Source: Oceanisphaera pacifica
Lineage (GTDB): Bacteria; Pseudomonadota; Gammaproteobacteria; Enterobacterales; Aeromonadaceae
Assembly (NCBI RefSeq): GCF_017498065.1
Contig: NZ_JAGDFX010000004.1
Coordinates: 62,001 to 126,000 of the forward strand
Reading direction: 5' to 3'
Length of the DNA: 64,000 bases
Shown here: in pieces, positions 1 to 64,000 of the stretch
Layout of the letters: every line of letters starts with the position of its first letter
Numbering within the stretch: position 1 is the first letter of the stretch
Position numbers and translations under genes: made by a program
The notes under the pieces: generated by a model
Database searches by the model: none
What the model was told of the DNA's origin: nothing
The model's input: only the letters and a program-made list of their open reading frames with translations

Positions 1-739
1 TAGTAATGGATGTGATCAAAGTACGGCTTAGGGTATCGGTAATGGCCTCATTAAATACCTGTGCTGTGGTATCTTCGCGAACACGACGAAAGCTTTCTCG
101 CACTCGGTCAAACACCACTATGGTATCGTTAAGTGAGTACCCCACGACTGTGAGTAAGGCGGCCACTATGGTTAAGTCGACTTCTATTTGGCTCCATGAG
201 AATACCCCTAAGGTAATAATCACATCGTGCGCCAAAGAAATCACTGCCCCTGAAGCCAGTCGCCACTCAAAGCGTACCCCCACATAAAGCATGATACACA
301 AGAGCGCGACCAAAATGGCTAGGCCACCTTGTTCGGCCAGCTCTTTACCAATGGCCGGCCCCACAAACTCTAATCGCTTCATTACCACATTAGGCTGTAC
401 TTGCTCCATGGCGGCCAGTACGGCTTCACCTTGTTGCTGTACGTCTACCCCGGCTTGAGGCGTTAAGCGTATTAGCACATCGCGACTGCTACCAAAGTTT
501 TGTACTGTGGCATTGCTTAGGCCAGCTTGCTCTAAGCTAGTGCGTACTTTGTCCAAGTCAACCGATTGCTCAAAGGCCACTTCCACCACTGTACCACCGG
601 TGAAATCTAGCCCCCAGTTCAGCCCTTTGGTGAATAGGGTGGCAAAGCACAATACAATAAGCACTGCTGAAAAGGCGCTAGCCAGTTTTGAGTAGTGCAT
701 AAAGCGAATGGGCGCTCGGGTTTTGAGGATCTCAAACAT
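1..739 (-). CDS. secF: Protein translocase subunit SecF (3' end outside window)
   Basis: Inner-membrane subunit that works with SecD and YajC alongside SecYEG, using the proton gradient to help complete protein export. The first 246 codons are visible and the C-terminal part lies beyond base 1. The N-terminus reads MFEILKTRAPIRFMHYSKLA, followed by a first membrane segment and the SecF signature NWGLDFTGGT around residues 41-50. The ATG at 739 is preceded by GAGGAAAG, a good ribosome site. It follows secD by 9 bases, the usual SecD-SecF order, so the two are almost certainly co-transcribed. Identity is secure; only completeness is unknown. Confidence 0.95.
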   Translation of the reverse strand, partial: MFEILKTRAPIRFMHYSKLASAFSAVLIVLCFATLFTKGLNWGLDFTGGTVVEVAFEQSVDLDKVRTSLEQAGLSNATVQNFGSSRDVLIRLTPQAGVDVQQQGEAVLAAMEQVQPNVVMKRLEFVGPAIGKELAEQGGLAILVALLCIMLYVGVRFEWRLASGAVISLAHDVIITLGVFSWSQIEVDLTIVAALLTVVGYSLNDTIVVFDRVRESFRRVREDTTAQVFNEAITDTLSRTLITSIT

Positions 740-748
740 TTTCTTTCC

Positions 749-2602
749 TCATATCGATAATTTGCTGAGACGCTTACCGCCCCAGAGCAAGTTAACCAGC
801 GCTCGGGTTCCCACAATCGCGGTAAACATGGACGCCAAAATGCCGATAATCAGTGTCACGGCGAAGCCCTTAATGGGGCCAGTACCAATGGCAAACAAAA
901 TAATGGCAGTGATAAGGGTAGTAATATTAGAGTCGGCAATGGTGCCTAACGCTTTATCGTACCCCACATGAATGGCCTGTTGAATGCTGCGGCCATCGCG
1001 TATTTCTTCGCGTATACGCTCAAAAATAAGCACGTTGGCATCCACCGACATCCCTATGGTTAACACAATACCGGCAATACCGGGCAGCGTCATAGTGGCA
1101 CCGGGTACCATAGACATCACACCAATAATAATGACCAAGTTAGCCAATAAAGCGGCATTGGCCACCAAGCCAAACTTACGATAATAAATCGCCATAAACA
1201 CCACCACCGCAATCATGCCAAAGACCATGGCCATCATGCCGTTTTCGATGTTTTGCTTACCCAAGCTTGGACCTATGGTGCGCTCTTCTACTATTTGAAT
1301 GGGGGCGATTAAGGCACCCGCACGCAACAGTAAAGACAGATTTTGTGCTTCTGCCATAGAATCGATACCGGTAATACGAAAGCTTCTACCCAGTCGCGAC
1401 TGAATAGTGGCAATGTTGATCACTTCTTGGTGCTTGTTGAATTGGCGTGAGCCATCTTCATTGATCTTGTCGCCGGTTTTATACTCGGTAAACACAGTCG
1501 CCATAGGGCGGCCTACGTTATCTTTAGTAAAATCGGCCATGCGGCTACCGCCAGGGGCATCTAGGCTAATGTTGACCTGAGGACGGCTAAATTCATCCAT
1601 GCTCGAGCTGGCATCAACAATATGCTCACCGGTTAAAATAACACGCTTATGCAGCACCACAGGACGGCCATTACGATCTTTTAGCAATTCGCTATTAGGC
1701 GGCACGCGCCCAGCGTTGGCGGCAGCAGTGTCGGCCTTTTCGTCCACTAAACGAAACTCTAAGGTGGCGGTTGCGCCTAAGATTTCTTTCGCACGAGCTG
1801 TGTCTTGAATACCGGGCAACTGTACCACTATACGCTCGGCACCTTGGCGCTGTACTAACGGCTCGGCAACCCCAAGTTCATTGACTCGGTTACGAATAAT
1901 CGTAATGTTTTGCTGTAGTGCGTATTCTTTGACTTCTTTAAGGCGCTGCTCACTCATTTGAGCAAATACGCCAAAATTATCGCCGCTATCACGCTCAGCA
2001 AACACGAGATCAGGATAACGCCCCTGCAAAAAGCTTAGCGCTTGATCCCGAGTTTTAGCGTCACGGAACACGGCTAAGGTGCCCTCGTCTTTGCTTAATA
2101 CCCCAGAGTAGCGCAAACGCTGTTCACGTAGATCGGTACGAAAATCTTGTATTCTTTGCTCTTGAACACGATTAATGGCTTCATCCATGTCCACTTCCAT
2201 TAAGAAGTGCACACCGCCTCGTAAATCAAGACCGAGCTTAAGTGGGCCTGCGCCTAAGGCTTCTAACCAAGCAGGCGTGGCAGGCGCTAAGTTAAGGGCA
2301 CTAATGTAATTATCGCCAAGCTCTGCGGCTACTAGCTCTTTTCCTTTAAGCTGATCATCTGTGTTGCGAAAGCGCACTAACAACTGATCGTCTTCTAGCG
2401 CGGCACTTTTAATATCAATGCCGGCGGCTTGTAAGGTCGCTTGGGTTTTAGCTAGCTCAGAAGCCGTCACTTGACTGCCTCGGGTACCGGACACCTGCAA
2501 CGCAGGGTCTTCACCAAATAAATTGGGTGCTGCATATAGAAAACTGATGGTGATCACAGCGATCACCATCAAGTATTTCCACAGCGGATATCGATTTAAC
2601 AC
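749..2602 (-). CDS. secD: Protein translocase subunit SecD
   Basis: Large subunit of the SecDF export motor in the inner membrane. The 617 residues match the usual enterobacterial length (about 615). A first membrane helix spans about residues 8-27. The motif [16 protein letters not shown] lies near residue 125, followed by the large periplasmic P1 region and five hydrophobic segments in the last 170 residues with the conserved [17 protein letters not shown] stretch. Translation starts at a GTG (2602) with AGGAG six bases upstream. It lies 21 bases after yajC and 9 before secF in one minus-strand operon. Confidence 0.97.
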
Positions 2603-2623
2603 GCTGTGCTCCTTGGCAAGGAA

Positions 2624-2950
2624 TTAAAGGGACTGAATAGAACCCTTAGGAAGGACGGCTGAAATAAAGTCCTTTTTAATGGTCACTTGGCTTTGCTCGC
2701 TTAAGCTCAGCAGCACGTAATCGTTGTCTTCGGTAATTTTAGCAATTTTACCCACTAAGCCACCGTTGGTGAGCACTTCATCGCCCTTGCTTAAAGACGC
2801 CATTAGGTTTTTATGCTCTTTCACTCGCTTTGACTGAGGGCGGAAAATCATAAAATAGAAGATCAAACCAAATACCGCCAACATGATGATCATTTCCATA
2901 CCACCACCTGCAGCGCCGCCTTGAGCATGAGCGTTAGAGATAAAGTTCAT
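2624..2950 (-). CDS. yajC: Sec translocase accessory protein YajC
   Basis: Small single-span membrane protein that associates with SecDF. The 108 residues (usual length about 110) contain one hydrophobic helix at about 18-37 ending in FYFMIFRPQSKRVKEH, which is diagnostic for the family, then a soluble beta-rich tail with the DEVLTNGGLVGKI motif. The gene sits between tgt and secD, the arrangement known from Escherichia coli and relatives (queA-tgt-yajC-secD-secF). Confidence 0.96.
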   Translation of the reverse strand: MNFISNAHAQGGAAGGGMEMIIMLAVFGLIFYFMIFRPQSKRVKEHKNLMASLSKGDEVLTNGGLVGKIAKITEDNDYVLLSLSEQSQVTIKKDFISAVLPKGSIQSL

Positions 2951-3040
2951 AAATTTTAGTTCCTTATTGATGATTAACGTGTTTATAAATCGCGATTAAC
3001 AGGGAAAGCCATCGCCGTCCCTTTTTTATGGGTCTGTTAC

Positions 3041-4192
<1,152 letters not shown>

Positions 4193-4245
4193 TTACCTCT
4201 TCTGGCCAGAGAAACAGTCTGACCTTGTTTAAAAACAGCTGTATG

Positions 4246-4266
4246 CCTTACGTTTTACGCTTTACG
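4246..4266. repeat. Short 7-bp-period array (three units)
   Basis: Three consecutive heptamers, CCTTACG, TTTTACG and CTTTACG, lie in the tgt-queA gap. This is the TACG flavour of the degenerate heptamer family seen in many other gaps of this window. Confidence 0.6.
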
Positions 4267-4288
4267 TGAAACATAAATACCCGCCCTT

Positions 4289-4327
4289 GTAGTCCAACGC
4301 TTTAGCTGTTGGTCCTGTTTAGCAGGA
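4289..4327 (+). repeat. GTAG-headed REP-like palindrome
   Basis: Begins GTAGTCC and contains an imperfect palindrome, CCAACGCTTTAGCTGTTGG, followed by a second short hairpin CCTGTTTAGCAGG. The same two-hairpin layout recurs at 7236-7274 and 33912-33950. A GTAG head followed by a foldback is the hallmark of REP sequences mobilised by RAYT transposases; no RAYT gene is present here. Confidence 0.6.
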
Positions 4328-4356
4328 GGGAGTTGGGAATTGGAGTTAACCAATCC

Positions 4357-5427
4357 CTAGTCCCTATTCCCCAATGTCTGTTGTCGAGTAAGAAACATGG
4401 CATCGCCGTAGCTGAAAAAGCGGTATCGCTGCTCAATGGCTTGGCGATAGGCTTCTTTAATATTCTCAAATCCGCAAAATGCGCTGACCAGCATGATCAA
4501 GGTGGATTCTGGCAGATGAAAGTTGGTGATCATGGCATCAACTAGCTGAAAGCGATATCCAGGATAAATAAAGATATCGGTATCGCCGTAAAAAGGCGCT
4601 AATGCGGTGTTATTTTCTTGCGCCACTTTTGCCGCACTTTCTAATGAACGTACCGAGGTAGTCCCCACGGCAATCACGCGGCCGCCACGGGCTTTAGTGG
4701 CCAGCACTTTTTCAACCACCTCATCGGACACTTCTATGTATTCAGCGTGCATTTGATGCTCAAGCACATTATCAACCCGCACCGGCTGAAAAGTGCCCGC
4801 CCCTACGTGCAAAGTCACAAACGCCAGTTCGGCGCCTTTGACCACCAGTGCATCTAATAAAGCTTGATCAAAATGCAGCCCTGCCGTGGGTGCGGCTACC
4901 GCACCGGGCTTTTCATTATAAACGGTTTGATAACGCTCTTTATCAGCCTCGGTATCGGGTCGGTCAATATAAGGCGGCAGGGGCATATGGCCCACCGCTT
5001 CTAAAATTTCTAATACAGTGCGCGCGTCATCATGAAATTCAATTTCAAACAAAGCGTCGTGGCGCGCCACCATAGTCGCCTTAACATCTGGCTCTAGAAT
5101 TAATTCGCTACCGGGCTTAGGGGCTTTAGAGGCACGCACATGGGCCAATACGCGCTTATCATCTAATACGCGCTCAACCAACACCTCTAACTTGCCGCCA
5201 CTGGCCTTACGGCCAAATAATCGAGCTGGAATAACCCGCGTATTGTTAAATACCAGCAAGTCTCCTGGGTTAACACGCTCCAGTACTTGATGAAAATAAC
5301 CATGATTAATCTCACCACTGTTACCCTCTAGCTGTAACAAACGACTTGCGCCGCGCTCCGGCATGGGGTGGCGGGCAATAAGCTCATCGGGGAGCTCAAA
5401 AGAAAATTCGCTAACCAGCATAGGCAA
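4357..5427 (-). CDS. queA: S-adenosylmethionine:tRNA ribosyltransferase-isomerase
   Basis: Transfers and isomerises the ribosyl group of S-adenosylmethionine onto preQ1-tRNA to give epoxyqueuosine. The 356 residues have the typical start ([23 protein letters not shown]), the [13 protein letters not shown] motif and the conserved PTAGLHFD and [12 protein letters not shown] blocks. The final residues after [11 protein letters not shown] are unusual: TLGNRD and the stop are encoded by a TTGGGGAATAGGGA sequence that recurs at about 38871-38884, so the original 3' end seems to have been replaced by repeat DNA. It is the first gene of the tgt-yajC-secDF group; the 212 bases upstream should hold the promoter. 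Confidence 0.96.
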
Positions 5428-5639
5428 CCTCTTGTAATAACGTGCGATAGTCTAGTGAGGGCGCCTCACTGGATCAAGGCAATTCGCCGTTATCGCGCCA
5501 TAATGCATATTATTGTGATATAGCGTAAGGTCAATGTAATAGGCACTTGATGATATCTTCCTTTATGGTGATCATCAGACAAGACGTTATCGTTCGACTA
5601 TCTTGATATTAAAACGACATCAAAGAGAAGGAATACCTT

Positions 5640-6152
5640 ATGCCAGCTATCGTCTCTGAAATTATGACCCGCGATGTGATTGGTCTGCCCCCTACCGCCA
5701 CCTTGGGTGAAGCGCGCACATTAATGCAGCGCCATCATATTCGACACCTTCCTGTACTCAAAGAAGACACCTTAGTGGGGCTGGTAAGCCAGCGAGATAT
5801 GTTAGCCGCCCAAGAGTCTTGCCTTGAAAAAGACAGTAATGGCGCTTTTTTAACTCAGCATCAACTATCAGAAGTGATGATCGAAGACGTCACCAGTGTC
5901 AGCCCCAAGGCTGGGGTACGTGAGGCGGCGCAGTATTTACAACAACATAAATACGGCTGTTTGCCGGTTATTGATAAAGGCAAATTAGTGGGCATTGTCA
6001 CCGACAGTGACTTTGTGACAGTGGCGATTCATCTGCTTGAGGTATTGGATGCACAATTGGCCGAGCAGCCCGATAATGAGATGGATCCCGATGATTTAGA
6101 CTTATCGGTGCATCAGGTTGATGAGGATGATGACGCGCTACCGGTAAGATAG
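5640..6152 (+). CDS. CBS-domain pair protein
   Basis: A free-standing Bateman module of 170 residues. The first CBS motif spans about residues 1-58 (IMTRDVIGLPPTATLGEARTLM start, then HIRHLPVLKEDTLVGLVSQRDML). The second spans about 78-135 (VMIEDVTSVSPKAGVREAAQYL, then GCLPVIDKGKLVGIVTDSDFV). An acidic tail follows. Such proteins usually bind adenine nucleotides and sense energy state, but the partner is unknown. GAGAAGGAAT precedes the ATG. The next gene, acpH, begins 8 bases after the stop, so they may be co-transcribed. A second small CBS protein lies at 50944-51375. Confidence 0.85.
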   Translation: MPAIVSEIMTRDVIGLPPTATLGEARTLMQRHHIRHLPVLKEDTLVGLVSQRDMLAAQESCLEKDSNGAFLTQHQLSEVMIEDVTSVSPKAGVREAAQYLQQHKYGCLPVIDKGKLVGIVTDSDFVTVAIHLLEVLDAQLAEQPDNEMDPDDLDLSVHQVDEDDDALPVR

Positions 6153-6160
6153 GCCAGTCA

Positions 6161-6766
6161 ATGAACTACCTAGCCCATCTACATCTGGCACAATTGAGTC
6201 ACACCAGCCTGCCGGGTGCCTTGTTAGGCGAGTATGTAAAAGGGGACATCAACAAAAGTGCTAAAGACGCACTCCCCGCCGATTTACAGCGAGGCGTTTG
6301 GCTACATAGGCGCATCGACTCTTTTACCGATGCTCACCCGCAGCATTTGGGGGCGGTGCGAGCCTTGCCCAGCCCCTATCGGCGTTTTGGTGGCATTATT
6401 ATGGATATGATATTTGACCATTTTTTGGCTAAACATTGGTGTTGCTTTAGCTCTCAGCCACTGAGTAACTTTATTGATGAGGCCCACGCCCAGCTTGTGC
6501 CAGATAACCATTGGCCAGCTGCCATGGTGACCTTGGTGGCACGTATGCAGCAATATCAGTTACTGGCCAGTTATCAGTCTTTAGAGGGCATTAGCTTGGC
6601 GCTCACCCGCATTGGCCAGCGCTTTCACCGCCCTACCCCGCTTGCCCATTGTCTGCCTTTATTACAAGCGCATTATTCAGATATGGAACAAGCTTTTTTG
6701 CGCTTTTACCCCGAGTTAATGGATTATGTATTAAGACAAAGCGTGAAAGATAGCTGGAAGCGGTAA
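6161..6766 (+). CDS. acpH: Acyl carrier protein phosphodiesterase
   Basis: Removes the 4'-phosphopantetheine arm from holo-acyl carrier protein. The 201 residues (E. coli 193) start MNYLAHLHLA and contain LLGEYVKGD, the RIDSFTDAHP block and GIIMDMIFDHFLA, the family metal-site residues of this HD-like fold. The last codons, reading SWKR and stop, lie inside a 7-bp-period array (6752-6781), so the extreme C-terminus is repeat-derived. The enzyme acts opposite to the phosphopantetheinyl transferase encoded at 16259-16984, although the two genes are not linked in an operon. Confidence 0.9.
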   Translation: MNYLAHLHLAQLSHTSLPGALLGEYVKGDINKSAKDALPADLQRGVWLHRRIDSFTDAHPQHLGAVRALPSPYRRFGGIIMDMIFDHFLAKHWCCFSSQPLSNFIDEAHAQLVPDNHWPAAMVTLVARMQQYQLLASYQSLEGISLALTRIGQRFHRPTPLAHCLPLLQAHYSDMEQAFLRFYPELMDYVLRQSVKDSWKR

Positions 6767-6781
6767 GCTAGAAGCCGGAAG
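6752..6781. repeat. 7-bp-period array across the acpH stop
   Basis: Units GCTGGAA, GCGGTAA, GCTAGAA and GCCGGAA follow one another without gaps. The TAA of the second unit is the stop codon of acpH. Confidence 0.65.
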
Positions 6782-6807
6782 TAAAGTATTTGCACCGATT
6801 GAGTGTC

Positions 6808-6857
6808 GTCCCCCTTATCCCTTACGGGTTTATCTCATCCTGTCCGCTTTACTTCTA
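6808..6857. repeat. Dispersed repeat, TCGTCC...GTTTATCTCA type
   Basis: A roughly 50-base sequence with a CCTTA-CCCTTACGGGTTTATCTCA core followed by GTCCGCTTTACTTC. Related copies lie at about 38900-38955 (same strand) and 61279-61330 (opposite strand). No open reading frame or clear terminal repeats; function unknown. Confidence 0.5.
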
Positions 6858-6867
6858 CAAAAATCTA

Positions 6868-7230
6868 ATACCAATCGTACTAAAGAAGTGGTCAGCTTTA
6901 ATAGCTGCAAAAGCCGAACAAAGGGGTGACTCCACCGACACGCTGCAAGCACATCCATGTGGCGCTCAACATATGACGTCCCTGTCATGTGATGGTCGGT
7001 GGAGTCACTCCCTTTATCCGGCCAACAACCACTGAGTCGCCTGTTAGCAGTCTCACAGACAACTCTGATCTTTATAAGAGGCGGCTGAGATCGCCTACCA
7101 CGACCGTGAAATGCCATGGACGGCATTTCCCGAGCCCCCATGGATGGGTTTATGGCGTGTCGTGGTAGGTGACTTAGCTTCCTCTCTTATGCAGGTTTTC
7201 AATAGAACAGATCTTTAGTGTATTTGGTAT
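6868..7230 (+). mobile_element. Gene-less inverted-repeat element, family 1, copy 1
   Basis: About 363 bases bounded by similar inverted ends: the left reads ATACCAATCGTACTAAAGAA, the right end on the other strand ATACCAAATACACTAAAGAT. A second, inverted and more diverged copy is at 49206-49542. The interior has no credible gene but contains strong foldbacks. CATATGAC/GTCATGTG surrounds GTCCCT at about 6969-6990, and GAAATGCC/GGCATTTC lies at about 7107-7129, each next to a CATCCATG motif. This fits a MITE or similar non-autonomous element. No transposase in the window matches; the host element is unknown. Confidence 0.65.
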
Positions 7231-7235
7231 AACCT

Positions 7236-7274
7236 TTCTGCTTCGCAGAACCCACGGCTAAAGCGTGGGACTAC
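7236..7274 (-). repeat. GTAG-headed REP-like palindrome
   Basis: On the minus strand it begins GTAGTCCCACGCTTTAGCCG, pairs into a CCCACG...CGTGGG hairpin and continues into a TTCTGCTTCGCAGAA hairpin. It starts 5 bases after family-1 element copy 1 and is nearly identical to 33912-33950. Confidence 0.65.
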
Positions 7275-7296
7275 AGAAAACACCAGTAGCTTTGTC

Positions 7297-7322
7297 ATTG
7301 CGAGGCACGAAGCAATCCATCC
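7297..7322. repeat. CATTGCGAG-type dispersed palindrome
   Basis: TCATTGCGAGGCACGAAGCA followed by ATCCAT. Related copies occur at about 38739-38776, 38960-38990 and 49587-49621. This short imperfect palindrome, of the kind ATTGCGAG...CAATCC, is scattered through many bacterial genomes; its function is not established. Confidence 0.5.
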
Positions 7323-7354
7323 TTCAGGCTCGTACCCTACCCAACCTAGATCTT

Positions 7355-7394
7355 CGCTTCCGGCTTCCGGCTTCCGGCTTCAAGCTTCAAGCTA
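7355..7394. repeat. 7-bp-period array (CTTCCGG/CTTCAAG)
   Basis: Units are three CTTCCGG followed by two CTTCAAG-like heptamers, about five and a half in all. It lies between the repeat cluster and the aceA terminator. Confidence 0.65.
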
Positions 7395-7434
7395 TTTTTT
7401 GGAGTAGCCCGACAAAAAACCATTTAAGCAAACG

Positions 7435-7458
7435 AAAAAAGGCAGCCCGGGGGCTGCC
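7435..7458 (-). terminator. Rho-independent terminator of aceA
   Basis: On the minus strand GGCAGCCCCCGGGCTGCC is followed by six T. It lies about 50 bases beyond the aceA stop codon. Confidence 0.85.
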
Positions 7459-7507
7459 ATAAACTAAGGGATAATGCTTGATGATCTGGTCATCATTTTA
7501 TTATTAA

Positions 7508-9106
7508 TTATATATTTTCGAACTGACCCATAGTGTTGTCTTTACCACCGGCTTTAAGAGCGGCGTCACCGGCGAAGAATTCTTTGTGGTCATCACCTAT
7601 GTTAGAGCCTGCCATATCTTGGTGCTTAACGGTGGCGATGCCTTGGCGAATTTCTTTACGCTGTACACCTGCTACATATGCCAGCATGCCTTCGTCACCA
7701 AAGTAGCCTTTTGCTAAGTTATCGGTAGACAATGCCGCAGTGTGGTAAGTAGGCAGCGTAATCAAATGGTGGAAAATACCCGCTTCACGTGCTGCATCGC
7801 GCTGGAAGTTAGCCGTCCATTCGTCGGCCAGTTTAGCCAGCTCAGACGTATCGTAATCGGCACTCATTAGGCGAGCACGATCATAAGCGCTTACGTCTTT
7901 TCCTTCTTCAGCCCATGCATCGTACACTTGCTGGCGGAAGTTGAGCGTCCAGTTAAACGACGGGCTGTTGTTGTACACCAGCTTGGCATTAGGTACTTGT
8001 TCACGAATGCGATTAACCATATTGGCAATTTGGCCAACGTGCGGTTTTTCAGTTTCAATCCACAGTAAGTCTGCGCCGTTTTGTAAGCTGGCAATACAGT
8101 CCATTACCACACGATCTTCACCTGAGCCTTCTTTAAACTGGAACAGACCTGAGGCTAAACGCTTTGGTTTAATCAGCTTGCCATTTTGCTTAATAACCAC
8201 GTCACCGTTATTAATGTCATCTGCTGAGGCAATTTCATCACCATCAATAAAGCTGTTGTACTGGTCGCCTAAATCACCTGGTTCTTCTGTTACGGCAATT
8301 TGCTTGGTTAAGCCGGCACCTAAAGAGTCGGTACGGGCCACAATCACACCATCATCTACCCCTAACTCTAGGAAAGCTAAGCGCACCGCATTAATTTTTG
8401 ATAAGAAGTCAGCATGAGGCACGGTTACTTTACCGTCTTGGTGACCACACTGCTTTTCATCAGATACTTGGTTTTCAATTTGAATACAGCAAGCACCGGC
8501 TTCAATCATTTGCTTGGCCAGCAAGTAGGTAGCTTCATCATTACCAAAACCGGCATCAATATCAGCAATAATTGGCACTATGTGTGTTTCATGATTATCA
8601 ATTTGCTGCGTTAGCTCAGTAATTTTAGCCTGATCATCTGCTTTTACGGCTTCTTCTAAGTCTCGGAACAGGTGGTTAAGCTCCCAAGAATCAGCTTGGC
8701 GCAAGAAGGTGTATAGCTCTTCAATCAAACCAGACACGGCGGTTTTTTCATGCATAGACTGATCGGGCAGCGGACCAAACTGAGAACGCATGGCGGCAAC
8801 CATCCAGCCAGACAAGTATAAATAACGACGCTTAGTGGTATTAAAGTGCTTTTTAACAGAAATCATTTTCTGTTGACCAATAAAACCGTGCCAGCAACCT
8901 AAAGACTGAGTGTATTGCGAAGTATCTAGATCATAGTTGGCCATGTCTTCACGCATAATTTTTGCGGTGTACTTGGCAATATCTAAGCCGGTCTTAAATT
9001 TATTTTGCACACGCATACGTGCAGCATGCTCAGGCTTAATGGCGCCCCAAGTAGGGTTTTGTTTAATCAAAGAAGTCAGGGTATCAATTTCGCTTGCGTA
9101 TGGCAT
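7508..9106 (-). CDS. aceA: Isocitrate lyase
   Basis: Splits isocitrate into glyoxylate and succinate, the first glyoxylate-shunt step needed for growth on acetate or fatty acids. With 532 residues it belongs to the long class (as in Pseudomonas), about 100 residues longer than the E. coli enzyme. The catalytic motif reads KQCGH rather than KKCGH, near residue 218, as is usual in this class, next to QIENQVSDE; the metal-site stretch IADIDAGFGN is present. It is monocistronic, with a terminator at 7435-7458. No malate synthase gene is adjacent. The CrbSR pair encoded at 38-42 kb points to regulated acetate use in the same organism. Confidence 0.96.
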   Translation of the reverse strand: MPYASEIDTLTSLIKQNPTWGAIKPEHAARMRVQNKFKTGLDIAKYTAKIMREDMANYDLDTSQYTQSLGCWHGFIGQQKMISVKKHFNTTKRRYLYLSGWMVAAMRSQFGPLPDQSMHEKTAVSGLIEELYTFLRQADSWELNHLFRDLEEAVKADDQAKITELTQQIDNHETHIVPIIADIDAGFGNDEATYLLAKQMIEAGACCIQIENQVSDEKQCGHQDGKVTVPHADFLSKINAVRLAFLELGVDDGVIVARTDSLGAGLTKQIAVTEEPGDLGDQYNSFIDGDEIASADDINNGDVVIKQNGKLIKPKRLASGLFQFKEGSGEDRVVMDCIASLQNGADLLWIETEKPHVGQIANMVNRIREQVPNAKLVYNNSPSFNWTLNFRQQVYDAWAEEGKDVSAYDRARLMSADYDTSELAKLADEWTANFQRDAAREAGIFHHLITLPTYHTAALSTDNLAKGYFGDEGMLAYVAGVQRKEIRQGIATVKHQDMAGSNIGDDHKEFFAGDAALKAGGKDNTMGQFENI

Positions 9107-9751
9107 GGTGTCCGTCCTGTTCTAGTCTGTCGAGTTGAAGCCTATGTTTAGGCTTTTCTACTTCCTTACCACAACAAAATTTGCATTAATGTTGTGCGCT
9201 ATAACCTTGCTTATTTTGCACCGCAACTCTCGTCTATTTTTAGTGAGTCAGAAAACTCTGCTCTATTATTTTATATATGACGTTTCCGTTTATTCTGCGC
9301 TGCGTTACGGATACTAATTTGCGCAACATTTAGCATAAGGTCAAGTAACAATCTAGCAAAATTACAACACAGGTCACATAACAGGTATAATATAAAACTA
9401 AAGTATAATCAGCATCCTCTTATACTGCGGCCCTCTCAAACAGCCCCCCCTCAACACACCGAACAAAAATGTAACTAAAAACTGTAATAAAACAACCAAA
9501 AACAACCTAACATTAAATTAAGGTCCAACGTTTAGCTTTTTACCAGCAATCGAATGTAAAGCAACACTTCTTGCCCTTAGCTCAGGCATAGCGGCAATTG
9601 CCAGTCTGGCGCATAAAAAATAGCAACACTAAAAAAGCCCCCTCCAGTTCAATAAAAAAAGTGAACGAATTTCCTGTTTGTTGTTGTTTCACCATTTTTA
9701 AACAGTTTGCTGTGGTTTCCTCAAAATTCTGGATACTGCTTATATTGATTG
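9107..9751. other. AT-rich divergent intergenic region
   Basis: About 645 bases between the start of aceA and the OxyR site of ahpC. It must contain the aceA promoter, but I cannot place it. Small open frames here are unlike proteins of the region and lack ribosome sites. No RNA gene or repeat is recognised. Confidence 0.4.
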
Positions 9752-9788
9752 ATAGTTAAAATCTATCGATTCTATAGGAAACAACGAA
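9752..9788 (+). promoter_or_regulatory. OxyR binding site upstream of ahpC
   Basis: Fits the extended OxyR consensus of four ATAG/CTAT-type elements with 7-base spacing. The upstream half, ATAGTTAAAATCTAT, is a perfect match. After a 7-base spacer comes ATAG, and the fourth element (CGAA) is degenerate. It ends directly against the predicted -35 box, the expected position for an activator that touches RNA polymerase. Confidence 0.8.
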
Positions 9789-9817
9789 TTAACTTAATCA
9801 TAGTACCGTTCTATGAT
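9789..9817 (+). promoter_or_regulatory. Predicted ahpC promoter
   Basis: Weak -35 TTAACT (9789-9794), a 17-base spacer and -10 TATGAT (9812-9817). A weak -35 beside an OxyR site is what an OxyR-activated promoter should look like. The transcript would start about 70 bases before the ATG. Confidence 0.55.
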
Positions 9818-9892
9818 TATAACCGTTCACAGCACAAGGCTGACTCAACACATAAGCATTCAAAACAAGTAACCAACACAAAAGGAAATATT

Positions 9893-10459
9893 ATGACTGT
9901 TGCAATTAATACCGAAATCAAACCCTTTACCGCTCAAGCGTTTCGTCAAGGCGAGTTTGTTGAAGTGACTGAGGCTGACTTAAAAGGTAAGTGGTCAGTG
10001 GTGTTCTTCTACCCTGCAGACTTTACCTTTGTTTGCCCAACCGAATTAGGTGATGTGGCCGATCACTACAGCGAGCTACAGAAAATGGGCGTGGAAGTGT
10101 TTTCTGTATCGACCGACACTCACTTTACCCATAAAGCGTGGCACGACAGCTCCGACACCATTGGTAAAATCCAGTACTACATGGTGGGTGACCAAACCGG
10201 CACTATCACTAATAACTTTGATGTTATGCGTGAAGGCGAAGGCTTAGCAGACCGTGCCACCTTTATTATTGACCCAGAGGGCATTATTCAGGCGGTAGAA
10301 GTTACTGCAGAAGGCATTGGCCGGAACGCAGCAGACTTAGTACGCAAAATTAAAGCCGCTCAGTATGTTGCCACTCACCCTGGTGAAGTTTGCCCTGCTA
10401 AATGGCAAGAAGGCGAAGCAACCTTAGCACCATCACTGGACTTGGTTGGCAAAATCTAA
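9893..10459 (+). CDS. ahpC: Alkyl hydroperoxide reductase peroxiredoxin subunit
   Basis: Typical two-cysteine peroxiredoxin that reduces hydrogen peroxide and organic hydroperoxides in the cytoplasm and is recycled by AhpF. The start chosen gives 188 residues, the family length, with AAGGAAAT before the ATG; an upstream in-frame ATG at 9749 would overlap the OxyR site and is rejected. The peroxidatic cysteine is Cys48 in DFTFVCPTE, and the resolving cysteine lies in GEVCPA near residue 167. ahpF follows after 84 bases. Confidence 0.97.
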
Positions 10460-10484
10460 GTTAGCTTAATCACTCCCTAATCGT

Positions 10485-10515
10485 AACTCGGCTAAGCCAA
10501 AGTGCTGGCCGAGTT
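10485..10515 (+). terminator. Hairpin in the ahpC-ahpF gap
   Basis: AACTCGGC and GCCGAGTT can pair around a 15-base loop. There is no run of T after it, so it is more likely a partial attenuator or mRNA-stabilising stem that lets ahpC outnumber ahpF than a full terminator. Confidence 0.45.
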
Positions 10516-10543
10516 CTGTTAACCCTCAGCACAGGACACGACT

Positions 10544-12112
10544 ATGTTAGATGCAAACCTCAAACAACAATTGAACGCTTATTTACAAAACATTGTCTCG
10601 CCTATCGAGATCAGCGTGTCCTTGAGCGAGACACCAGAACAAGTAGCAAAATCAACCGAATTACGAGAGTTGGCCACAGAAATTAGCCAGCTTTCACACC
10701 AAATAAGCCTAAAGGAAGCGCAAGCACACCGCTCTCCTAGCATGAGCATTGCGCCAGCAGGCCAAACGCCAAGAGTAAGCTTTGCCGGTATTCCTATGGG
10801 TCATGAATTTACTTCTTTAGTATTGGCACTGCTACAGGCAGGCGGTCACCCTTCTAAAGTGAGCAGTGAATTACAGCAGCAAATTCGCGACCTTAAAGGC
10901 GAGTTTCATTTTGAAACTTATATTTCACTGTCGTGCCAAAACTGCCCCGATGTGGTGCAGGCTCTTAACTTAATGGCGACCCTTAACCCTAATATTACTC
11001 ATGTGATGATAGATGGGGCGCTGTTTCAAGACGAAGTAACAGAACGTCAAATTATGGCGGTGCCTGCCGTTTATCTAAACGGTGAGCATTTTGGCCAAGG
11101 GCGCATGAGCTTAGAAGAGATCATTCCTAAGCTTGATAGCGAAGCGGCCGAGCGCCAAGCGGCAAACTTAAATGATGTCGACCCTTACGATGTATTAGTT
11201 GTAGGTGGTGGCCCAGCAGGCGCGGCAGCCGCCATTTATGCGGCCCGAAAAGGCATACGCACCGGCTTGTTAGCTGAGCGCTTTGGCGGCCAAGTGATGG
11301 ATACCCTAGGTATAGAAAACTTTATTTCTGTGCCTTATACCGAGGGCCCTAAACTCGCAGCAAGCCTTGAGCAGCATATAAAAGAGTATGATGTGGATAT
11401 TATTAGCGCCCAACGCGCCACTGGTATTCAATCGGCCTCTGCAGATACTAATGGGTTAGTGAATATCCCCTTAGCCAGTGGCGCAACCTTAAAAAGCCGC
11501 AGTGTGATTTTAGCCACAGGGGCGCGCTGGCGAGAGCTGAATGTGCCAGGTGAAGTGGAATATCGCAATAAAGGCGTGGCCTATTGCCCACACTGTGATG
11601 GCCCTTTGTTTAAGGGGAAGCGAGTGGCAGTAGTCGGCGGTGGTAACTCAGGTATTGAGGCCGCAATTGATTTAGCCGGCCTAGTCGAGCATGTCACTGT
11701 ATTGGAGTTTGCCGATACTTTACGCGCCGATGAGGTGTTACAGCGCAAAGCCGAGTCTTTGCCGAATGTTGAGATTATTCGCAGTGCGCAAACCACAGAA
11801 GTGGTGGGCGATGGTCAAAAAGTCAGCGGTATGAATTATATTGACCGCGTGAGTGGCGAGCCTAAGCACCTTGCTGTTGCCGGTATTTTTGTACAAATTG
11901 GCTTAGTACCTAATACTGAGTTTTTACAAGGCTCAAACATTGAGCTATCGCGCTTTGGTGAAGTGATTATCGATGCTAAAGGCGCTACCTCACAACCCGG
12001 TGTCTTTGCCGCTGGCGATGCGACCACTGTACCGCATAAGCAGATTATTATTGCCATGGGAGCCGGTGCCACCGCCGCCCTCAGCGCCTTTGACCATTTA
12101 ATTAGATCGTAA
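10544..12112 (+). CDS. ahpF: Alkyl hydroperoxide reductase flavoprotein subunit
   Basis: NADH-dependent disulfide reductase that regenerates AhpC. The 522 residues (E. coli 521) carry an N-terminal double thioredoxin-fold domain with Cys-x-x-Cys in LSCQNCPD near residue 130. A thioredoxin-reductase-like part follows with the FAD loop [12 protein letters not shown] near 220, the redox pair in YCPHCDGP near 347, and the NADH loop [12 protein letters not shown]. The end, GVFAAGDAT, is also typical. It shares the OxyR-controlled transcript with ahpC and is followed by the longest heptamer array and a terminator. Confidence 0.97.
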
Positions 12113-12121
12113 AACAAGGCG

Positions 12122-12209
12122 GGAAGCTGGAAGCTGGAAGCTGGAAGCTGGAAGCTGGAAGCTGGAAGCTGGAAGCTGGAAGCTGGAAGCTGGAAGCTGG
12201 AAGCTGGAA
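12122..12209. repeat. Near-perfect tandem array, 7-bp unit GGAAGCT x 12.6
   Basis: Eighty-eight bases made of essentially identical heptamers, directly after ahpF. It is the most homogeneous member of the degenerate heptamer family in this window and looks recently expanded. Being a multiple of 7 it gives a long open frame on the minus strand with a repeated peptide (ASSFQLP), which is not a gene. Confidence 0.95.
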
Positions 12210-12213
12210 ATAA

Positions 12214-12243
12214 AAACACCGAGCCATAAGGGCTCGGTGTTTT
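12214..12243. terminator. Bidirectional terminator between ahpF and yejK
   Basis: AAACACCGAGCC and GGCTCGGTGTTT form a perfect 12-base stem around a 5-base loop, with A-rich and T-rich flanks, so it can serve both convergent genes. Confidence 0.9.
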
Positions 12244-12254
12244 CTTTTCTTTAA

Positions 12255-12288
12255 CTGATAGCTGACAGCTGACCGCTTAAAGCTGCAG
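12255..12288. repeat. 7-bp-period array abutting the yejK stop
   Basis: Units CTGATAG, CTGACAG, CTGACCG, CTTAAAG and CTGCAG. It touches the stop codon of yejK at 12289. With the array at 12122-12209 it brackets the terminator. Confidence 0.75.
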
Positions 12289-13284
12289 TTACCCCTTCAG
12301 CAGTTGTGATTTTAAGTTAGGCGGTAGGCCTTTTATCACTAAGGTGTCGGTGTGCTCGTCATATTGGATGCGCTCACCTAAGAGTTTTTGATCAAAGCTT
12401 ATGGTTAATCCCCCTCCTGAGCCCACATACTTGGTTAGCCCTGTTAGTGATGAGCGATCAACGGGAAATTTTTCTTCTAACTGATATTCATCACTTACAA
12501 ACTGATAAAAGTCTAAATCGTTATCTGCTCCCAACTCGGCCGATAACTCCCGCATTTCAAGCTCTTCACCCTCTTTTAGCTGCTCGCGACAATATTTGTT
12601 GACCAGCGCCTTACTTTCTTGCTTTTCTTCTTTGCTTAATTGGCGGGCATCGCAAAACTCATCCACCGCTTTTAGTAAGCCTTGGTTTTGCGCCTTAGGA
12701 TCCATGCCTTCTACGCACGAGAGAAAGTTTAAGAAAAAGTCCGACACCTTGCGCCCAGCACGGCCTTTAATAAAAGAGAAATAACGGCGTGAGTCGGGGC
12801 GGGTTTGTAGCTCGGTAAGATCGAGCCGTGCCGCCAACTGCATTTTGCCCAAATCCAAGTAACTGGCATGGCTCACATCTAGCTTATCGGTCACGGTGAC
12901 GCTGTCTTTATTGTCCAGCAGGGCAATTAACAAGTAGTGCGCGCCTAACCATTGATAGCGCACAAACAGCAATACTCCCGCCTCGTTCATCTCTAATCGG
13001 TTGAGCTCATTAAGCAAGCGCTGTGAGGCTTGGTGACTAAAGGCGGTAAAGCTGAGGCTCTCATCTTCTACGCGACGCACTAAGTCACGAAAACTGTCCT
13101 CTTCATCATTAAAGTAACCAAATACCTTACCGGCCTTGGTGTTATAAATATGATGTAACTCGCCCATTAAGTCGTTTACGGCGGGGCCTGTGTCTAACTC
13201 CTGATCACGGGTAGTTAGTTGGGTTTGTCCCTGCTCATCAAGAAACAGAGAATGTACTATGATGTGTTCGATATCCAAGCTCAT
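12289..13284 (-). CDS. yejK: Nucleoid-associated protein YejK/NdpA
   Basis: Nucleoid-associated DNA-binding protein of the 37 kDa NdpA family. The 331 residues agree with the family (335 in E. coli). The N-terminus MSLDIEHIIVHSLFLDEQGQ and the central FSFIKGRAGRKVSDFFLNFL block are typical, and the end, LPPNLKSQLL, is conserved. It is divergent from yejL with 77 bases between, as in enterobacteria. Confidence 0.93.
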   Translation of the reverse strand: MSLDIEHIIVHSLFLDEQGQTQLTTRDQELDTGPAVNDLMGELHHIYNTKAGKVFGYFNDEEDSFRDLVRRVEDESLSFTAFSHQASQRLLNELNRLEMNEAGVLLFVRYQWLGAHYLLIALLDNKDSVTVTDKLDVSHASYLDLGKMQLAARLDLTELQTRPDSRRYFSFIKGRAGRKVSDFFLNFLSCVEGMDPKAQNQGLLKAVDEFCDARQLSKEEKQESKALVNKYCREQLKEGEELEMRELSAELGADNDLDFYQFVSDEYQLEEKFPVDRSSLTGLTKYVGSGGGLTISFDQKLLGERIQYDEHTDTLVIKGLPPNLKSQLLKG

Positions 13285-13361
13285 AACAGATTGCCATAGA
13301 GTTGCCAGAATGGGTGGGGTATTATAGCCATCCTGTTATCAAGATACATGATAGAAACCTT

Positions 13362-13589
13362 ATGGCTATAACTTCAAAATACGAAAAAGAATTTGATACC
13401 TTGCTAAGTGACTTAGAAGCTGTGATGGATCAGCAACAAGCACCGGCGGATTTGCGTTTGATGGTGTTGGGCAACTTAGCAACGCACATTATTAACCATC
13501 AAATTGCCCCTGGGCAACGTAAGGCCATTGCCGATAAGTTTGCACAAGTGCTGACTTCTTCAGTCGATACGCAAAAAGGCGCGCATTAA
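13362..13589 (+). CDS. yejL: YejL family (UPF0352) protein
   Basis: Small conserved cytoplasmic protein of unknown function. The ATG at 13362 gives 75 residues, the same length as E. coli YejL, with the family core LRLMVLGNLATHIINHQIAP followed by QRKAIADKFAQ. An upstream in-frame start at 13302 would add 20 residues reaching into the divergent promoter and is rejected. It lies 75 bases before yejM. Confidence 0.9.
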   Translation: MAITSKYEKEFDTLLSDLEAVMDQQQAPADLRLMVLGNLATHIINHQIAPGQRKAIADKFAQVLTSSVDTQKGAH

Positions 13590-13664
13590 GCGCTGACTTA
13601 ACCATGCTTTGCTAGGCTGCGGCTGGCATAGATGTTCATTTAAATAGTTGAATTATGCTGAACC

Positions 13665-15521
13665 ATGCTCGAAAACGGTAACCTTTATCGCGATAACGTA
13701 TCCCGCCTGATAGGCTGGGGACACTGGCTGGTGTTTATTAATGTGCTGTTAGCCATGGCCGTGTCTAGCCGTTACCTGCTTATTGCTGGCAGTCCAGATA
13801 CGCTACTGGGCGTATTTTATATGCTGATCAGTTGGGCGGGGCATTTTGCTTTTCTGACTTTTTTCACCTATTTGCTGACTTTGTTTCCGCTTACCTTTTT
13901 ATTTCCTAAGGTACGCGCGGTGCAATTAATGGGGGCAGCCATTGCAACGGGTGCCCTCACTTTGTTGCTGGTTGATACCCAAGTATTTAGCTTATTTAAG
14001 TTTCACCTTAACCCTACCGTTTGGCGCTTATTACTCGAGCAAGCTCAAGCCGAAGAAGCTTCAGGATGGGGCTGGCTATTTGTGTGGGTGCCGCTGCTAT
14101 TTTTATTTGAGCTTTGGCTGGCCTCTTGGCTGTGGCGTTGGAGCCAACGTCGTCGACGCTCGTTGACACTGCCGCTGTCTGTGCCCTTATTAGCCTGTTT
14201 CTTTTTAACCCATAGCATGCATATTTGGGCCGATGCACTGGTGTACGCTCCTATTACCGAGCAAAAAGCCAACTTTCCGCTGTCTTACCCCATGACCGCA
14301 AAAAGCTTTTTAATAAAACAAGGCTGGTTAGACGAAGATCAATATCGACAGCTGTCTAAACAAGCGGAAGATAACGCTGGGCGCACTCTTAATTATCCGC
14401 AGCGCCCCTTAACTGTAAAAGCGCCAGATCTGCCCCCCAATATTTTATTGGTGGTGGCCGATGGCCTGCGCGGCGATCAACTTGATGCGATTACCATGCC
14501 AAATCTCAATCGGTTTGCCCATAGACACTTGCGCTTTAGTGACCATTTAAGTGCGGGCAATCAAACCGAATCGGCATTATTTAGCCTCTTCTATAGCCTG
14601 CCTAGTCGCTATCAACACGAGATGGTGCAAGAAAACATGGCACCTGTGTTTATTGATGAGTTACAGCGCCAAGATTATCGCTTTGGCTTATTTGCCAGCG
14701 GCGGCCTAGATACGGCTTTATATAAAGACGCTATTTTTTCAAGCTTACGCCATCGTAACTTTAATGCCGCCCCTGGCGGTTTCAAAGGCGATCAACAAGC
14801 GGTGGCTGAGTTTATGCAGTGGCAAGCACAGCAACAGAGCGAGCGCCCTTGGTTTTCCTTTGTGTACTTAAATGCCCTCACCTCCCTCGACTTACCCGAG
14901 CAAGTTGAAGGGCCCTTTCAGCCCGCCATTAAGCAATTAAACCCAGCTCAGCCTTATCAAAGTGAGCAGCAAGAGGCGCTGTTTAATCGTTATCGCAATT
15001 CGGTCTTTTATACCGATCGCCTATTAGGGCAATTATTGTCTTTTAACCAAGGTGTGAGTGAGCGCGATACTTTGATTATTGTTACCTCTGGCCATGGCAT
15101 GGAGTTTAACGATAATGACAATAACACTTGGGGGTTTGGTAATGCGTATTCTCCAGCCCAGCTTAAGGTGCCATTGGTGATCAGCTGGCCTGGGCAGTTA
15201 CAACCGGCACACTTTGAGCACCCAAGTAGCCAATTAGATGTGATCCCCAGCGTGATGCGCCAAGCATTAGGGGTCAATAACCCCATGCGCAGCTATGCCA
15301 CTGGCCAGTCTTTATTTAATGCTGATAATAACAGATGGCGACTAGCTTCAGACGCAGATGAATATGCCATTTATCAGCATCAAGACATTACCTTGTTTAA
15401 TCGCCGAGGGGACATGCAACTGTTACGCGCCAGCGACTATCGCCAGCAATCAGATGATAGCCCCGAGCTGTCGTTATTACTGCAAGTAATGAACGACTTA
15501 AACCGCTTTCAAGGGGATTAA
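13665..15521 (+). CDS. yejM: Inner-membrane lipopolysaccharide sensor YejM/PbgA
   Basis: Essential in enterobacteria, where it senses lipopolysaccharide in the inner membrane and restrains LapB-FtsH breakdown of LpxC. The 618 residues (E. coli 586) have about five N-terminal membrane helices within residues 1-190, then a periplasmic alkaline-phosphatase/sulfatase-like domain that begins PPNILLVVADGLRGDQLD near residue 257 and includes IIVTSGHGMEFNDN. The sulfatase fold lacks the usual catalytic nucleophile motif, consistent with a sensor. It sits with yejK and yejL as in E. coli. Confidence 0.93.
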   Translation: MLENGNLYRDNVSRLIGWGHWLVFINVLLAMAVSSRYLLIAGSPDTLLGVFYMLISWAGHFAFLTFFTYLLTLFPLTFLFPKVRAVQLMGAAIATGALTLLLVDTQVFSLFKFHLNPTVWRLLLEQAQAEEASGWGWLFVWVPLLFLFELWLASWLWRWSQRRRRSLTLPLSVPLLACFFLTHSMHIWADALVYAPITEQKANFPLSYPMTAKSFLIKQGWLDEDQYRQLSKQAEDNAGRTLNYPQRPLTVKAPDLPPNILLVVADGLRGDQLDAITMPNLNRFAHRHLRFSDHLSAGNQTESALFSLFYSLPSRYQHEMVQENMAPVFIDELQRQDYRFGLFASGGLDTALYKDAIFSSLRHRNFNAAPGGFKGDQQAVAEFMQWQAQQQSERPWFSFVYLNALTSLDLPEQVEGPFQPAIKQLNPAQPYQSEQQEALFNRYRNSVFYTDRLLGQLLSFNQGVSERDTLIIVTSGHGMEFNDNDNNTWGFGNAYSPAQLKVPLVISWPGQLQPAHFEHPSSQLDVIPSVMRQALGVNNPMRSYATGQSLFNADNNRWRLASDADEYAIYQHQDITLFNRRGDMQLLRASDYRQQSDDSPELSLLLQVMNDLNRFQGD

Positions 15522-15523
15522 TC

Positions 15524-15553
15524 AGCTATCAGCGATAAGCTGTCAGCTATCAG
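15524..15553. repeat. 7-bp-period array, left arm of a long hairpin
   Basis: Units AGCTATC, AGCGATA, AGCTGTC and AGCTATC start just after the yejM stop. Its GCGATAAGCTGTCAGCT stretch pairs with AGCTGACGGCTTATCGC in the array at 15603-15633. Confidence 0.75.
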
Positions 15554-15602
15554 AAACAGCTAGGTTTTAAAGCGAAAAACAATGTGATGAGGTGCTTTCT
15601 TT

Positions 15603-15640
15603 AGCTGTTCGCTTACAGCTGACGGCTTATCGCTTTTTTA
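15603..15640. terminator. 7-bp-period array, right arm, with T run
   Basis: Units GCTGTTC, GCTTACA, GCTGACG and GCTTATC followed by GCTTTTTTA. Together with the left array it forms a 17-base near-perfect stem with a loop of about 65 bases. The T run gives it terminator character for yejM. Confidence 0.6.
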
Positions 15641-16150
15641 GTCTTCTAACATGCGTCGGGCTTGCCAGAAGCGGCTGCGCCAGTAGATGTTATCTAGACG
15701 AGAAATGGTGACTCCTACACTGGATGAGGCATGGGCAAACTTGCCCTCTCCTACATATACACCGTTATGGCGTGTGTTGCGCCCAGTTCGAAAAAACACC
15801 ACATCGCCAGGTTGTAACTCCGCTTTAGTTACTGCACGACCCACTTCAACCTGTTGATGGGTACTGCGAGGCAGCCTCATATCGTACACTTCTTCATATA
15901 GGGTTTGCGTGAACGCCGAACAGTCCATGCCTTGGGCATCGGTACCGCCAAAGCGATAAGGTACGCCCCGCCAACGCTGATACGCTTTATGCAAACTACG
16001 AGCTGGGTTAAACGCAGGTTTAGGCTCAGTGCTTACTGAGTAGGTTAAAGAGGAGACAGGAGGAGGCGTTGGCTCTGGCTTAGGGCTGCTACTGCAGCCA
16101 GCTAATAACAGTATGCTGATAAAAACACTTATCTTTTTCATCGCGATCAT
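15638..16150 (-). CDS. nlpC: NlpC/P60 family lipoprotein peptidase
   Basis: Predicted murein endopeptidase anchored in the envelope. The 170 residues start with a lipoprotein signal (MKKISVFISILLLAGC, lipid-bearing Cys at position 19). A second ATG three codons in may be the true start. The NlpC/P60 domain begins near residue 58 (RWRGVPYRFGGTDAQGMDCSAF) with catalytic Cys in MDCSAF and His in TRHNGVYVG. The end, YWRSRFWQARRM, matches E. coli NlpC more closely than MepS/Spr. Confidence 0.88.
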   Translation of the reverse strand: MIAMKKISVFISILLLAGCSSSPKPEPTPPPVSSLTYSVSTEPKPAFNPARSLHKAYQRWRGVPYRFGGTDAQGMDCSAFTQTLYEEVYDMRLPRSTHQQVEVGRAVTKAELQPGDVVFFRTGRNTRHNGVYVGEGKFAHASSSVGVTISRLDNIYWRSRFWQARRMLED

Positions 16151-16258
16151 AGCAACCCAGAGTGAATAAAGTCGGTGCTTAATAAACCTAGCACCGCATG
16201 ATAATAAATATTAACCCTTCGATAATAGAGTACAAAGTGAGAGGTTTGCAAAAGTAAT

Positions 16259-16984
16259 ATGAGTAAACAACCGGTTACGGCGACCCAAATACTTATTTGT
16301 GATGCAGATCATCTTATATTACCCCCCCATGCCAAGCATCTCCTTTCGCAGCCAGAGCAAGCGCGACTGAATAAAATGCAAAGCCCTCAACAAGCCAAAC
16401 TTTTTTTATTAGGTCGCTACTTATTACGCCAGCTACTGGCACCAGCTTTGCAGCAAGCCCCCGAACACATCGCTATTAGTCTGGATGAAAAAGGCAAACC
16501 TCAGCTTACTGAAGCCAGCTGGCATTTTAATATTAGCCACAGTGGCAACTTGTTAGCACTCGCATTTGGTAACCAAGGACCCTTGGGGATTGATGTTGAA
16601 AGTCGCACCTTATCTGAAAAGCAAATTCATCGTTTAGCTAAGCGCTACTTTGCCCCCAACGAGCAAGTATGGCTGGAACAAGCCCAAACTCAAGCTCGCT
16701 TTTTACAGTTATGGACCATTAAAGAAGCCGTACTTAAAGCCCACGGCGGCGGCATTGCCAATAACCTAAGTGCCGTACAATGGCAGCCTTTTGAGCCCAT
16801 TGCTCACTTTGATAAAGCTCAATATCAGCTGCATTTATATCAGGCTCAACACACTCGAGTGACCTTGGCTCTTCAAGATGCCGCCCTTCTACATAACGAC
16901 AATATTCATCGACTTAACGTAGCCGATTTACCCTTTGCGCTTGAAATTAGCGGCCCACAGCCCAATTTAAGCTATAGCGTTTAA
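16259..16984 (+). CDS. 4'-phosphopantetheinyl transferase family protein
   Basis: Transfers phosphopantetheine from coenzyme A to carrier proteins. The 241 residues are of Sfp/AcpT type. FNISHSGNLLALA is followed by the magnesium-binding motif LGIDVES near residue 118 and WTIKEAVLKAHGGGI near residue 158. No nonribosomal peptide or polyketide genes are near, so the target is probably a fatty-acid-type or unlinked carrier protein. It starts 108 bases from the divergent nlpC; no strong ribosome site is visible (AAAAGTAAT precedes the ATG). cnoX follows after 30 bases. Confidence 0.9.
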   Translation: MSKQPVTATQILICDADHLILPPHAKHLLSQPEQARLNKMQSPQQAKLFLLGRYLLRQLLAPALQQAPEHIAISLDEKGKPQLTEASWHFNISHSGNLLALAFGNQGPLGIDVESRTLSEKQIHRLAKRYFAPNEQVWLEQAQTQARFLQLWTIKEAVLKAHGGGIANNLSAVQWQPFEPIAHFDKAQYQLHLYQAQHTRVTLALQDAALLHNDNIHRLNVADLPFALEISGPQPNLSYSV

Positions 16985-17014
16985 CTATTCCTTCTTCTGC
17001 TGAGCGAGATTTTT

Positions 17015-17851
17015 ATGATCCTTGATATTACCGTGCAAAATTTTCAGCAAGCACTGCTGGACGCCTCTAACACTAAAACGGTAGTGGTGTTTTTTCATGC
17101 CCAAGCCGTGCCCGAATGCCAAACCATGGCGCCCATATTAGAGCGTTTAATTGGTAGCGACAGTCAGCATATTGATTTAGCACGAGTGAATGTTGAAGAC
17201 CCACAGCTGCAAAGCTTGGCCTCGCAACTTGCTTTGCGCGCCCTGCCTGCATTGGTAGCCTTTAAAGAAGGTCAGCCAGTTGATGTGTTAGAAGGCCCAC
17301 AAGATGAAGCAGCCATTAGCCAGTTTTTAAAGCCTTATCAACCTAATGAAGCCGAGCTATTGCTCGATCAAGCCAAACAAATGTTAGGCATGGATCCCAA
17401 AAGCGCTTATGGCTTATTACAACAGGCTCGCGCACTAGAAGACAGCGCTACCATTCGGTTGTATTTAGCCGAGTGTGCTTTGGCACTGAATAAGCTAGAA
17501 GAAACCAAGCAGTTACTAGCAAGTATTGGTATGGCGGATCAAGATAGCCAATATCAACATATTCAAGCGCGTTTAAAGTTGGCAGAAGAAGCCGCCGACA
17601 GCCCGGAGCTTCGCGAGTTAGAGCAAAAGCTAGCAGCCCAGCCCGATTCACTGATACTAAAAGAAGAGCTAGCAGTGTTGTTATTTCAAGCGGGCAAACA
17701 AGAAGAGGCCTTGCAGTTATTGATTGAGGTTTTACAAAAAGATTTAGCTTTCGGTGAAGCCAGAAAACGCTTTTTAGATATGATCACCACCATGGGCGCC
17801 GACCCCATCGCCTCTAAATTTCGCCGCAAACTTTATAGTATGCTGTATTAA
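17015..17851 (+). CDS. cnoX: Chaperedoxin CnoX (YbbN), thioredoxin-TPR protein
   Basis: Holdase chaperone that passes clients to GroEL and protects them from hypochlorous-acid damage in E. coli. The 278 residues (E. coli 284) have an N-terminal thioredoxin fold (1-110) and C-terminal TPR repeats. The end SKFRRKLYSMLY is nearly identical to the conserved YbbN tail. The thioredoxin site reads AVPECQ: no CxxC, one cysteine kept near residue 36, so it is not a normal thioredoxin reductant. It follows the transferase gene and probably shares its transcript. Confidence 0.9.
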   Translation: MILDITVQNFQQALLDASNTKTVVVFFHAQAVPECQTMAPILERLIGSDSQHIDLARVNVEDPQLQSLASQLALRALPALVAFKEGQPVDVLEGPQDEAAISQFLKPYQPNEAELLLDQAKQMLGMDPKSAYGLLQQARALEDSATIRLYLAECALALNKLEETKQLLASIGMADQDSQYQHIQARLKLAEEAADSPELRELEQKLAAQPDSLILKEELAVLLFQAGKQEEALQLLIEVLQKDLAFGEARKRFLDMITTMGADPIASKFRRKLYSMLY

Positions 17852-17855
17852 AAAC

Positions 17856-17963
17856 AGCTGTAAGCCGTCAGCTGTAAGCGTTCAGCTAAAGATAAAAAAG
17901 CCCCGAGCCTTTGTGGACTTGGGGCTTTTTGTTGAACTTACAGCTGACCGCTGATAGCTGTCA
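17856..17963. terminator. Terminator nested inside inverted heptamer arrays
   Basis: Inner stem AAAAAGCCCCGAG/CTTGGGGCTTTTT (17895-17930) is a clear bidirectional rho-independent terminator. It is flanked by two 7-bp-period arrays: left 17856-17888 (AGCTGTA, AGCCGTC, AGCTGTA, AGCGTTC) and right 17939-17963 (GCTGACC, GCTGATA, GCTGTCA). These are inverted relative to each other and can form an outer stem. It fills the gap between convergent cnoX and the transporter gene. Confidence 0.8.
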
Positions 17964-17966
17964 TTA

Positions 17967-19304
17967 TCACCAACTACTAGCAATAACTAATATTACTAAT
18001 AGTGGGCAGACTATGCGTACATACCAAGGCCAAATGCGCCAGAAGAGACTCTTAGCCAATGCTGGTGAACCCAGCACTAGCTCTTCAAATAACTTGGTGC
18101 GCCCCCACATCCAGCCGCCCAATAACACAAAACCTAACCCCACTAAGGGCTGTATTTGCTGCGTAGATAAGCGAATAACAAAGCCAAATAAGCTGCCAAA
18201 GTTAAAACAAATAATCACACTCACTAAAGCAAGCAAACCACCAATAAGCCAGGTCATAATGGGGCGTGGCGCGTTAAAGCGCTCGGTACTATAAGACACA
18301 GGCACCTCTAACATAGAAATGGACGAGGTGAGCGCTGCTATGCCCATAAGCACAAAGAAGACTAAGGCCATCACTAACCCAATCGGGCCCATGGTATCGA
18401 ATAATGCCGGCAATACCGTAAACACCAGGGTGTCGGAGCTGAGTAAGCTGCCGTCTTCTGCATAAATAGTGACGCCGTTTTTCATGGCAACAAACATAGC
18501 CGGTAAAATCACTAACCCGGCTAAAAAGGCCACCCCAGTATCAAGCAGGGTAATTTGTAAGGCGGTGCGTGGAATGTCCTCCTGCTTATTTAAGTAAGAA
18601 CCATACATCAACATGGAGCAGCCACCTATGGTTAGCGAGAAAAAAGCCTGCCCCATGGCGCTAATCAGCAAGTCGGGCTCGAGCACCTTGCTAAAATCCG
18701 GCACCAAATAATGCTTAAGCCCCATAATGGCGCCATCTTGGGTTAAAATATAAAAAAACAGCAGTAAGAAGAGCACAAATAAAGCCGGCATAAGTCGGGC
18801 CGACCAACGCTCAATGCCCTTGCGCACCCCAGCTTGCACCACCAATATAGTCAACAAATAAAAGACCAAGGTGCCCACAATATTGCGCCCTAGTCCAAAG
18901 TCTTGCAGCCAGCTAGTGGCTTGTTCCCAACCCAAAATTCGGGTGACGGCCGCCACTAAAAAGGCCAATAACCAACCGGCCACTATGGCATAAAAAGACA
19001 ACACTAAGCTTGGCACCAACATACCCGCATAACCAACCAGTGACGCCATGCGTTTTTGCAGTGGATTACGCCCCAGTTTGCGCACTGAGTCTACAGGGTT
19101 CGCTTGCCCAAAGCGGCCAATGGCCACCTCCATGACGAGCATCGGAAAGCCCAATAACAGCACCAAGACTAAATAAGCCATTAAAAAGGCGCCACCGCCA
19201 TTACTGGCCGCCTGAGTGGGAAACCCCCAAATATTGCCCAGTCCCACAGCCGCACCGGCGGCAGCCATAATAAACCCGAAGCGCGAGCCAAAATGTTCTC
19301 TCAC
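17967..19304 (-). CDS. Neurotransmitter:sodium symporter family transporter
   Basis: Sodium-coupled amino acid (or related amine) importer of the LeuT fold. It has about eleven membrane helices, starting with REHFGSRFGFIMAAAGAAVG and GLGNIWGFPTQAASNGGGAF, the sodium- and substrate-binding unwound helix 1. I chose the GTG at 19304 (445 residues) because AAAAGGA lies seven bases before it and the family normally starts just before REHFGS. The open frame extends upstream to a GTG at 19352 without a ribosome site. The substrate cannot be read from the sequence. The 18-base gap to the upstream AI-2E gene suggests co-transcription. Confidence 0.9.
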   Translation of the reverse strand: MREHFGSRFGFIMAAAGAAVGLGNIWGFPTQAASNGGGAFLMAYLVLVLLLGFPMLVMEVAIGRFGQANPVDSVRKLGRNPLQKRMASLVGYAGMLVPSLVLSFYAIVAGWLLAFLVAAVTRILGWEQATSWLQDFGLGRNIVGTLVFYLLTILVVQAGVRKGIERWSARLMPALFVLFLLLFFYILTQDGAIMGLKHYLVPDFSKVLEPDLLISAMGQAFFSLTIGGCSMLMYGSYLNKQEDIPRTALQITLLDTGVAFLAGLVILPAMFVAMKNGVTIYAEDGSLLSSDTLVFTVLPALFDTMGPIGLVMALVFFVLMGIAALTSSISMLEVPVSYSTERFNAPRPIMTWLIGGLLALVSVIICFNFGSLFGFVIRLSTQQIQPLVGLGFVLLGGWMWGRTKLFEELVLGSPALAKSLFWRIWPWYVRIVCPLLVILVIASSW

Positions 19305-19370
19305 TATAGTGTCCTTTTGTTTTACTGGTTTGTGAGCGAAAATTAGGCTCACGTTAACGTCTAATTATTG

Positions 19371-20444
19371 TTATTTTTCGATAAGTGCAGGTGGGTCATC
19401 GTGTTTGGGCCACGCATTCACCACAGCTTTCACTAAGGTGGCGAGCGGGATGGCAAAAAACACCCCCCAAAAGCCCCACAAACCGCCAAACAACAGCACC
19501 GCCATGATAATGGCGATAGGATGCAGATTAACGGCTTCTGAAAATAAAATGGGCACCAGCACATTACCATCAAGCGCTTGAATAATGCCGTAGGCCACAA
19601 TGAGATAGAAAAAAGGTGCGGTAAATCCCCACTGAAACAAGCCTACTATGGCCACTGGTACGGTGGCCGCCGCCGCCCCTATATAAGGGATCAGCACAGA
19701 AAACCCTACCAATACCGATAATAATAAGGGGTAGCGTAAATCTAACCACATAAAGGTGAGATAACTCACGCCGCCCACAATCAGGATTTCAATGACTTTA
19801 CCCCGTACATAGTTGGCAATTTGCACGTTCATTTCTCGCCATACGCGGGTAACCAGTTCGCGGTTTTTTGGTAAGAATCGATTGGTACTGTTCAGTAATT
19901 GGCGCTTATCTTTCAACATAAAAAACACCAACACAGATACTAAAATAGAATACACCAGTAATACGGCCGCATTGGTCAGTGAGTTGAGTGACACACTTAA
20001 AATGGCGTCTGCTGAGCCTAATAAGCGCCCTCGTAAATCATCGAGCACACTTTGTACTAAGGTAATATCAACCAGCTCTGGGTATTCTTCGGGTAAGGTT
20101 AATAGTAGCTCTTGGGTTCGGCTGATCATGGCGGGAATTTCTCGAGCTAAATTCGCCATTTGTGATAAGAAAGTGGGCACTATGCTGATCAGCGATAGCA
20201 CCACTAAAATCGCAAACACCAACTGCACTATGGCCGCCGACAACACTCGCCCCATACCAAGACGCTGCATACGCGTAACTGGCCAGTCGAGTAAGTAAGC
20301 CACCACCACTGCTGCAAAAAATGGCGCCAATATATGGCCTAAAAAATACACCACGACAAAGCCAAATAGCAGACTTAAAAATAGCGCCACCGCTCCTGGA
20401 TCGGTAAATCGTTGCCGATACCAGTGCTTGATCACATCTAGCAT
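19371..20444 (-). CDS. AI-2E family transporter (PerM-like)
   Basis: Polytopic inner-membrane protein of the AI-2 exporter superfamily. The 357 residues have about eight hydrophobic segments: two at 17-60, one near 75-100, then a loop and a cluster at 150-330 ending with WGFWGVFFAIPLATLVKAV, a family hallmark. Members include the autoinducer exporter TqsA, PerM and sodium/proton antiporters, so the substrate is uncertain. It lies 12 bases downstream of the TusA-like gene and upstream of the NSS transporter, probably one operon. Confidence 0.9.
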   Translation of the reverse strand: MLDVIKHWYRQRFTDPGAVALFLSLLFGFVVVYFLGHILAPFFAAVVVAYLLDWPVTRMQRLGMGRVLSAAIVQLVFAILVVLSLISIVPTFLSQMANLAREIPAMISRTQELLLTLPEEYPELVDITLVQSVLDDLRGRLLGSADAILSVSLNSLTNAAVLLVYSILVSVLVFFMLKDKRQLLNSTNRFLPKNRELVTRVWREMNVQIANYVRGKVIEILIVGGVSYLTFMWLDLRYPLLLSVLVGFSVLIPYIGAAAATVPVAIVGLFQWGFTAPFFYLIVAYGIIQALDGNVLVPILFSEAVNLHPIAIIMAVLLFGGLWGFWGVFFAIPLATLVKAVVNAWPKHDDPPALIEK

Positions 20445-20456
20445 TAAACTTGCTCC

Positions 20457-20678
20457 TTATGGTGCCTTGGTGATAGTCAGTGTTAACACGCTGGGTGTGT
20501 CACTCACCACGCTCACCCCATGGCCCATACGTAAAAGATAGGCGGGAATATCTTGTCGAGATCCCGCATCACTAACCAGTAATTGTAACTCTTGCCCATC
20601 TGTTGCTGTTTTTAGCCATAACTTGACTTGTAACAAGGGCAACGGGCAGCGCAAGGCGCTAGCATCTAATGTATCCAT
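20457..20678 (-). CDS. TusA-family sulfurtransferase-like protein
   Basis: A 73-residue protein with the TusA/SirA core MDTLDASALRCPLPLLQVK. The cysteine of the Cys-Pro-x-Pro motif is the persulfide carrier in this family. The ATG at 20678 has GGAGGGG just upstream and is preferred to an in-frame TTG/ATG six codons earlier. It may hand sulfur to an acceptor, but the partner is not evident. bepA is divergent from it; in E. coli-like genomes perM, a TusA-like gene and bepA are also neighbours. Confidence 0.82.
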   Translation of the reverse strand: MDTLDASALRCPLPLLQVKLWLKTATDGQELQLLVSDAGSRQDIPAYLLRMGHGVSVVSDTPSVLTLTITKAP

Positions 20679-20799
20679 CGCCCCTCCGGCTAACAAATGA
20701 AAAGCATTATCCCTTTGTTAAGGCCATCAAACAATGCTTGTTACCCCTAATGGGGGCAGGTATTCTGCTATAAGTGCATCATAAAACAAGGTAGTTCAC

Positions 20800-22242
20800 A
20801 TGGGGTTTAAAGCCAGCAAGTTGGCATGGGGGTTTTCTTTGCTGTTTGCCGCCCAGCTTGGGGCCGCAAATAAGCTGCCAGACATCGGCACGGCAGGGGT
20901 TAGTGCCATGTCGATAGAGCGAGAAGTGCGCTTTGGCCAGGCTTTTACGCGTTTTGCCAGAGCCAATCAGCCGGTCATTAACGATCCTGTACTTAATGAA
21001 TATGTAACAGATCTTGGCTTGCAACTGTTATCTCAGGCCGATTCGGTGCGCTTTCCATTTCATTTCTTATTAATTAATGACGACAGCATTAATGCCAGCG
21101 CCTTTTTAGGCGGTGTAGTACAACTGCATACCGGCTTGTTTTTATATGCCGAGAACGAAAGTGAACTGGCCTCTGTGATTGCCCATGAAATTACCCATGT
21201 TACCCAACGCCATATTGCCCGTTATTTAGAATCTCAATCTCGCAGCACCCCATTAACGGTTGCCGGTTTAGTGGGTTCAGTGGCCCTCGCTGTGGTTAAC
21301 CCACAAGCAGGCATGGCCGCCTTGCAAACCACCTTGGGCTTAAAAATGCAGTCGGCAATTAATTACACCCGCGATAATGAATTTGAAGCCGATCGCATTG
21401 GTTTACGCTTGCTGCACAATGCCGACTTTGATCCCAGCGCCATGAGCAGCTTTTTTCAAAAATTGGCTAATAAGTACCAATTTGCCAGCAACCCACCCCC
21501 TATGTTGCTTACGCATCCCTTGCCCAGTAGCCGTATTGCCGAAGCGCGCAGTCGTGCCCAAGACTACCCGAGTAAAAAGTATGTGCAGAGCGTGGACTTT
21601 CAGCTAGCAAAAGCCAGAGTCATGGTGCGTTTTCAGCGTAATAACACCGCCAAACTGGCACGCTTTTTTGCACGAGAAGTCACCCTTGGGGAAGATTGGC
21701 ACCCCGATGCCGCCCGTTATGGCCAAGCATTGGCCTTATTAAAAAACCATGATTATCAAGACGCGCGTCCGTTATTAGAAAAGCTTGCCAGCCAGTACCC
21801 TAATAATATGTTTATATTAGATGCGCTAACTGACCTAGATAATGGCCAAGATAGATTTGACGCCGCCCTTACCCGCTTAAAGCGCGCCCAAGGGCACAGA
21901 CCAGACAATCAGGTAGTAATGATTAACCTTGCAGACACCTTATTGCAAGCAGGGCGTTATCAACAAGCAGCCACCTTACTTGATGATTACCTTAGACGTC
22001 ACCCCAACAACTTGCTGGCGTGGGAGCTTATCGCCCAAGCCTATCGCCCATTAAGTGATGAGTCGGCCTTTCGCCAAGCACAAGCCGAAGCCGCAGCCTT
22101 AAAAGGTCGCTACGACTTGGCGGTGGATCAAATGGAAATTGCCGCCAACCTAACCAAAGATCGCATGCAACGAGCCCGCCTAGGCGCCCGCCTACAACAA
22201 TTGCGCCAGCAACAAAAAGAATGGGAAGCGTTGAGGAAGTGA
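20800..22242 (+). CDS. bepA: Periplasmic metalloprotease/chaperone BepA
   Basis: Quality-control protease for outer-membrane assembly factors such as LptD and BamA. The 480 residues (E. coli BepA 487) have a signal peptide (about 1-22), an M48 peptidase domain with the zinc motif HEITH near residue 129 and the third ligand in NEFEADRIGLRLL near 195, and a C-terminal TPR region from about 300. It is divergent from the TusA-like gene. yfgD follows on the same strand after the opposed TlpA-like gene, mirroring E. coli bepA-yfgD. Confidence 0.94.
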   Translation: MGFKASKLAWGFSLLFAAQLGAANKLPDIGTAGVSAMSIEREVRFGQAFTRFARANQPVINDPVLNEYVTDLGLQLLSQADSVRFPFHFLLINDDSINASAFLGGVVQLHTGLFLYAENESELASVIAHEITHVTQRHIARYLESQSRSTPLTVAGLVGSVALAVVNPQAGMAALQTTLGLKMQSAINYTRDNEFEADRIGLRLLHNADFDPSAMSSFFQKLANKYQFASNPPPMLLTHPLPSSRIAEARSRAQDYPSKKYVQSVDFQLAKARVMVRFQRNNTAKLARFFAREVTLGEDWHPDAARYGQALALLKNHDYQDARPLLEKLASQYPNNMFILDALTDLDNGQDRFDAALTRLKRAQGHRPDNQVVMINLADTLLQAGRYQQAATLLDDYLRRHPNNLLAWELIAQAYRPLSDESAFRQAQAEAAALKGRYDLAVDQMEIAANLTKDRMQRARLGARLQQLRQQQKEWEALRK

Positions 22243-22250
22243 GTAGCGCC

Positions 22251-22338
22251 AAGCTGGAAGCCGAAAGCTGGAAGCCGAAAGCTGGAAGCCGAAAGCTGGA
22301 AGCTGGAAGTGTCACTTACAGCTTATGGCTTATGGCTA
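22251..22338. repeat. Mixed 7-bp-period array between convergent genes
   Basis: Alternating AGCTGGA and AGCCGAA heptamers (22251-22310) are followed by GCTTATG units (22319-22338). It fills the whole bepA/TlpA-like gap and runs into the TlpA-like gene, supplying its last four codons and stop. Confidence 0.8.
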
Positions 22339-22799
22339 GGTTTTTTCCAGTACGCTGCTTTTAGGCGGGCTAGGTCGTCGGGCTCTAATTCCCCTTGAAT
22401 GCTGTCTACCAAATTACCTTTAGGATCTAAGATCATGGTAGTGGGTAAGGCGCTGGGTCTGTCGAATGGCCAGTCTCCGGATAATGATTTTACCACGGGC
22501 ATGGCCATGTCATAACGATCTGCAAGCTTGGCAAGCTGTTCTTCGGTTAGCTTATCAAAACTGACCGCTAATACTTGTGGGCTTTCACTGGCACTCAATT
22601 CATTGAGCAGTGGCATTTCGCGCAAGCAAGGCGCGCACCATTCGGCAAAATAGTTCACCACCAACCATTGGCCGCGATAATCACTTAATGTTTGTTGCTC
22701 GCCATTGGCCAAGGTCAAACTGGCTTTCTCACCACAGCCAGCTAAAGACAATACGGCGGCACACAACATAAAAAAGCCAGCACTATATTTTTTTATCAT
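22323..22799 (-). CDS. TlpA-like thioredoxin-fold lipoprotein
   Basis: Envelope thiol-disulfide reductant. From the ATG at 22799 it has 158 residues with a lipoprotein signal ending LSLAGC, then a redoxin domain with WCAPCLREMP as the active site near residue 63 and GDWPFDRPSALPTTMILDPKG with the cis-proline. An in-frame ATG at 22844 would put fifteen polar residues before the signal, so I prefer the shorter form. The C-terminal residues SHKP and the stop lie in heptamer repeats. Function beyond envelope redox is unknown. Confidence 0.82.
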   Translation of the reverse strand: MIKKYSAGFFMLCAAVLSLAGCGEKASLTLANGEQQTLSDYRGQWLVVNYFAEWCAPCLREMPLLNELSASESPQVLAVSFDKLTEEQLAKLADRYDMAMPVVKSLSGDWPFDRPSALPTTMILDPKGNLVDSIQGELEPDDLARLKAAYWKKPSHKP

Positions 22800-22919
22800 A
22801 GCTTCACTCACGTTAGGGATAGGTAAACTTTTCTCTTTTGCCATCGTCCAATGTTAACATCATTGCGTTATCATCCGTCACTGGCATTATATTGTGCGCA
22901 TTGTCACAGGAGTTTATTC

Positions 22920-23267
22920 ATGAGCCTATGTATTTATCATAATCCCCGCTGTTCCAAAAGCCGAGAGACCCTTGCCTTACTCGAAGAAAAAGGACTTACC
23001 CCTAAGGTTATCAAATACCTAGAGACTCCGCCTGATGCAGAGCAAATAGTACAACTTTTGTCATTGTTAGGGATGAGCTCGGCGCGCCAACTCATGCGTA
23101 CTAAAGAGGCCGTTTATAAAGAGCTGGCATTAGCGGATGAGCAAGACGAACAAACTCTTATCAATGCCATGGTGAACCAGCCTAAACTGATTGAACGCCC
23201 TATTGTAGTAAACGGTAATTTGGCCGCCATTGGCCGCCCACCCGAGCAAGTATTGGATATTATATAA
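22920..23267 (+). CDS. yfgD: ArsC-family reductase YfgD
   Basis: Glutaredoxin-linked arsenate-reductase-like protein. The 115 residues start MSLCIYHNPRCSKSRETL, with the catalytic cysteine in NPRCSKSR, and carry the LIERPIVVNG motif near residue 88. ACAGGAGTTTATTC places a ribosome site before this ATG; an upstream in-frame ATG at 22851 is rejected. Family members near bepA are not part of ars operons, so a role in arsenic resistance is doubtful. It overlaps the next gene by one base. Confidence 0.9.
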   Translation: MSLCIYHNPRCSKSRETLALLEEKGLTPKVIKYLETPPDAEQIVQLLSLLGMSSARQLMRTKEAVYKELALADEQDEQTLINAMVNQPKLIERPIVVNGNLAAIGRPPEQVLDII

Positions 23268-23644
23268 TGACCACAAAACTAGCACGCTTATTGGCACTTA
23301 TTGGCTATTTTGGCTTACTGATATGGGTGATCCTCTGGCATGGGGTTATTTCTCCTCACCCGCAGCTGAGTGTCACTTTTATGCTGGTTATCTGGCTACC
23401 TTGGTTGCTGATCCCTGTTAAGGGCATGCTCAGTGGCAACCCTTATACTCATGCTTGGGCGGTTTACATGCTAATGCCGTATTTTTTACATGGCGGGGTA
23501 TTAGTTTGGTCCGATGAAGGCGAGCGCTGGCTGGCTGTGGTAGAGCTGATATTGGCCACCACTATGTTTATCGGCAATATGTATTACGCCAAACTGCGTG
23601 GCCGCGAGCTTGGGTTAAGTATTCGTAAGAAGAAAAAAGCTTAA
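23267..23644 (+). CDS. DUF2069 family membrane protein
   Basis: A 125-residue inner-membrane protein with four hydrophobic segments (about 8-27, 33-53, 62-82 and 88-108) and a basic tail KLRGRELGLSIRKKKKA. It matches the YfgD-neighbour DUF2069 family, whose function is unknown. The ATG overlaps the yfgD stop (TAATG), which indicates translational coupling. A terminator follows at 23668. Confidence 0.82.
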   Translation: MTTKLARLLALIGYFGLLIWVILWHGVISPHPQLSVTFMLVIWLPWLLIPVKGMLSGNPYTHAWAVYMLMPYFLHGGVLVWSDEGERWLAVVELILATTMFIGNMYYAKLRGRELGLSIRKKKKA

Positions 23645-23667
23645 AGCTGTAAACATAAGAAAAGACC

Positions 23668-23697
23668 AAACCGAGCCCACCACAGGCTCGGTTTTTT
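23668..23697 (+). terminator. Rho-independent terminator after the DUF2069 gene
   Basis: AAACCGAGCC pairs with GGCTCGGTTT around a short loop, followed by six T. Confidence 0.9.
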
Positions 23698-23748
23698 ATT
23701 TGAGATCTTATAAGTAACGGGTGAGATACTATCTAAACCTAGCCCTAT

Positions 23749-23934
23749 TTTTGCAACGGAATCCACAAAATCCACGGAAAAATAGAGATCAGACCTGAAA
23801 AATCAAAGCTATATGAGTAAGGGCCAAATACCAAACCATTAGCGGCAGGACTTTTGAACTTACCATTAAAAATCACTTGTAGACCTTATCTCACCTTAAT
23901 TTTCCGTGTATTCAGTGGCAGAACAGTTTTGAGT
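23749..23934. mobile_element. Gene-less inverted-repeat element, family 3, copy 1
   Basis: About 186 bases. The left end reads TTTGCAACGGAATCCAC and then ATCCACGGAAAAATAG. The right end on the opposite strand reads TGCCACTGAATACACGGAAAA, a degenerate inverted copy. A related, larger element with the same ends is at 61154-61454. No coding capacity. It lies between the DUF2069 terminator and the ABC permease end. Confidence 0.55.
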
Positions 23935-23946
23935 ATTTAACATCAC

Positions 23947-24624
23947 TTATAACGCTTGAGACCAGCGGTTTTCTAAGCGTCTAAAGCCCCAGACCAATAT
24001 AAAGGTAAGGCACATATATAATAACCCTGCCGCCAAAAACGCCTCAAAAGGGGAATAGTAACGAGAGTTAACAATGCGTGCTGCACCGGTTAAATCGACG
24101 ATGGTGATCACCCCTGCAACCGCGGAGCCGTGCAACATAAAAATTACTTCGTTGCTGTAGGCCGGTAATGCCCGACGAAATGAGTTGGGTAAGATAATGC
24201 GTCTCAAGGTGGTTAGTCGGCTCATACCATAAGCATAGGCCGCTTCTATTTGTCCCTTAGGCATGGCATTGAGTGCGCCACGAATAATCTCGGCAGTATA
24301 AGCGCTGGTATTTAACGTAAAGGCTAAAATGGCACAAAACCAAGCTTGGCTAAATAGCTCCCACGCCATAGATTCGCGCAGCCAAGCCCACTGACCCGCA
24401 CCATAGTAAATAAGAAACAGTTGTATCAGTAAGGGGGTGCCACGAAAGAAATAAATATAGGCCCAAGCGGGGGCTTTTAATAACCAATGGCGACTGTTAC
24501 GACAAATGCCCAGTGGCACCGCCACCAGCAGGCCAATAATAAGCGAAACGCCCACCAACCACACTGTGGTATAAAACCCCTGCCAATACACAGGCCACTC
24601 GCTTGCGAGAATAGAGAAGTCCAT
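23947..24624 (-). CDS. Basic amino acid ABC transporter permease (HisM/ArtM type)
   Basis: Inner-membrane permease of a polar amino acid importer. The 225 residues start MDFSILASEWPVYWQGFYTT, then about five membrane helices. The EAA loop reads GQIEAAYAYGMSRLTTLRRIILP near residue 142, the docking site for the ATPase. It follows the HisQ-type gene by 3 bases. Confidence 0.9.
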   Translation of the reverse strand: MDFSILASEWPVYWQGFYTTVWLVGVSLIIGLLVAVPLGICRNSRHWLLKAPAWAYIYFFRGTPLLIQLFLIYYGAGQWAWLRESMAWELFSQAWFCAILAFTLNTSAYTAEIIRGALNAMPKGQIEAAYAYGMSRLTTLRRIILPNSFRRALPAYSNEVIFMLHGSAVAGVITIVDLTGAARIVNSRYYSPFEAFLAAGLLYMCLTFILVWGFRRLENRWSQAL

Positions 24625-24627
24625 CGT

Positions 24628-25374
24628 TTACCTCGCCGCTATTGCATAGTGTTGTTCCGCCCACTTCAACAGTGAGGTAGACAATGTGGTGAACAACAAA
24701 AAGATAATCGCCACCGCCATATAAAAGGTAAAGGGCAGCTGCGTTGCACCGGCGGCCAACGAAGCCTGACGCACCATATCGTCTAACCCAATAATGGACA
24801 CTAACGCGGTAGTTTTAAGCAAAACTAACCAGTTATTCCCCAACCCTGGCAGTGCATGGCGCATCATCTGCGGAAATAATACCCGACGCAGTACCATAAT
24901 GCGGTTCATACCGTAAGCATGCGCCGCTTCTAACTCCCCTTTATCAACCGCTAAAATAGCGCCGCGAAAGGTTTCTGTCATATAGGCACCAAAAATAAAG
25001 CCTATGGTTAAAATGCCGGCAATAAAAGGGCTTATTTCTATATAATCAGGCAGATAGCTTACCCATTCATGAGCCGGAGCCTGCCCACCTAACCAGTCGT
25101 TAAGGCGTTCATTCAGTGAATACAAAGTGTTATTTAGTAACACCTGACCACCAAAAAAGATCAGCATCATCAAGACTAAATCGGGAATACCGCGAATAAT
25201 GGTGGTGTAAGCGGTGGCAAGCCAGCGTAGCGGCAAAAAAGCAGATAATTTGGCAAGGGCACCTAGCAGGCCCAGCGTGACTGCCAGTAATAATGAAAAC
25301 AGCGCCACCTGTATCGTTAGCCCTGCGCCTTCTAACAAGGCGCCTTCGTATCCTTGCAAACCCAGCATAACCAC
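24628..25374 (-). CDS. Basic amino acid ABC transporter permease (HisQ/ArtQ type)
   Basis: Second permease subunit, 248 residues, with the EAA motif GELEAAHAYGMNRIMVLRRVLFP near residue 150 and a conserved FRGAILAVDKG just before. An extra loop of about 30 residues (near 90-115) is longer than in E. coli HisQ. It pairs with the downstream HisM-type protein as the heterodimeric channel. Confidence 0.9.
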   Translation of the reverse strand: MVMLGLQGYEGALLEGAGLTIQVALFSLLLAVTLGLLGALAKLSAFLPLRWLATAYTTIIRGIPDLVLMMLIFFGGQVLLNNTLYSLNERLNDWLGGQAPAHEWVSYLPDYIEISPFIAGILTIGFIFGAYMTETFRGAILAVDKGELEAAHAYGMNRIMVLRRVLFPQMMRHALPGLGNNWLVLLKTTALVSIIGLDDMVRQASLAAGATQLPFTFYMAVAIIFLLFTTLSTSLLKWAEQHYAIAAR

Positions 25375-25501
25375 GTCCTATGTTGTTGGCTGTTATTATC
25401 CTCTTTTCCCCATCCTTATGGTAAAAGTGGCTAAGCCGATACGCGTCGACTTAGCCACATAAGTTTACCCTGCTAAACACACTAAGGCAGAGGCTATCGG
25501 T

Positions 25502-26278
25502 TTATTCACCGTAAACATCGTACTCAAAATACTTATTATTGACCGCTTCATATTGGCCGTTATCACGCAGCTCTTGAATCGCTTGGTTTAGCTTTTTCTT
25601 AAGATCCTTATCTTGCTTACGCACGGCAATACCAAAACCATCACCAAACCACTGCTGATCGGTCACCGAAGGCCCAACAAACTCAAATTGGTCTCCGCCC
25701 TCTTTATTTAATAACCCCTCTTCAATGGCGGTAGCATCTAAAAACACATAGTCTACACGGCCGGCTTTTAAATCGAGATAGGCTTCATCAGCAGTGCCAT
25801 AGCGCACTAAGCTGACGTCTTTGCCAAAGTTATCTGTCAGGTATTTATCGTGAGTGGTCGCAATTTGTACCCCAACTCGCTTGCCCTTAAGACCGGCTTG
25901 GCTAAGATCAAGCGGAGTGCCTTTTTTAGCCACAAATTTATTGGGGACAAGGGCATATTTATTGGTAAAATCGACGGTACGCTTGCGCTGCTCGGTAATG
26001 GACATAGCCGCAAGAATGGCATCGTATTTACGGGCTAATAAGCCAGGAATAATGCCATCCCAATCTTGGGCCACCAAGTCACATTTTACTGCCATTTGTT
26101 TGCATAAGGCATTGGCCATATCAACATCAAAGCCTTGCAACTCCCCCTCTTTATCTGTCCAAGAAAAAGGAGGGTAAGCTCCTTCAATGGCAAAACGTAC
26201 CGTATTCCATTCTTTAGCTTGCACAGAGCCTGCTGCGAAGGTGGCCATGATAGCCCCTGCTACTAACCATTTTTTCAT
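25502..26278 (-). CDS. Lysine/arginine/ornithine-type periplasmic binding protein
   Basis: Soluble receptor of the importer. The 258 residues include a signal peptide (MKKWLVAGAIMATFAAGSVQA) and mature start KEWNTVRFAIEGAYPPFSW. The family signature GELQGFDVDMANALC lies near residue 44, and ILAAMSITEQRKRTVDFT near 88 carries the arginine that grips the ligand carboxylate. It is closest in pattern to HisJ/ArgT/AotJ, so arginine, ornithine, lysine or histidine are likely ligands; which one is not readable. AGGAG lies before the ATG, and it has its own upstream gap of 84 bases after the ATPase gene. Confidence 0.9.
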   Translation of the reverse strand: MKKWLVAGAIMATFAAGSVQAKEWNTVRFAIEGAYPPFSWTDKEGELQGFDVDMANALCKQMAVKCDLVAQDWDGIIPGLLARKYDAILAAMSITEQRKRTVDFTNKYALVPNKFVAKKGTPLDLSQAGLKGKRVGVQIATTHDKYLTDNFGKDVSLVRYGTADEAYLDLKAGRVDYVFLDATAIEEGLLNKEGGDQFEFVGPSVTDQQWFGDGFGIAVRKQDKDLKKKLNQAIQELRDNGQYEAVNNKYFEYDVYGE

Positions 26279-26362
26279 CTCATTACTCCTTGTATTGTGC
26301 TTGAAATATCCGTTTATAATGACTGCTTGCTTAGTTTAGCCCAGCAATAACATTAGCCAAGC

Positions 26363-27130
26363 TTAATAGACTGACGATATAAATTGTTTAAAACGCTCGG
26401 AGCTTGGATTGGCAAATACCTGTTTGGGATCTCCCTGCTCTTCTACTATCCCTTGATGCAAAAACATCAACTGATTAGACACTTCTTTGGCAAAGCTCAT
26501 TTCATGGGTCACTACCAACATAGTACGACCTTCTTCAGCCAGATTACGCATCACTCCCAACACCTCGCCCACTAATTCAGGATCCAGTGCCGAGGTGGGC
26601 TCATCAAACAACATCACTTCGGGATCCACCGCCAGCGCTCGGGCAATGGCCGCCCTTTGTTGTTGGCCACCGGATAAATGATTGGGGTAAGCAGCACATT
26701 TGTCGTATAGGCCGACTTTTTGTAGTAACGCCTCGGCTTTTTCAATCGCCTCTTTTTTAGGCACTTTTAGCACATGAATCGGCACTTCGATAATATTTTC
26801 TAATATCGTCATATGTGACCATAAATTAAATCCCTGAAAGACCATGGCTAGCCGAGACCGAATACGCTCAACTTGGCGCATACTTACCGGCTCTCGCTTA
26901 CCACGCTTGTTGGTGCGCATTTCAATAAGCTCACCATGTAAGCGCACCTCACCCGCAGATGGAGTTTCGAGTAAGTTAATACAGCGTAAAAAGGTCGACT
27001 TACCAGAACCAGAGGAACCAATAATAGAGATCACATCACCCTTTGAGGCACTAAGATCAATGCCTTTTAGCACTTCAAGGTCACCGTAGTGCTTGTGCAA
27101 ACCCGAAATTTCAAGGGCAGCTTTATTCAT
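26363..27130 (-). CDS. Basic amino acid ABC transporter ATPase (HisP type)
   Basis: ATP-binding subunit. From the ATG at 27130 (AAGGA nine bases upstream) it has 255 residues, like HisP. Walker A GSSGSGKST lies near residue 38, the signature LSGGQQQRAAIARAL near 152, Walker B VMLFDEPTSALDPE near 173, and the switch histidine in VVTHEMSFA. A frame open to 27160 would add ten residues without a ribosome site. It is first in the ATPase - binding protein - HisQ - HisM order on the minus strand. Confidence 0.92.
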   Translation of the reverse strand: MNKAALEISGLHKHYGDLEVLKGIDLSASKGDVISIIGSSGSGKSTFLRCINLLETPSAGEVRLHGELIEMRTNKRGKREPVSMRQVERIRSRLAMVFQGFNLWSHMTILENIIEVPIHVLKVPKKEAIEKAEALLQKVGLYDKCAAYPNHLSGGQQQRAAIARALAVDPEVMLFDEPTSALDPELVGEVLGVMRNLAEEGRTMLVVTHEMSFAKEVSNQLMFLHQGIVEEQGDPKQVFANPSSERFKQFISSVY

Positions 27131-27338
27131 CCGTGCAAATCCTTGTTCCATTGCCGACAAGACGGCATACTCGTTTAGGGTTAATAGCTTGTTAACCGTC
27201 TCTAAAAGCTATCACCAGTCTCAAGTAATCACAACACAATCACTAAACAGAACAAACGAATAACCAAGAACTCGCCTGTATTAGAATAAAACGGGTGGGA
27301 TTTGTGGCAGACACACAGAGAAATGGAAGATAAATACT

Positions 27339-28244
27339 ATGTACGCCGGCCTACTGCTCGTTTTGTTGCCCCTTGCCTTGGGCTATTGTGTGCCTTGTCG
27401 CTCACAATCTATCTTAAAGCTACTTAATGTGGTGGTAGCACGCATGATTTACCTCATCTTATTTTTAATGGGGATAAGCTTGGCGTTTGTCGATAATTTG
27501 GTTAGCCATTTAACCACCATTTTTACGGTTAGTTTGGTATTTCTTGTCTGCATTGCTATCGCCAATTTAGCCGGTTTATGGCTAATCGATATACGCCGCG
27601 GGCGCTTAAATCCTCACCCTGGGGCACAGGCAATTAGCAAGTGGGCCTTATTGCTTGATTCAGTGTGGCTGTGTTTGGTGATTTTAGCTGGTGTGGCATT
27701 GGGACACCTACTGGATCCTGAGTGGTTTGATGTTGATGCTTTAAGCGAATGGGCACTCATGTTGTTATTGCTACTAATTGGTATTCAATTGCGCAACTCG
27801 GGTATGGGATTAAGGCAAATATTACTGAACCCTTGGGGGCTAATTATCGCCTTGGTGGTGCTGGTTAGCTCTTGGGTTGGCGGCGTGGCGGGGGCATTAA
27901 TATTGAATATGCCATTAAGCCAAGGGTTGGCGCTCTCGTCGGGTTATGGCTGGTATTCGTTGTCGGGCATTTTAATTAGCGATCAATTAGGCCCAGTATT
28001 GGGCAGTGCCGCTTTTATTAACGATTTAGCTCGCGAGTTAGTGGCCATTATATTGATTCCAACCTTAATGCGCCGCCACCCTTCTTGTGCCGTAGGTTAC
28101 GGGGCGGCAACAGCCATGGACTTTACGCTACCGGTATTACAACGCTCTGGCGGCGTGGCCATTGTTCCTGTGGCCATAGTATCGGGCTTTGTGCTTAGCC
28201 TGGCCGCCCCTATTTTTATGCTGTTTTTTCTGTCGCTGGGGTAA
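27339..28244 (+). CDS. lysO: Lysine exporter LysO family protein
   Basis: Inner-membrane lysine efflux protein (YbjE). The 301 residues align along their length with E. coli LysO: MYAGLLLVLLPLALGY start, LILFLMGISLAFVDNL near residue 38, LLLIGIQLRNSGM near 145, and SGYGWYSLSGILISD near 202 with the conserved acidic and tryptophan residues. DFTLPVLQRSGG lies near 265. It is divergent from the basic amino acid importer with 208 bases between, so import and export of the same class of amino acid may share a control region; I see no convincing ArgR or ArgP site. Confidence 0.92.
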   Translation: MYAGLLLVLLPLALGYCVPCRSQSILKLLNVVVARMIYLILFLMGISLAFVDNLVSHLTTIFTVSLVFLVCIAIANLAGLWLIDIRRGRLNPHPGAQAISKWALLLDSVWLCLVILAGVALGHLLDPEWFDVDALSEWALMLLLLLIGIQLRNSGMGLRQILLNPWGLIIALVVLVSSWVGGVAGALILNMPLSQGLALSSGYGWYSLSGILISDQLGPVLGSAAFINDLARELVAIILIPTLMRRHPSCAVGYGAATAMDFTLPVLQRSGGVAIVPVAIVSGFVLSLAAPIFMLFFLSLG

Positions 28245-28275
28245 GAAATAAAGCGTGAAGCCTAGAGCTAGAAGC

Positions 28276-28724
28276 TCATCATATCTTTTTGTTGATGTTT
28301 GAGTAGAAGTCAGGCAGAGCGCGCTACTCCGCTCGACTCGCCGCTGGGATAGCCACCTTCGCTGGGCAACAGCTGCAAATATTCACAGGGTATTTGGTCC
28401 ATTACCCAGCAAAGGTACACGGCAGCAAGCTGCCCCATACGGGCTCCGCCGCGCTATCTGACCGCCAAGGATGGCGGGAATACAGAAATGGCAGGAGCAT
28501 TTTTCTGCCCTAGCGCGGAGGGTCGACGGAGCAGACACTCTCTGCCTTCACATTAGCATCTGAGCTGACTGTCACTACAAACAGTCCACACAGAAACATA
28601 AAGAAGAGACGGGAGGTATTGTCATAGCCAACCGCATGGATGCGGGTTAAGCGAATTGGCGTAGGCAAACCTGGTGTATCTTCCTGCGTAATGACATTTT
28701 ACAGACTTGTGACTAAGTAACAGG
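28276..28724 (-). mobile_element. Gene-less inverted-repeat element, family 2, copy A
   Basis: About 449 bases, inverted relative to copy B at 47087-47522. The right end (minus strand) reads CCTGTTACTTAGTCACAAGT; the left end is eroded and enters the shared sequence at ATCTTTTTGTTGATGTTT. It contains an 18-base CGCGCT/AGCGCG-type stem around GACCGCCAAGGATGGCGG, which copy B has in shorter form. It lacks the AAATGCC/GGCATTT hairpin that copy B carries after CCGCATCCATGCGG. No open frame. Heptamer-type sequence flanks it on both sides (28249-28274 and 28748-28772). Confidence 0.65.
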
Positions 28725-28830
28725 CGTGAAGTTAAAGCAATCCTATTCTTCTAGCTTTCAGCTTCTCGCTTTATTTTGGTGCTTTTTGAGGCCTAACTGG
28801 TCTTTTTTTGAGCTAAAAAACCTTTATTTC

Positions 28831-28858
28831 TTGCACCTGCGCGCCTAATCGGTATTGT
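28831..28858 (+). promoter_or_regulatory. Candidate asd promoter
   Basis: TTGCAC (28831-28836), a 16-base spacer and TATTGT (28853-28858), 46 bases before the asd start. No operator is recognised. Tentative. Confidence 0.35.
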
Positions 28859-28903
28859 AAATAAAGAAATTTGATTTACTTACTTCCAAAGGAAGGACAT
28901 TTA

Positions 28904-30010
28904 ATGATGAAAACTGTAGGTTTAGTCGGTTGGCGTGGAATGGTCGGTTCAGTATTAATGAGCCGCATGGTTGAAGAAGGTGATTTCTCTCGCATTAAAC
29001 CGGTCTTTTTTACCACTTCTCAAGCAGGTCAACCCGCTCCCGATTTTGGCACCGACGCTGGTACCCTGCAGGATGCATTCGACATAAATGCACTAAAAGA
29101 GTTAGACGTAGTACTAACCTGTCAGGGCGGCGATTACACCAATGAAGTGTATCCAAAGTTGCGCGAAGCTGGCTGGAATGGCTATTGGATTGATGCTGCC
29201 TCTGCTCTGCGTATGGATGACGAAGCACTGATAGTGTTAGATCCGGTTAACGGTAATAATATTAGCCAAGCTTTGGCTAATGGCGCTAAAACCTTTGTTG
29301 GTGGTAACTGCACTGTCAGCTTAATGACAATGGCATTAGGTGGCTTACTCGAAAAAGATTTAGTTGAGTGGATTGCCGTTTCTACATATCAAGCCGCCTC
29401 CGGTGGTGGTGCGCGCCATATGCGTGAGCTTGTTACTCAAATGGGCATGCTGCGTGATGAAGTGGCAACAGAACTTGCCGATCCTGCATCTGCTATTCTT
29501 GAGCTTGAGCGCAAGGTCACAGAAAAAACGCGCAGCGGTGAGCTTCCCGTTGATAACTTTGGCGTACCGCTAGCCGGCAGCTTGATCCCTTGGATTGACT
29601 CTCAGTTAGAAAATGGTCAAAGCCGCGAAGAATGGAAAGGCCAAGCTGAAACCAATAAAATTTTAGGCACAGATAAAGTCATTCCTATTGATGGTTTGTG
29701 TGTGCGTGTAGGTGCACTGCGCTGCCATAGCCAGTCGTTTACCATCAAGCTAAAAGAAGATATTTCAATTCCTGAAATTGAAAAGATATTGGCAGAGCAT
29801 AACGATTGGGTAAAAGTGATCCCCAACGATCGTCAACGCTCAATGGATGAACTGACGCCTGCTGCTGTTACTGGCACGCTAGACGTTCCTGTTGGCCGTT
29901 TACGTAAGCTAAACATGGGCCCTGAGTACCTGTCTGCCTTCTCAGTAGGCGATCAGCTATTGTGGGGGGCCGCCGAGCCACTACGTCGTATGCTGCATTT
30001 GCTGCCTTAA
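28904..30010 (+). CDS. asd: Aspartate-semialdehyde dehydrogenase
   Basis: Reduces aspartyl phosphate to aspartate semialdehyde, the branch point to lysine, diaminopimelate, threonine and methionine. The 368 residues fit the E. coli type (367). The start is [19 protein letters not shown], the NADP loop. The catalytic cysteine is in GGNCTVSLM near residue 136, with the histidine in [12 protein letters not shown] near 276. AAGGAAGGACATTTA precedes tandem ATG codons; the second (28907) would also serve. It is monocistronic, with a terminator at 30041. Confidence 0.97.
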
Positions 30011-30040
30011 ACGAGGTGCAGCACACAATAGAAGAAAAAT

Positions 30041-30066
30041 AAGCGGGCTAATAAGCCCGCTTTTTA
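30041..30066 (+). terminator. Rho-independent terminator of asd
   Basis: AAGCGGGCT and AGCCCGCTT pair around AATA and are followed by a T run. Confidence 0.9.
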
Positions 30067-30110
30067 TTAGGCTACGGCAGTCTTTTTAATTAGTGTCTAA
30101 TCATCTGATC

Positions 30111-31940
30111 ATGAATATAGAGCTTGTTTGGGTTTTAGTACTACTGGCCAGTGCCGTTGCCTTATTCATTCGTAACCGCCCCCGAATGGATGCGGTTGCA
30201 CTAATAATCTTGGTCGCTTTGCCCTTAAGTGGCGTGTTAACCGTAGAAGAAGCCTTAGCCGGTTTTAGTGATCCCAGCGTTATTGTAATTGCCGCACTGT
30301 TTGTGATGGGAGACGGTCTGGTAAGAACCGGCGTGGCCTACCAGCTAGGTGAGTTATTAATGCGCCATGCCGGACAAAGCGAAACCCGCTTATTGGTATT
30401 ACTGATGCTCAGTGTGGCAGGCTTGGGCTCCATTATGAGCTCCACCGGTGTGGTGGCTATTTTTATTCCTGTGGTACTGAGCATAGCGCTACGGCTTAAT
30501 ATTCCTGTTGGCCGTTTAATGATGCCATTAAGTTTTGCCGGTTTAATCAGTGGCATGATGACGCTGGTGGCCACGCCGCCCAATATGGTGATTCAAAGTG
30601 AACTAATACGGGCCGACTTAACAGGATTTAGCTTTTTTTCCTTTGCCCCAATAGGCTTGATTGTTTTGCTATTGGCCATTGTTTATATGCGCCTGATCCG
30701 CCGCTGGCTCAGCCCTAGCCCAGCAAGCACCATCCCCAAAAGTGAGCGCCATCATATTCGAGATCTAATTGATGAGTATGCGTTTAGCGACCGAGAGCGA
30801 TGCCTAAGGGTAAAAGACGACTCCCCTTTAGTGGGGCAATTGCTTAATGAACTTCATCTGCGTAAGCACTACGGTATTAACGTGATTGCCGTAGAGCGCC
30901 AACGTCGTTTTCGACAAATTTTATTGGGTGCCACCGGCAGTACCGAAATTCACAGCGGCGATCGCTTGCTCATCGATTGGATAGGCACAGGGCGGTCGGC
31001 GAGCGATACTTACCAAGAGCTGGGCTTGTCTTTATGGCCACGAGGAAATAGCTATTTTGCTGATCATCATCGTGAGCTTGGGGTGGCTGAAGTGATGTTA
31101 CCTCCTCACTCCAATTTAGTAGGGAAAACCATTCAAGAGCTCACCTTTCGCAGCCAGCGCAAATTAAACGTTATTGGTTTACGTCGGCAATTAACGGCAT
31201 TTAGCGATACCTTTATTTATGAACCCCTGCAAGTTAGCGATACCTTATTAGTGGCAGGTAACTGGAACGACATACGACGTTTACAAAGCGATAGCCGAGA
31301 TTTTGTGGTACTCAGCCTACCCGCAGAAGTAGATGAAGTGGCCCCCGCGCTCAGCCAAGCCCCTTATGCCATCGCAAGCCTTGCCATAATGGTGTTACTG
31401 ATGGTGACAGGAGTGGTGCCTAATGTACTGGCCGCTTTAATAGGCTGCTTATTAATGGGGTTGTTTCGTTGTGTAGACATGAATAGCGCGTATCGCAGTA
31501 TTCATTGGCAAAGTTTAATTCTTATCGTGGGCATGCTGCCCTTTGCCTTAGCCCTGCAAAAAACGGGGGGCATTAACCTGATCGTAGAGGGGCTACTCAC
31601 CTTATTAGGTGGGGCTGGGCCCAGTGTTATCTTGGCAACCTTATTTGTAACGACCGCCTTTATTAGTTTATTTATATCTAATACCGCCACCGCCGTCTTA
31701 ATGGCACCGGTTGCCATAGCCAGTGCCCAAGCCATGCACGCATCACCCTATCCCTTTGCCGTCACGGTCGCCATTGCCGCTTCTACAGCTTTTATGACAC
31801 CCATTTCTTCACCGGTAAATACTTTAGTACTGGGGCCCGGTAACTACCGCTTTATGGATTTTATCCGTATTGGCGTGCCTTTTGCGATAGTCGTGATGGC
31901 CGTTACCGTGTTAATCGTACCTTGGTTATTTCCGCTTTAA
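30111..31940 (+). CDS. SLC13-type anion transporter with TrkA-C domains
   Basis: Divalent-anion/sodium symporter family protein (sulfate, dicarboxylate or similar), 609 residues from the ATG at 30111; a GTG six codons earlier is possible. Hydrophobic helices fill residues 5-195, including GFSDPSVIVIAALFVMGDGL. Two cytoplasmic RCK/TrkA-C domains follow at about 220-300 and 315-395 (EVMLPPHSNLVGKTIQEL). The remaining helices include the conserved FISNTATAVLMAPVAIA and TPISSPVNTLVLGPG near the end. The substrate is not readable. It stands alone after the asd terminator. Confidence 0.88.
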   Translation: MNIELVWVLVLLASAVALFIRNRPRMDAVALIILVALPLSGVLTVEEALAGFSDPSVIVIAALFVMGDGLVRTGVAYQLGELLMRHAGQSETRLLVLLMLSVAGLGSIMSSTGVVAIFIPVVLSIALRLNIPVGRLMMPLSFAGLISGMMTLVATPPNMVIQSELIRADLTGFSFFSFAPIGLIVLLLAIVYMRLIRRWLSPSPASTIPKSERHHIRDLIDEYAFSDRERCLRVKDDSPLVGQLLNELHLRKHYGINVIAVERQRRFRQILLGATGSTEIHSGDRLLIDWIGTGRSASDTYQELGLSLWPRGNSYFADHHRELGVAEVMLPPHSNLVGKTIQELTFRSQRKLNVIGLRRQLTAFSDTFIYEPLQVSDTLLVAGNWNDIRRLQSDSRDFVVLSLPAEVDEVAPALSQAPYAIASLAIMVLLMVTGVVPNVLAALIGCLLMGLFRCVDMNSAYRSIHWQSLILIVGMLPFALALQKTGGINLIVEGLLTLLGGAGPSVILATLFVTTAFISLFISNTATAVLMAPVAIASAQAMHASPYPFAVTVAIAASTAFMTPISSPVNTLVLGPGNYRFMDFIRIGVPFAIVVMAVTVLIVPWLFPL

Positions 31941-32114
31941 TAAAACAACCAAGTCACCAGGCTGGGCAACCAACAAATAGAACAGGTATTAGCCTGCCAC
32001 TCTCGTGTATTCTGTTTCAGGAGAAAATACCTTCACACTGAAACAAAAACTTGTTCACAAAATCGCCTCGGGTTAGGATCTGCCTCCTTTTTTGTTCATA
32101 CCCGAGGCCACCTC

Positions 32115-33896
32115 ATGAAAACATTCATTCCTAGCAAAGACGCTGCGCTGGAAGACTCCATTAGCTACTTTCAGCAACAGCTCATCAAGCTTGGCTTTGA
32201 TATCGAGGAGGCCTCTTGGCTGAATCCGGTACCCAATGTCTGGTCGGTACATATTCGCGATAAAAGCTGTGGTTTATGCTTTACCAATGGTAAAGGCGCC
32301 AGTAAAAAAGCCGCGCTTGCTTCAGCCCTAGGTGAATACTTTGAACGTTTAGCCACTAACTACTTTTTTGCCGACTTTTACCTCGGCCAAGAGATTGCTG
32401 ACGGCGATTTTGTGCACTACCCCAACGAAAAATGGTTTGCCCTGCCAAGTGATAACAGCCTGCCTAAGGGGATGCTGGATGACTACACGCGAAGCTTTTA
32501 CAACCCCGAGAATGAGTTAACCGCCGATATGTTGATCGACTTACAGTCGGGCAATGATAATCGCGGTATTTGCGCCCTGCCCTTTGAGCGCCAAGGTGAT
32601 TTAGCCACTGTGTATATTCCGATGAATATCGTCGGAAACTTATATGTTTCTAATGGCATGAGTGCCGGTAATACGCGCACCGAAGCTCGCACCCAGGGGT
32701 TATCGGAAGTATTTGAGCGCAGCATTAAAAGTCGCATTATCAGCGAGCGTATTAGCCTGCCTAAGATCCCCGCTAAGGTAATGGCGCGCTACCCGCATAT
32801 TGAAGCTCCCATTGCTGCATTAGAAGCCGAAGGCTTTCCTATTCATGCCTTTGATGCCTCATTAGGCGGCGAATACCCCGTTATTTGCGTGGTGTTATTT
32901 AACCCAGCAAACAGCACTTGTTTTGCATCTTTTGGCGCGCACCCACGTTTTGAGGTGGCTTTAGAGCGCACTGTAACTGAGCTATTGCAAGGTCGTAGTT
33001 TAAAAGAGTTAGATGTATTTGTGCCGCCTTCTTTTGCCGACGACGAGGTGGCTGATCACCATAACCTTGAAACACACTTTATTGACTCATCGGGCCTTAT
33101 CAGCTGGGACTTATTTCAAGACACTGCCGACTTTGAGTTTGTCGATTGGGATTTTAGCGGCAGTTCAGAGCAAGAATTCTCTCACCTGTTAGCCATTTTT
33201 AATAAGCTAGAACAGCCAGTTTATATCGCCGACTATGAGCATTTAGGTGTTTACGCTTGCCGTATTTTAGCACCGGGTATGTCGGATATTTATCCGGTTG
33301 ATGACTTAACCATGGCCAATAACAATATGGGCGCCCACTTGCGCGCTACCTTGTTAAGCCTGCCAGAGTCGGATGCTGATGCCGAACAGCTTATGGCCTT
33401 ATATGAGCAGTTAGAAGAAGAAGGCTTTGATGATTTTACTCGAGTGCGCGAACTAATTGGCATTGCCTCAAGTAAAGGCAGTGCTTGGCATACGCTGCGC
33501 ATTGGTGAGCTAAAATGTATGCTGGCTTTGGCCGCAGGTGAGCTTGAAGTGGCGCTAGAGTATGCCGACTGGACCTTAAGCTTTAATGCTTCTGTGTTTA
33601 GTGATGAGCGCCATCGTTATTATCGCTGTTTAAAAGCCGCACTTGAGCTATTTTTAAGTGAAGACCGTGATCCTAGCCAGTATAAATCCGCATTTAGTAG
33701 CATGTTTAGTACCCAAACCGTCGAGCAGGTTTGGGCAAATATTGCAGGCCAAACACGTTTTCATGGCCTAACGCGCGCAGATGAAAGCTTGAGCGATTTT
33801 CCGGCTCACCAAGCACTACTGGCCACTTACGAAAAACTGCAACAAGCGAAACGAAAGCAGGGAGCTGGAAGCTGTCAGCCGTCAGCTGTCAGTTAA
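32115..33896 (+). CDS. ycaO: YcaO-domain protein (RimO-linked)
   Basis: Stand-alone YcaO of the E. coli type (586 residues; here 593), which is linked to beta-methylthiolation of ribosomal protein S12 by RimO rather than to peptide natural products. The ATP-binding YcaO fold covers about residues 50-400, with KGASKKAALASALGEYFERL near 58 and TRTEARTQGLSEVFERSIK near 185. A TPR-like C-terminal region follows from 410. The final residues after LQQAKRKQ (GAGSCQPSAVS) and the stop are encoded by a heptamer array (33863-33899) and are unlikely to be functional. No precursor peptide or dehydrogenase gene is nearby, which argues against a RiPP cluster. Confidence 0.9.
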   Translation: MKTFIPSKDAALEDSISYFQQQLIKLGFDIEEASWLNPVPNVWSVHIRDKSCGLCFTNGKGASKKAALASALGEYFERLATNYFFADFYLGQEIADGDFVHYPNEKWFALPSDNSLPKGMLDDYTRSFYNPENELTADMLIDLQSGNDNRGICALPFERQGDLATVYIPMNIVGNLYVSNGMSAGNTRTEARTQGLSEVFERSIKSRIISERISLPKIPAKVMARYPHIEAPIAALEAEGFPIHAFDASLGGEYPVICVVLFNPANSTCFASFGAHPRFEVALERTVTELLQGRSLKELDVFVPPSFADDEVADHHNLETHFIDSSGLISWDLFQDTADFEFVDWDFSGSSEQEFSHLLAIFNKLEQPVYIADYEHLGVYACRILAPGMSDIYPVDDLTMANNNMGAHLRATLLSLPESDADAEQLMALYEQLEEEGFDDFTRVRELIGIASSKGSAWHTLRIGELKCMLALAAGELEVALEYADWTLSFNASVFSDERHRYYRCLKAALELFLSEDRDPSQYKSAFSSMFSTQTVEQVWANIAGQTRFHGLTRADESLSDFPAHQALLATYEKLQQAKRKQGAGSCQPSAVS

Positions 33897-33899
33897 AGA
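33863..33899. repeat. 7-bp-period array inside the ycaO 3' end
   Basis: Units AGCTGGA, AGCTGTC, AGCCGTC, AGCTGTC and AGTTAAA. It encodes the last residues and stop of ycaO. The same AGCTGTCAGTTAAAG end occurs at 38500-38514 and 38812-38826. Confidence 0.8.
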
Positions 33900-33911
33900 A
33901 AAATCTAACCA

Positions 33912-33950
33912 CTCTGCTTCGCAGAACCCACAGCTAAAGCGTGGGACTAC
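33912..33950 (-). repeat. GTAG-headed REP-like palindrome
   Basis: Minus strand GTAGTCCCACGCTTTAGCTG with the CCCAC...GTGGG and CTGCTTCGCAG hairpins; nearly identical to 7236-7274. Confidence 0.65.
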
Positions 33951-33978
33951 AGAAAAACCAGAATTGAGGCTGTTTTTG

Positions 33979-34022
33979 TAGTGCCGCTTTGCGCGCCCCC
34001 GGCCAGCTGAAGCGGCCTCTAC
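33979..34022 (-). repeat. GTAG-headed REP-like palindrome, second class
   Basis: Minus strand GTAGAGGCCGCTTCAGCTGG, then GCGCGCAAAGCGGCAC, so GCCGCTT and AAGCGGC close the foldback. A related copy is at 61233-61272. Confidence 0.6.
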
Positions 34023-34033
34023 CAATAAAGATA

Positions 34034-34060
34034 AAAAAACCGGCCTTGGCCGGTTTTTTT
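34034..34060. terminator. Bidirectional terminator between ycaO and the DsbA-like gene
   Basis: AAAAAACCGGCC and GGCCGGTTTTTT form a perfect stem with a TT loop; it serves convergent genes. Confidence 0.92.
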
Positions 34061-34076
34061 TATTACACATAAACCC

Positions 34077-34811
34077 TTAGGATTTTTGTTTTTTTAGAAT
34101 ATCTTTTAAGCCTGCAACATCAACTGCACCCGGAATTAAAGTGCCGTCTGGGAAGACCAGCGCAGGGGTACCGTTTAGGCCTAAGCTGCGAAACAGACTT
34201 AGGTTTTGGTTTAGCTTATCCGCCACTTGCTTACTGTCGGCAGCTTTGAGTAGCGCCTTGCTGTCTAGCCCTGCTTTGTCAGTAATAGAGGCCAGCGCTG
34301 CGGTTTTTACCCGCTGTTGGCTCATAAGTGCTTGGTGCAGTTCATCGTATTGACGAGGAGCTTCTTGGGCGGCGGCCAGTGCTAGACGCGCAGCTTGCAC
34401 TGAGTCTGGTCCTAAGATGCCTAAGTCTTTCACAATAACCTTAAGCTCTGGCTCATCTTTAATCAGCGTTTGTAAGCTTTGGTTCATACGGCGGCAATAA
34501 GGACAGTTATAGTCAGTGAAATACACCATCTCTAGCTTGCCATTAGGGTTACCCATAATGCCGTCTGTTTTATTAGCAAACAGCTGCTTTGATTGCTTTT
34601 TCAATTGTTTAGAAAATTCAGCTTGTTGCGCCAACTGCTCTTTTTCTTCTAACTTAATAATGGCTTCACGCAGTATTTCAGGCTGCTCCAGCAGGGTGTC
34701 TCGTACTAGCTTTTTAACATCAGCTTCGCTTAACGCGGCCTGTACTGGTGTGGCTGCAAACAGTCCCAATGCCAATAAAGGTGCTAATGTTTTCAAGGTG
34801 TTGGATTTCAT
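34077..34811 (-). CDS. DsbA-family (ScsC/Com1-like) periplasmic oxidoreductase
   Basis: Secreted thiol-disulfide protein of 244 residues. It has a signal peptide MKSNTLKTLAPLLALGLFAA ending near residue 25, then an N-terminal helical stalk (about 26-85) rich in Glu, Gln and Lys, as in ScsC-type trimeric isomerases. The thioredoxin fold has the active site YNCPYCRRM near residue 107 and the cis-proline loop LNGTPALVFPDG near 213. No scsB or scsD partner is adjacent, so the redox partner is unknown. Confidence 0.87.
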   Translation of the reverse strand: MKSNTLKTLAPLLALGLFAATPVQAALSEADVKKLVRDTLLEQPEILREAIIKLEEKEQLAQQAEFSKQLKKQSKQLFANKTDGIMGNPNGKLEMVYFTDYNCPYCRRMNQSLQTLIKDEPELKVIVKDLGILGPDSVQAARLALAAAQEAPRQYDELHQALMSQQRVKTAALASITDKAGLDSKALLKAADSKQVADKLNQNLSLFRSLGLNGTPALVFPDGTLIPGAVDVAGLKDILKKQKS

Positions 34812-34882
34812 CTACTTCTCACATTAAATTAGGTGGTCTTGATATAGCGTATCAGACCAGAGAAACGACCTGAAGGCCAACC

Positions 34883-35506
34883 TTACTTATTGATTAAATA
34901 ATCTCGGTCTAAATAGGTACGCATCCAATTAGGCCTAAATACTACGAGTACCGTTACCGCCATGCCGTTAAGCAAAGCTTCGGGTAATAGCAATAAAGGT
35001 AATACACTCAGGTAGTTATCTAACACAGTTTGCCAGTCATATTGAGCTGTCCACACCATAAAGCCAGAAAGCAGCAGGGTTTTAAAGGCAATGGTCAGCG
35101 CGGCATTTAAAAAACCTGCGACAAAGATATACACAAATAAATGACGGTATAAGTAGCTATAGGTAAGCACAAACAGTAAATAACTAAAAGTGATGGGCAG
35201 GATCACCCCTAATAGATGATTCACGCCAAAGCTTGACCAAGACTCAAAGCCAAATAAGGTGATCAACACTAAGCTCACCGAGCTCATCAGTAACCCCATT
35301 CGCCAGCCCAACATGAGCGCCAAGGTGGTTAAGCCCAAAAAGTGCAGCTCTAGCCCTTCTTTTACCCCTGCTTGCAGCATCCACAGGGGGACCAGTGCAA
35401 TGGCCGAGCCAAAACTTAGGTGATGCCGGGTTTTATCAGCCAGCCAGTCAGGCCAATCTACCTGCCAAGCCACTAATATCACCACCAGTATACCGAGTAT
35501 GATCAC
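34883..35506 (-). CDS. CbiM-like (COG3235) integral membrane protein
   Basis: A polytopic inner-membrane protein of about 207 residues with six or seven hydrophobic segments. It resembles the energy-coupling-factor permease family around CbiM: conserved HFLGLTTLALMLGWRMGLL near residue 55, FGVNHLLGVILPI near 95 and LLLLPEALLNGMAV near 175. No ECF ATPase or T component is adjacent. I prefer a GTG at 35506, which has AAGGGGGA a few bases upstream, over the GTG at 35521. Ion or vitamin specificity is unknown. Confidence 0.7.
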   Translation of the reverse strand: MIILGILVVILVAWQVDWPDWLADKTRHHLSFGSAIALVPLWMLQAGVKEGLELHFLGLTTLALMLGWRMGLLMSSVSLVLITLFGFESWSSFGVNHLLGVILPITFSYLLFVLTYSYLYRHLFVYIFVAGFLNAALTIAFKTLLLSGFMVWTAQYDWQTVLDNYLSVLPLLLLPEALLNGMAVTVLVVFRPNWMRTYLDRDYLINK

Positions 35507-35649
35507 CGCTCCCCCTTGCACCGTTTAAGATGTTCGCTGCATATAAATTGGCATAGATCATACTACATTCGGCTTAAAAACTTGAAGCCCTGCACTTTTA
35601 AATCCTGTACTTTGAAATCCTGCACACTGGACTACCGCATGGCTGCACC

Positions 35650-36345
35650 TTATTCAACTAAGCTGTAATCTAGCTTATCAAGCGTGACCGTTACCGACAG
35701 CATGCTGCTTTCTCTGTGGCTAATTTGCACGAGCTGATAATCTAACTCGGGCGCGACCCAAAAACGGGTTTGACGCTTACTGTTACCCCGATCGCGCTGC
35801 ACAATCAAACTATTAAAGCTGCCAATGCCGGTGTTAATGACCTCTTCACCCACCACATTAAAGGTGACGTCTTTTATTTCGTCGTCGCGTACCACAGGGT
35901 AGGTAAAGCTGGTTTTTCCGGCCATAAGATCGCAGCGCGCTTCAAAAAAGAAGCTCACAGAATCAAAGGCCCCTTCTTCTGTGGATAATAACGCATCGCC
36001 TTCTTTGCCTTGGTACAACACCATTTGCGTATTGTTATCAAACACTAAGCGCTCTTCATGACGCGTACCTAAATACTTGGTTTTATAACTAAAAGATTCA
36101 GGCGTGGCAGTGCAATCTTTCCATTTAAAGCTGGCTTTTTGATCCACATCGAGCAACCAATGCGCTAACGAAAAACGCACCTGATACTGATCGCTATTAC
36201 GATCAATTTTAAGCGTATTTACCCCTCGGGTTTTATCACCGTTCATTAACACGCTGTATTGTGCGCGTAAATGATCGATGTCTTTTGCCCCCGCAGTGCC
36301 TGCAACCATGAGGACACTAAGCCCTAATACTATTTTTTTAAACAT
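35650..36345 (-). CDS. DUF3108 domain periplasmic protein
   Basis: A 231-residue exported protein: signal peptide MFKKIVLGLSVLMVAGTAGA followed by KDIDHLRAQYSVLMNGDKTRG and a beta-rich body that matches DUF3108, with FWVAPELDYQLVQISHRE near the end. Function unknown; relatives are often annotated as hypothetical envelope proteins. Its ATG overlaps the stop of the upstream MFS gene by one base (TAATG), so the two are translationally coupled. Confidence 0.8.
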   Translation of the reverse strand: MFKKIVLGLSVLMVAGTAGAKDIDHLRAQYSVLMNGDKTRGVNTLKIDRNSDQYQVRFSLAHWLLDVDQKASFKWKDCTATPESFSYKTKYLGTRHEERLVFDNNTQMVLYQGKEGDALLSTEEGAFDSVSFFFEARCDLMAGKTSFTYPVVRDDEIKDVTFNVVGEEVINTGIGSFNSLIVQRDRGNSKRQTRFWVAPELDYQLVQISHRESSMLSVTVTLDKLDYSLVE

Positions 36346-37667
36346 TAGCTTTCCTCATCTGTCTGCGCCTGAACATTGGGCAAGGTCTGCGCTAACCATA
36401 CCCCCATTACACCTAACAAAGAAAACACCAAAATAACGGCAAGGTTAGATAATAATGCTAATAACATACTTAAGGCACCCACTAACAGCAATAAGATCCC
36501 CATTAATGTATTACTGACTGCGACATAATCGGTGCGCCGCTGTCCGCCCGCTAAATCGACCAAGTAGGTTTTTCGCCCCACTCTTACACCGGCATGGGCT
36601 AAGCTTAATACAAAAATAACCAGCGGAAAGTAACCTAACCAAGGCGTACCTTGCGCCACTTCTAAATGTAGCCACACCAAAATCCCTAAGCCACTGGCCA
36701 TGCTAGCGGCCCATTGCATCACTCGGCGCGCACTGTGATCCGCCATACGCCCCCATATCCAGCTACTTAAAAACTGAGCGAGACCTTGGGCAATAACAAG
36801 TAACCCTAGCACTTTCATACTGGCGTCTGCTTCTTGGGCTAATAATACGTAGTACGGCGTTACGAGTGCCGTGGAGAGCAATAAAGTGCGCACTAATAAA
36901 AACCGTGCAAAATATTTGTCCTCTCGTACTAATTTAAGGTTATCTAGCGCATGCTGCCAGCCATTAACGCCGCCTTCGGTTGCTCCTGCTTGCTCTTTAA
37001 TATTCCAATAGCATAAGATGCCTAACCCCCAAACCGCTGCGCCAGCGAGTAAAATAGCGGCATAGCCCCACAGCGGAATATCATTTAACCGGCTCAGTAT
37101 TAAGCCAAAGACCAGCCCTATGCCCCCAGCCCAACTGGCCCCTGCGCCTGTTACCTTACCGCGCTCACGTTTAGGTACCGTTTTACCTAATACGTCTTTA
37201 GCCGCAATCGAGCATAAGCCTCGAGAGATGCTCATCATGGCTAACAGCAAGAGCAATAAAAGACCAGCCAGCCATCCCGAGAACACCAGTGCCACCATGG
37301 CCATTAATATCAAGCAAGCAGCCTGTAACCCCGCGCCTAGCAGCCAAGCGCCTTTACGTTTAGGCAAGCGTCTTACGTAGGCACCCAACACAATTTGTGG
37401 CAGCATAGAGCCACTTTCTCGAATGGGTACTAGCCAGCCAATAATCCATATCGGCGCCCCCACTGCCTGTAGCAGCCAAGGCAATATGGTTTTGGCATTG
37501 GTCATTAACTCCGCAAGGGCGGTGGCAATTTGCGCAAAGATTAATAAGCGTCGATTACCTTTAATGACGGTACAATCTTTATCAGGAATATCTTTACACA
37601 GCCTTGCATCTTCTTCTGTGCTGAGCGCGCCGACTAGGTTAGTAACGGTTATTTTTTTAAATTTCAT
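36345..37667 (-). CDS. MFS transporter, coupled to a DUF3108 protein
   Basis: Twelve-helix major facilitator protein, 440 residues. It has an unusual hydrophilic N-terminal extension of about 38 residues (TNLVGALSTEEDARLCKDIP) before the first helix. SRGLCSIAAKDVLGKTVPKRERGKVTGAG near residue 147 forms the loop typical of a subfamily seen in marine gammaproteobacteria. GAGG lies upstream of the ATG. Substrate unknown; the co-translated periplasmic DUF3108 protein may be a partner. Confidence 0.78.
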   Translation of the reverse strand: MKFKKITVTNLVGALSTEEDARLCKDIPDKDCTVIKGNRRLLIFAQIATALAELMTNAKTILPWLLQAVGAPIWIIGWLVPIRESGSMLPQIVLGAYVRRLPKRKGAWLLGAGLQAACLILMAMVALVFSGWLAGLLLLLLLAMMSISRGLCSIAAKDVLGKTVPKRERGKVTGAGASWAGGIGLVFGLILSRLNDIPLWGYAAILLAGAAVWGLGILCYWNIKEQAGATEGGVNGWQHALDNLKLVREDKYFARFLLVRTLLLSTALVTPYYVLLAQEADASMKVLGLLVIAQGLAQFLSSWIWGRMADHSARRVMQWAASMASGLGILVWLHLEVAQGTPWLGYFPLVIFVLSLAHAGVRVGRKTYLVDLAGGQRRTDYVAVSNTLMGILLLLVGALSMLLALLSNLAVILVFSLLGVMGVWLAQTLPNVQAQTDEES

Positions 37668-37823
37668 CTTAACCTCTTACTGGATCACGGAAAAATAAGT
37701 TCATCTGGTTCTCAGCCTGAGCTTGAGGCTCTATCATAATAAGGTAATATGCTTATTACCTTTGTGGCTATCACATAGATGCTGCTTATCAATACCTTTA
37801 TCGATACAAGGATGACTATTTAC

Positions 37824-38450
37824 ATGGATACGGGCTACCGCATTATTATTGCCGATGACCACCCCTTGTTTCGCAGCGCTATGCATCAGGCTGTGCAAAT
37901 GGCCGTTAATGGCGTTGATTTACAGGAAGTGGACTGTATTACCAGCCTAATGCAGCTACTAAGTGAAACAACCGATATAGATTTATTATTACTGGACCTA
38001 AAAATGCCTGGTGCCAGTGGCTTCTCGGCACTTACGTCGCTGCGCCATCAGTACCCCGATTTACCCGTTGTTATTGTTTCTGCCAACGAAGAGACCGCAG
38101 TGGTACAGCAAGCCATGCGCTTGGGCGCCATGGGGTTTATTCCTAAATCTTCGCCGATGCCGACCTTGGTTAGCGCCCTTAATATTATTTTAGAAGGGGA
38201 GCCTTGGTTTCCTGCCGGTATTAGCTTAAAAGACATACCAGAAGATAACATTGCCGAGCGACTGGCTAGCTTAACACCACAACAATTTAAGGTGTTAACC
38301 ATGTTGTCTGAGGGTAAGCTTAATAAGCAAATCGCCTTTGAGCTAACGGTATCTGAAGCCACTGTGAAAGCCCACGTGACCGCTATTTTCCGCAAGCTAG
38401 ACGTTAAAAACCGCACCCAAGCTGTCATTGCGCTGTCGCAGATAGAGTAA
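37824..38450 (+). CDS. crbR: LuxR-type response regulator, CrbR-like
   Basis: Receiver plus NarL/LuxR DNA-binding protein of 208 residues. Acidic pocket IIADDHPLF near residue 10, phospho-acceptor Asp in DLLLLDLKMPGASGF near residue 56, and helix-turn-helix LTPQQFKVLTMLSEG...SEATVKAH from about 150. The ATG at 37824 follows CAAGGATGAC and gives the usual compact start; an upstream ATG at 37779 lacks a ribosome site. The nearest histidine kinase gene is crbS at 39107-42586. CrbS/CrbR controls acetyl-CoA synthetase in Vibrio, Pseudomonas and Shewanella. The assignment rests on this pairing and on family length. Confidence 0.8.
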   Translation: MDTGYRIIIADDHPLFRSAMHQAVQMAVNGVDLQEVDCITSLMQLLSETTDIDLLLLDLKMPGASGFSALTSLRHQYPDLPVVIVSANEETAVVQQAMRLGAMGFIPKSSPMPTLVSALNIILEGEPWFPAGISLKDIPEDNIAERLASLTPQQFKVLTMLSEGKLNKQIAFELTVSEATVKAHVTAIFRKLDVKNRTQAVIALSQIE

Positions 38451-39106
38451 CTGGCAGCGCCAAGCCCCCCCTTTGGGGAGCTGTAAGTCGTCAGCTATAA
38501 GCTGTCAGTTAAAGAAACCACAAACCAAAGCTATACGTCTAACGCTGACCGCCTTAAACAAGGCGGTACGCTATACGCCGTAAGAAAAATCTGAACACCG
38601 GTTTGGTTTTTCGTAAGGCGTTCAGCGTAAAGCGTATAAAAAGCCGAAAGCTGGAAGCGGTAAGCTAAACAAAAACACTGCGGTACTTTTATTTTTGGTT
38701 TTACTTCAAGCTTCTAGCTTCAAGCTTATTACTGTCTGTTCAATGGATTGCCGCGTCGTTGCACTCCTCGCAATGACTGCCCCTTCGGGGAGCTGTCAGC
38801 CTTAAGCCGTAAGCTGTCAGTTAAAGGAACACAGCGGCTAGCTTAGATATTGATGCGTGATTAGGGATTGGGGAATAGGGAGCAGAACAAGAAAAACCGT
38901 GTCGTCCGCCTTACCCTTCACCGGTTTATCTTAGCCAGTTCACTTCACCCTCTTCGTAGTCATTGCAAGCGCAGCGTGGCAATCCATTCCAAACCAAAGC
39001 GCTACGTTTAACGCTGACCGCTTTACGTTAAAGAAAACACTGGTTTTTTTCGTACCACGCTCGGCGTAAAGCGTATGGCTGCTTAAAGGCGCTAAGCTTG
39101 GAAGCG
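38451..39106. repeat. Repeat-only gap between crbR and crbS
   Basis: The 656 bases contain no credible gene. Heptamer arrays lie at 38478-38514, 38530-38585, 38612-38666, 38705-38727, 38790-38826, 39000-39032 and 39062-39106. The pairs 38530-38585/38612-38666 and 39000-39032/39062-39106 are roughly inverted, and the T-rich stretches GGTTTTTCG and GGTTTTTTTCG lie between or beside them. Two CATTGCGAG-type palindromes lie at about 38739-38776 and 38960-38990. A TTGGGGAATAGGGA repeat shared with the queA 3' end is at 38871-38884, and a TCGTCC...GTTTATCT repeat at 38900-38955. Confidence 0.75.
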
Positions 39107-42100
39107 TTACGCATTGGGTGCTAGATGTTGCAGTAAAGATCGTAGCTTGAGCGGCTTAACCGGTTTGCTTAAGTAGTTGAAGTCTCGCTGTTTCAATTGA
39201 GCTTGTAACTCTGGTTGGCGATCTGCACTAATAATCACGGTGGGCACAGCACCAAAAGCGCTGTGCAGTTCGGTTACCACATCAAGCCCAGTTTCGCCCT
39301 CATCTAAGTGATAATCAGACAAAATGATCTCAGGAATAAACCCATCTACATAATGCTGATGTGCCTCTTGGTGATTAACCGCCAAACGCAGCTCACAGCC
39401 CCAACGGTTAAGTAAATCAGACATAGCACTCAAAATATCGGGATCATTATCAATACAGAGTATACGCATGCCCGCAAGCTTACCTTGATGGCGCACAGGC
39501 GCGGGCTCAGCGGTAGACATGGCAGAAGTGGCGGTGGTCGCAAGCTCAGCTCTGGGCACAGTCACACTAAACATAGACCCTTTGCCCTCTACTGAATGTA
39601 CAGCTAAGCGATGCCCCAGCATACTGGCTAAGCCTTGGGCAATGGCTAATCCTAGCCCTAAGCCTTGCTGATGATGGCGCTGGCCATGCTCTAATCGCAT
39701 AAATTCATCAAAAATAGTCTGCTGTTTATCGGCTGCAATACCGGGCCCGTCATCCCATACTTCTAAGCGCAGCTCGTCTCCCTGATGACGCACCCCAAGC
39801 AAAGTGCGACCTCCTGAGTTGTAACGCATCGCATTGGTTAAAAAGTTTTGTAAAATACGGCGTAATAATCGCGGATCGCTATGTATGCCTAACTGGCTGC
39901 TCACCACATCAAAGCGTCCTCCGGCTTGCTCTGCCAGTACACCAAACTCCGCTTGCAAGGTATCTAACACCTCAGCGAGCGCAAAGTTAAAGGGTTTAGC
40001 TGTCAGCTTTCCCGACTCCAGCCGCGACATATCCAGTAGATCACTAATCAAATCTTCTGCTGCCGCAAGCGAGCGATCGATATGCCCCGCCAAGCGCTTA
40101 CTTTCATTATCACTTGAGGTTTCTAACCAAGAAGAAGCAAATAGTTTAGCGGCATTTAATGGTTGCATGAGATCATGGCTCACCGCCGCTAAAAAACGGC
40201 TTTTAGAAGCACTGAGCTTTTCTGCCTCCTCAGTGGCCGCAAGCAGCTGTTGGTTAACCGCAGACAGCTCTTGCGTACGCTCAGCCACCCGCGCCTCTAA
40301 CACCACATTGGCATCTTTGAGTAACTGCTCGGCTTGGCGAAAGGTGGTAATATCATTAAAAGTCATCACAAAGCCGCCACCGGGCATAGGGTTACCCTGC
40401 ATTTCAATCACGCGACCATCGGGGCGCGTGCGAGAAGAGGTATGAGCAGTGCCGGCCTTCATGTGATTCACCCGCCTATCTACATGCTCTTGTACCGTAC
40501 CCACACCGCATAAACCTCGCTCGGCGTTATAACGAATAATATCGCCAATGGGCCGGCCAATCTGGATAAGACCACTAGGGTAGCCAAACAACTCTATATA
40601 GCGTCGATTCCATGCCACCAAATTCAGCTCTTTATCCACCACAGAAATGCCTAAATCAATGTGTTCTATTGCCCCTTGCAGTAAACCTCGGTTAAAACGA
40701 AACACATCTCCAGCTTCATCAACAATGGTGGCCAGCTCATCCAGCTCCATACTGCGCCCTTGCAGTACCGACGCTAACACTAATCGTGCCGACGAGGCGC
40801 CAAACACCCCAGCTAATACCCTCTCTGTATGGCGAATTAAGCTTGCTGGCGCTTGCACGTATTTATCTAGCGTGCCGTGCTCATCGACATATAGCGAAAA
40901 CGCGCGACTGACTCTAGATTCTCCGACAAAACGTGCTGCCAGTTGCTCTAACTCTTGCACCGACACCTTGGCTTGATAGACATCTCCGCCATCTTTATGC
41001 TGGCGCCCCACAAAGGCGGCAGCATGTAATCGCTCACTGACCGTAGACACTGATAGCCAAGAGCCCAATACATAGCCTGCTAAGTTAAATAATAAACTTA
41101 GCAAAATCCCCCAAGTTACCGAGCTCATACCGCCGAGCGCCCCCCACTGCGGCGGCGTAAAGATCCATAGTAAAACGTTGGTTTCAGGATCACCGGCAAA
41201 CATACCGGTTTCGGCCATCAGGTTTAGCAGCCACATCACCATACCCAAACTTAGTCCCCAATAGGCGCCTCGGCGGTTGCCCCCTCGCCAATATAAGCCC
41301 AAGACTAAGGCGGGTATAAACTGAGCAATGGCGGCAAAACTTAAATAACCAATGCGAGACAAGCTTTCAATGTCGCCCAGCCACAAAAACACGAGCCAAG
41401 CGGTAACCATAGTCACAATAATAGCGGCACGCCTGATGGTTAACAGCAGCTGGGCCACATCATTAAAATCAGCACCTTGCACTTGGCGACGACGTAAAAC
41501 CATCGGCAATACCAAGTCGTTACTCACCATAATAGCCAAGGCAATAATAGAGATAATCATCATACCGGTGGCGGCCGACGCACCACCAATAAAGGCCAAC
41601 ACTGCTAAGGCGGGCTTATCTTGTGCCAGAGGGAGGCTTATCACATAGGTATCTGGCGAAATATCAGCCCCCAGCCACTGCTGCCCCGCCAAGGCCAAAG
41701 GCAGCACAAACAAGCCCATTAGCACTAAATAAATCGGGAATAATCGCCGTGCCCAACGCAAATCGGCAGGACCATGGTTCTCTACTACGGTGACATGAAA
41801 TTGGCGGGGCAAACAGATAACCGCACTCATCGACAACAAGGTATACACCCCCATATCCAGCAGGTTAGCCCCTGTGATATGCATAAAACTGTCGATAAAG
41901 CCTTCTGTGACCATGACTCTTTGCTGGTTAGGGTGTGCAATGACTAACCATAAGGCAAAGCCCCCTACCACAATAAAGGCGATAAGCTTCACCACAGACT
42001 CGAGTGAGATAGCCACCATCACCCCTCTTTGGTGCTCGGTAGCATCAATATGGCGGGTGCCAAATAATAAAATAAATACCGCAAACAGCACAGTTACCAT

Positions 42101-42586
42101 AAGGGCAACTTCACCGGCACTGCGCCCGCTGCCGCCCACTACATCGGGGGCCATTAAGTTAAGTCCCATCACAATGGCTTTAAGCTGCAAGGCGATATAG
42201 GGCAAGATGCCGACAATAGCAATTAAGGTGACATAGACGGCGAGTCGCTGTGACTTGCCATAGCGGGCCGCAATAAAGTCGGCAATAGAGGTGATATGTT
42301 CGCGTTTTGCCACATCAATTAGGCGCGCAATCAGCGGGCCGGCAAACGTAAACATAATAATGGGACCAAGATAAATCGAGAAATAAGACCAAGAGTCTGT
42401 ACTGGCTTGGCCCACAGTGCCAAAAAAGCTCCAAGACGAGCAATACACTGCCAATGAAAAGCTATACAAAAGGGGACGCAACTTCTCAACACGGGTCCCC
42501 ATACGCGCCCTATCCCCTAACCAGGCACATAAAAAGAGTATCGCCAAATATGCCAGCGCAATATTAATAACCGTCCAGCCCTGCAT
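39107..42586 (-). CDS. crbS: Hybrid histidine kinase with sodium/solute symporter domain, CrbS-like
   Basis: A 1159-residue membrane sensor. Residues 1-about 510 are a thirteen-helix sodium:solute symporter module (SSWSFFGTVGQASTDSWS near 52, GLYWRGGNRRGAYWG near 425). A linker follows, then a PAS domain near 640-760 (HIDLGISVVDKELNLVAWNRRY). A coiled coil leads to the H-box AVSHDLMQPLNAAK near 805 and the ATPase N box NFLTNAMRYNSGGRT. The C-terminal receiver has its Asp in IILSDYHLDEG near 1090. This architecture is that of CrbS, which governs acetate assimilation. The partner regulator gene is convergent, not in operon, and repeats separate them. Confidence 0.9.
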   Translation of the reverse strand: MQGWTVINIALAYLAILFLCAWLGDRARMGTRVEKLRPLLYSFSLAVYCSSWSFFGTVGQASTDSWSYFSIYLGPIIMFTFAGPLIARLIDVAKREHITSIADFIAARYGKSQRLAVYVTLIAIVGILPYIALQLKAIVMGLNLMAPDVVGGSGRSAGEVALMVTVLFAVFILLFGTRHIDATEHQRGVMVAISLESVVKLIAFIVVGGFALWLVIAHPNQQRVMVTEGFIDSFMHITGANLLDMGVYTLLSMSAVICLPRQFHVTVVENHGPADLRWARRLFPIYLVLMGLFVLPLALAGQQWLGADISPDTYVISLPLAQDKPALAVLAFIGGASAATGMMIISIIALAIMVSNDLVLPMVLRRRQVQGADFNDVAQLLLTIRRAAIIVTMVTAWLVFLWLGDIESLSRIGYLSFAAIAQFIPALVLGLYWRGGNRRGAYWGLSLGMVMWLLNLMAETGMFAGDPETNVLLWIFTPPQWGALGGMSSVTWGILLSLLFNLAGYVLGSWLSVSTVSERLHAAAFVGRQHKDGGDVYQAKVSVQELEQLAARFVGESRVSRAFSLYVDEHGTLDKYVQAPASLIRHTERVLAGVFGASSARLVLASVLQGRSMELDELATIVDEAGDVFRFNRGLLQGAIEHIDLGISVVDKELNLVAWNRRYIELFGYPSGLIQIGRPIGDIIRYNAERGLCGVGTVQEHVDRRVNHMKAGTAHTSSRTRPDGRVIEMQGNPMPGGGFVMTFNDITTFRQAEQLLKDANVVLEARVAERTQELSAVNQQLLAATEEAEKLSASKSRFLAAVSHDLMQPLNAAKLFASSWLETSSDNESKRLAGHIDRSLAAAEDLISDLLDMSRLESGKLTAKPFNFALAEVLDTLQAEFGVLAEQAGGRFDVVSSQLGIHSDPRLLRRILQNFLTNAMRYNSGGRTLLGVRHQGDELRLEVWDDGPGIAADKQQTIFDEFMRLEHGQRHHQQGLGLGLAIAQGLASMLGHRLAVHSVEGKGSMFSVTVPRAELATTATSAMSTAEPAPVRHQGKLAGMRILCIDNDPDILSAMSDLLNRWGCELRLAVNHQEAHQHYVDGFIPEIILSDYHLDEGETGLDVVTELHSAFGAVPTVIISADRQPELQAQLKQRDFNYLSKPVKPLKLRSLLQHLAPNA

Positions 42587-42657
42587 TTAGCGCTCCTGTA
42601 TATGTGATAAGTAATAGTGATTATGCTGAACAACCACTTCTAGGTTAGGGCTTAGTG

Positions 42658-43815
42658 TTACGGCGTTTCTGCTGCATTGCCCTGCAAGGGGCGGCGTAAC
42701 AACACCAAAGCGGGGAGTATTATCGCCGCCATTAACCAAAAGGTCTGTCCGCCTAAAGTCGGATATAGCTTACCCGAAGCGACCAATAACACCGCCACCA
42801 CTAACCCTAATGCCAGTGCACCATATAGGGCTTGGGCACCAATCACAGCTTCTGGTTTGAGATCGCGACTAATGTAGCGCATGGCACCTAAATGGCTAAG
42901 GCAAAAGCTGCCCGCATGCAGCAGTTGCGCCACTACTAACCATATCAACTCAGTGGTGCTTCCTAATATTCCCCAGCGCACTAACGCAAACGCCGCGCCA
43001 GCTAATAATAACCCTTGCGCGCTCATACCTTCAAACCAGCGTCGGTTTAGCGCCAACACTGCAATTTCAGCCAATACTCCCAGTCCCCATAAGTAGCCAA
43101 TAGTAGTGGTGGCGTAGCCCTGACTTTGCCAATGCAGGGCACTAAACCCATAATAAAACGCATGGCTGCCCTGTAATAGCGAGACCACCAGCAAAAAACG
43201 CTTCATTTCCGGTTGGCGCCACACCGTTAACACGCTGTTACCTTGACGTTCCTTGTGTTGCTCAACAGGGGCGGGTGTCATGGGGGAAAAACTCATTAGC
43301 CACATTAGCGCCAGAGACATTAACATGGCATGTAAAATCCACTGTGCTCCCCAGTGATTACTTAAGCTACCCACCGCCACATTGGCCACAATAAAAGCAA
43401 ACGAGCCCCATAATCGAGACTTGCCATAGTCGAGGCGCACTTGTTGGATTAAACGACTGGCTAAGGCTTCATTAACCGGCATAAGTGCGGGATAAATGAG
43501 ATTAAGGGCCAACATAAGTATGACCAATGCCCATAGCGACTGGCTTAAATAAAACCCAGCTACTATCAGCACGCTTAATCCGGCTAATAAACGAATGGCG
43601 GGCAGCAAATGATGCGCGCTGCGCAATTGGCTCATTACGGCTAAACTACCTACACACCTCGCCACCATGCCCAAACCCAGCAACCAACCGATAACATCGG
43701 CTTCTACCTCAATATGGCTTAACCACAAAGACCAATAAGGAAGATAAATCCCGTAGCTAAAATAAAACAGGGCGAATAAAGCGGAAAGCCAAATAGCAGG
43801 AGACATTTTTATCAC
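42658..43815 (-). CDS. HcaT-like MFS transporter
   Basis: Twelve-helix major facilitator protein of 385 residues, similar throughout to E. coli HcaT (3-phenylpropionate transporter): YFSYGIYLPYWSLWL near residue 18, LDYGKSRLWGSFAFI near 128, LQGSHAFYYGFSALHWQSQG near 214 and GYLWGLGVLAEI near 240. No aromatic degradation genes are nearby, so the substrate is uncertain. It is divergent from the ChaN-like gene with 75 bases between. Confidence 0.82.
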   Translation of the reverse strand: MIKMSPAIWLSALFALFYFSYGIYLPYWSLWLSHIEVEADVIGWLLGLGMVARCVGSLAVMSQLRSAHHLLPAIRLLAGLSVLIVAGFYLSQSLWALVILMLALNLIYPALMPVNEALASRLIQQVRLDYGKSRLWGSFAFIVANVAVGSLSNHWGAQWILHAMLMSLALMWLMSFSPMTPAPVEQHKERQGNSVLTVWRQPEMKRFLLVVSLLQGSHAFYYGFSALHWQSQGYATTTIGYLWGLGVLAEIAVLALNRRWFEGMSAQGLLLAGAAFALVRWGILGSTTELIWLVVAQLLHAGSFCLSHLGAMRYISRDLKPEAVIGAQALYGALALGLVVAVLLVASGKLYPTLGGQTFWLMAAIILPALVLLRRPLQGNAAETP

Positions 43816-43828
43816 TAAGTAGTGGATC

Positions 43829-43847
43829 CATAATGCATATGATAATA
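43829..43847. promoter_or_regulatory. Possible Fur box upstream of the ChaN-like gene
   Basis: CATAATGCATATGATAATA matches 12 of 19 positions of the classical Fur consensus. It lies in the 75-base divergent gap. ChaN is iron-related in other bacteria, which makes it plausible, but the match is modest. Confidence 0.3.
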
Positions 43848-43890
43848 CGTTATGTTTTATCTTTTATTAGTTTTTTATGAAGGTTAGTTG

Positions 43891-44841
43891 ATGCAACGAT
43901 TGATATTACTGGCAGGCTTATTATTAGCCGGCTGCCAAGCACCGTCTTCCACCACTCACACAGATTTTTTTGCCGAACACTTATTTGACTATCAACTGCA
44001 CAGCCCCACAGGAGAGATGATGTCCCTCGCTGACGGTGCTGCTCAGTTAGCCAAGGCCGATGTGATTATGGTGGGCGAGCTACACGGCCATCAAGGCGTG
44101 CACCGCTTTCAAGCCGACTTACTTGCCCAGCTGCTTAAACAACCAGAGCCCATCGCCTTAGCCATGGAGCAATTTAGCCGCAACAACCAAGCGGTGGTAG
44201 ACAAGTATTTAGCCAACGAGCTCGGCGAGGACTTATTTATTAAAGACAGCCAAGCTTGGCCCAGTTATCGCAGTGACTATCGTGCGCTTATAACCTTGGC
44301 TAAAGAAGCGAACATCGCCGTTATTGCCGCTAACGCACCACGCAACATAGTGCGCTGCATTAGCCAAGAAGGTCCAGATTACTTAACGAGACTACCGGCT
44401 AGCGAACGTGGCTGGGTAGCCGACAAGTTAACCCTTGACGACGATGCTTATAAAGCGCGCTTTATGGAAAACCGCCATCATGGCCAAGCCCCAACTGAGC
44501 GGCAATTTGCCGCCCAAACCACTTGGGATGACACCATGGCAGACAGCATAGCTCAGTATTTACAGCAGCATCCAAACAGCAGGGTTATGCTAACCGTGGG
44601 TCGCTTTCATGTTGCTGAACGACTGGGCACAGTACAGCGTTTAAGGCAGCGCAACCCAGCGCTTAATGTTGCCGTTATTTACCCCGTTACCGCCACAGAA
44701 AGCCAACCCGAGACACCAGTATGGACTTTGCAAGTTGCAGTCTTACCCGCCACTCGCCTAGATGGTGAACCGCTACCAGCTTATAGCTCAGAGCAGCCTG
44801 AGTGTCACTCACTCAGCCACAGCGCAAAGGTTACGCCCTAA
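43891..44841 (+). CDS. ChaN-like haem-binding lipoprotein
   Basis: Outer-membrane-type lipoprotein of the ChaN/DUF399 family, which binds haem in Campylobacter. The 316 residues begin MQRLILLAGLLLAGC, a lipoprotein signal with Cys15; GAAGG lies seven bases upstream of the ATG. Family motifs VIMVGELHGHQGVHRFQ near residue 50, LAMEQFSRNNQ near 92 and VMLTVGRFHVAERLG near 230 are present. Its 3' end overlaps the convergent cyclase gene by 33 bases. A haem import locus lies 8 kb away. Confidence 0.85.
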   Translation: MQRLILLAGLLLAGCQAPSSTTHTDFFAEHLFDYQLHSPTGEMMSLADGAAQLAKADVIMVGELHGHQGVHRFQADLLAQLLKQPEPIALAMEQFSRNNQAVVDKYLANELGEDLFIKDSQAWPSYRSDYRALITLAKEANIAVIAANAPRNIVRCISQEGPDYLTRLPASERGWVADKLTLDDDAYKARFMENRHHGQAPTERQFAAQTTWDDTMADSIAQYLQQHPNSRVMLTVGRFHVAERLGTVQRLRQRNPALNVAVIYPVTATESQPETPVWTLQVAVLPATRLDGEPLPAYSSEQPECHSLSHSAKVTP

Positions 44842-46176
44842 GCTTTTAGCTCGATACAAGGCTTTATCGGCGCGGTTAATTAAATGCTCATAATCGGGGT
44901 GGCCATCAAAAGTTGCCACCCCGCCGCTCATGGTCACTTGCTGGGTTTGGTTACCTGGCAGCTTCAAGGGATTATTCATTAATTTGGTTCGGATTTTATC
45001 TGCAATGACCAATGCCTTATCTGCCGACACTTCCACTAATACCAGCAGTAACTCTTCACCACCATAACGGAATACAAAATCACTGCTGCGTACGGCTCCT
45101 GCCACTAAATTCGCCACTTGTTGCAACACCATGTCGCCACCTTCATGGCCATGGTTATCATTAATGGCTTTAAAGTGATCAATATCAAATAATATCACTG
45201 AGAATACGCCACTATTACGTTTAGATAATTTTACCTCGCGGTTCATTACCGCCGGTAGAAAGCGTCTATCTAATAAACGAGTCAGCGTATCGCGCCCCTG
45301 CTCTAACTCAATATAGCGGTCAAATAATGTGGTTAAAAAATAAATAATGGCTTTTACTTCTTGCTGTAATTGCGCCATTTTCTCCACCATATTGCCCGAT
45401 TGAGCCGACGCTTGTAATTGAGGCAATAGGACGAGATCAATATGTTGTAACACTTGTTCAATTTGATTAATTTCTGGCGCGCCATCAAATACCGAAATGG
45501 CTTGATGATAAAACCACAACCCAAACTCAGAGCGACTCAAACCTTTAAATGTGGCTTCACCGCTGTGCAAAGCAAACATCAGCTCGTGACTCCAATCCAG
45601 TAGTGCCGCCCGTTGTCGCTCTCGCTCTACAGATAAATTTAAGCTCAGCGAATGCAAGCGATAGGCTTCATCGGCACGACTTTTACGATCCGATTTAGTC
45701 ACATAGGCCAAACTCATTAGCTCTAACGAAACATCCATCACATCTTGTAGATACTGCACCGCGGGTAACCAATCAGCTGGGGTCTGCCAGAGATTTGATA
45801 TTAATTCAAGCAAGCGTCGTTTATGTAAACGTGCGCCTAAAGACACCAAGTTAATCGGCAGATTAATACGCGCATGCACCTTACCCACTTCAAGTTGGTG
45901 CTCAACCGCTGCTGCTATTTCAGAGGTATCTTGAATTGAAAACGCTTGTTTTAACCACAGTATCATGGAGGCTTTTAAACGCTGATTAACCACTTGATGC
46001 TCTAAAAATTCTCGCGCTTCAGGCAAGGCCATCATTTGCTGATAAAAACTATCTGTCAGTTCCGAACTGTGAGCAAACACCAAATCTCGCATCCGAGAAC
46101 GCATCGACTGATCATAGTCAGACAGAATAATGTGCCATTGATTTTGGCCGTAACTAAGAGGATCGATTATTGGCAT
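44809..46176 (-). CDS. Globin-coupled diguanylate cyclase, DosC type
   Basis: Oxygen- or gas-responsive cyclic-di-GMP synthase. The 455 residues (E. coli DosC 460) have an N-terminal globin sensor (about 10-155) with the proximal histidine in VGKVHARINLP near residue 98. A helical middle domain includes FGLWFYHQAISVFDG. The GGDEF domain from about 285 has the active site RYGGEELLLVL and the inhibitory I-site RSSD five residues before it, so it should be active and feedback-controlled. No DosP phosphodiesterase gene accompanies it, unlike E. coli. It overlaps the convergent ChaN-like gene by 33 bases. Confidence 0.9.
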   Translation of the reverse strand: MPIIDPLSYGQNQWHIILSDYDQSMRSRMRDLVFAHSSELTDSFYQQMMALPEAREFLEHQVVNQRLKASMILWLKQAFSIQDTSEIAAAVEHQLEVGKVHARINLPINLVSLGARLHKRRLLELISNLWQTPADWLPAVQYLQDVMDVSLELMSLAYVTKSDRKSRADEAYRLHSLSLNLSVERERQRAALLDWSHELMFALHSGEATFKGLSRSEFGLWFYHQAISVFDGAPEINQIEQVLQHIDLVLLPQLQASAQSGNMVEKMAQLQQEVKAIIYFLTTLFDRYIELEQGRDTLTRLLDRRFLPAVMNREVKLSKRNSGVFSVILFDIDHFKAINDNHGHEGGDMVLQQVANLVAGAVRSSDFVFRYGGEELLLVLVEVSADKALVIADKIRTKLMNNPLKLPGNQTQQVTMSGGVATFDGHPDYEHLINRADKALYRAKSLGRNLCAVAE

Positions 46177-46345
46177 GCTATTTCTCAGGATGAAAGCGGG
46201 GCCGCATTATAAATAGTTTTGCTGTACGAATACACGTTTACCCTTAATATGAGCGAGATGATAGACAATAAGTATAATAAAACGATTTTAATACCTATAA
46301 ATAAGTCACATAAGTCACGCTTGTTAGCATGATAAGGGAGGGTAT

Positions 46346-47077
46346 ATGTTGCAGTGCGGACATCGCGGGCTGGCCAGTATCGCCCCCGAAAACACCTTGG
46401 CGGGGTTAGAAGCCGCTCATCAATATGGCTTATCTTGGGTAGAAATAGACGTGCAACTCACCCAAGATAATCGCGTGGTGCTGTTTCATGATCAGCAGCT
46501 TGACCGCTGCACCAATAGTCGCGGCCTATTCGGCCAACATAGCTGGCAACAGCTGAGCCAGCTTGATGCCGGAAGCTGGTTTTCTGCCGAGTTTGCCAAT
46601 GAAAGATTAGTACTGTTATCGGATTATCTTATTCGTGCCGCTCAGCTCAATATAAAAGTAAATATAGAGCTAAAACTATACGCTCAAGGTGACGCCCTGC
46701 CATTGGCGCAGCAGGTAAGCCAAGTGCTCGCACAGCGACTAATACCAGAAACACAGATACTCTTGTCTAGCTTTAATATAGCTACACTTGCGTATATGCA
46801 GCAGTGGCAGCCAATGATTAAGCGCGCCTTATTGGTTAAGCGCATACCTCATAATTGGCAGCGGTTATTACAATCTCTCGATGGCCACGCCCTGCACTGC
46901 GATTATCGCCATCTCACTTGCTCAAAAGCCCATGAAATCTCTACCGCAGGGTATCAGCTCAACTGCTACACCGTTAATAGCCAGCACCAGGCCAACACCC
47001 TAGCAAGTTGGGGAGTCAATATGATTTTTACCGATAATCCGTTAAGACAAGCGCCCGGCGCCCAGCACCTTGTTTAA
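46346..47077 (+). CDS. ugpQ: Glycerophosphodiester phosphodiesterase
   Basis: Cytoplasmic enzyme (no signal peptide) that hydrolyses glycerophosphodiesters to glycerol-3-phosphate. The 243 residues carry CGHRGLASIAPENTLAG at the start, with catalytic His and Glu, VEIDVQLTQDNRVVLFHDQQLDRCTNS near residue 32, and the end MIFTDNPL. The size matches UgpQ (247). Unlike E. coli it is not linked to a ugp importer. The family-2 element starts 10 bases after its stop. Confidence 0.9.
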   Translation: MLQCGHRGLASIAPENTLAGLEAAHQYGLSWVEIDVQLTQDNRVVLFHDQQLDRCTNSRGLFGQHSWQQLSQLDAGSWFSAEFANERLVLLSDYLIRAAQLNIKVNIELKLYAQGDALPLAQQVSQVLAQRLIPETQILLSSFNIATLAYMQQWQPMIKRALLVKRIPHNWQRLLQSLDGHALHCDYRHLTCSKAHEISTAGYQLNCYTVNSQHQANTLASWGVNMIFTDNPLRQAPGAQHLV

Positions 47078-47086
47078 AGCGGTAAG

Positions 47087-47522
47087 CCTGTCACTTCATC
47101 ACAAGTCTGTAAAATGTCATAGTGTAGGAAGAGCCAGCAGGCTTGCCTTCGCCAACTCGCTTAAACCGCATCCATGCGGCGCTCGGCAAATGCCGTCCCT
47201 GGCATTTGACGGTTGGCTACGGCAATGCCTCCTATCTCTTCTTCATGCTTTAGTGGCGACTGTTTGTAGTAACAGTCAGTTCAGATGCTAATGGGAAGGC
47301 AGAAGGTGGCTGCTCCGTCGACCCTCCGCGCCAAGGATGGCGCGGCGGAGCCCCAGTGGGGCGAGTCTCTTTCGCCTAGATGAGCTTTTTAGCCAGACCG
47401 AATATCCAGTGAATATTCGCAGTTGGCTAAAAAGTGAGTGGCCTATTTAGCGGCGAGTCGAGCGGAGCGCTCTGCCTGACTTTTACCCAAACATCAACAA
47501 AAAGATGTAACTAAGTGACAGG
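47087..47522 (+). mobile_element. Gene-less inverted-repeat element, family 2, copy B
   Basis: About 436 bases with intact inverted ends: left CCTGTCACTTCATCACAAGT, right end on the opposite strand CCTGTCACTTAGTTACATCT. Internal hairpins are CCGCATCCATGCGG, CAAATGCC/GGCATTTG around GTCCCT (about 47187-47208), CCGCGCCAAGGATGGCGCGG, and TTTTTAGCCA/TGGCTAAAAA. It is inverted and about 80 percent alike by eye relative to copy A at 28276-28724. Heptamer sequence flanks it (AAGCGGTAAG on the left, CGGTCAGCTTTAAGCTGTCAG-like on the right), as if it had landed in an array. No coding capacity. Confidence 0.72.
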
Positions 47523-47690
47523 CGGTCAGCTTTAAGCTGTCAGAAAAATCAAAAAATAGTACCGAACAAACCAACCTAAGTCATGCCACATATATGCGGT
47601 GACGACAGAGCTCTCAGCTTTCTAGACTTGGCGCTAATGCTCCCTGTCGCTGAAGGCTGAAAGCTGACGGCTTAGCGCTAGTGAACACTT
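47523..47690. repeat. 7-bp-period arrays upstream of rhlE
   Basis: CGGTCAG, CTTTAAG and CTGTCAG units at 47523-47543, and a second group at about 47609-47685 whose halves (CTCTCAGCTTTC... and GAAGGCTGAAAGCTGACGG) can fold on each other. The remaining bases to 47790 should contain the rhlE promoter; TTATCATATTATAAG near 47718 is AT-rich, but I cannot assign boxes with confidence. Confidence 0.6.
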
Positions 47691-47790
47691 AAACTTATTG
47701 CCCTTTGTGCTTTTCTGTTATCATATTATAAGTTTGCCTCTCGGCAATGCCTCTTAGCCGTCCGCCAGGACCTTTTTAGTTCGGAGTCTC

Positions 47791-49107
47791 ATGTCTTTTG
47801 CTTCCCTAGGCCTTAATGCCCAGCTCGTTCAAGCGATCAATGAATGTGGTTATACAGAACCTACCCCTATTCAAACTCAAGCCATTCCGCTGGTATTAAA
47901 GGGCGGTGACTTATTGGCCGGCGCCCAAACTGGTACCGGTAAAACCGCAGGCTTTGGCTTGCCCATGTTGCAACGCTTAAGCGAAACAAAAGCCACACCG
48001 CTGCGCAACGGGCGCGCGCCTGTGCGTGCACTTGTGCTCACTCCCACCCGTGAGTTAGCGGCACAAGTTGAAGAAAATATTCGTGCCTACGCTAAGCATT
48101 CAGGTTTAAGAACCTTGGCCATGTTTGGGGGAGTAAGCATTAACCCACAAATGAAAGCCTTAGGCGGAAAAATAGATGTGGTGGTGGCCACACCGGGACG
48201 TTTACTCGATCACGTATCACAGCGCTCTATTGACTTATCACGCATTGAAATGCTGGTATTAGACGAAGCGGATCGCATGTTAGACATGGGTTTTATTCGC
48301 GATATTCAGCGTATTATTGCTAAAATGCCGCCTAAGCGCCAAAACTTGCTGTTTTCAGCAACATTTTCTAACGAAATCAAAAAGCTGGCCGAGAGCCTAT
48401 TAACAAACCCAGAGCACATTGAAGTCGCAAAGCGTAACGCCACCGCCGACACCATAGCCCAGCGTTTTTATGGCGTAGATAAAAACCGCAAGCGTGCTTT
48501 GCTCAGTTATTTAATTGGCCACCATAACTGGCAACAAGTATTGGTTTTTACCCGCACCAAACACGGCGCAAACCGTTTAGCTATGCAGCTAGATAAAGAC
48601 GGCCTGCCCGCCATGGCGATTCATGGTGATAAAAGCCAAGGTGCACGTACTCGTGCTTTAAGTCAGTTTAAATCAGGTAAGCTGCGCGTATTAGTGGCCA
48701 CCGATATTGCTGCCCGTGGTATCGACATTAGCGAACTGCCTCATGTGGTTAACTTTGAGCTGCCTCATGTTGCCGAGGATTATGTGCACCGTATTGGCCG
48801 AACCGGTCGCGCCGGTGTTAAGGGTGAAGCCATGTCTTTGGTGTGCTTTGCAGAAAAGCCGCTGCTAAAAGCCATTGAGCGCGTCACCAAGCAAAGTATA
48901 GAGTTAGAAATACTCCCAGGCTTTGAACCACTACCCGATAGCGAGCAACCGCCAATTGAAAAGCCCGCCGCCAAACGCGGCCGTGGCAATAGTGGTAGCC
49001 GAGGCCAAAATAGTGGCCGTGGTCATGCTGGGCGTAATTCAAACCCACGTTCAGCCAATAACAAAGCGCCGCGCAGTAATAAGTCACCCCGCCGTAGCGA
49101 CAGTTAA
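47791..49107 (+). CDS. rhlE: DEAD-box RNA helicase RhlE
   Basis: ATP-dependent RNA helicase of ribosome assembly and RNA decay. The 438 residues contain the Q motif [26 protein letters not shown], motif [12 protein letters not shown] near residue 46, DEAD near residue 158, SAT near 188 and motif [12 protein letters not shown] near 332. A basic Arg/Gly/Ser-rich tail follows after residue 385 and is typical of RhlE. It is monocistronic, followed by a heptamer array and a terminator. Confidence 0.94.
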
Positions 49108-49109
49108 AA

Positions 49110-49155
49110 CATAGCTGATAGCCGATAGCTATCAGCGCTAAGCCGTCAGCTATCA
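49110..49155. repeat. 7-bp-period array after rhlE
   Basis: Units AGCTGAT, AGCCGAT, AGCTATC, AGCGCTA, AGCCGTC and AGCTATC. The first half is inverted relative to the second, so it can fold. It sits between the stop codon and the terminator. Confidence 0.75.
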
Positions 49156-49161
49156 GCAAAC

Positions 49162-49194
49162 AAAAAAGCCGACTACTCTGTAGTCGGCTTTTTT
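49162..49194. terminator. Rho-independent terminator of rhlE
   Basis: AAAAAAGCCGACTAC and GTAGTCGGCTTTTTT form a long perfect stem with a tiny loop. Confidence 0.93.
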
Positions 49195-49205
49195 ATCATC
49201 CTCTT

Positions 49206-49542
49206 ATACCAAACACACTAAATATTTGTTCTATTGAAAACCAGCATAAAATAGGAAGCTGGGTCACCTCCCACGACACGCCATAAATCCACCCATGACA
49301 TTCACGGTTGTGGGATGCGATCTCAGCCGCCTCTTCTTGAGCTCAGCGTTGTCATTGAGACTGCTAACAGGCAACTCAGTGGCTGATGGCCGGATAAAGG
49401 GAGTAACTCCACCGACCATCACATGACAGGGACGTCATGTGTTGAGCGTCACAGGGAGGTGCTTGCAGCGTGTCGGTGGAGTCACCCCTTTGTTCGGCTT
49501 TTGCAGCAAGTAAAACGACTGTTTCTTTAATGTAATTAGTAT
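49206..49542 (-). mobile_element. Gene-less inverted-repeat element, family 1, copy 2
   Basis: About 337 bases, inverted relative to copy 1 at 6868-7230. The left end is ATACCAAACACACTAAATAT; the right end on the opposite strand is ATACTAATTACATTAAAGAA. It keeps the CACATGAC/GTCATGTG hairpin (perfect here, about 49423-49444) but has lost the second hairpin module between two CCATG words that copy 1 still carries. No coding capacity. Confidence 0.62.
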
Positions 49543-49586
49543 TAAAGTATTTAAGATAAGCCTAGGTTGGGACTTGCACAGATCTG

Positions 49587-49621
49587 AAGAATGGATTACC
49601 GCGCTACGCTCGCAATGACAG
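49587..49621. repeat. CATTGCGAG-type dispersed palindrome
   Basis: GAATGGATTACCGCGCTACG then CTCGCAATGACAG; the same short element is seen at 7297, 38739 and 38960. Confidence 0.5.
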
Positions 49622-49623
49622 CT

Positions 49624-49672
49624 TAAGAGCAGCGGTACGACTTACAGTTTAGCGCTACGCTTTACATTTAAC
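49624..49672. repeat. 7-bp-period array over the benE 3' end
   Basis: Units GCGGTAC, GACTTAC, AGTTTAG, CGCTACG and CTTTACA-like heptamers. It encodes the last residues (about NVKRSAKL) and stop of the minus-strand transporter gene. Confidence 0.65.
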
Positions 49673-50808
49673 CCATGCACAATTCCGCCTACCAATAATC
49701 CCCAAAAGGCACTGCCGATCCCGAACAAAGCAACGCCGGAGGCGGTGATCATAAAAGTTAATAAAGCCGCATCTCGCTCTTTTTCATCAGCCAATGCCAC
49801 CGTTAAGCTGCTACCAATGGTGCCCAATAAGGCAAGTCCGGCAATGGCCATAATCAACTCGTTGGGCAAGGCGGCAAATAAGCTCACCACAGTAGCGCCA
49901 AACAAGCCCATTAATAAATAAAAAATACCCGCCCAAACGCCTGCTTTATAACGCTGTTTAGGGTCGGCATCCACCTCTTTACCCATGCATACGGCGGCAC
50001 TAATAGCGGCAAGGTTAAAGGCAAAGCCACCAAAAGGGGCCAGTAACAAACCGGTAATGCCCGTCCAGCTAATTAAAGGCGAGCCTTGGGTGTGATAGCC
50101 ATGCGCGCGCAATACGGCAATGCCGGGCACATTTTGCGAGGCCATGGTGACCACGAATAAAGGAATGCCAATGCCAATTAAACTAGCGAGAGAAAAACTC
50201 GGCGTCATCAATACCGGCTTGGCTAACTGCCAGCTAAATTGTTCAAACTGCAAAAGCCCCGTTACTGCTGCCACCGCCAGCCCAACACATAAACTGAGCG
50301 GGATCACATAACGCGGCAAACGGTGGCGTAAGGCAAAATAGGTGGCAAGCATGGCTGCAACTAACCAAGGCTGGGTCTCGGCCGAGCTGAATAAGTCGAG
50401 GCCAAAGGTGAGTAAAACGCCTCCCAGCATGGCCGCCGCCAGCCCTGGGGGTACTCGCTGCATAATATGGTCAAACCAACCAGTAATGCCACAGAGAAAA
50501 ATAAGGGCTGAGCTAAAAATAAAGACCCCAATTGCCTCACTCATGGGCACACCGGCCAGCGCCGTCACCAATAACGCCGCCCCTGGGGTAGACCAAGCGG
50601 TCAGTATAGGTTCGCGATAACGCAGCGAAAAACCAATGCAGGTGGCGCCCATCCCTAGCCCTAGCGCCCACATCCAAGAGCTAATTTGTGCCTGACTGGC
50701 GCCAGCCGCCGCAGCGGCCTGAAAAATAATCGCCGCCGAGCTGGTATAGCCCACTAATACCGCAATAAAACCGGCCGACAGATGTGAAAACTGAACAGCA
50801 GAGCGCAT
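49642..50808 (-). CDS. BenE-family transporter
   Basis: Inner-membrane carrier of the benzoate/proton symporter family, 388 residues with eleven or twelve helices: FSHLSAGFIAVLVGYTSSAAII at the start, EPILTAWSTPGAALL near residue 66, ASQNVPGIAVLRAHGY near 222 and PFGGFAFNLAAISAAVCMG near 258. No benzoate degradation genes are present, so the substrate may differ. The C-terminal residues KRSAKL are encoded by heptamer repeats. A TACG-type array (50826-50858) lies upstream of its start. Confidence 0.87.
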   Translation of the reverse strand: MRSAVQFSHLSAGFIAVLVGYTSSAAIIFQAAAAAGASQAQISSWMWALGLGMGATCIGFSLRYREPILTAWSTPGAALLVTALAGVPMSEAIGVFIFSSALIFLCGITGWFDHIMQRVPPGLAAAMLGGVLLTFGLDLFSSAETQPWLVAAMLATYFALRHRLPRYVIPLSLCVGLAVAAVTGLLQFEQFSWQLAKPVLMTPSFSLASLIGIGIPLFVVTMASQNVPGIAVLRAHGYHTQGSPLISWTGITGLLLAPFGGFAFNLAAISAAVCMGKEVDADPKQRYKAGVWAGIFYLLMGLFGATVVSLFAALPNELIMAIAGLALLGTIGSSLTVALADEKERDAALLTFMITASGVALFGIGSAFWGLLVGGIVHGLNVKRSAKL

Positions 50809-50825
50809 ATCTCATCCTTAAAACA

Positions 50826-50858
50826 CAGCGGTACGCCTTATGCTGTACGCCATAAGTT
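50826..50858. repeat. 7-bp-period array upstream of benE
   Basis: Units CGGTACG, CCTTATG, CTGTACG and CCATAAG. It is one of the few arrays on the 5' side of a gene. Confidence 0.55.
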
Positions 50859-50943
50859 ACATAATAACCCCGTTTTACAGCCCATTCATAAGGCGCAAGA
50901 TACCATTGCTCCGGTAAAACTGGGCTTCTTGCCCCTCACCAAG

Positions 50944-51375
50944 TTAGCGATGATTTAATAACTCAGCACACAAACGCACAAAGTCAGAGGAGGTGACAAT
51001 ACCAATCAAACATTGATTGTCATCCACTATGGTTAAACAACCGTGTTTATTATTTAGAAAAAACTCAACCACCTCGGTTAAGGGCGCGTTAACATCAACA
51101 GATTCAAAATCAGCGTCAATAATCTCTACCACACGACACTGGCGCTCACGCCGCTCTAGCGCACTCACACCATAATCAGATAACAGTCCCATAATGGTGG
51201 CAATCATGCGTTTTTGCGTTAATACCCCCATTAGCTTGCCACTTAAGGCATCGACCACGGGAATATGCCGAATACTTTTTTCACGCATCATGTCATGCGC
51301 ATCTTTTAACGTTGCAGACTGATCGAGCGTCAGTAACTTACGCGTCATTATATCGCCAACACAAATAGCAGCCAT
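50944..51375 (-). CDS. CBS-domain pair protein
   Basis: A 143-residue Bateman module: first CBS about residues 1-60 (VGDIMTRKLLTLDQSATLKDAHDMM, then IRHIPVVDALSGKLMGVLTQ), second about 78-140 (HGCLTIVDDNQCLIGIVTSSDFVRL). It resembles the protein encoded at 5640-6152 in layout and sequence style, so the two may be paralogues. It lies 135 bases upstream of the BenE-type gene and might be co-transcribed. The ligand is unknown, most likely an adenine nucleotide. Confidence 0.83.
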   Translation of the reverse strand: MAAICVGDIMTRKLLTLDQSATLKDAHDMMREKSIRHIPVVDALSGKLMGVLTQKRMIATIMGLLSDYGVSALERRERQCRVVEIIDADFESVDVNAPLTEVVEFFLNNKHGCLTIVDDNQCLIGIVTSSDFVRLCAELLNHR

Positions 51376-51485
51376 AGGTCACCTATCCTTATTGATTACT
51401 TGATCACAATGCCAATTAAATACATATTTTAGCATCTATCATAATCTCTCTTGATACAGTGTGATAGACCTAGAAAAGGCCAAAC

Positions 51486-51521
51486 AAAAAAAGCCCGTTA
51501 ATCGTTCAATTAACGGGCTTT
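51486..51521 (-). terminator. Terminator of hutXZ
   Basis: AAAGCCCGTTAAT and ATTAACGGGCTTT pair. On the minus strand the stem is followed by seven T. It lies 20 bases after the hutZ stop. Confidence 0.9.
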
Positions 51522-51541
51522 AATTCCAGTGAATATATCGT

Positions 51542-52069
51542 TTAGCTTGCGCTGGCAACCGGTCTATGACCGTCAGTTAAGTGCAATACATCAACCAAAT
51601 CATCACCACTGACCGCAAACGCCTGACCAAAACCTTTTACAAATAAGCCTTTTAGCGGCACTAAGCGAAATAAATGAAAATCTTCCAGTTTACTTAAGCC
51701 ATCTATGGTGTCATCAAATCGGGCGCGCAGTGCATCAATACCGGCTTGCCACTCTGGGCTATTACGGGTCACGCGTTCAGGTCGCGCATCAAAGGTTAAG
51801 CGCTTGCGTGCAAATAAGGTGCGGCTATCTTGCTCGTCCGCCACCATCATTAACGAAATTTTAGGATTGGTGAGCAAATTTTTAGTATGGCGCGCCATTT
51901 CACTGATCAAAATGTAATAACCATCTTCTAACAAAGCAAAAGGCGCATAACTCACATTAGGTGTGCCTTCGTTATCAACGGTCGCTAATACCAAGGTTTG
52001 GCTGGCATCACGAAACTCACGAATTTCTGGCTCTAATCGTCCTTGTAAACGCTCTTGTTTATTAAACAT
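51542..52069 (-). CDS. hutZ: Haem utilisation protein HutZ
   Basis: Cytoplasmic haem-degrading or haem-handling enzyme of the HugZ/HutZ split-barrel family. The 175 residues start MFNKQERLQGRLEPEIREF and contain LVLATVDNEGTPNVSYAPFALLEDGYYILIS and a C-terminal DFHLFRLVPLKGLFVKGFGQAF block with the family histidine. It overlaps hutX by 8 bases, as expected for the hutXZ pair of Vibrio. It should release iron from haem delivered by the importer encoded next door. Confidence 0.92.
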   Translation of the reverse strand: MFNKQERLQGRLEPEIREFRDASQTLVLATVDNEGTPNVSYAPFALLEDGYYILISEMARHTKNLLTNPKISLMMVADEQDSRTLFARKRLTFDARPERVTRNSPEWQAGIDALRARFDDTIDGLSKLEDFHLFRLVPLKGLFVKGFGQAFAVSGDDLVDVLHLTDGHRPVASAS

Positions 52070-52565
52070 TGGCTAACTCCTTTAACGCCTTAAATTGTGC
52101 TACTTGCTCAGGAAACAATACGCCCTGCTCGTCTCGACCTAAATAAATCTTAAAAATAGTGTTGCCTTGCCCATCGTAAAACACGATCGCATAGGCTTCA
52201 TTGCCTCGGTGTGGCTTACTTTGCAGTGAAATATGTGCCACTGCGTCTAACTTAAGATGACCATCTAGCTCACCAAATTTAGCTTGAAGGTTATAAAAGC
52301 CATACCCAAGACGCCCACTGGGCACAGGCGCTTTTACTTCAAAAATAGATCCCGCCACTTCAATGATGGTGGTCACTCGCCCCCAAGTGGCAACTTGCTC
52401 TAAAATAGCCTGGGCATGATGACCCGCAAGAGGAACAATAAGATCACGAGGAAGGCGGCTGACTAGCTCCCACTCTGACACATTGAGTTGTTTTGCCATG
52501 GCGGCTGGGCGCAACTTAGGCTCATTTTCTAATAATTCAAGCACTTGGCGAGTTAGCTCAGGCAT
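52062..52565 (-). CDS. hutX: Haem utilisation cytosolic carrier HutX
   Basis: Cytoplasmic haem carrier that hands haem to HutZ in Vibrio. The 167 residues have an N-terminal winged-helix-like stretch (LLENEPKLRPAAMAKQLNVSEWELV) and a haem-binding domain ending FKIYLGRDEQGVLFPEQVAQF. It is divergent from tonB with 315 bases between. The radical-SAM gene hutW, which accompanies hutXZ in Vibrio, is absent here. Confidence 0.92.
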   Translation of the reverse strand: MPELTRQVLELLENEPKLRPAAMAKQLNVSEWELVSRLPRDLIVPLAGHHAQAILEQVATWGRVTTIIEVAGSIFEVKAPVPSGRLGYGFYNLQAKFGELDGHLKLDAVAHISLQSKPHRGNEAYAIVFYDGQGNTIFKIYLGRDEQGVLFPEQVAQFKALKELANV

Positions 52566-52763
52566 GCTAATTCAATCCTCTAATGAAAAACGTTGTTATA
52601 CGCTTAATGGTATATTGCATCATGTTGCATTGTAATAAATAAGCCTGCCTTCTCACTTTAAGAGAGCACAGCTGTTCACCACTCCCCCATACTTATCTCT
52701 TCAATTGCAGCGAGCGAGTGGACTTTATACGTGGCAGCAGGCTAATACAATATAACATCTAAT

Positions 52764-52782
52764 GCAACTCATTATCATTAGT
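52764..52782. promoter_or_regulatory. Fur box in the hutX-tonB divergent region
   Basis: On the minus strand ACTAATGATAATGAGTTGC matches 13 of 19 positions of the Fur consensus, including an unbroken TAATGATAAT. It lies 98 bases before tonB and 198 before hutX. I cannot place the promoter boxes. The rest of the 315-base gap holds only AT-rich sequence. Confidence 0.7.
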
Positions 52783-52880
52783 AACACCGATATCGATAGC
52801 GATAGACATTGCGCTAAAAATACGTATTCTATAGCATCACGAAATCGAAATAACTCTCATTTATAACTTGAGGTTTTCTA

Positions 52881-53576
52881 GTGAGCTTTAAACGCTACGC
52901 CGTTTTTGCAATGGCCTCTTTGCTATTGCACGGCCTATTGGCACATGCCATGGACAATCAGGCGCTAACCATTGCCGCCCCGCCAGCCGAGCCTGGCCCC
53001 ATCAGCGTGCAAATGATCCCCACAGTGACTCAGCCCAGTGCTGAGCCCGAGCCTGTGGTGGAGCCCAAACCTGAGCCAAAACCTGAGCCCAAGCCAGAAC
53101 CTAAGCCTGTGCCCAAACCTAAGCCGGTACCTAAACCTGAGCCCAAGCCAAAGCCAACTCCCAAACCGGTAGCAAAACCTAAGCCTAAACCGGCTGCAAA
53201 ACCCACACCCGCGCCAACGCCCAAAGCGCAGCCTAAGCCTGAGCCAATTAAAAAGATGGCTGAAAAGCCAGCTGCTAAAGCAAAAAATAGTGCCCCCAAG
53301 CGCATTGAAAGACCTAGCTTTCGTAGTCGTCCCGCTCCTATTTCTTATCCGTCTCGAGCTCGTCGCCGGGGTCAAGAAGGGACTGTCGTTATTGAAGTGT
53401 GGTTAGATAAGCGCGGCGAGCAAACCAAGCGCGTTATTGTGCAGTCTTCTGGTGTGAAAGCGCTAGATTCAACCGCCTTAAAAGGCGTGGCTAAATACCG
53501 TTTTTCTCCTTATATAGAAAATGGGCAAGGTATTGCTCACCGTGTTCATATTCCCATTCGTTTTAAATTGGATTAA
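52881..53576 (+). CDS. tonB: Energy transducer TonB
   Basis: Spans the periplasm to energise an outer-membrane haem receptor. The 231 residues start at a GTG nine bases after GAGG. One membrane helix lies at about 5-24, then a long Pro-Lys/Pro-Glu tract (about 58-125, repeated KPEPKP units) and the C-terminal TonB domain with ISYPSRARRRGQEGTVVIEVWLDKRG near residue 155 and YRFSPYIENG at the end. It is first of six genes with overlaps or gaps of 3 bases or fewer. No TonB-dependent receptor gene lies in the window. Confidence 0.94.
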   Translation: MSFKRYAVFAMASLLLHGLLAHAMDNQALTIAAPPAEPGPISVQMIPTVTQPSAEPEPVVEPKPEPKPEPKPEPKPVPKPKPVPKPEPKPKPTPKPVAKPKPKPAAKPTPAPTPKAQPKPEPIKKMAEKPAAKAKNSAPKRIERPSFRSRPAPISYPSRARRRGQEGTVVIEVWLDKRGEQTKRVIVQSSGVKALDSTALKGVAKYRFSPYIENGQGIAHRVHIPIRFKLD

Positions 53577-53579
53577 ATC

Positions 53580-54203
53580 ATGACTCTACTACATCAATTA
53601 CATCAGCAATTAGGCCTAATGAGCTGGCCACTGATCCTCTGCTCTGTGCTTACCTTAGCGCTGTGGCTTGAGCGAGGCTTAACCTTGCTATGGGTGAGTT
53701 CACGAGGCGAACAAGAAAAAAAGCAGCTGCGCCTAGCTGGCAATAAATTTTCATCGGTCGAACTAGAAAACCCTAATTCTTTAATTTTACAAGGCTGTCG
53801 TTTATTGGTGCAGCATAAAGACTGTGACAAAGCCACCCGTGAAGACTTAGCCGGCATTTGGCTACAACAGCAAAGACGTAAGCTGCATTCAGGGTTACGC
53901 GTGCTCACCTTAGTGGGGGTTATTAGCCCACTGCTTGGGCTACTGGGTACGGTATTAGGGCTAATTAGTATGTTTGCCAGCATTGGCGAAAGCGGCAACC
54001 CTGTCACTCCTGCTCTGCTTGCCGATGGTTTAGGGCTTGCCATGAGCACCACAGCTGCCGGCTTAATGATTGCCTTGCCCGCCATTGCCGGTGCCCAGCT
54101 ATTTGGCTTATGGGCCGATCGACTGCTCGACAAGCTTACCCATGAACTCAACCAGTGCAACTTACACCTAGATGGCGTGGCACTAGGAGGCTGTCCGTCA
54201 TGA
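53580..54203 (+). CDS. exbB: TonB-system motor protein ExbB
   Basis: Proton-channel subunit (MotA/TolQ family), 207 residues with three membrane helices (about 15-35, 105-130 and 150-172). The conserved stretch GVISPLLGLLGTVLGLISMF is near residue 115 and LADGLGLAMSTTAAGLMIALPA near 145. It starts 3 bases after tonB and overlaps exbD by 4 bases (ATGA). The gene-specific set with tonB suggests dedication to haem uptake. Confidence 0.94.
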   Translation: MTLLHQLHQQLGLMSWPLILCSVLTLALWLERGLTLLWVSSRGEQEKKQLRLAGNKFSSVELENPNSLILQGCRLLVQHKDCDKATREDLAGIWLQQQRRKLHSGLRVLTLVGVISPLLGLLGTVLGLISMFASIGESGNPVTPALLADGLGLAMSTTAAGLMIALPAIAGAQLFGLWADRLLDKLTHELNQCNLHLDGVALGGCPS

Positions 54204-54625
54204 TAGGCCGCCCCGATAGCTCCAACGGCGGATGGCGTTCCTTAACCCCCGATATTACGCCACTGCTGGATATTATCTTTATTGTATTGGTGTTTTTGCT
54301 GCTAACGGCCAATATTCCGTTGCAATCCTTAGAAGTCGATTTACCTGACACCGACAGCCAAGCACTCACCAGCGTACAAGATAGTGAATCCATGACCATT
54401 AATATGCTGGCCGACACCCCCGCTTGGGCACTGGACGGTGAACAATATGACAACTGGGATCAATTTAAAGTTATTTTAGAGTCGCAAATCAGCCAATTAA
54501 AAGACACGGATCTGGTGTTGGCGTCTGATAAAGACGTCACCGTTGATAGCATGTTAAAGCTGCTGGCCTTTTTGCAAGAGCATCAAATTGCCGCCACCCA
54601 AATACTGATGGAGGACTCACAATGA
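54200..54625 (+). CDS. exbD: TonB-system motor protein ExbD
   Basis: Partner of ExbB, 141 residues with one membrane helix at about 20-42 preceded by LTPDITPLLDIIFIVLVFLL, in which the aspartate is the proton-relay residue. The ATG at 54200 has AGGAGG nine bases upstream and overlaps the exbB stop; the frame is open further upstream, but that region is exbB. It overlaps hutB by 4 bases. Confidence 0.93.
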   Translation: MIGRPDSSNGGWRSLTPDITPLLDIIFIVLVFLLLTANIPLQSLEVDLPDTDSQALTSVQDSESMTINMLADTPAWALDGEQYDNWDQFKVILESQISQLKDTDLVLASDKDVTVDSMLKLLAFLQEHQIAATQILMEDSQ

Positions 54626-55452
54626 TCGCACGCTTACTTTTGCCACTGGTCTTATTAGCCACCGGCACTGTGCACGCCGACGCCTCTCGACTGTTGAGTG
54701 CCGGTAGCAGTGTTACCGAACTAGTCTTTGCCCTAGATGCCGGGCAACATTTAGTGGCAGTAGACAGCACAAGTGCACTGCCACAAGACAGTGAATTGCC
54801 ACGTTTAGGCTATCATCGCCAGCTAAGCGCCGAGGGTATCTTATCAACTCAACCCACCTTAGTGATTGGCAGTGATGAAATGGGCCCGCCCACCACACTT
54901 AAGCTGATACGCCAAGCAGGCATACAGGTAGCATCCCTGCCCGAGGCCATGTCGATTGCAGAGCTACAAACTAATATTACGCACTTAGGTGAGTTACTTG
55001 ATCGCACCAAGCAAGCCGCGCAATTACACCAACAAATTAACACCCGAGCCCAGGCGCTTAACACCAAAATTGAGCAGCCTAAGCGCACTATTTTTCTGTT
55101 GATTGGTGATGGCGCTACCGTACAAATTGCCGGACGTAACACCCTAGCCGATGCCATGATAGCCACAGCTGGCGGCACTAACCCTGCTATCGAACAAGTA
55201 GAGGGTTATAAGCCGGTGGCCATGGAAACCATAGTGGCCATGGCACCAGAAGTGATTTTAGTGAGTCGTCGCCATTTAACCGATACCTTAGACGATAACG
55301 CCCTGTTTAAGCAGTTTCCGTTGTTGCGCCAAACGCCCGCCGCCGATCATAACGCCATTGTGCCCATTAATGGTAAAGCCTTAATTGGTGGCTTTGGTTT
55401 AAGCACCCTAAGTGAAGCCGAACGCTTGCATCAAAACTGGTTAAGCCACTAA
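54622..55452 (+). CDS. hutB: Haem ABC transporter periplasmic binding protein
   Basis: Carries haem from the outer-membrane receptor to the inner-membrane importer. The 276 residues have a short signal peptide (to about residue 19, TVHADA), then the class III binding-protein pattern: RLLSAGSSVTELVFALDAG, VAVDSTSALP and LPRLGYHRQLSAEGILSTQP. These match HmuT/HutB, with a tyrosine in GYHR at the haem ligand position. The last base of its stop is shared with the hutC start. Confidence 0.92.
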   Translation: MIARLLLPLVLLATGTVHADASRLLSAGSSVTELVFALDAGQHLVAVDSTSALPQDSELPRLGYHRQLSAEGILSTQPTLVIGSDEMGPPTTLKLIRQAGIQVASLPEAMSIAELQTNITHLGELLDRTKQAAQLHQQINTRAQALNTKIEQPKRTIFLLIGDGATVQIAGRNTLADAMIATAGGTNPAIEQVEGYKPVAMETIVAMAPEVILVSRRHLTDTLDDNALFKQFPLLRQTPAADHNAIVPINGKALIGGFGLSTLSEAERLHQNWLSH

Positions 55453-56468
55453 TGAATAAGCGCACCGCCCTCTACCCTATCTTGCTGGGGTTACTCATTG
55501 TCACCGGCCTTGGCTCCTTAGCCACAGGCCCTATGTCATTAGACTTATTTAAGTTATTGACCCCAGCACAATTTAGTAGCACCGAAAACCTCGTTTTGCT
55601 GCATATTCGCCTGCCCCGTACCCTACTCTGTTTAGGCGTGGGAGCCACTTTGGCTTTATGTGGCGCTGTCATGCAGGGACTGTTTCGTAACCCTCTGGCA
55701 GATCCTGGCATTATTGGGGTCTCTAGCGGTGCCGCATTAGGGGCCGCGTTATCTATGGTGTTACTGGCCCCGTTTGCGGTGTTATTACCCGCTTGGCTTG
55801 GTGCCAGCTTAACCTCTCTTATGGCGTTTTTTGGGGGCTTGATCACCACCTTGGTGGTGTATCAACTTGCGCGCACTCCTCAGGGCACGTCTGTGAGTAT
55901 TTTATTATTAGCAGGGGTTGCCATCGGCGCCTTAAGTGGCGGCATTTTAGGCTTGTTAAACTACTTAGCCGACGACCAAACCCTAAGAGATCTCACCTTG
56001 TGGCAAATGGGCTCTATGGCCAAAAGCGAGCCTTTTTACCTGGCCTTAGTCTGTGCCACCGCGCTCATGTTAACTTGGGTATTACGCGGCCATGCCCACA
56101 GTTTAAATGCCTTAGCGCTAGGCGAAGCCGAAGCCAGCCATTTGGGTATAGATGTGCAATTGCTTAAGCGTAAAATGGTGTTGTTATCGGCCTTGGCGGT
56201 GGGGATCAGTGTGGCCGCGGTGGGCATTATTGGTTTTGTCGGCTTAGTGGTGCCACACTTGGTGCGCCTTGTGGCAGGCCCCGATCATCGCCGTTTGTTA
56301 CCGCTCTCTGCGTTATTAGGCGCTTGGTTATTATTACTGGCCGATATGATGGCGCGCACTGTGGCTGCCCCTGCAGAAATGCCGGTGGGTATTGTTACCG
56401 CCTTATTAGGAGCCCCCTTCTTTTTGTGGCTGTTGTTAAAACAAAAACGCGGCATAGGGCTGGCATAA
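55452..56468 (+). CDS. hutC: Haem ABC transporter permease
   Basis: FecCD/BtuC-family permease of 338 residues with about ten helices: IRLPRTLLCLGVGATLALCG near residue 50, MQGLFRNPLADPGIIGVSSGAALGAA near 73, GFVGLVVPHLVRLVAGPDHRRLLP near 259. It is the HutC/HmuU component and overlaps both neighbours by one base, which shows tight translational coupling. Confidence 0.93.
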   Translation: MNKRTALYPILLGLLIVTGLGSLATGPMSLDLFKLLTPAQFSSTENLVLLHIRLPRTLLCLGVGATLALCGAVMQGLFRNPLADPGIIGVSSGAALGAALSMVLLAPFAVLLPAWLGASLTSLMAFFGGLITTLVVYQLARTPQGTSVSILLLAGVAIGALSGGILGLLNYLADDQTLRDLTLWQMGSMAKSEPFYLALVCATALMLTWVLRGHAHSLNALALGEAEASHLGIDVQLLKRKMVLLSALAVGISVAAVGIIGFVGLVVPHLVRLVAGPDHRRLLPLSALLGAWLLLLADMMARTVAAPAEMPVGIVTALLGAPFFLWLLLKQKRGIGLA

Positions 56469-57241
56469 TGAAGACCCCCACTCCTTTACTAGATATACAG
56501 CAACTGTCACTGACCATTAACCGTAACAGCTTGCTCAGTGACATAAATTTACAGTTAGTTGCCGGTCAGGTGACTGCCCTTATTGGTGCCAATGGCGCAG
56601 GTAAAAGTACCTTGTTTAAGTGCATTGCCGGTGAGCATAACCCCAGTGGTACACTTAAGGTATTTGGGCGGCCTCGTGAACAATGGTCACGCCAAGCACT
56701 GGCACGGCAGTTAGCCGTGTTACCGCAACAATCGGCGTTGCAGTTTCCCTTTTTAGCTCGTGAAGTCGTCAGCCTTGGGCGTATTCCTCACCAAAGTTGT
56801 GAGCGAGACAATCTGCCCATTATTCAGCAGGCCATGGAGCAAGCTAAGGTCTGGCATTTGCGTGACGCGCCTTATCCTCGTTTATCTGGGGGTGAAAAAC
56901 AGCGGGTGCATTTTGCCCGTATTTTGGCGCAGTTAGCCGGTGAGCCCAGACCCCGTATATTACTGCTCGACGAGCCCACCTCCGCATTAGATTTAGGCCA
57001 GCAACACCAATTACTTGGTGAGGCGCAACAACTCGCCGCTCAGGGCTGCGCCGTGCTAATCATTGTGCATGATCTTAACCTAGCTGCACGCTATGCCGAT
57101 CAACTGGTATTGCTAGACAAAGGACACATCGTCAGCCTTGGCAGCCCAGAGCAAGTACTAACGCCTATAAATGTGGAGCAATACTTTGGCTACCGTGCAC
57201 AATTAATGCAAAGCCCCCACGGCCATCAAGTGCTGGTTTAA
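56468..57241 (+). CDS. hutD: Haem ABC transporter ATPase
   Basis: ATP-binding subunit of the haem importer, 257 residues from the ATG at 56468, which overlaps the hutC stop. Walker A GANGAGKST lies near residue 41, the signature LSGGEKQRVHFARIL near 142, Walker B ILLLDEPTSALDLGQQ near 168, and HDLNLAARYADQ. It is the HutD/HmuV type and the last gene of the tonB-exbBD-hutBCD operon. A 206-base gap without a clear terminator separates it from ettA. Confidence 0.93.
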   Translation: MKTPTPLLDIQQLSLTINRNSLLSDINLQLVAGQVTALIGANGAGKSTLFKCIAGEHNPSGTLKVFGRPREQWSRQALARQLAVLPQQSALQFPFLAREVVSLGRIPHQSCERDNLPIIQQAMEQAKVWHLRDAPYPRLSGGEKQRVHFARILAQLAGEPRPRILLLDEPTSALDLGQQHQLLGEAQQLAAQGCAVLIIVHDLNLAARYADQLVLLDKGHIVSLGSPEQVLTPINVEQYFGYRAQLMQSPHGHQVLV

Positions 57242-57447
57242 AATAGCGCCTAGCTAGACAAAAACACCAGCGCTGCAGCGCACAGGTGGCACAGGGCGCT
57301 TGGTACTCAAATTCTCTCAACGCTGGCTTTCCGCGCTCAGGTCAGTACCATATACGCCAATGCTTTTGGGTGCGCGATGGGGTTCACCTCCCTGAGTTGC
57401 CACCTTTATTACTTATTATTTTTTGTAAGATCAGGACAATTATAGCT

Positions 57448-59115
57448 ATGGCTCAATTTGTTTATAGTATGAACCGCGTGGGCAAAGTGGTTCCGCCCAA
57501 GCGTCATATTCTGAAGAATATTTCTTTATCATTTTTCCCCGGTGCCAAAATTGGCGTATTGGGTTTAAATGGTGCTGGTAAATCGACCTTGCTGCGCATT
57601 ATGGCGGGCATAGATACCGAAATTGAAGGTGAAGCACGCCCACAACCTGGTATAAACATTGGCTACTTACCCCAAGAGCCAAAGTTAAAGCCTGAGCAAA
57701 CAGTACGCGAAGCCATTGAAGAAGCCGTATCAGAAGTAGCCGGCGCGCTTAAAGAGCTGGACGAGGTGTATACCGCTTATGCCGACCCCGATGCCGATTT
57801 TGACAAGCTAGCTACACGCCAAGGCGAGCTAGAAGCCATTATTCAAGCCCACGACGGCCATAACCTAGACAACCAGCTCGAGCGTGCCGCCGATGCGCTG
57901 CGCTTACCCGCTTGGGATGCCACCATAGATAAACTATCTGGTGGTGAGCGCCGCCGTGTGGCCATGTGTCAGCTGTTGCTAGAAAAGCCCGACATGCTGT
58001 TACTTGATGAGCCCACTAACCACTTGGATGCCGAATCTGTTGCTTGGTTAGAGCGTTTCTTACACGACTACGAAGGCACAGTCGTGGCCATTACCCACGA
58101 CCGTTATTTCTTAGATAACGTAGCCGGTTGGATCTTGGAGCTAGACCGTGGTGAAGGTATTCCGTGGGAAGGTAACTACTCGTCTTGGTTAGAGCAAAAA
58201 GACGAGCGCTTATCTCAAGAGCAATCTTCTGAAGCGGCTCGCCAAAAATCCATTCAAAAAGAATTGGAGTGGGTGCGTCAAAACCCCAAAGGTCGCCAAG
58301 CTAAATCTAAGTCTCGTATGGCCCGCTTTGAAGAGCTACAAAACCAAGATTTTCAAAAGCGTAACGAAACCAACGAACTGTTTATTCCGCCAGGTCCCCG
58401 CTTGGGCGATCAGGTAATCGACGTTGAAAATCTGACCAAGTCTTATGGCGATCGCGTATTAATTGACGATTTATCCTTTAGTATTCCTAAGGGCGCCATC
58501 GTGGGTATTATCGGCCCCAACGGCGCGGGTAAATCAACGCTGTTCCGTATGTTAACCGGCACTGAACAAGCCGACTCTGGCACCATCACCTTGGGTGAGT
58601 CTGTGCAATTGGCCTCGGTTGATCAGTTTCGTGACGACATGGACGATAAGAAAACCGTGTGGGAAGAAGTGGCCAACGGCCAAGATATTCTGCGCATTGG
58701 TAACCTTGAAGTGAACAGCCGTGCCTACTTAGGCCGCTTTAACTTTAGAGGCAATGATCAGCAAAAACGCGTCGGTGAGTTATCCGGTGGTGAACGTGGC
58801 CGTTTGCATATGGCAAAGCTACTGCAAACCGGCGGCAACGTGCTATTACTGGATGAGCCCACCAACGACCTGGATATTGAAACGCTACGCGCCCTTGAGA
58901 ACGCCATTTTAGAGTTCCCTGGTTGTGCCATGGTCATTTCCCACGACCGTTGGTTCTTAGACCGTATTGCCACTCATATCTTAGATTATCAAGATGAAGG
59001 CAAAGTAGAGTTCTTTGAAGGTAACTTTAGCGAATACGAAGACTGGAAAAAGAAAACCTACGGTGCAGAATCAATACAGCCTAAGCGTATTAAATATAAG
59101 CGCGTAACTAAGTAA
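57448..59115 (+). CDS. ettA: Energy-dependent translational throttle protein EttA
   Basis: ABC-F ribosome-binding ATPase that gates the first elongation step according to ATP/ADP ratio. The ATG at 57448 gives 555 residues, exactly the E. coli length; a longer frame from 57286 is rejected. Two ABC cassettes have Walker A GLNGAGKST and GPNGAGKST, signatures LSGGERRRVA and LSGGERGRLH, and Walker B LLLDEPTNHLD and LLLDEPTNDLD. The arm and linker region lies between, with GRQAKSKSRMARFEEL. A terminator follows. Confidence 0.97.
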   Translation: MAQFVYSMNRVGKVVPPKRHILKNISLSFFPGAKIGVLGLNGAGKSTLLRIMAGIDTEIEGEARPQPGINIGYLPQEPKLKPEQTVREAIEEAVSEVAGALKELDEVYTAYADPDADFDKLATRQGELEAIIQAHDGHNLDNQLERAADALRLPAWDATIDKLSGGERRRVAMCQLLLEKPDMLLLDEPTNHLDAESVAWLERFLHDYEGTVVAITHDRYFLDNVAGWILELDRGEGIPWEGNYSSWLEQKDERLSQEQSSEAARQKSIQKELEWVRQNPKGRQAKSKSRMARFEELQNQDFQKRNETNELFIPPGPRLGDQVIDVENLTKSYGDRVLIDDLSFSIPKGAIVGIIGPNGAGKSTLFRMLTGTEQADSGTITLGESVQLASVDQFRDDMDDKKTVWEEVANGQDILRIGNLEVNSRAYLGRFNFRGNDQQKRVGELSGGERGRLHMAKLLQTGGNVLLLDEPTNDLDIETLRALENAILEFPGCAMVISHDRWFLDRIATHILDYQDEGKVEFFEGNFSEYEDWKKKTYGAESIQPKRIKYKRVTK

Positions 59116-59178
59116 GCAATGACTTAAGCTGATTAGTAAAAAGTCTGCGTTTAAGCCAGTAGGTTTAATATATACCTT

Positions 59179-59209
59179 AAAACACCGCCCTCACCGGCGG
59201 TGTTTTTTT
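59179..59209 (+). terminator. Rho-independent terminator of ettA
   Basis: AAACACCGCC and GGCGGTGTTT pair and are followed by a run of seven T. Confidence 0.9.
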
Positions 59210-59420
59210 ATCCTCGTAAAAAATAATACTAAGCGCTTATTCTCCGCACGACACAGACCTGCTTTACAAATAAAACTTCACAACGACAAGGACTGACTCG
59301 GCGCTAGGTTATGCTTGTTTCACACTTTGGTGATATTGCATCAGAGTCGAACAATAAACAGACCCAGCGTCTTAAAAATAACAACAAAACATACAATCTC
59401 AACAAAAAAGAGTAGGCACT

Positions 59421-59912
59421 ATGTTTAAAAAAATTACTACTGTTTCTGTCGCTTTAGCAGCACTCACTTGTGGCAGTCAGGCCATGGCCGCAAACTATGT
59501 TGGGGGCAACATTGCCGCCGTTGAAGCAGGCGATGCCGATTTGGTTGCCTTGTATGGTCGTTTAGGTACCGAGTTTTCTGAAAACTTTTCTGGCGAAGTG
59601 CGTTTGGGTACCGGTATAGACGATGACACTATTTATGGTAATAAAGTTAAATTAAAACACCTTGTCGGTGCTTATGTACGTGGCGGCATTCCTGTTGCTG
59701 ATGTGTTTTTCCCGTATGCCACAGTGGGTTTTACCGACGTTAAATTATCATCTAACGGCTACAGCGATTCTGGTAACGATATTTCATTTGGCTTTGGTAC
59801 CGATATTCGTATCAACCCCAATGTTGATCTAAATATTGAATATATGAATTACTACGATAAGCATGATGTGACCATTGATGGCTTTTCAGTCGGTGCAACT
59901 TATCGTTTTTAA
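59421..59912 (+). CDS. Small outer-membrane beta-barrel protein
   Basis: A 163-residue exported protein with a signal peptide (MFKKITTVSVALAALTCGSQ, cleaved after AMA near residue 23). Alternating hydrophobic/polar strands follow and the end FSVGATYRF, with C-terminal phenylalanine, is the outer-membrane insertion signal. About eight strands are expected, as in OmpA-like/Opa-like barrels. It stands alone, with a 305-base upstream region in which I see nothing beyond the ettA terminator and AT-rich DNA. A stem-loop follows at 59950. Role unknown. Confidence 0.8.
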   Translation: MFKKITTVSVALAALTCGSQAMAANYVGGNIAAVEAGDADLVALYGRLGTEFSENFSGEVRLGTGIDDDTIYGNKVKLKHLVGAYVRGGIPVADVFFPYATVGFTDVKLSSNGYSDSGNDISFGFGTDIRINPNVDLNIEYMNYYDKHDVTIDGFSVGATYRF

Positions 59913-59949
59913 TTAAACGTTGCCGATAAACAATTATTGCTTACCCTCT

Positions 59950-59979
59950 AACACACCGCCCTCGTCAGCGGTGTGTTAT
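59950..59979 (+). terminator. Stem-loop after the barrel gene
   Basis: AACACACCGC pairs with GCGGTGTGTT; the T content after it is modest (ATTATCT), so it is a weaker terminator. Confidence 0.65.
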
Positions 59980-60082
59980 TATCTATTCTCACTCAGCACT
60001 GTCTTTCACCGCTAAGCTCGCCCCTTAGCGCGCATAATGATAAGCTTATTGGTCCTTTAACGTATGAGCCCTCATTATCGCT

Positions 60083-60802
60083 ATGGACACTTATGCAGCA
60101 CAGGCCAAACTTGAGGCCGCCGATACTTGGCATGGTTTTAAACAGCTATTACCACTGTCTATTTTTGTCGGTGCCTTTGGCCTCGCATTTGGCTTAGCCG
60201 CATCACAACAAGGCTTAACCAATGGCACCATTATGTTGATGAGTGCAACTGTATTTGCCGGCACCTCACAATTTGCCGTCCTTGATATGTGGGGCACACA
60301 AATCCCGCTGGTGCCATTAATTATTACCACCTTCGCTATTAATGCGCGCCATTTATTAATGGGGGCAACTTTATACCCTTGGTTACGTTATCTCACCCCC
60401 ACTAAACGCTATGGCATTATGCTTTTGGCTTCTGATGCTAACTGGGCCATGGCCATGCAACGCTTTCATCGTGGCGAGCGGGCGCTGGGTATTTTATTTG
60501 GCGGCGGTTTAGCAATTTGGTCGTGTTGGATGATAGGCACCTCTATTGGCCTTTATTTTGGTAGTGCGATTCAAGACCCTGTGAGTGTGGGGTTAGATAT
60601 GGTGCTGGGTTGCTTTTTATTAGCCATGACCTTAGGTGGGCGTAAAAATAGCCGCACCCTGATTATTTGGTGTGTAGCAGCCTGTTCATCTATGTTGGCG
60701 TATTGGTGGTTACCTACTAATAGCCATGTGGTGGTTGGCGCTTTATCCGGTGGCGTGCTGGGGGCATTGTGGATGGAAAAAGCTGAGGTGGCTAAATCAT
60801 GA
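60083..60802 (+). CDS. azlC: AzlC-family branched-chain amino acid exporter, large subunit
   Basis: Inner-membrane protein of the AzlC/YgaZ family, 239 residues. FKQLLPLSIFVGAFGLAFGLAAS near residue 20, SATVFAGTSQFAVLDMWG near 53 and TTFAINARHLLMGATLYPWL near 81 are the family core. With AzlD it exports branched-chain amino acids in Bacillus and E. coli (YgaZH); exact substrates here are unknown. It overlaps azlD by 4 bases. Confidence 0.9.
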   Translation: MDTYAAQAKLEAADTWHGFKQLLPLSIFVGAFGLAFGLAASQQGLTNGTIMLMSATVFAGTSQFAVLDMWGTQIPLVPLIITTFAINARHLLMGATLYPWLRYLTPTKRYGIMLLASDANWAMAMQRFHRGERALGILFGGGLAIWSCWMIGTSIGLYFGSAIQDPVSVGLDMVLGCFLLAMTLGGRKNSRTLIIWCVAACSSMLAYWWLPTNSHVVVGALSGGVLGALWMEKAEVAKS

Positions 60803-61113
60803 CCCTTGAAACAGCAGGCAATGGCACCTTACTGATTATTTTAGTGATGGCATTGGTCACACTCGCCACCCGTTTAGGCGGCGTATTTGTGATGTCGTTT
60901 ATTCCCATTAGCCAACGGGTACACCAGTTTATTACCGCCATGTCGGGTTCGGTATTAGTGGCCATTTTGACCCCCATGGCGGTGAACGGCGATATAGGTG
61001 CGCGCGCCGCCTTGCTGACCACAGCGCTCACTATGTTGGTGTTAAAAAAACAACTACCTGCCATTGCCGCCGGCGTGATTGCCGCGGCCCTCAGCCGCCA
61101 TTTTTTGGGATGA
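60799..61113 (+). CDS. azlD: AzlD-family small subunit
   Basis: A 104-residue membrane protein with about three or four helices: LVTLATRLGGVFVMSFIPIS near residue 19, SGSVLVAILTPMAV near 50 and MLVLKKQLPAIAAGVIAAAL near the end. ATGA overlaps the azlC stop, so the two are coupled as usual for this two-part exporter. Confidence 0.9.
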   Translation: MTLETAGNGTLLIILVMALVTLATRLGGVFVMSFIPISQRVHQFITAMSGSVLVAILTPMAVNGDIGARAALLTTALTMLVLKKQLPAIAAGVIAAALSRHFLG

Positions 61114-61153
61114 ATTAATATAGCGCCCAGCTAAACACCAAAGCTAAAGATGA

Positions 61154-61454
61154 TTGGCAATGGAACCCGCAGAAAACACGGAAAAATAGGGATCAGATCT
61201 GAAAATGCTCACTATTGATAAGGTCTACCCAAGTGCCGCTTCGCGCCACCAGCCAGCTAAAGCGGCTTCTACCAGTAACAGTAAAGCGGACTGGCTGAGA
61301 TAAACCGATGAGGGGTGAGGGGGACGATACTCAAAACAACAGCTGCTCCCTAATCTCGCTTTAATCAGTTTGCTTTATCTCGTCCTCCTCACCCATCACC
61401 CTTTACAAGTCTTATATCTATTTTTCCGTGGATTCAGTGGATTCCGTTGCAAAA
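61154..61454. mobile_element. Gene-less inverted-repeat element, family 3, copy 2 (composite)
   Basis: About 301 bases. The right end on the opposite strand reads TTTTGCAACGGAATCCACTG then AATCCACGGAAAAATAG; the left end is a diverged GGCAATGGAACCCGCAGAAA then ACACGGAAAAATAG. The interior differs from copy 1 at 23749-23934 and includes a second-class REP (61233-61272) and a TCGTCC...GTTTATCT repeat (61279-61330), so it looks like nested insertions. No gene. Confidence 0.55.
61233..61272 (-). repeat. GTAG-headed REP-like palindrome, second class
   Basis: Minus strand GTAGAAGCCGCTTTAGCTGG, then GCGAAGCGGCAC; related to 33979-34022. It lies inside the family-3 element. Confidence 0.6.
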
Positions 61455-61548
61455 GTATTTTGGTGTTATTTTTTAGGTTTAAGGTTACTCCTTTATCGCC
61501 TTACTGAACTTGTTTTAGCATCTTTTTTGCTTTGCCATATGTTTTCTG

Positions 61549-61583
61549 ACGGCTGACAGCTTAGAGCTGACCGCTGATAGTTT
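61549..61583. repeat. 7-bp-period array after the DUF4202 gene
   Basis: Units CTGACGG, CTGACAG, CTTAGAG, CTGACCG and CTGATAG end three bases before the stop codon of the minus-strand gene. Confidence 0.75.
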
Positions 61584-61585
61584 TA

Positions 61586-62173
61586 CTACTGCAAAGCCTT
61601 ACCGACCAGCTCGCTGATTTCTTTATTTAGCTGCAACTGCAAAGCTGCGGCTTGGCCTTCAGCCGACATTTTGCCCCAGGTTTTTTGAATAATGCTGATA
61701 AGCTTTGCTTCGCTATGACGCTGGGCAAAATCTGCTAAATAAAATTCCATAAAGACCAAGCAAATAATATCTTCTAAGGTTTGCACCTCTGAGTCACGCT
61801 TAAGCTGCTTTTTTAATAGCAAGTCTTTAATTTGCGCTTGCTCAGTGTCGCTATAGCCCACCTTGGCCATTAGCTCTGCGGTAAAGTCACCATGAAAAGC
61901 ACCTAGGTCGGTGCGCCAGCGTTTATAGCCGGCTCTGTCCATTGGGTAGTCTGCACGGGGAATATGCCAGCGCTTAATATGCTGTGCACGACAGGCGATT
62001 TGCAGCAGTTCGCTGGCATTAGGCGCAAACTCAGCCTGTTTCGCACTCATACGCACACTGTATAAATACTCTTTGGGCCAGACTTGTCCATCTACTTGCT
62101 CTTGGTTGGGATCTTGCTTATTTTCAGCATCAATTAAAGCCCATACTTGCTGTAGTCGAGAGTTATTGGTCAT
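61586..62173 (-). CDS. DUF4202 family protein
   Basis: A 195-residue cytoplasmic protein without signal or membrane segments. QVDGQVWPKEYLYSVRMSA near residue 25, LLQIACRAQHIKRWHIPRADYPMDR near 57 and EDIICLVFMEFYLADF near 130 are typical of DUF4202. The histidines and aspartates in these blocks suggest an HD-like metal site, but activity is unknown. It is divergent from hmp with about 200 bases between, which may place it under the same redox/nitric-oxide signals. Confidence 0.82.
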   Translation of the reverse strand: MTNNSRLQQVWALIDAENKQDPNQEQVDGQVWPKEYLYSVRMSAKQAEFAPNASELLQIACRAQHIKRWHIPRADYPMDRAGYKRWRTDLGAFHGDFTAELMAKVGYSDTEQAQIKDLLLKKQLKRDSEVQTLEDIICLVFMEFYLADFAQRHSEAKLISIIQKTWGKMSAEGQAAALQLQLNKEISELVGKALQ

Positions 62174-62193
62174 TTCATCGTCCTGTATCTAAG

Positions 62194-62224
62194 CTCAGCG
62201 CCTTACGCTAAGCGCTATACGCCA
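62194..62224. repeat. 7-bp-period array upstream of the DUF4202 gene
   Basis: Units GCGCCTTAC-like: CCTTACG, CTAAGCG and CTATACG with TACG/AGCG ends, lying about 20 bases before the start codon on the minus strand. Confidence 0.5.
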
Positions 62225-62304
62225 AAGTTGGCTCTTGTCGTACCTGAATTGCGCCTGTGCGTACCGCTGCTCGGAGGGTTAAACACAAAAAATATAAATT
62301 TATA

Positions 62305-62318
62305 TTGATGCAAATCAA
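62305..62318. promoter_or_regulatory. FNR box upstream of hmp
   Basis: TTGATGCAAATCAA is a perfect TTGAT-N4-ATCAA palindrome. If the -10 box is TATAAC at 62326-62331, the site overlaps the -35 to -10 spacer, a position where FNR represses, as it does at E. coli hmp. The start point is not known. Confidence 0.8.
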
Positions 62319-62340
62319 GTGACACTATAACATACCCACT

Positions 62341-62363
62341 AAGTTGCATTACAAATACACATT
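62341..62363. promoter_or_regulatory. NsrR-type operator upstream of hmp
   Basis: AAGTTGCATTACAAATACAC and ATT resemble the NsrR consensus AAGATGCATTT-N-AAATGCATCTT, an 11-1-11 palindrome, with most half-site bases kept (TGCATT and AAATACA). It lies just downstream of the presumed -10 and 13 bases before the hmp ATG, so NsrR would block transcription until nitric oxide is present. Confidence 0.65.
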
Positions 62364-62376
62364 AAGGCAGTTAATC

Positions 62377-63573
62377 ATGTTGGATAGTCGCACCCGAGAA
62401 ATTGTAAAAAGTACCGTCCCTTTGCTTGAATCAGCCAATACCGCACTGACCGAGCACTTCTATAAACGGATGTTTCGTGATAACCCCGAGCTTAAAGACG
62501 TGTTTAACCTAAGCAATCAAGCTTCAGGTCGCCAACCCGCTGCCTTGTTTACTGCGGTACTCGCCTATGCCAAAAATATTGATAACCCTGCCGTGTTAAG
62601 CCACGCCGTTGAGCGCATTGCCCAAAAACATACTGGTTTCTCTATTAAGCCAGAGCAATACGATATTGTGGGTCATCACCTATTAGAAACCATTAAGGAG
62701 TTGGCCCCCGACGCCGCCACCCCCGAAGTGATTGACGCTTGGGGCCAAGCCTACGGCGCCTTGGCCGGCATTTTTATTGGCCGCGAAGAACAGCTATATC
62801 AAGAAAAAGAACAACAAACCGGCGGCTGGCGTGGTTACCGCAACTTTGTGGTGAGCGAAAAGCGCGAAGAAAGTGCCCTGATCACTAGCTTCTTGTTAAC
62901 GCCAGAAGACGGGGATGCTGTGCTCGACTTTTTACCCGGTCAATATCTTAACTTGCATCTAGTTAGCCCTAAGCTGGCTAATAATGAATATCGTCAATAT
63001 TCATTATGCCAAGCGGCAAACGGTAAAAACTATCGCATTGCCGTAAAGCGTGAGCCTAACGGTGTGGCCTCTAATTTTATGCATGATGAAGTGCACATTG
63101 GCGATACGCTGCAAGTACTGCCGCCATCGGGTGACTTCTTTATGGAAGTAAGCACTGACACTCCTGTGGTGTTAATTTCTGGCGGTGTGGGTCAAACGCC
63201 GATGCGCGCTATGCTTGACAAGCTTATTCAACATCAGCATAAAGCGGATATTCATTGGTTGCATGCCTGTGAAAATGGTCAACAACACGCGTTTAAAGAC
63301 AGCATTCAAGCGCTGCGCCAAGCCAACCATAATTTAACTACGCATGTGTGGTATCGCGAGCCCGAGGCGAACGCTCAAGAGCAAGCGCATTATAATGCTA
63401 CTGGCATCATGGATTTAAACCCATTAAAAGACAGTATCATCATGCCTCACGCCCATTATTACTTCTGTGGTCCTTTGCCTTTTATGGCAATGGTAAAAGA
63501 AGTGCTAGCTGGTTGGGGCATTAATGAAGAACGCTTACACTACGAAGTATTTGGCCCTCACGAGACGCTGTAA
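62377..63573 (+). CDS. hmp: Nitric oxide dioxygenase (flavohaemoglobin)
   Basis: Converts nitric oxide to nitrate using oxygen and NAD(P)H. From the ATG at 62377 (AAGGCAG upstream) it has 398 residues, the family size. The globin domain (1-135) has the proximal histidine in IAQKHTGFSIKPEQY near residue 85. The FAD domain has EYRQYSLCQ near 205 and the NAD domain SGGVGQTPMRAML near 270. The end reads YEVFGPHETL. A FNR box and an NsrR-like operator lie upstream. Confidence 0.96.
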   Translation: MLDSRTREIVKSTVPLLESANTALTEHFYKRMFRDNPELKDVFNLSNQASGRQPAALFTAVLAYAKNIDNPAVLSHAVERIAQKHTGFSIKPEQYDIVGHHLLETIKELAPDAATPEVIDAWGQAYGALAGIFIGREEQLYQEKEQQTGGWRGYRNFVVSEKREESALITSFLLTPEDGDAVLDFLPGQYLNLHLVSPKLANNEYRQYSLCQAANGKNYRIAVKREPNGVASNFMHDEVHIGDTLQVLPPSGDFFMEVSTDTPVVLISGGVGQTPMRAMLDKLIQHQHKADIHWLHACENGQQHAFKDSIQALRQANHNLTTHVWYREPEANAQEQAHYNATGIMDLNPLKDSIIMPHAHYYFCGPLPFMAMVKEVLAGWGINEERLHYEVFGPHETL

Positions 63574-63689
63574 TTCTACATAGATCTCACTATGAGATAC
63601 TGACGGTTTACAGTATTGGCGCACTGGTTTAAACAGAAGACTCCATCACACGATGTTAAGCACATCGCTCACATCAACAGGGGTTTTCT

Positions 63690-64000
63690 ATGGACATTAA
63701 TGCGCTACAAACACTGCTATTCGTTCCGGCCACACGACCAGAGCGCTTTGACAAGGCATTGGCCAGTGGAGCCGATGCCATTATTATCGACCTAGAAGAC
63801 GCAGTGCCCGCCGCAGAAAAAGAAGCGGCGGGTAAGGCACTTAGCACTTGGCTTGACACCCAACCTAACCACTCAGTATTAATCCGCATTAACCCCATTG
63901 ATAGCCCTTGGTTTAAACAAGATATACAGCTGTGTCGTTCTAAGGCAGTGGCTGGTGTGGTGGTACCTAAAGTTGAGGATGCTGATGCCTTAGCTGAGCT
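63690..64000 (+). CDS. CitE/HpcH-like CoA-ester lyase (3' end outside window)
   Basis: The first 103 codons of a HpcH/HpaI aldolase - citrate lyase beta family protein. It starts MDINALQTLLFVPATRPERF, with the LFVPATRP motif that binds CoA esters, then ADAIIIDLEDAVPAAEKEAA near residue 28 carrying the magnesium-site Glu/Asp, and VLIRINP near 63. It could be a CitE-like or malyl/citramalyl-CoA lyase; the cut end prevents a choice. It lies 116 bases after hmp, with AGGGG before the ATG. Confidence 0.85.
   Translation, partial: MDINALQTLLFVPATRPERFDKALASGADAIIIDLEDAVPAAEKEAAGKALSTWLDTQPNHSVLIRINPIDSPWFKQDIQLCRSKAVAGVVVPKVEDADALAE

Follow-up and report, generated by a model that had tools for sequence, protein, structure and literature searches.

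The window analysed here is a 64-kb stretch of the Oceanisphaera pacifica genome in which short arrays of 7-nt units lie at gene ends, several of them facing an inverted partner. Behind gene 10544-12112, a left arm of 13 AGCnnGA-type units (12118..12208, + strand) begins 5 nt past the stop; it is an expanded copy with 12 identical AGCTGGA units. The right arm (12257..12284, - strand) has four AGCnnTM units followed by AGTTAAAG and lies 4 nt off the stop of gene 12289-13284 (-). Between the two arms we read an intrinsic terminator-like hairpin from the sequence (12219..12243, CCGAGCC..GGCTCGG then TGTTTT). Four AGCnnTM units start 2 nt past the stop of gene 13665-15521 (15524..15551, +), and their right arm of four AGCnnTM-type units with an AGCTAAA edge lies 3 nt from the opposing stop (15600..15634, -). 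Behind gene 17015-17851, a left arm of four AGCnnTM units with an AGCTAAA edge (17856..17890, +) starts 4 nt past the stop. A right arm of three AGCnnTM units (17939..17959, -) lies 7 nt from the opposing stop, and between these arms we read another terminator-like hairpin, with an A tract before it and a T run after it (17900..17930). A further pair joins nine AGCnnGA-type units with a 14-bp higher-order repeat (22245..22307, +), 2 nt past the stop of gene 20800-22242, to three AGCnnTM units (22317..22337, -) that overlap the end of gene 22323-22844 (-). At 47521..47541 (+), three AGCnnTM units with an AGAAAA edge form a left arm whose inverted partner has four to five AGCnnTM units (47645..47679, -); both came from the family scan.

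The same scan found five AGCnnGA units (7359..7393, -), two TACGCnn-family runs of four units (4242..4269 and 50832..50859, both +), a GGGAnTn-family run of four units (38857..38884, +), and four AGCnnTM units with a AGTTAAAG edge and CCCCTTCGGGG in front (38791..38818, +). Three GGGAnTn-family units (4351..4371, -) overlap the end of gene 4357-5427 (-). Four AGCnnTM-type units with a AGTTAAAG edge lie 28 nt past a stop (38479..38506, +). The dispersed element e2, which has inverted arms, is present as one copy at 38602..38766; its heptad arms occupy 38642-38669 (+) and 38706-38726 (-). About six AGCnnTM-type units, which the family scan splits into two runs, directly follow the stop of gene 47791-49107 (49113..49158, +), and directly behind them the sequence can be read as an intrinsic terminator-like hairpin (49167..49194). 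Five AGCnnTM-type units (61548..61582, -) lie 3 nt off the stop of gene 61586-62173 (-).

The first-pass annotation had listed 18 heptad sites in the window. The arrays are real: at 17 of the 18 sites, a lag-7 segment or a unit-family run lies within 40 nt. The eighteenth, at 62194, was missed by the lag-7 and family scans. It was found by the first HMM, and by TRF as a period of 14, and is a weak heptad run between divergent genes (62191..62223, -). The site at 49624 is weak, with three units that are partly coding. The sites had been described as intergenic, which holds for most of them. The exceptions are 6752..6779 (+), where four AGCnnGA-type units followed by AGTAAAG run across the stop codon of gene 6161-6766, and 33863..33890 (+), where one AGCTGGA and three AGCnnTM units lie within the last codons of gene 32115-33896, whose TAA sits in the AGTTAAAG edge of the array.

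Comparison with shuffled controls showed the expected excess at lag 7. In the intergenic DNA of the window, lag-7 identity exceeded 30 dinucleotide shuffles with z = 12.5, the runner-up lags being 14 (z = 5.6), 5 (5.0) and 3 (4.8). Twelve lag-7 segments scored at least 12, versus a mean of 0.0 in five shuffles. In the 70 nt downstream of O. pacifica stop codons, the excess over dinucleotide shuffles reached z = 20.3; ahead of starts, z was 2.1. A control genus of the same family gave z = -1.4 in the 70 nt past stop codons. The unit-family scan of the window gave 31 matches, six of them mostly coding, versus 3.0 in shuffles.

Degenerate heptads that keep their phase, as first described, occur genome-wide. 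We sampled 864 kb (28% of the 3.1-Mb genome) and called genes with a home-made caller. The HMM found 227 arrays in 232 kb of non-coding DNA and 60-nt gene edges, versus 13, 13 and 9 in shuffles, and 40 arrays in 627 kb of coding interiors. Across the genome, the pattern AGCNNNMx3-AGC occurred at 503 places, overlapping matches counted, versus 0 for a reversed-pattern control. Both the HMM and the unit families were derived from the very data in which they are counted; the lag-7 tests rely on neither. Residual coding DNA probably explains why lags 3 (z = 10.6), 6 (8.9) and 12 (7.9) were also high in a sample of 464 kb of intergenic DNA. Lag-7 support from genomes G050, G196 and G362 is weak because other lags reach similar z in 200-kb samples (lag 9, z = 8.6, in G196 heads; lag 11, z = 4.4, in G362 tails; lag 12, z = 6.9, in G343 tails). 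The 200-kb sample of G343 gave no lag-7 support, and a count of stop-adjacent tails in G010 gave zero lag-7 segments.

The first-pass annotation had missed the stop-adjacent placement of the arrays, their preference for convergent gaps, their same-family inverted pairing, the several unit families and the family differences between species. Among gaps of at least 30 nt, arrays were present in 45 of the 96 between convergent genes, in 52 of the 314 tandem gaps and in 6 of the 109 divergent ones. In 499 O. pacifica 3' tails, 53 lag-7 segments began within 40 nt past the stop, versus 2.3 in shuffles. Arrays within 15 nt of stops were sense in 59 cases and antisense in 13, and the numbers for unique-flank arrays within 40 nt of stops were 37 and 11. 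Within 40 nt of starts, 11 arrays were antisense and 6 sense when all classes were counted, and 9 and 1 for the AGCnnTM type. The first arm often begins a few nt past the stop, so that near arms behind stops read in the sense direction and those of the AGCnnTM type ahead of starts read antisense.

We dropped an RNA-level or R-loop reading of the sense orientation because a palindromic element yields the same bias and AGCnnTM-type arrays are antisense near starts. Stop-codon traps were also rejected, with 5.64 stop triplets per 100 nt in sense arrays, 6.24 in shuffled sequence and 8.59 in antisense arrays. Replication direction was taken from GC skew in six of seven sampled stretches (C32:1-60000 was left out) and gave no bias: a unique-flank sense array was present in 18 of 385 co-directional versus 16 of 273 head-on gene tails, and, among genes facing a convergent neighbour, array tails numbered 10 of 103 co-directional and 14 of 103 head-on. 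One class with AGCGTAC/AGCGTAA units (GTA3) is seemingly unoriented, with 3 sense versus 5 antisense arrays within 15 nt of stops. By our own reading, its opposite strand resembles the TACGCnn family and has a comparable A-rich edge.

Most of the degenerate arrays are not of open length. Each is a short module, commonly of four 7-nt units, with a fixed family-specific core and free positions. The unit families are AGCnnTM, AGCnnGA, AGCRCCn, GTRARGn, GGGAnTn and TACGCnn, and AGC-type modules often terminate in AG..TAAA. Odd-length palindromes had been proposed as a trend among the units, but only 25 of 106 AGCT units were of this kind, versus 34.1 expected with positions shuffled. Exactly four units were counted in 62 of 99 AGC-type modules with a TAAA-type edge, and shuffled sequence gave 3 modules. 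With copies of identical last 21 nt removed, 41 of 65 modules of at least three units had four units and 6 had more. GTRARGn modules in the sister species G059 had four units in 19 of 28 cases and more than four in one, and AGCRCCn modules in G051, also a sister species, in 12 and 2 of 20. A sequence-agnostic count of degenerate-segment lengths peaked at 28-31 nt in G051 (28 of 83) and G059 (30 of 81). The O. pacifica peak was lower, with 47 segments at 24-27 nt and 37 at 28-31 nt. In this species the four-unit peak was missing for AGCnnGA (18 modules of three units; four units in 11 of 29), GTRARGn (7 of three, 2 of four) and CGCnnTA (6 of three, 1 of four). The TAAA-type edge is preferred, not exclusive, because other A/T-rich edge words behind AGC units also give modules (5, 37 and 33, versus 101 with the chosen words).

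An inverted partner of the same family lay within 200 nt for 57 of 123 stop-adjacent modules of O. pacifica, G051 and G059, and a partner was undetected for the other 66. Shuffles gave 0-0.7 inverted partners per set, and direct partners numbered 10 of 123 overall. In convergent gaps, the inverted partner was present for 27 of 40 modules in O. pacifica, 5 of 14 in G051 and 4 of 18 in G059; in tandem gaps the counts were 9 of 20, 6 of 12 and 6 of 19, respectively. Both arms belonged to one family in 15 of 18 O. pacifica pairs versus 6.5 permuted. In G051 (2 of 3 pairs) and G059 (3 of 4, p 0.17), where pairs were few, the family match did not reach significance. In G362, a genome of another family, inverted pairs with three- to four-unit arms occupy five of nine neighbouring gaps in one operon.

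Two gaps of the window were folded as RNA. The gap at 17852-17966 gave -63.7 kcal/mol (z = -10.9), and the gap at 15522-15637 gave z = -5.3. No coevolution between arms was found at the free positions: complementarity was not above what the family gives (0.582 versus 0.654 permuted; 0.411 versus 0.411 and 0.375 versus 0.437 in further sets). In orthologous gaps, arm duplex energies were about the same with the own partner and with a foreign one. The pair centre is short and sometimes holds an intrinsic terminator. By our own finder, 24 of 56 array tails have such a terminator, 3' of the array in all 24. Terminators were no commoner behind arrays: they were found in 53% of 38 convergent array tails versus 47% of 140 without arrays, and in 22% of 18 tandem array tails versus 32% of 256 without. 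No Rfam match was obtained in the 64-kb window at the gathering threshold.

The gap behind one gene can hold different unit families in different species. Arm families agreed in 26 of 29 orthologous gaps versus 8.7 permuted; these gaps are not independent because the species compared are related. Three orthologous gaps were picked for holding arrays in the window, and locus L170, truncated at the end of its contig, was mis-anchored. Between sister species, as the suggested comparison of gaps revealed, heptads are gained and lost in register, unit number shifts in steps of 7, and families are switched. Both arms mostly switch together, sometimes between sister species that are 97% identical in protein. 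G051 and G059 form a natural experiment, because they are near enough to align and distant enough for switched families.

We tentatively favour, with a little less than even confidence, an imperfect 3'-end stem-loop element of putative function, whose architecture is kept while its sequence is replaceable. Different species show the 7 x 4 layout again with the letters swapped, which suggests that spacing and pairing outweigh sequence. The putative long imperfect stem-loop would act at transcript ends and between cistrons, with 3'-end formation, stabilisation or insulation as candidate roles, like REP/BIME elements. Pairing would be needed only in the family core, small internal loops would arise at the free positions, and a long perfect palindrome would be avoided. 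Pure arrays of many identical units, which reach 29 units, would have grown from single arms by slippage. In enterobacteria and Pseudomonas, REP/BIME elements likewise have palindromic units in inverted orientation, both at the 3' ends of genes and in the gaps between cistrons. They differ in having no heptad arms, and REP families are tied to RAYT transposases.

A rather unlikely alternative is that the pairs are non-autonomous MITE-like elements that settle at gene ends, with the heptad arms as terminal inverted repeats and each heptad as a subsite to which an oligomeric transposase, or another recombinase, binds. A palindromic layout accounts for the orientation bias without a role for transcription, and same-family arms fit this reading, as do arrays in only one of two sister species, seen in 17 of 31 tails. 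Families e1 and e2, and only these, are dispersed copies with conserved centres and terminal inverted repeats. Flanks were repeated elsewhere in the sample for 143 of 221 arrays, by a filter that is over-inclusive because partner arms were counted. However, by our own reading none of the 36 alignable sister-species indels of at least 5 nt, from 23.5 kb of aligned non-coding DNA, is a clean whole-element insertion, and within a family the arms differ freely at fixed positions, as recent copies would not.

The arrays could also be neutral simple-sequence repeats that arise when replication slips by 7 nt, that only the 3' ends of genes tolerate and that point mutations then erode; PMC4692102 cites this as a polymerase-footprint idea. 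We consider this unlikely. Nine of the 36 indels are multiples of 7, seven of these nine lie within heptad arrays by our own reading, and sister indels are in register. Long pure arrays and the nearly array-free coding interiors agree with slippage as well. However, the excess is small (9 versus about 5 expected): five indels are exactly 7 nt, none 6 nt and two 8 nt, and multiples of 4, 5 and 6 number 12, 8 and 8. Neighbouring units are alike in pure arrays, as slippage predicts, whereas in degenerate arrays they are not. At positions 4, 5 and 7, the likeness of adjacent AGCnnTM-type units is 0.29, 0.29 and 0.40, versus 0.36, 0.33 and 0.43 between arrays. Adjacent units thus resemble each other no more than units drawn from separate arrays do, which argues against recent slippage. 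The common size of four, the preferred edge and the same-family inverted partners are unexpected too, and for degenerate arrays this explanation is already weakened.

That the arrays serve as DNA binding sites of a protein reading successive heptads is quite improbable; candidates would be a nucleoid protein, gyrase (which acts at BIMEs) or a protein of the ribbon-helix-helix type, for example the omega repressor. A tandem fixed core with free positions resembles a repeated recognition motif, and the frequency in convergent gaps is in keeping with it, but several unrelated cores occur in one genome and are swapped behind the same gene. Such interchangeable cores do not easily allow one sequence-specific protein. 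G-quadruplexes, as put forward for the Xanthomonas and Nostoc heptamers, are very improbable as the common cause: 19 of the 23 genomes from this genus carry GGGAnTn arrays, and in Xanthomonas transcript starts and stops are commoner at quadruplex-able than at control copies (PMC4692102), but most families here lack G-runs, and AGCnnTM, AGCnnGA, AGCRCCn and TACGCnn cores have no three-G run yet show the same place, size and inverted pairing. Quadruplexes may matter for the GGGAnTn family.

Heptamer repeats are already known in bacteria. Cyanobacterial STRRs are, like the arrays here, intergenic heptanucleotide tandem repeats, and they are defined by particular unit sequences. The first-pass annotation chose them as the nearest analogue; the class of repeat is right, but the GGGANTN heptamers of Xanthomonas are closer, as described by Rehm et al. 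2015 (PMC4692102). That paper covers GGGAATC/(GGGANTN)n in Xanthomonas and GGGGAYT in Nostoc. The Xanthomonas repeats have fixed and free positions and clearly prefer four units, and they lie mostly within 50 bp of stops in sense, or upstream of starts in antisense. They form 70 and 75 convergent pairs in two genomes, differ in length and sequence between related genomes, and have a layout linked to G-quadruplexes. With these repeats the Oceanisphaera modules share the 7-nt units with fixed and free positions, the four-unit preference, the stop-sense/start-antisense placement and the inverted pairs. Unlike the Xanthomonas type, the main Oceanisphaera families have no GGG core, GGGAnTn being minor; several families without G-runs coexist per genome and are replaced between species, the arms mostly together. 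TAACTGA repeats, found in Beggiatoaceae, cyanobacteria and Bacteroidetes, have in contrast one sequence and lie mostly just upstream of start codons, and similar heptamers are rarely or never repeated, according to MacGregor 2015 (PMC4679880).

The finding of the stop-adjacent, often four-unit, inverted-pair layout in AGC-, TACGC- and GTRARG-type units removes the G-quadruplex as the common principle. It also opens to test the question of what reads or produces some four heptads, whatever their sequence. It is possible, though doubtful, that several bacterial lineages share a gene-end element set by its geometry, inverted arms of about four 7-nt units, and not by its sequence. If so, the unit letters would be replaceable as a set, while the seven, the four, the place and the pairing persist. 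Some cellular machine or physical constraint would then measure heptads, and the Xanthomonas, Nostoc and Oceanisphaera-type repeats would come under one principle other than the G-quadruplex.

The window (G000:C32:62001-126000) is part of a draft genome of 3.1 Mb, assembled into 37 contigs. For the protein of gene 20800-22242, the closest named relatives were Oceanisphaera, Zobellella, Oceanimonas and their kin, at no more than 82% identity, with records of the genome itself possibly excluded. The first-pass annotation had claimed that tandem arrays with a period of 7 bp fill many gaps between genes, and this periodicity was confirmed: identity at lag 7 in the intergenic DNA of the window was 0.304, compared with 0.255 after dinucleotide shuffling (z 12.5). 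A 464-kb sample gave z of 10.0 at lag 7, 10.3 at lag 14 and -1.9 at lag 8. Lags 3, 6 and 12 were also high there (z 10.6, 8.9 and 7.9, respectively), which is probably due to residual coding DNA. Strong segments in this sample numbered 38 at lag 7 (2.3 when shuffled) and 2 at lag 8 (1.7 when shuffled). A cyclic seven-position HMM was then applied to 864 kb, 28% of the genome. In the 232 kb of this sample that are non-coding or at gene edges, it found 227 arrays, compared with 9-13 after shuffling. In the fitted unit, positions 1-3 are fixed as A-G-C, positions 4-6 are nearly free and position 7 is mainly A or C. A single scan recovered 17 of the 18 places listed earlier, and other scans recovered the remaining one.

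The arrays are adjacent to stop codons. Among gaps of at least 30 nt, arrays were present in 45/96 convergent, 52/314 tandem and 6/109 divergent gaps (convergent versus divergent, Fisher p 3e-12). The lag-7 z was 20.3 in the 70 nt after stops (489 tails) and 2.1 before starts (517 heads). Tail and head values were 7.5 and 0.4 in the sister species G051, 3.0 and 0.4 in G050, 4.3 and 1.8 in G196, and 4.3 and 0.5 in G362, a gamma-proteobacterium of another family. No tail excess was seen in G343 (-0.8 and 1.5) or in G010 (-1.4 and -1.7), which is of a different genus in the same family, by inference Aeromonas. Arrays lying no more than 15 nt from a stop were sense in 59 cases and antisense in 13; after repeated flanks were removed, the counts within 40 nt were 37 and 11.

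The degenerate arrays are short modules, commonly of four units, and AGC types prefer an A-rich edge. AGCnnTM arrays frequently start at a stop codon or follow a CCCTTYGGG mini-hairpin, and frequently end in AG(Y)TAAA. AGC-type units with an AG(Y)TAAA-like edge formed 99 modules, compared with 3 in shuffled sequence; the number of units was four in 62, three in 18, two in 13 and at least five in 6. Four units were also found in 41 of the 65 edged modules with at least three units and non-identical ends. The size is the same in other families of the sister species: degenerate AGCRCCn runs in G051 had 3, 4, 5 and 6 units in 6, 12, 1 and 1 cases, and GTRARGn runs in G059 had 3, 4 and 5 units in 8, 19 and 1 cases. 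The four-unit peak was absent in some sets of the own genome (three versus four units: AGCnnGA 18/11, GTRARGn 7/2, CGCnnTA 6/1). When no unit was defined, degenerate lag-7 segments of G051 and G059 were most often 28-31 nt long; those of the own genome were most often 24-27 nt and next most often 28-31 nt long.

Slippage as the origin of the arrays explains the pure expansions, which differ from the degenerate modules and reach 29 units, but does not explain the degenerate modules themselves. The free positions of adjacent units were no more alike than those of units from different arrays, either in AGCnnTM-type arrays with unique flanks (115 adjacent pairs) or when all arrays were taken. The units of one array are not recent copies of each other. 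Near-pure arrays were observed at G000:C33:1-200000 (L041-L050 joined), 44672-44791, where about 15 GGGATTA copies of the GGGAnTn family directly follow a stop, and in G051/G059 tails, where a further family, AATGTTG/AGTGTTG, forms long arrays of up to 29 units in G051. A TTTGCCACGGAATACACGGA-like sequence lies near several gene ends in these tails.

About half of the modules are paired with an inverted module of the same family. Neighbouring runs less than 150 nt apart in the own genome were ordered plus then minus in 18 cases, minus then plus in 2, and direct in 7 and 7. Both arms of the plus-minus pairs were of one family in 15/18 (6.5 expected); G051 (2/3) and G059 (3/4) gave too few pairs to judge. 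With AGCnnTM and AGCnnGA pooled as one family, 57 of 123 stop-adjacent modules had such a partner within 200 nt (shuffles, 0-0.7 per set). The counts for the own genome, G051 and G059 were 27/40, 5/14 and 4/18 in convergent tails and 9/20, 6/12 and 6/19 in tandem tails. Since partners also occur in tandem gaps, the pairing does not simply reflect gene ends that face one another. To explain why arms are sense after stops and antisense before starts, a palindromic element is sufficient by itself. Within a family, the match between paired arms at the free positions did not exceed chance, and the pairing therefore rests on the family core. Compared with shuffles, RNA folding gave z of -10.9 for the window gap 17852-17966 and -5.3 for 15522-15637.

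Families turn over between species, and arrays change in 7-nt steps. For three window genes that are followed by a convergent gap with arrays, we read 60 orthologous loci, the window's own locus being included in two of the three sets. An array followed the stop in 32/60 and both arms were present in 29, of which 26 had both arms of one family (8.7 expected), a family that varies by species. The gap after gene 10544-12112 has AGCTGGA arms in the window and arms of GGGAATA/GGGACTG, GTGAGGG, AGCGCCG or TACGC units elsewhere; in several species it holds a plain terminator-like hairpin and no heptads. G051 and G059 share 113 reciprocal orthologs (median protein identity 97.3%). Their 82 array-free tails were alike (median identity 0.93). 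Tails with arrays had diverged, with medians of 0.07, 0.30 and 0.52 for arrays in G051 only (12), G059 only (5) and both (14), and the family had switched in 4 of these 14. Among 36 alignable non-coding indels of at least 5 nt, 9 were multiples of 7 (about 5 expected), and 12, 8 and 8 were multiples of 4, 5 and 6. Several of the 7-multiples add a unit that resembles its neighbour without being identical to it.

The search tool groups 23 genomes in the genus; AGC heptads occurred in all 23, GGGAnTn in 19, AGCRCCn in 9 and GTRARGn in 19. The reversed AGCRCCn control had zero matches in all 23; those of GGGAnTn and GTRARGn were not zero, their reversed words partly resembling real units. The stricter pattern AGCYNNM matched 25/369 genomes of the class, the own genome counted; in some of these genomes the listed places show degenerate inverted pairs. 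In G362, inverted pairs occupied 5 of 9 neighbouring gaps of one operon (G362:C1:1-200000, L261-L270 joined, about 92300-103480), with arms of three to four units 89-121 nt apart and one right arm expanded. A single or partial arm was seen in 2 of the other gaps and none in 2. Gene names read by eye from translations suggest a leucine-degradation-like operon. Outside it, the 200 kb read held no AGC-type arrays at the threshold used. In G408 the reversed control pattern matched 79 and 30 places, so that another heptad family may be present there.

According to Rehm et al. 2015 (PMC4692102), the GGGANTN heptamers of Xanthomonas have a clear preference for four units, lie preferentially on the sense strand no more than 50 bp from stops, and occur as convergent pairs. 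Copies able to form quadruplexes are more frequent sites of transcript starts or stops than control copies, and these authors leave the function open. The Oceanisphaera heptads have the same architecture and a different unit. A G-quadruplex as the common principle was rejected because families without G-runs share the architecture. Among the matches listed from the open-licence PMC literature, none names in its title or opening abstract the AGC, AGCRCC or TACGC families, nor any four-heptad element built from several families.

Other repeats lie nearby. Two inverted copies of a roughly 370-bp dispersed repeat occupy 6866-7232 and 49204-49544 of the window (82% identical), with partial copies elsewhere. 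The short dispersed repeat CTTCGCAGAACCCACGGCTAAAGCGTGGGACTACAG is found at 7230-7286 and 33906-33961 (93% identical). A 12/18/30-bp tandem repeat of AGCCCAAACCT type at 53061-53156, within ORF 52881-53576, probably encodes a proline/lysine-rich stretch and is unrelated to the heptads. The region G000:C32:1-60000 (L131-L133 joined) is gene-poor (called coding 0.70) and holds many copies of two dispersed heptad-armed elements, for example at 19041-19200 and 11481-11650.

The heptad arms may be part of a mobile element, a reading that the two heptad-armed elements e1 and e2 keep alive by existing as dispersed copies. As for function, we infer that the arms would form a long, imperfect stem-loop with a role at the ends of transcripts or between cistrons.
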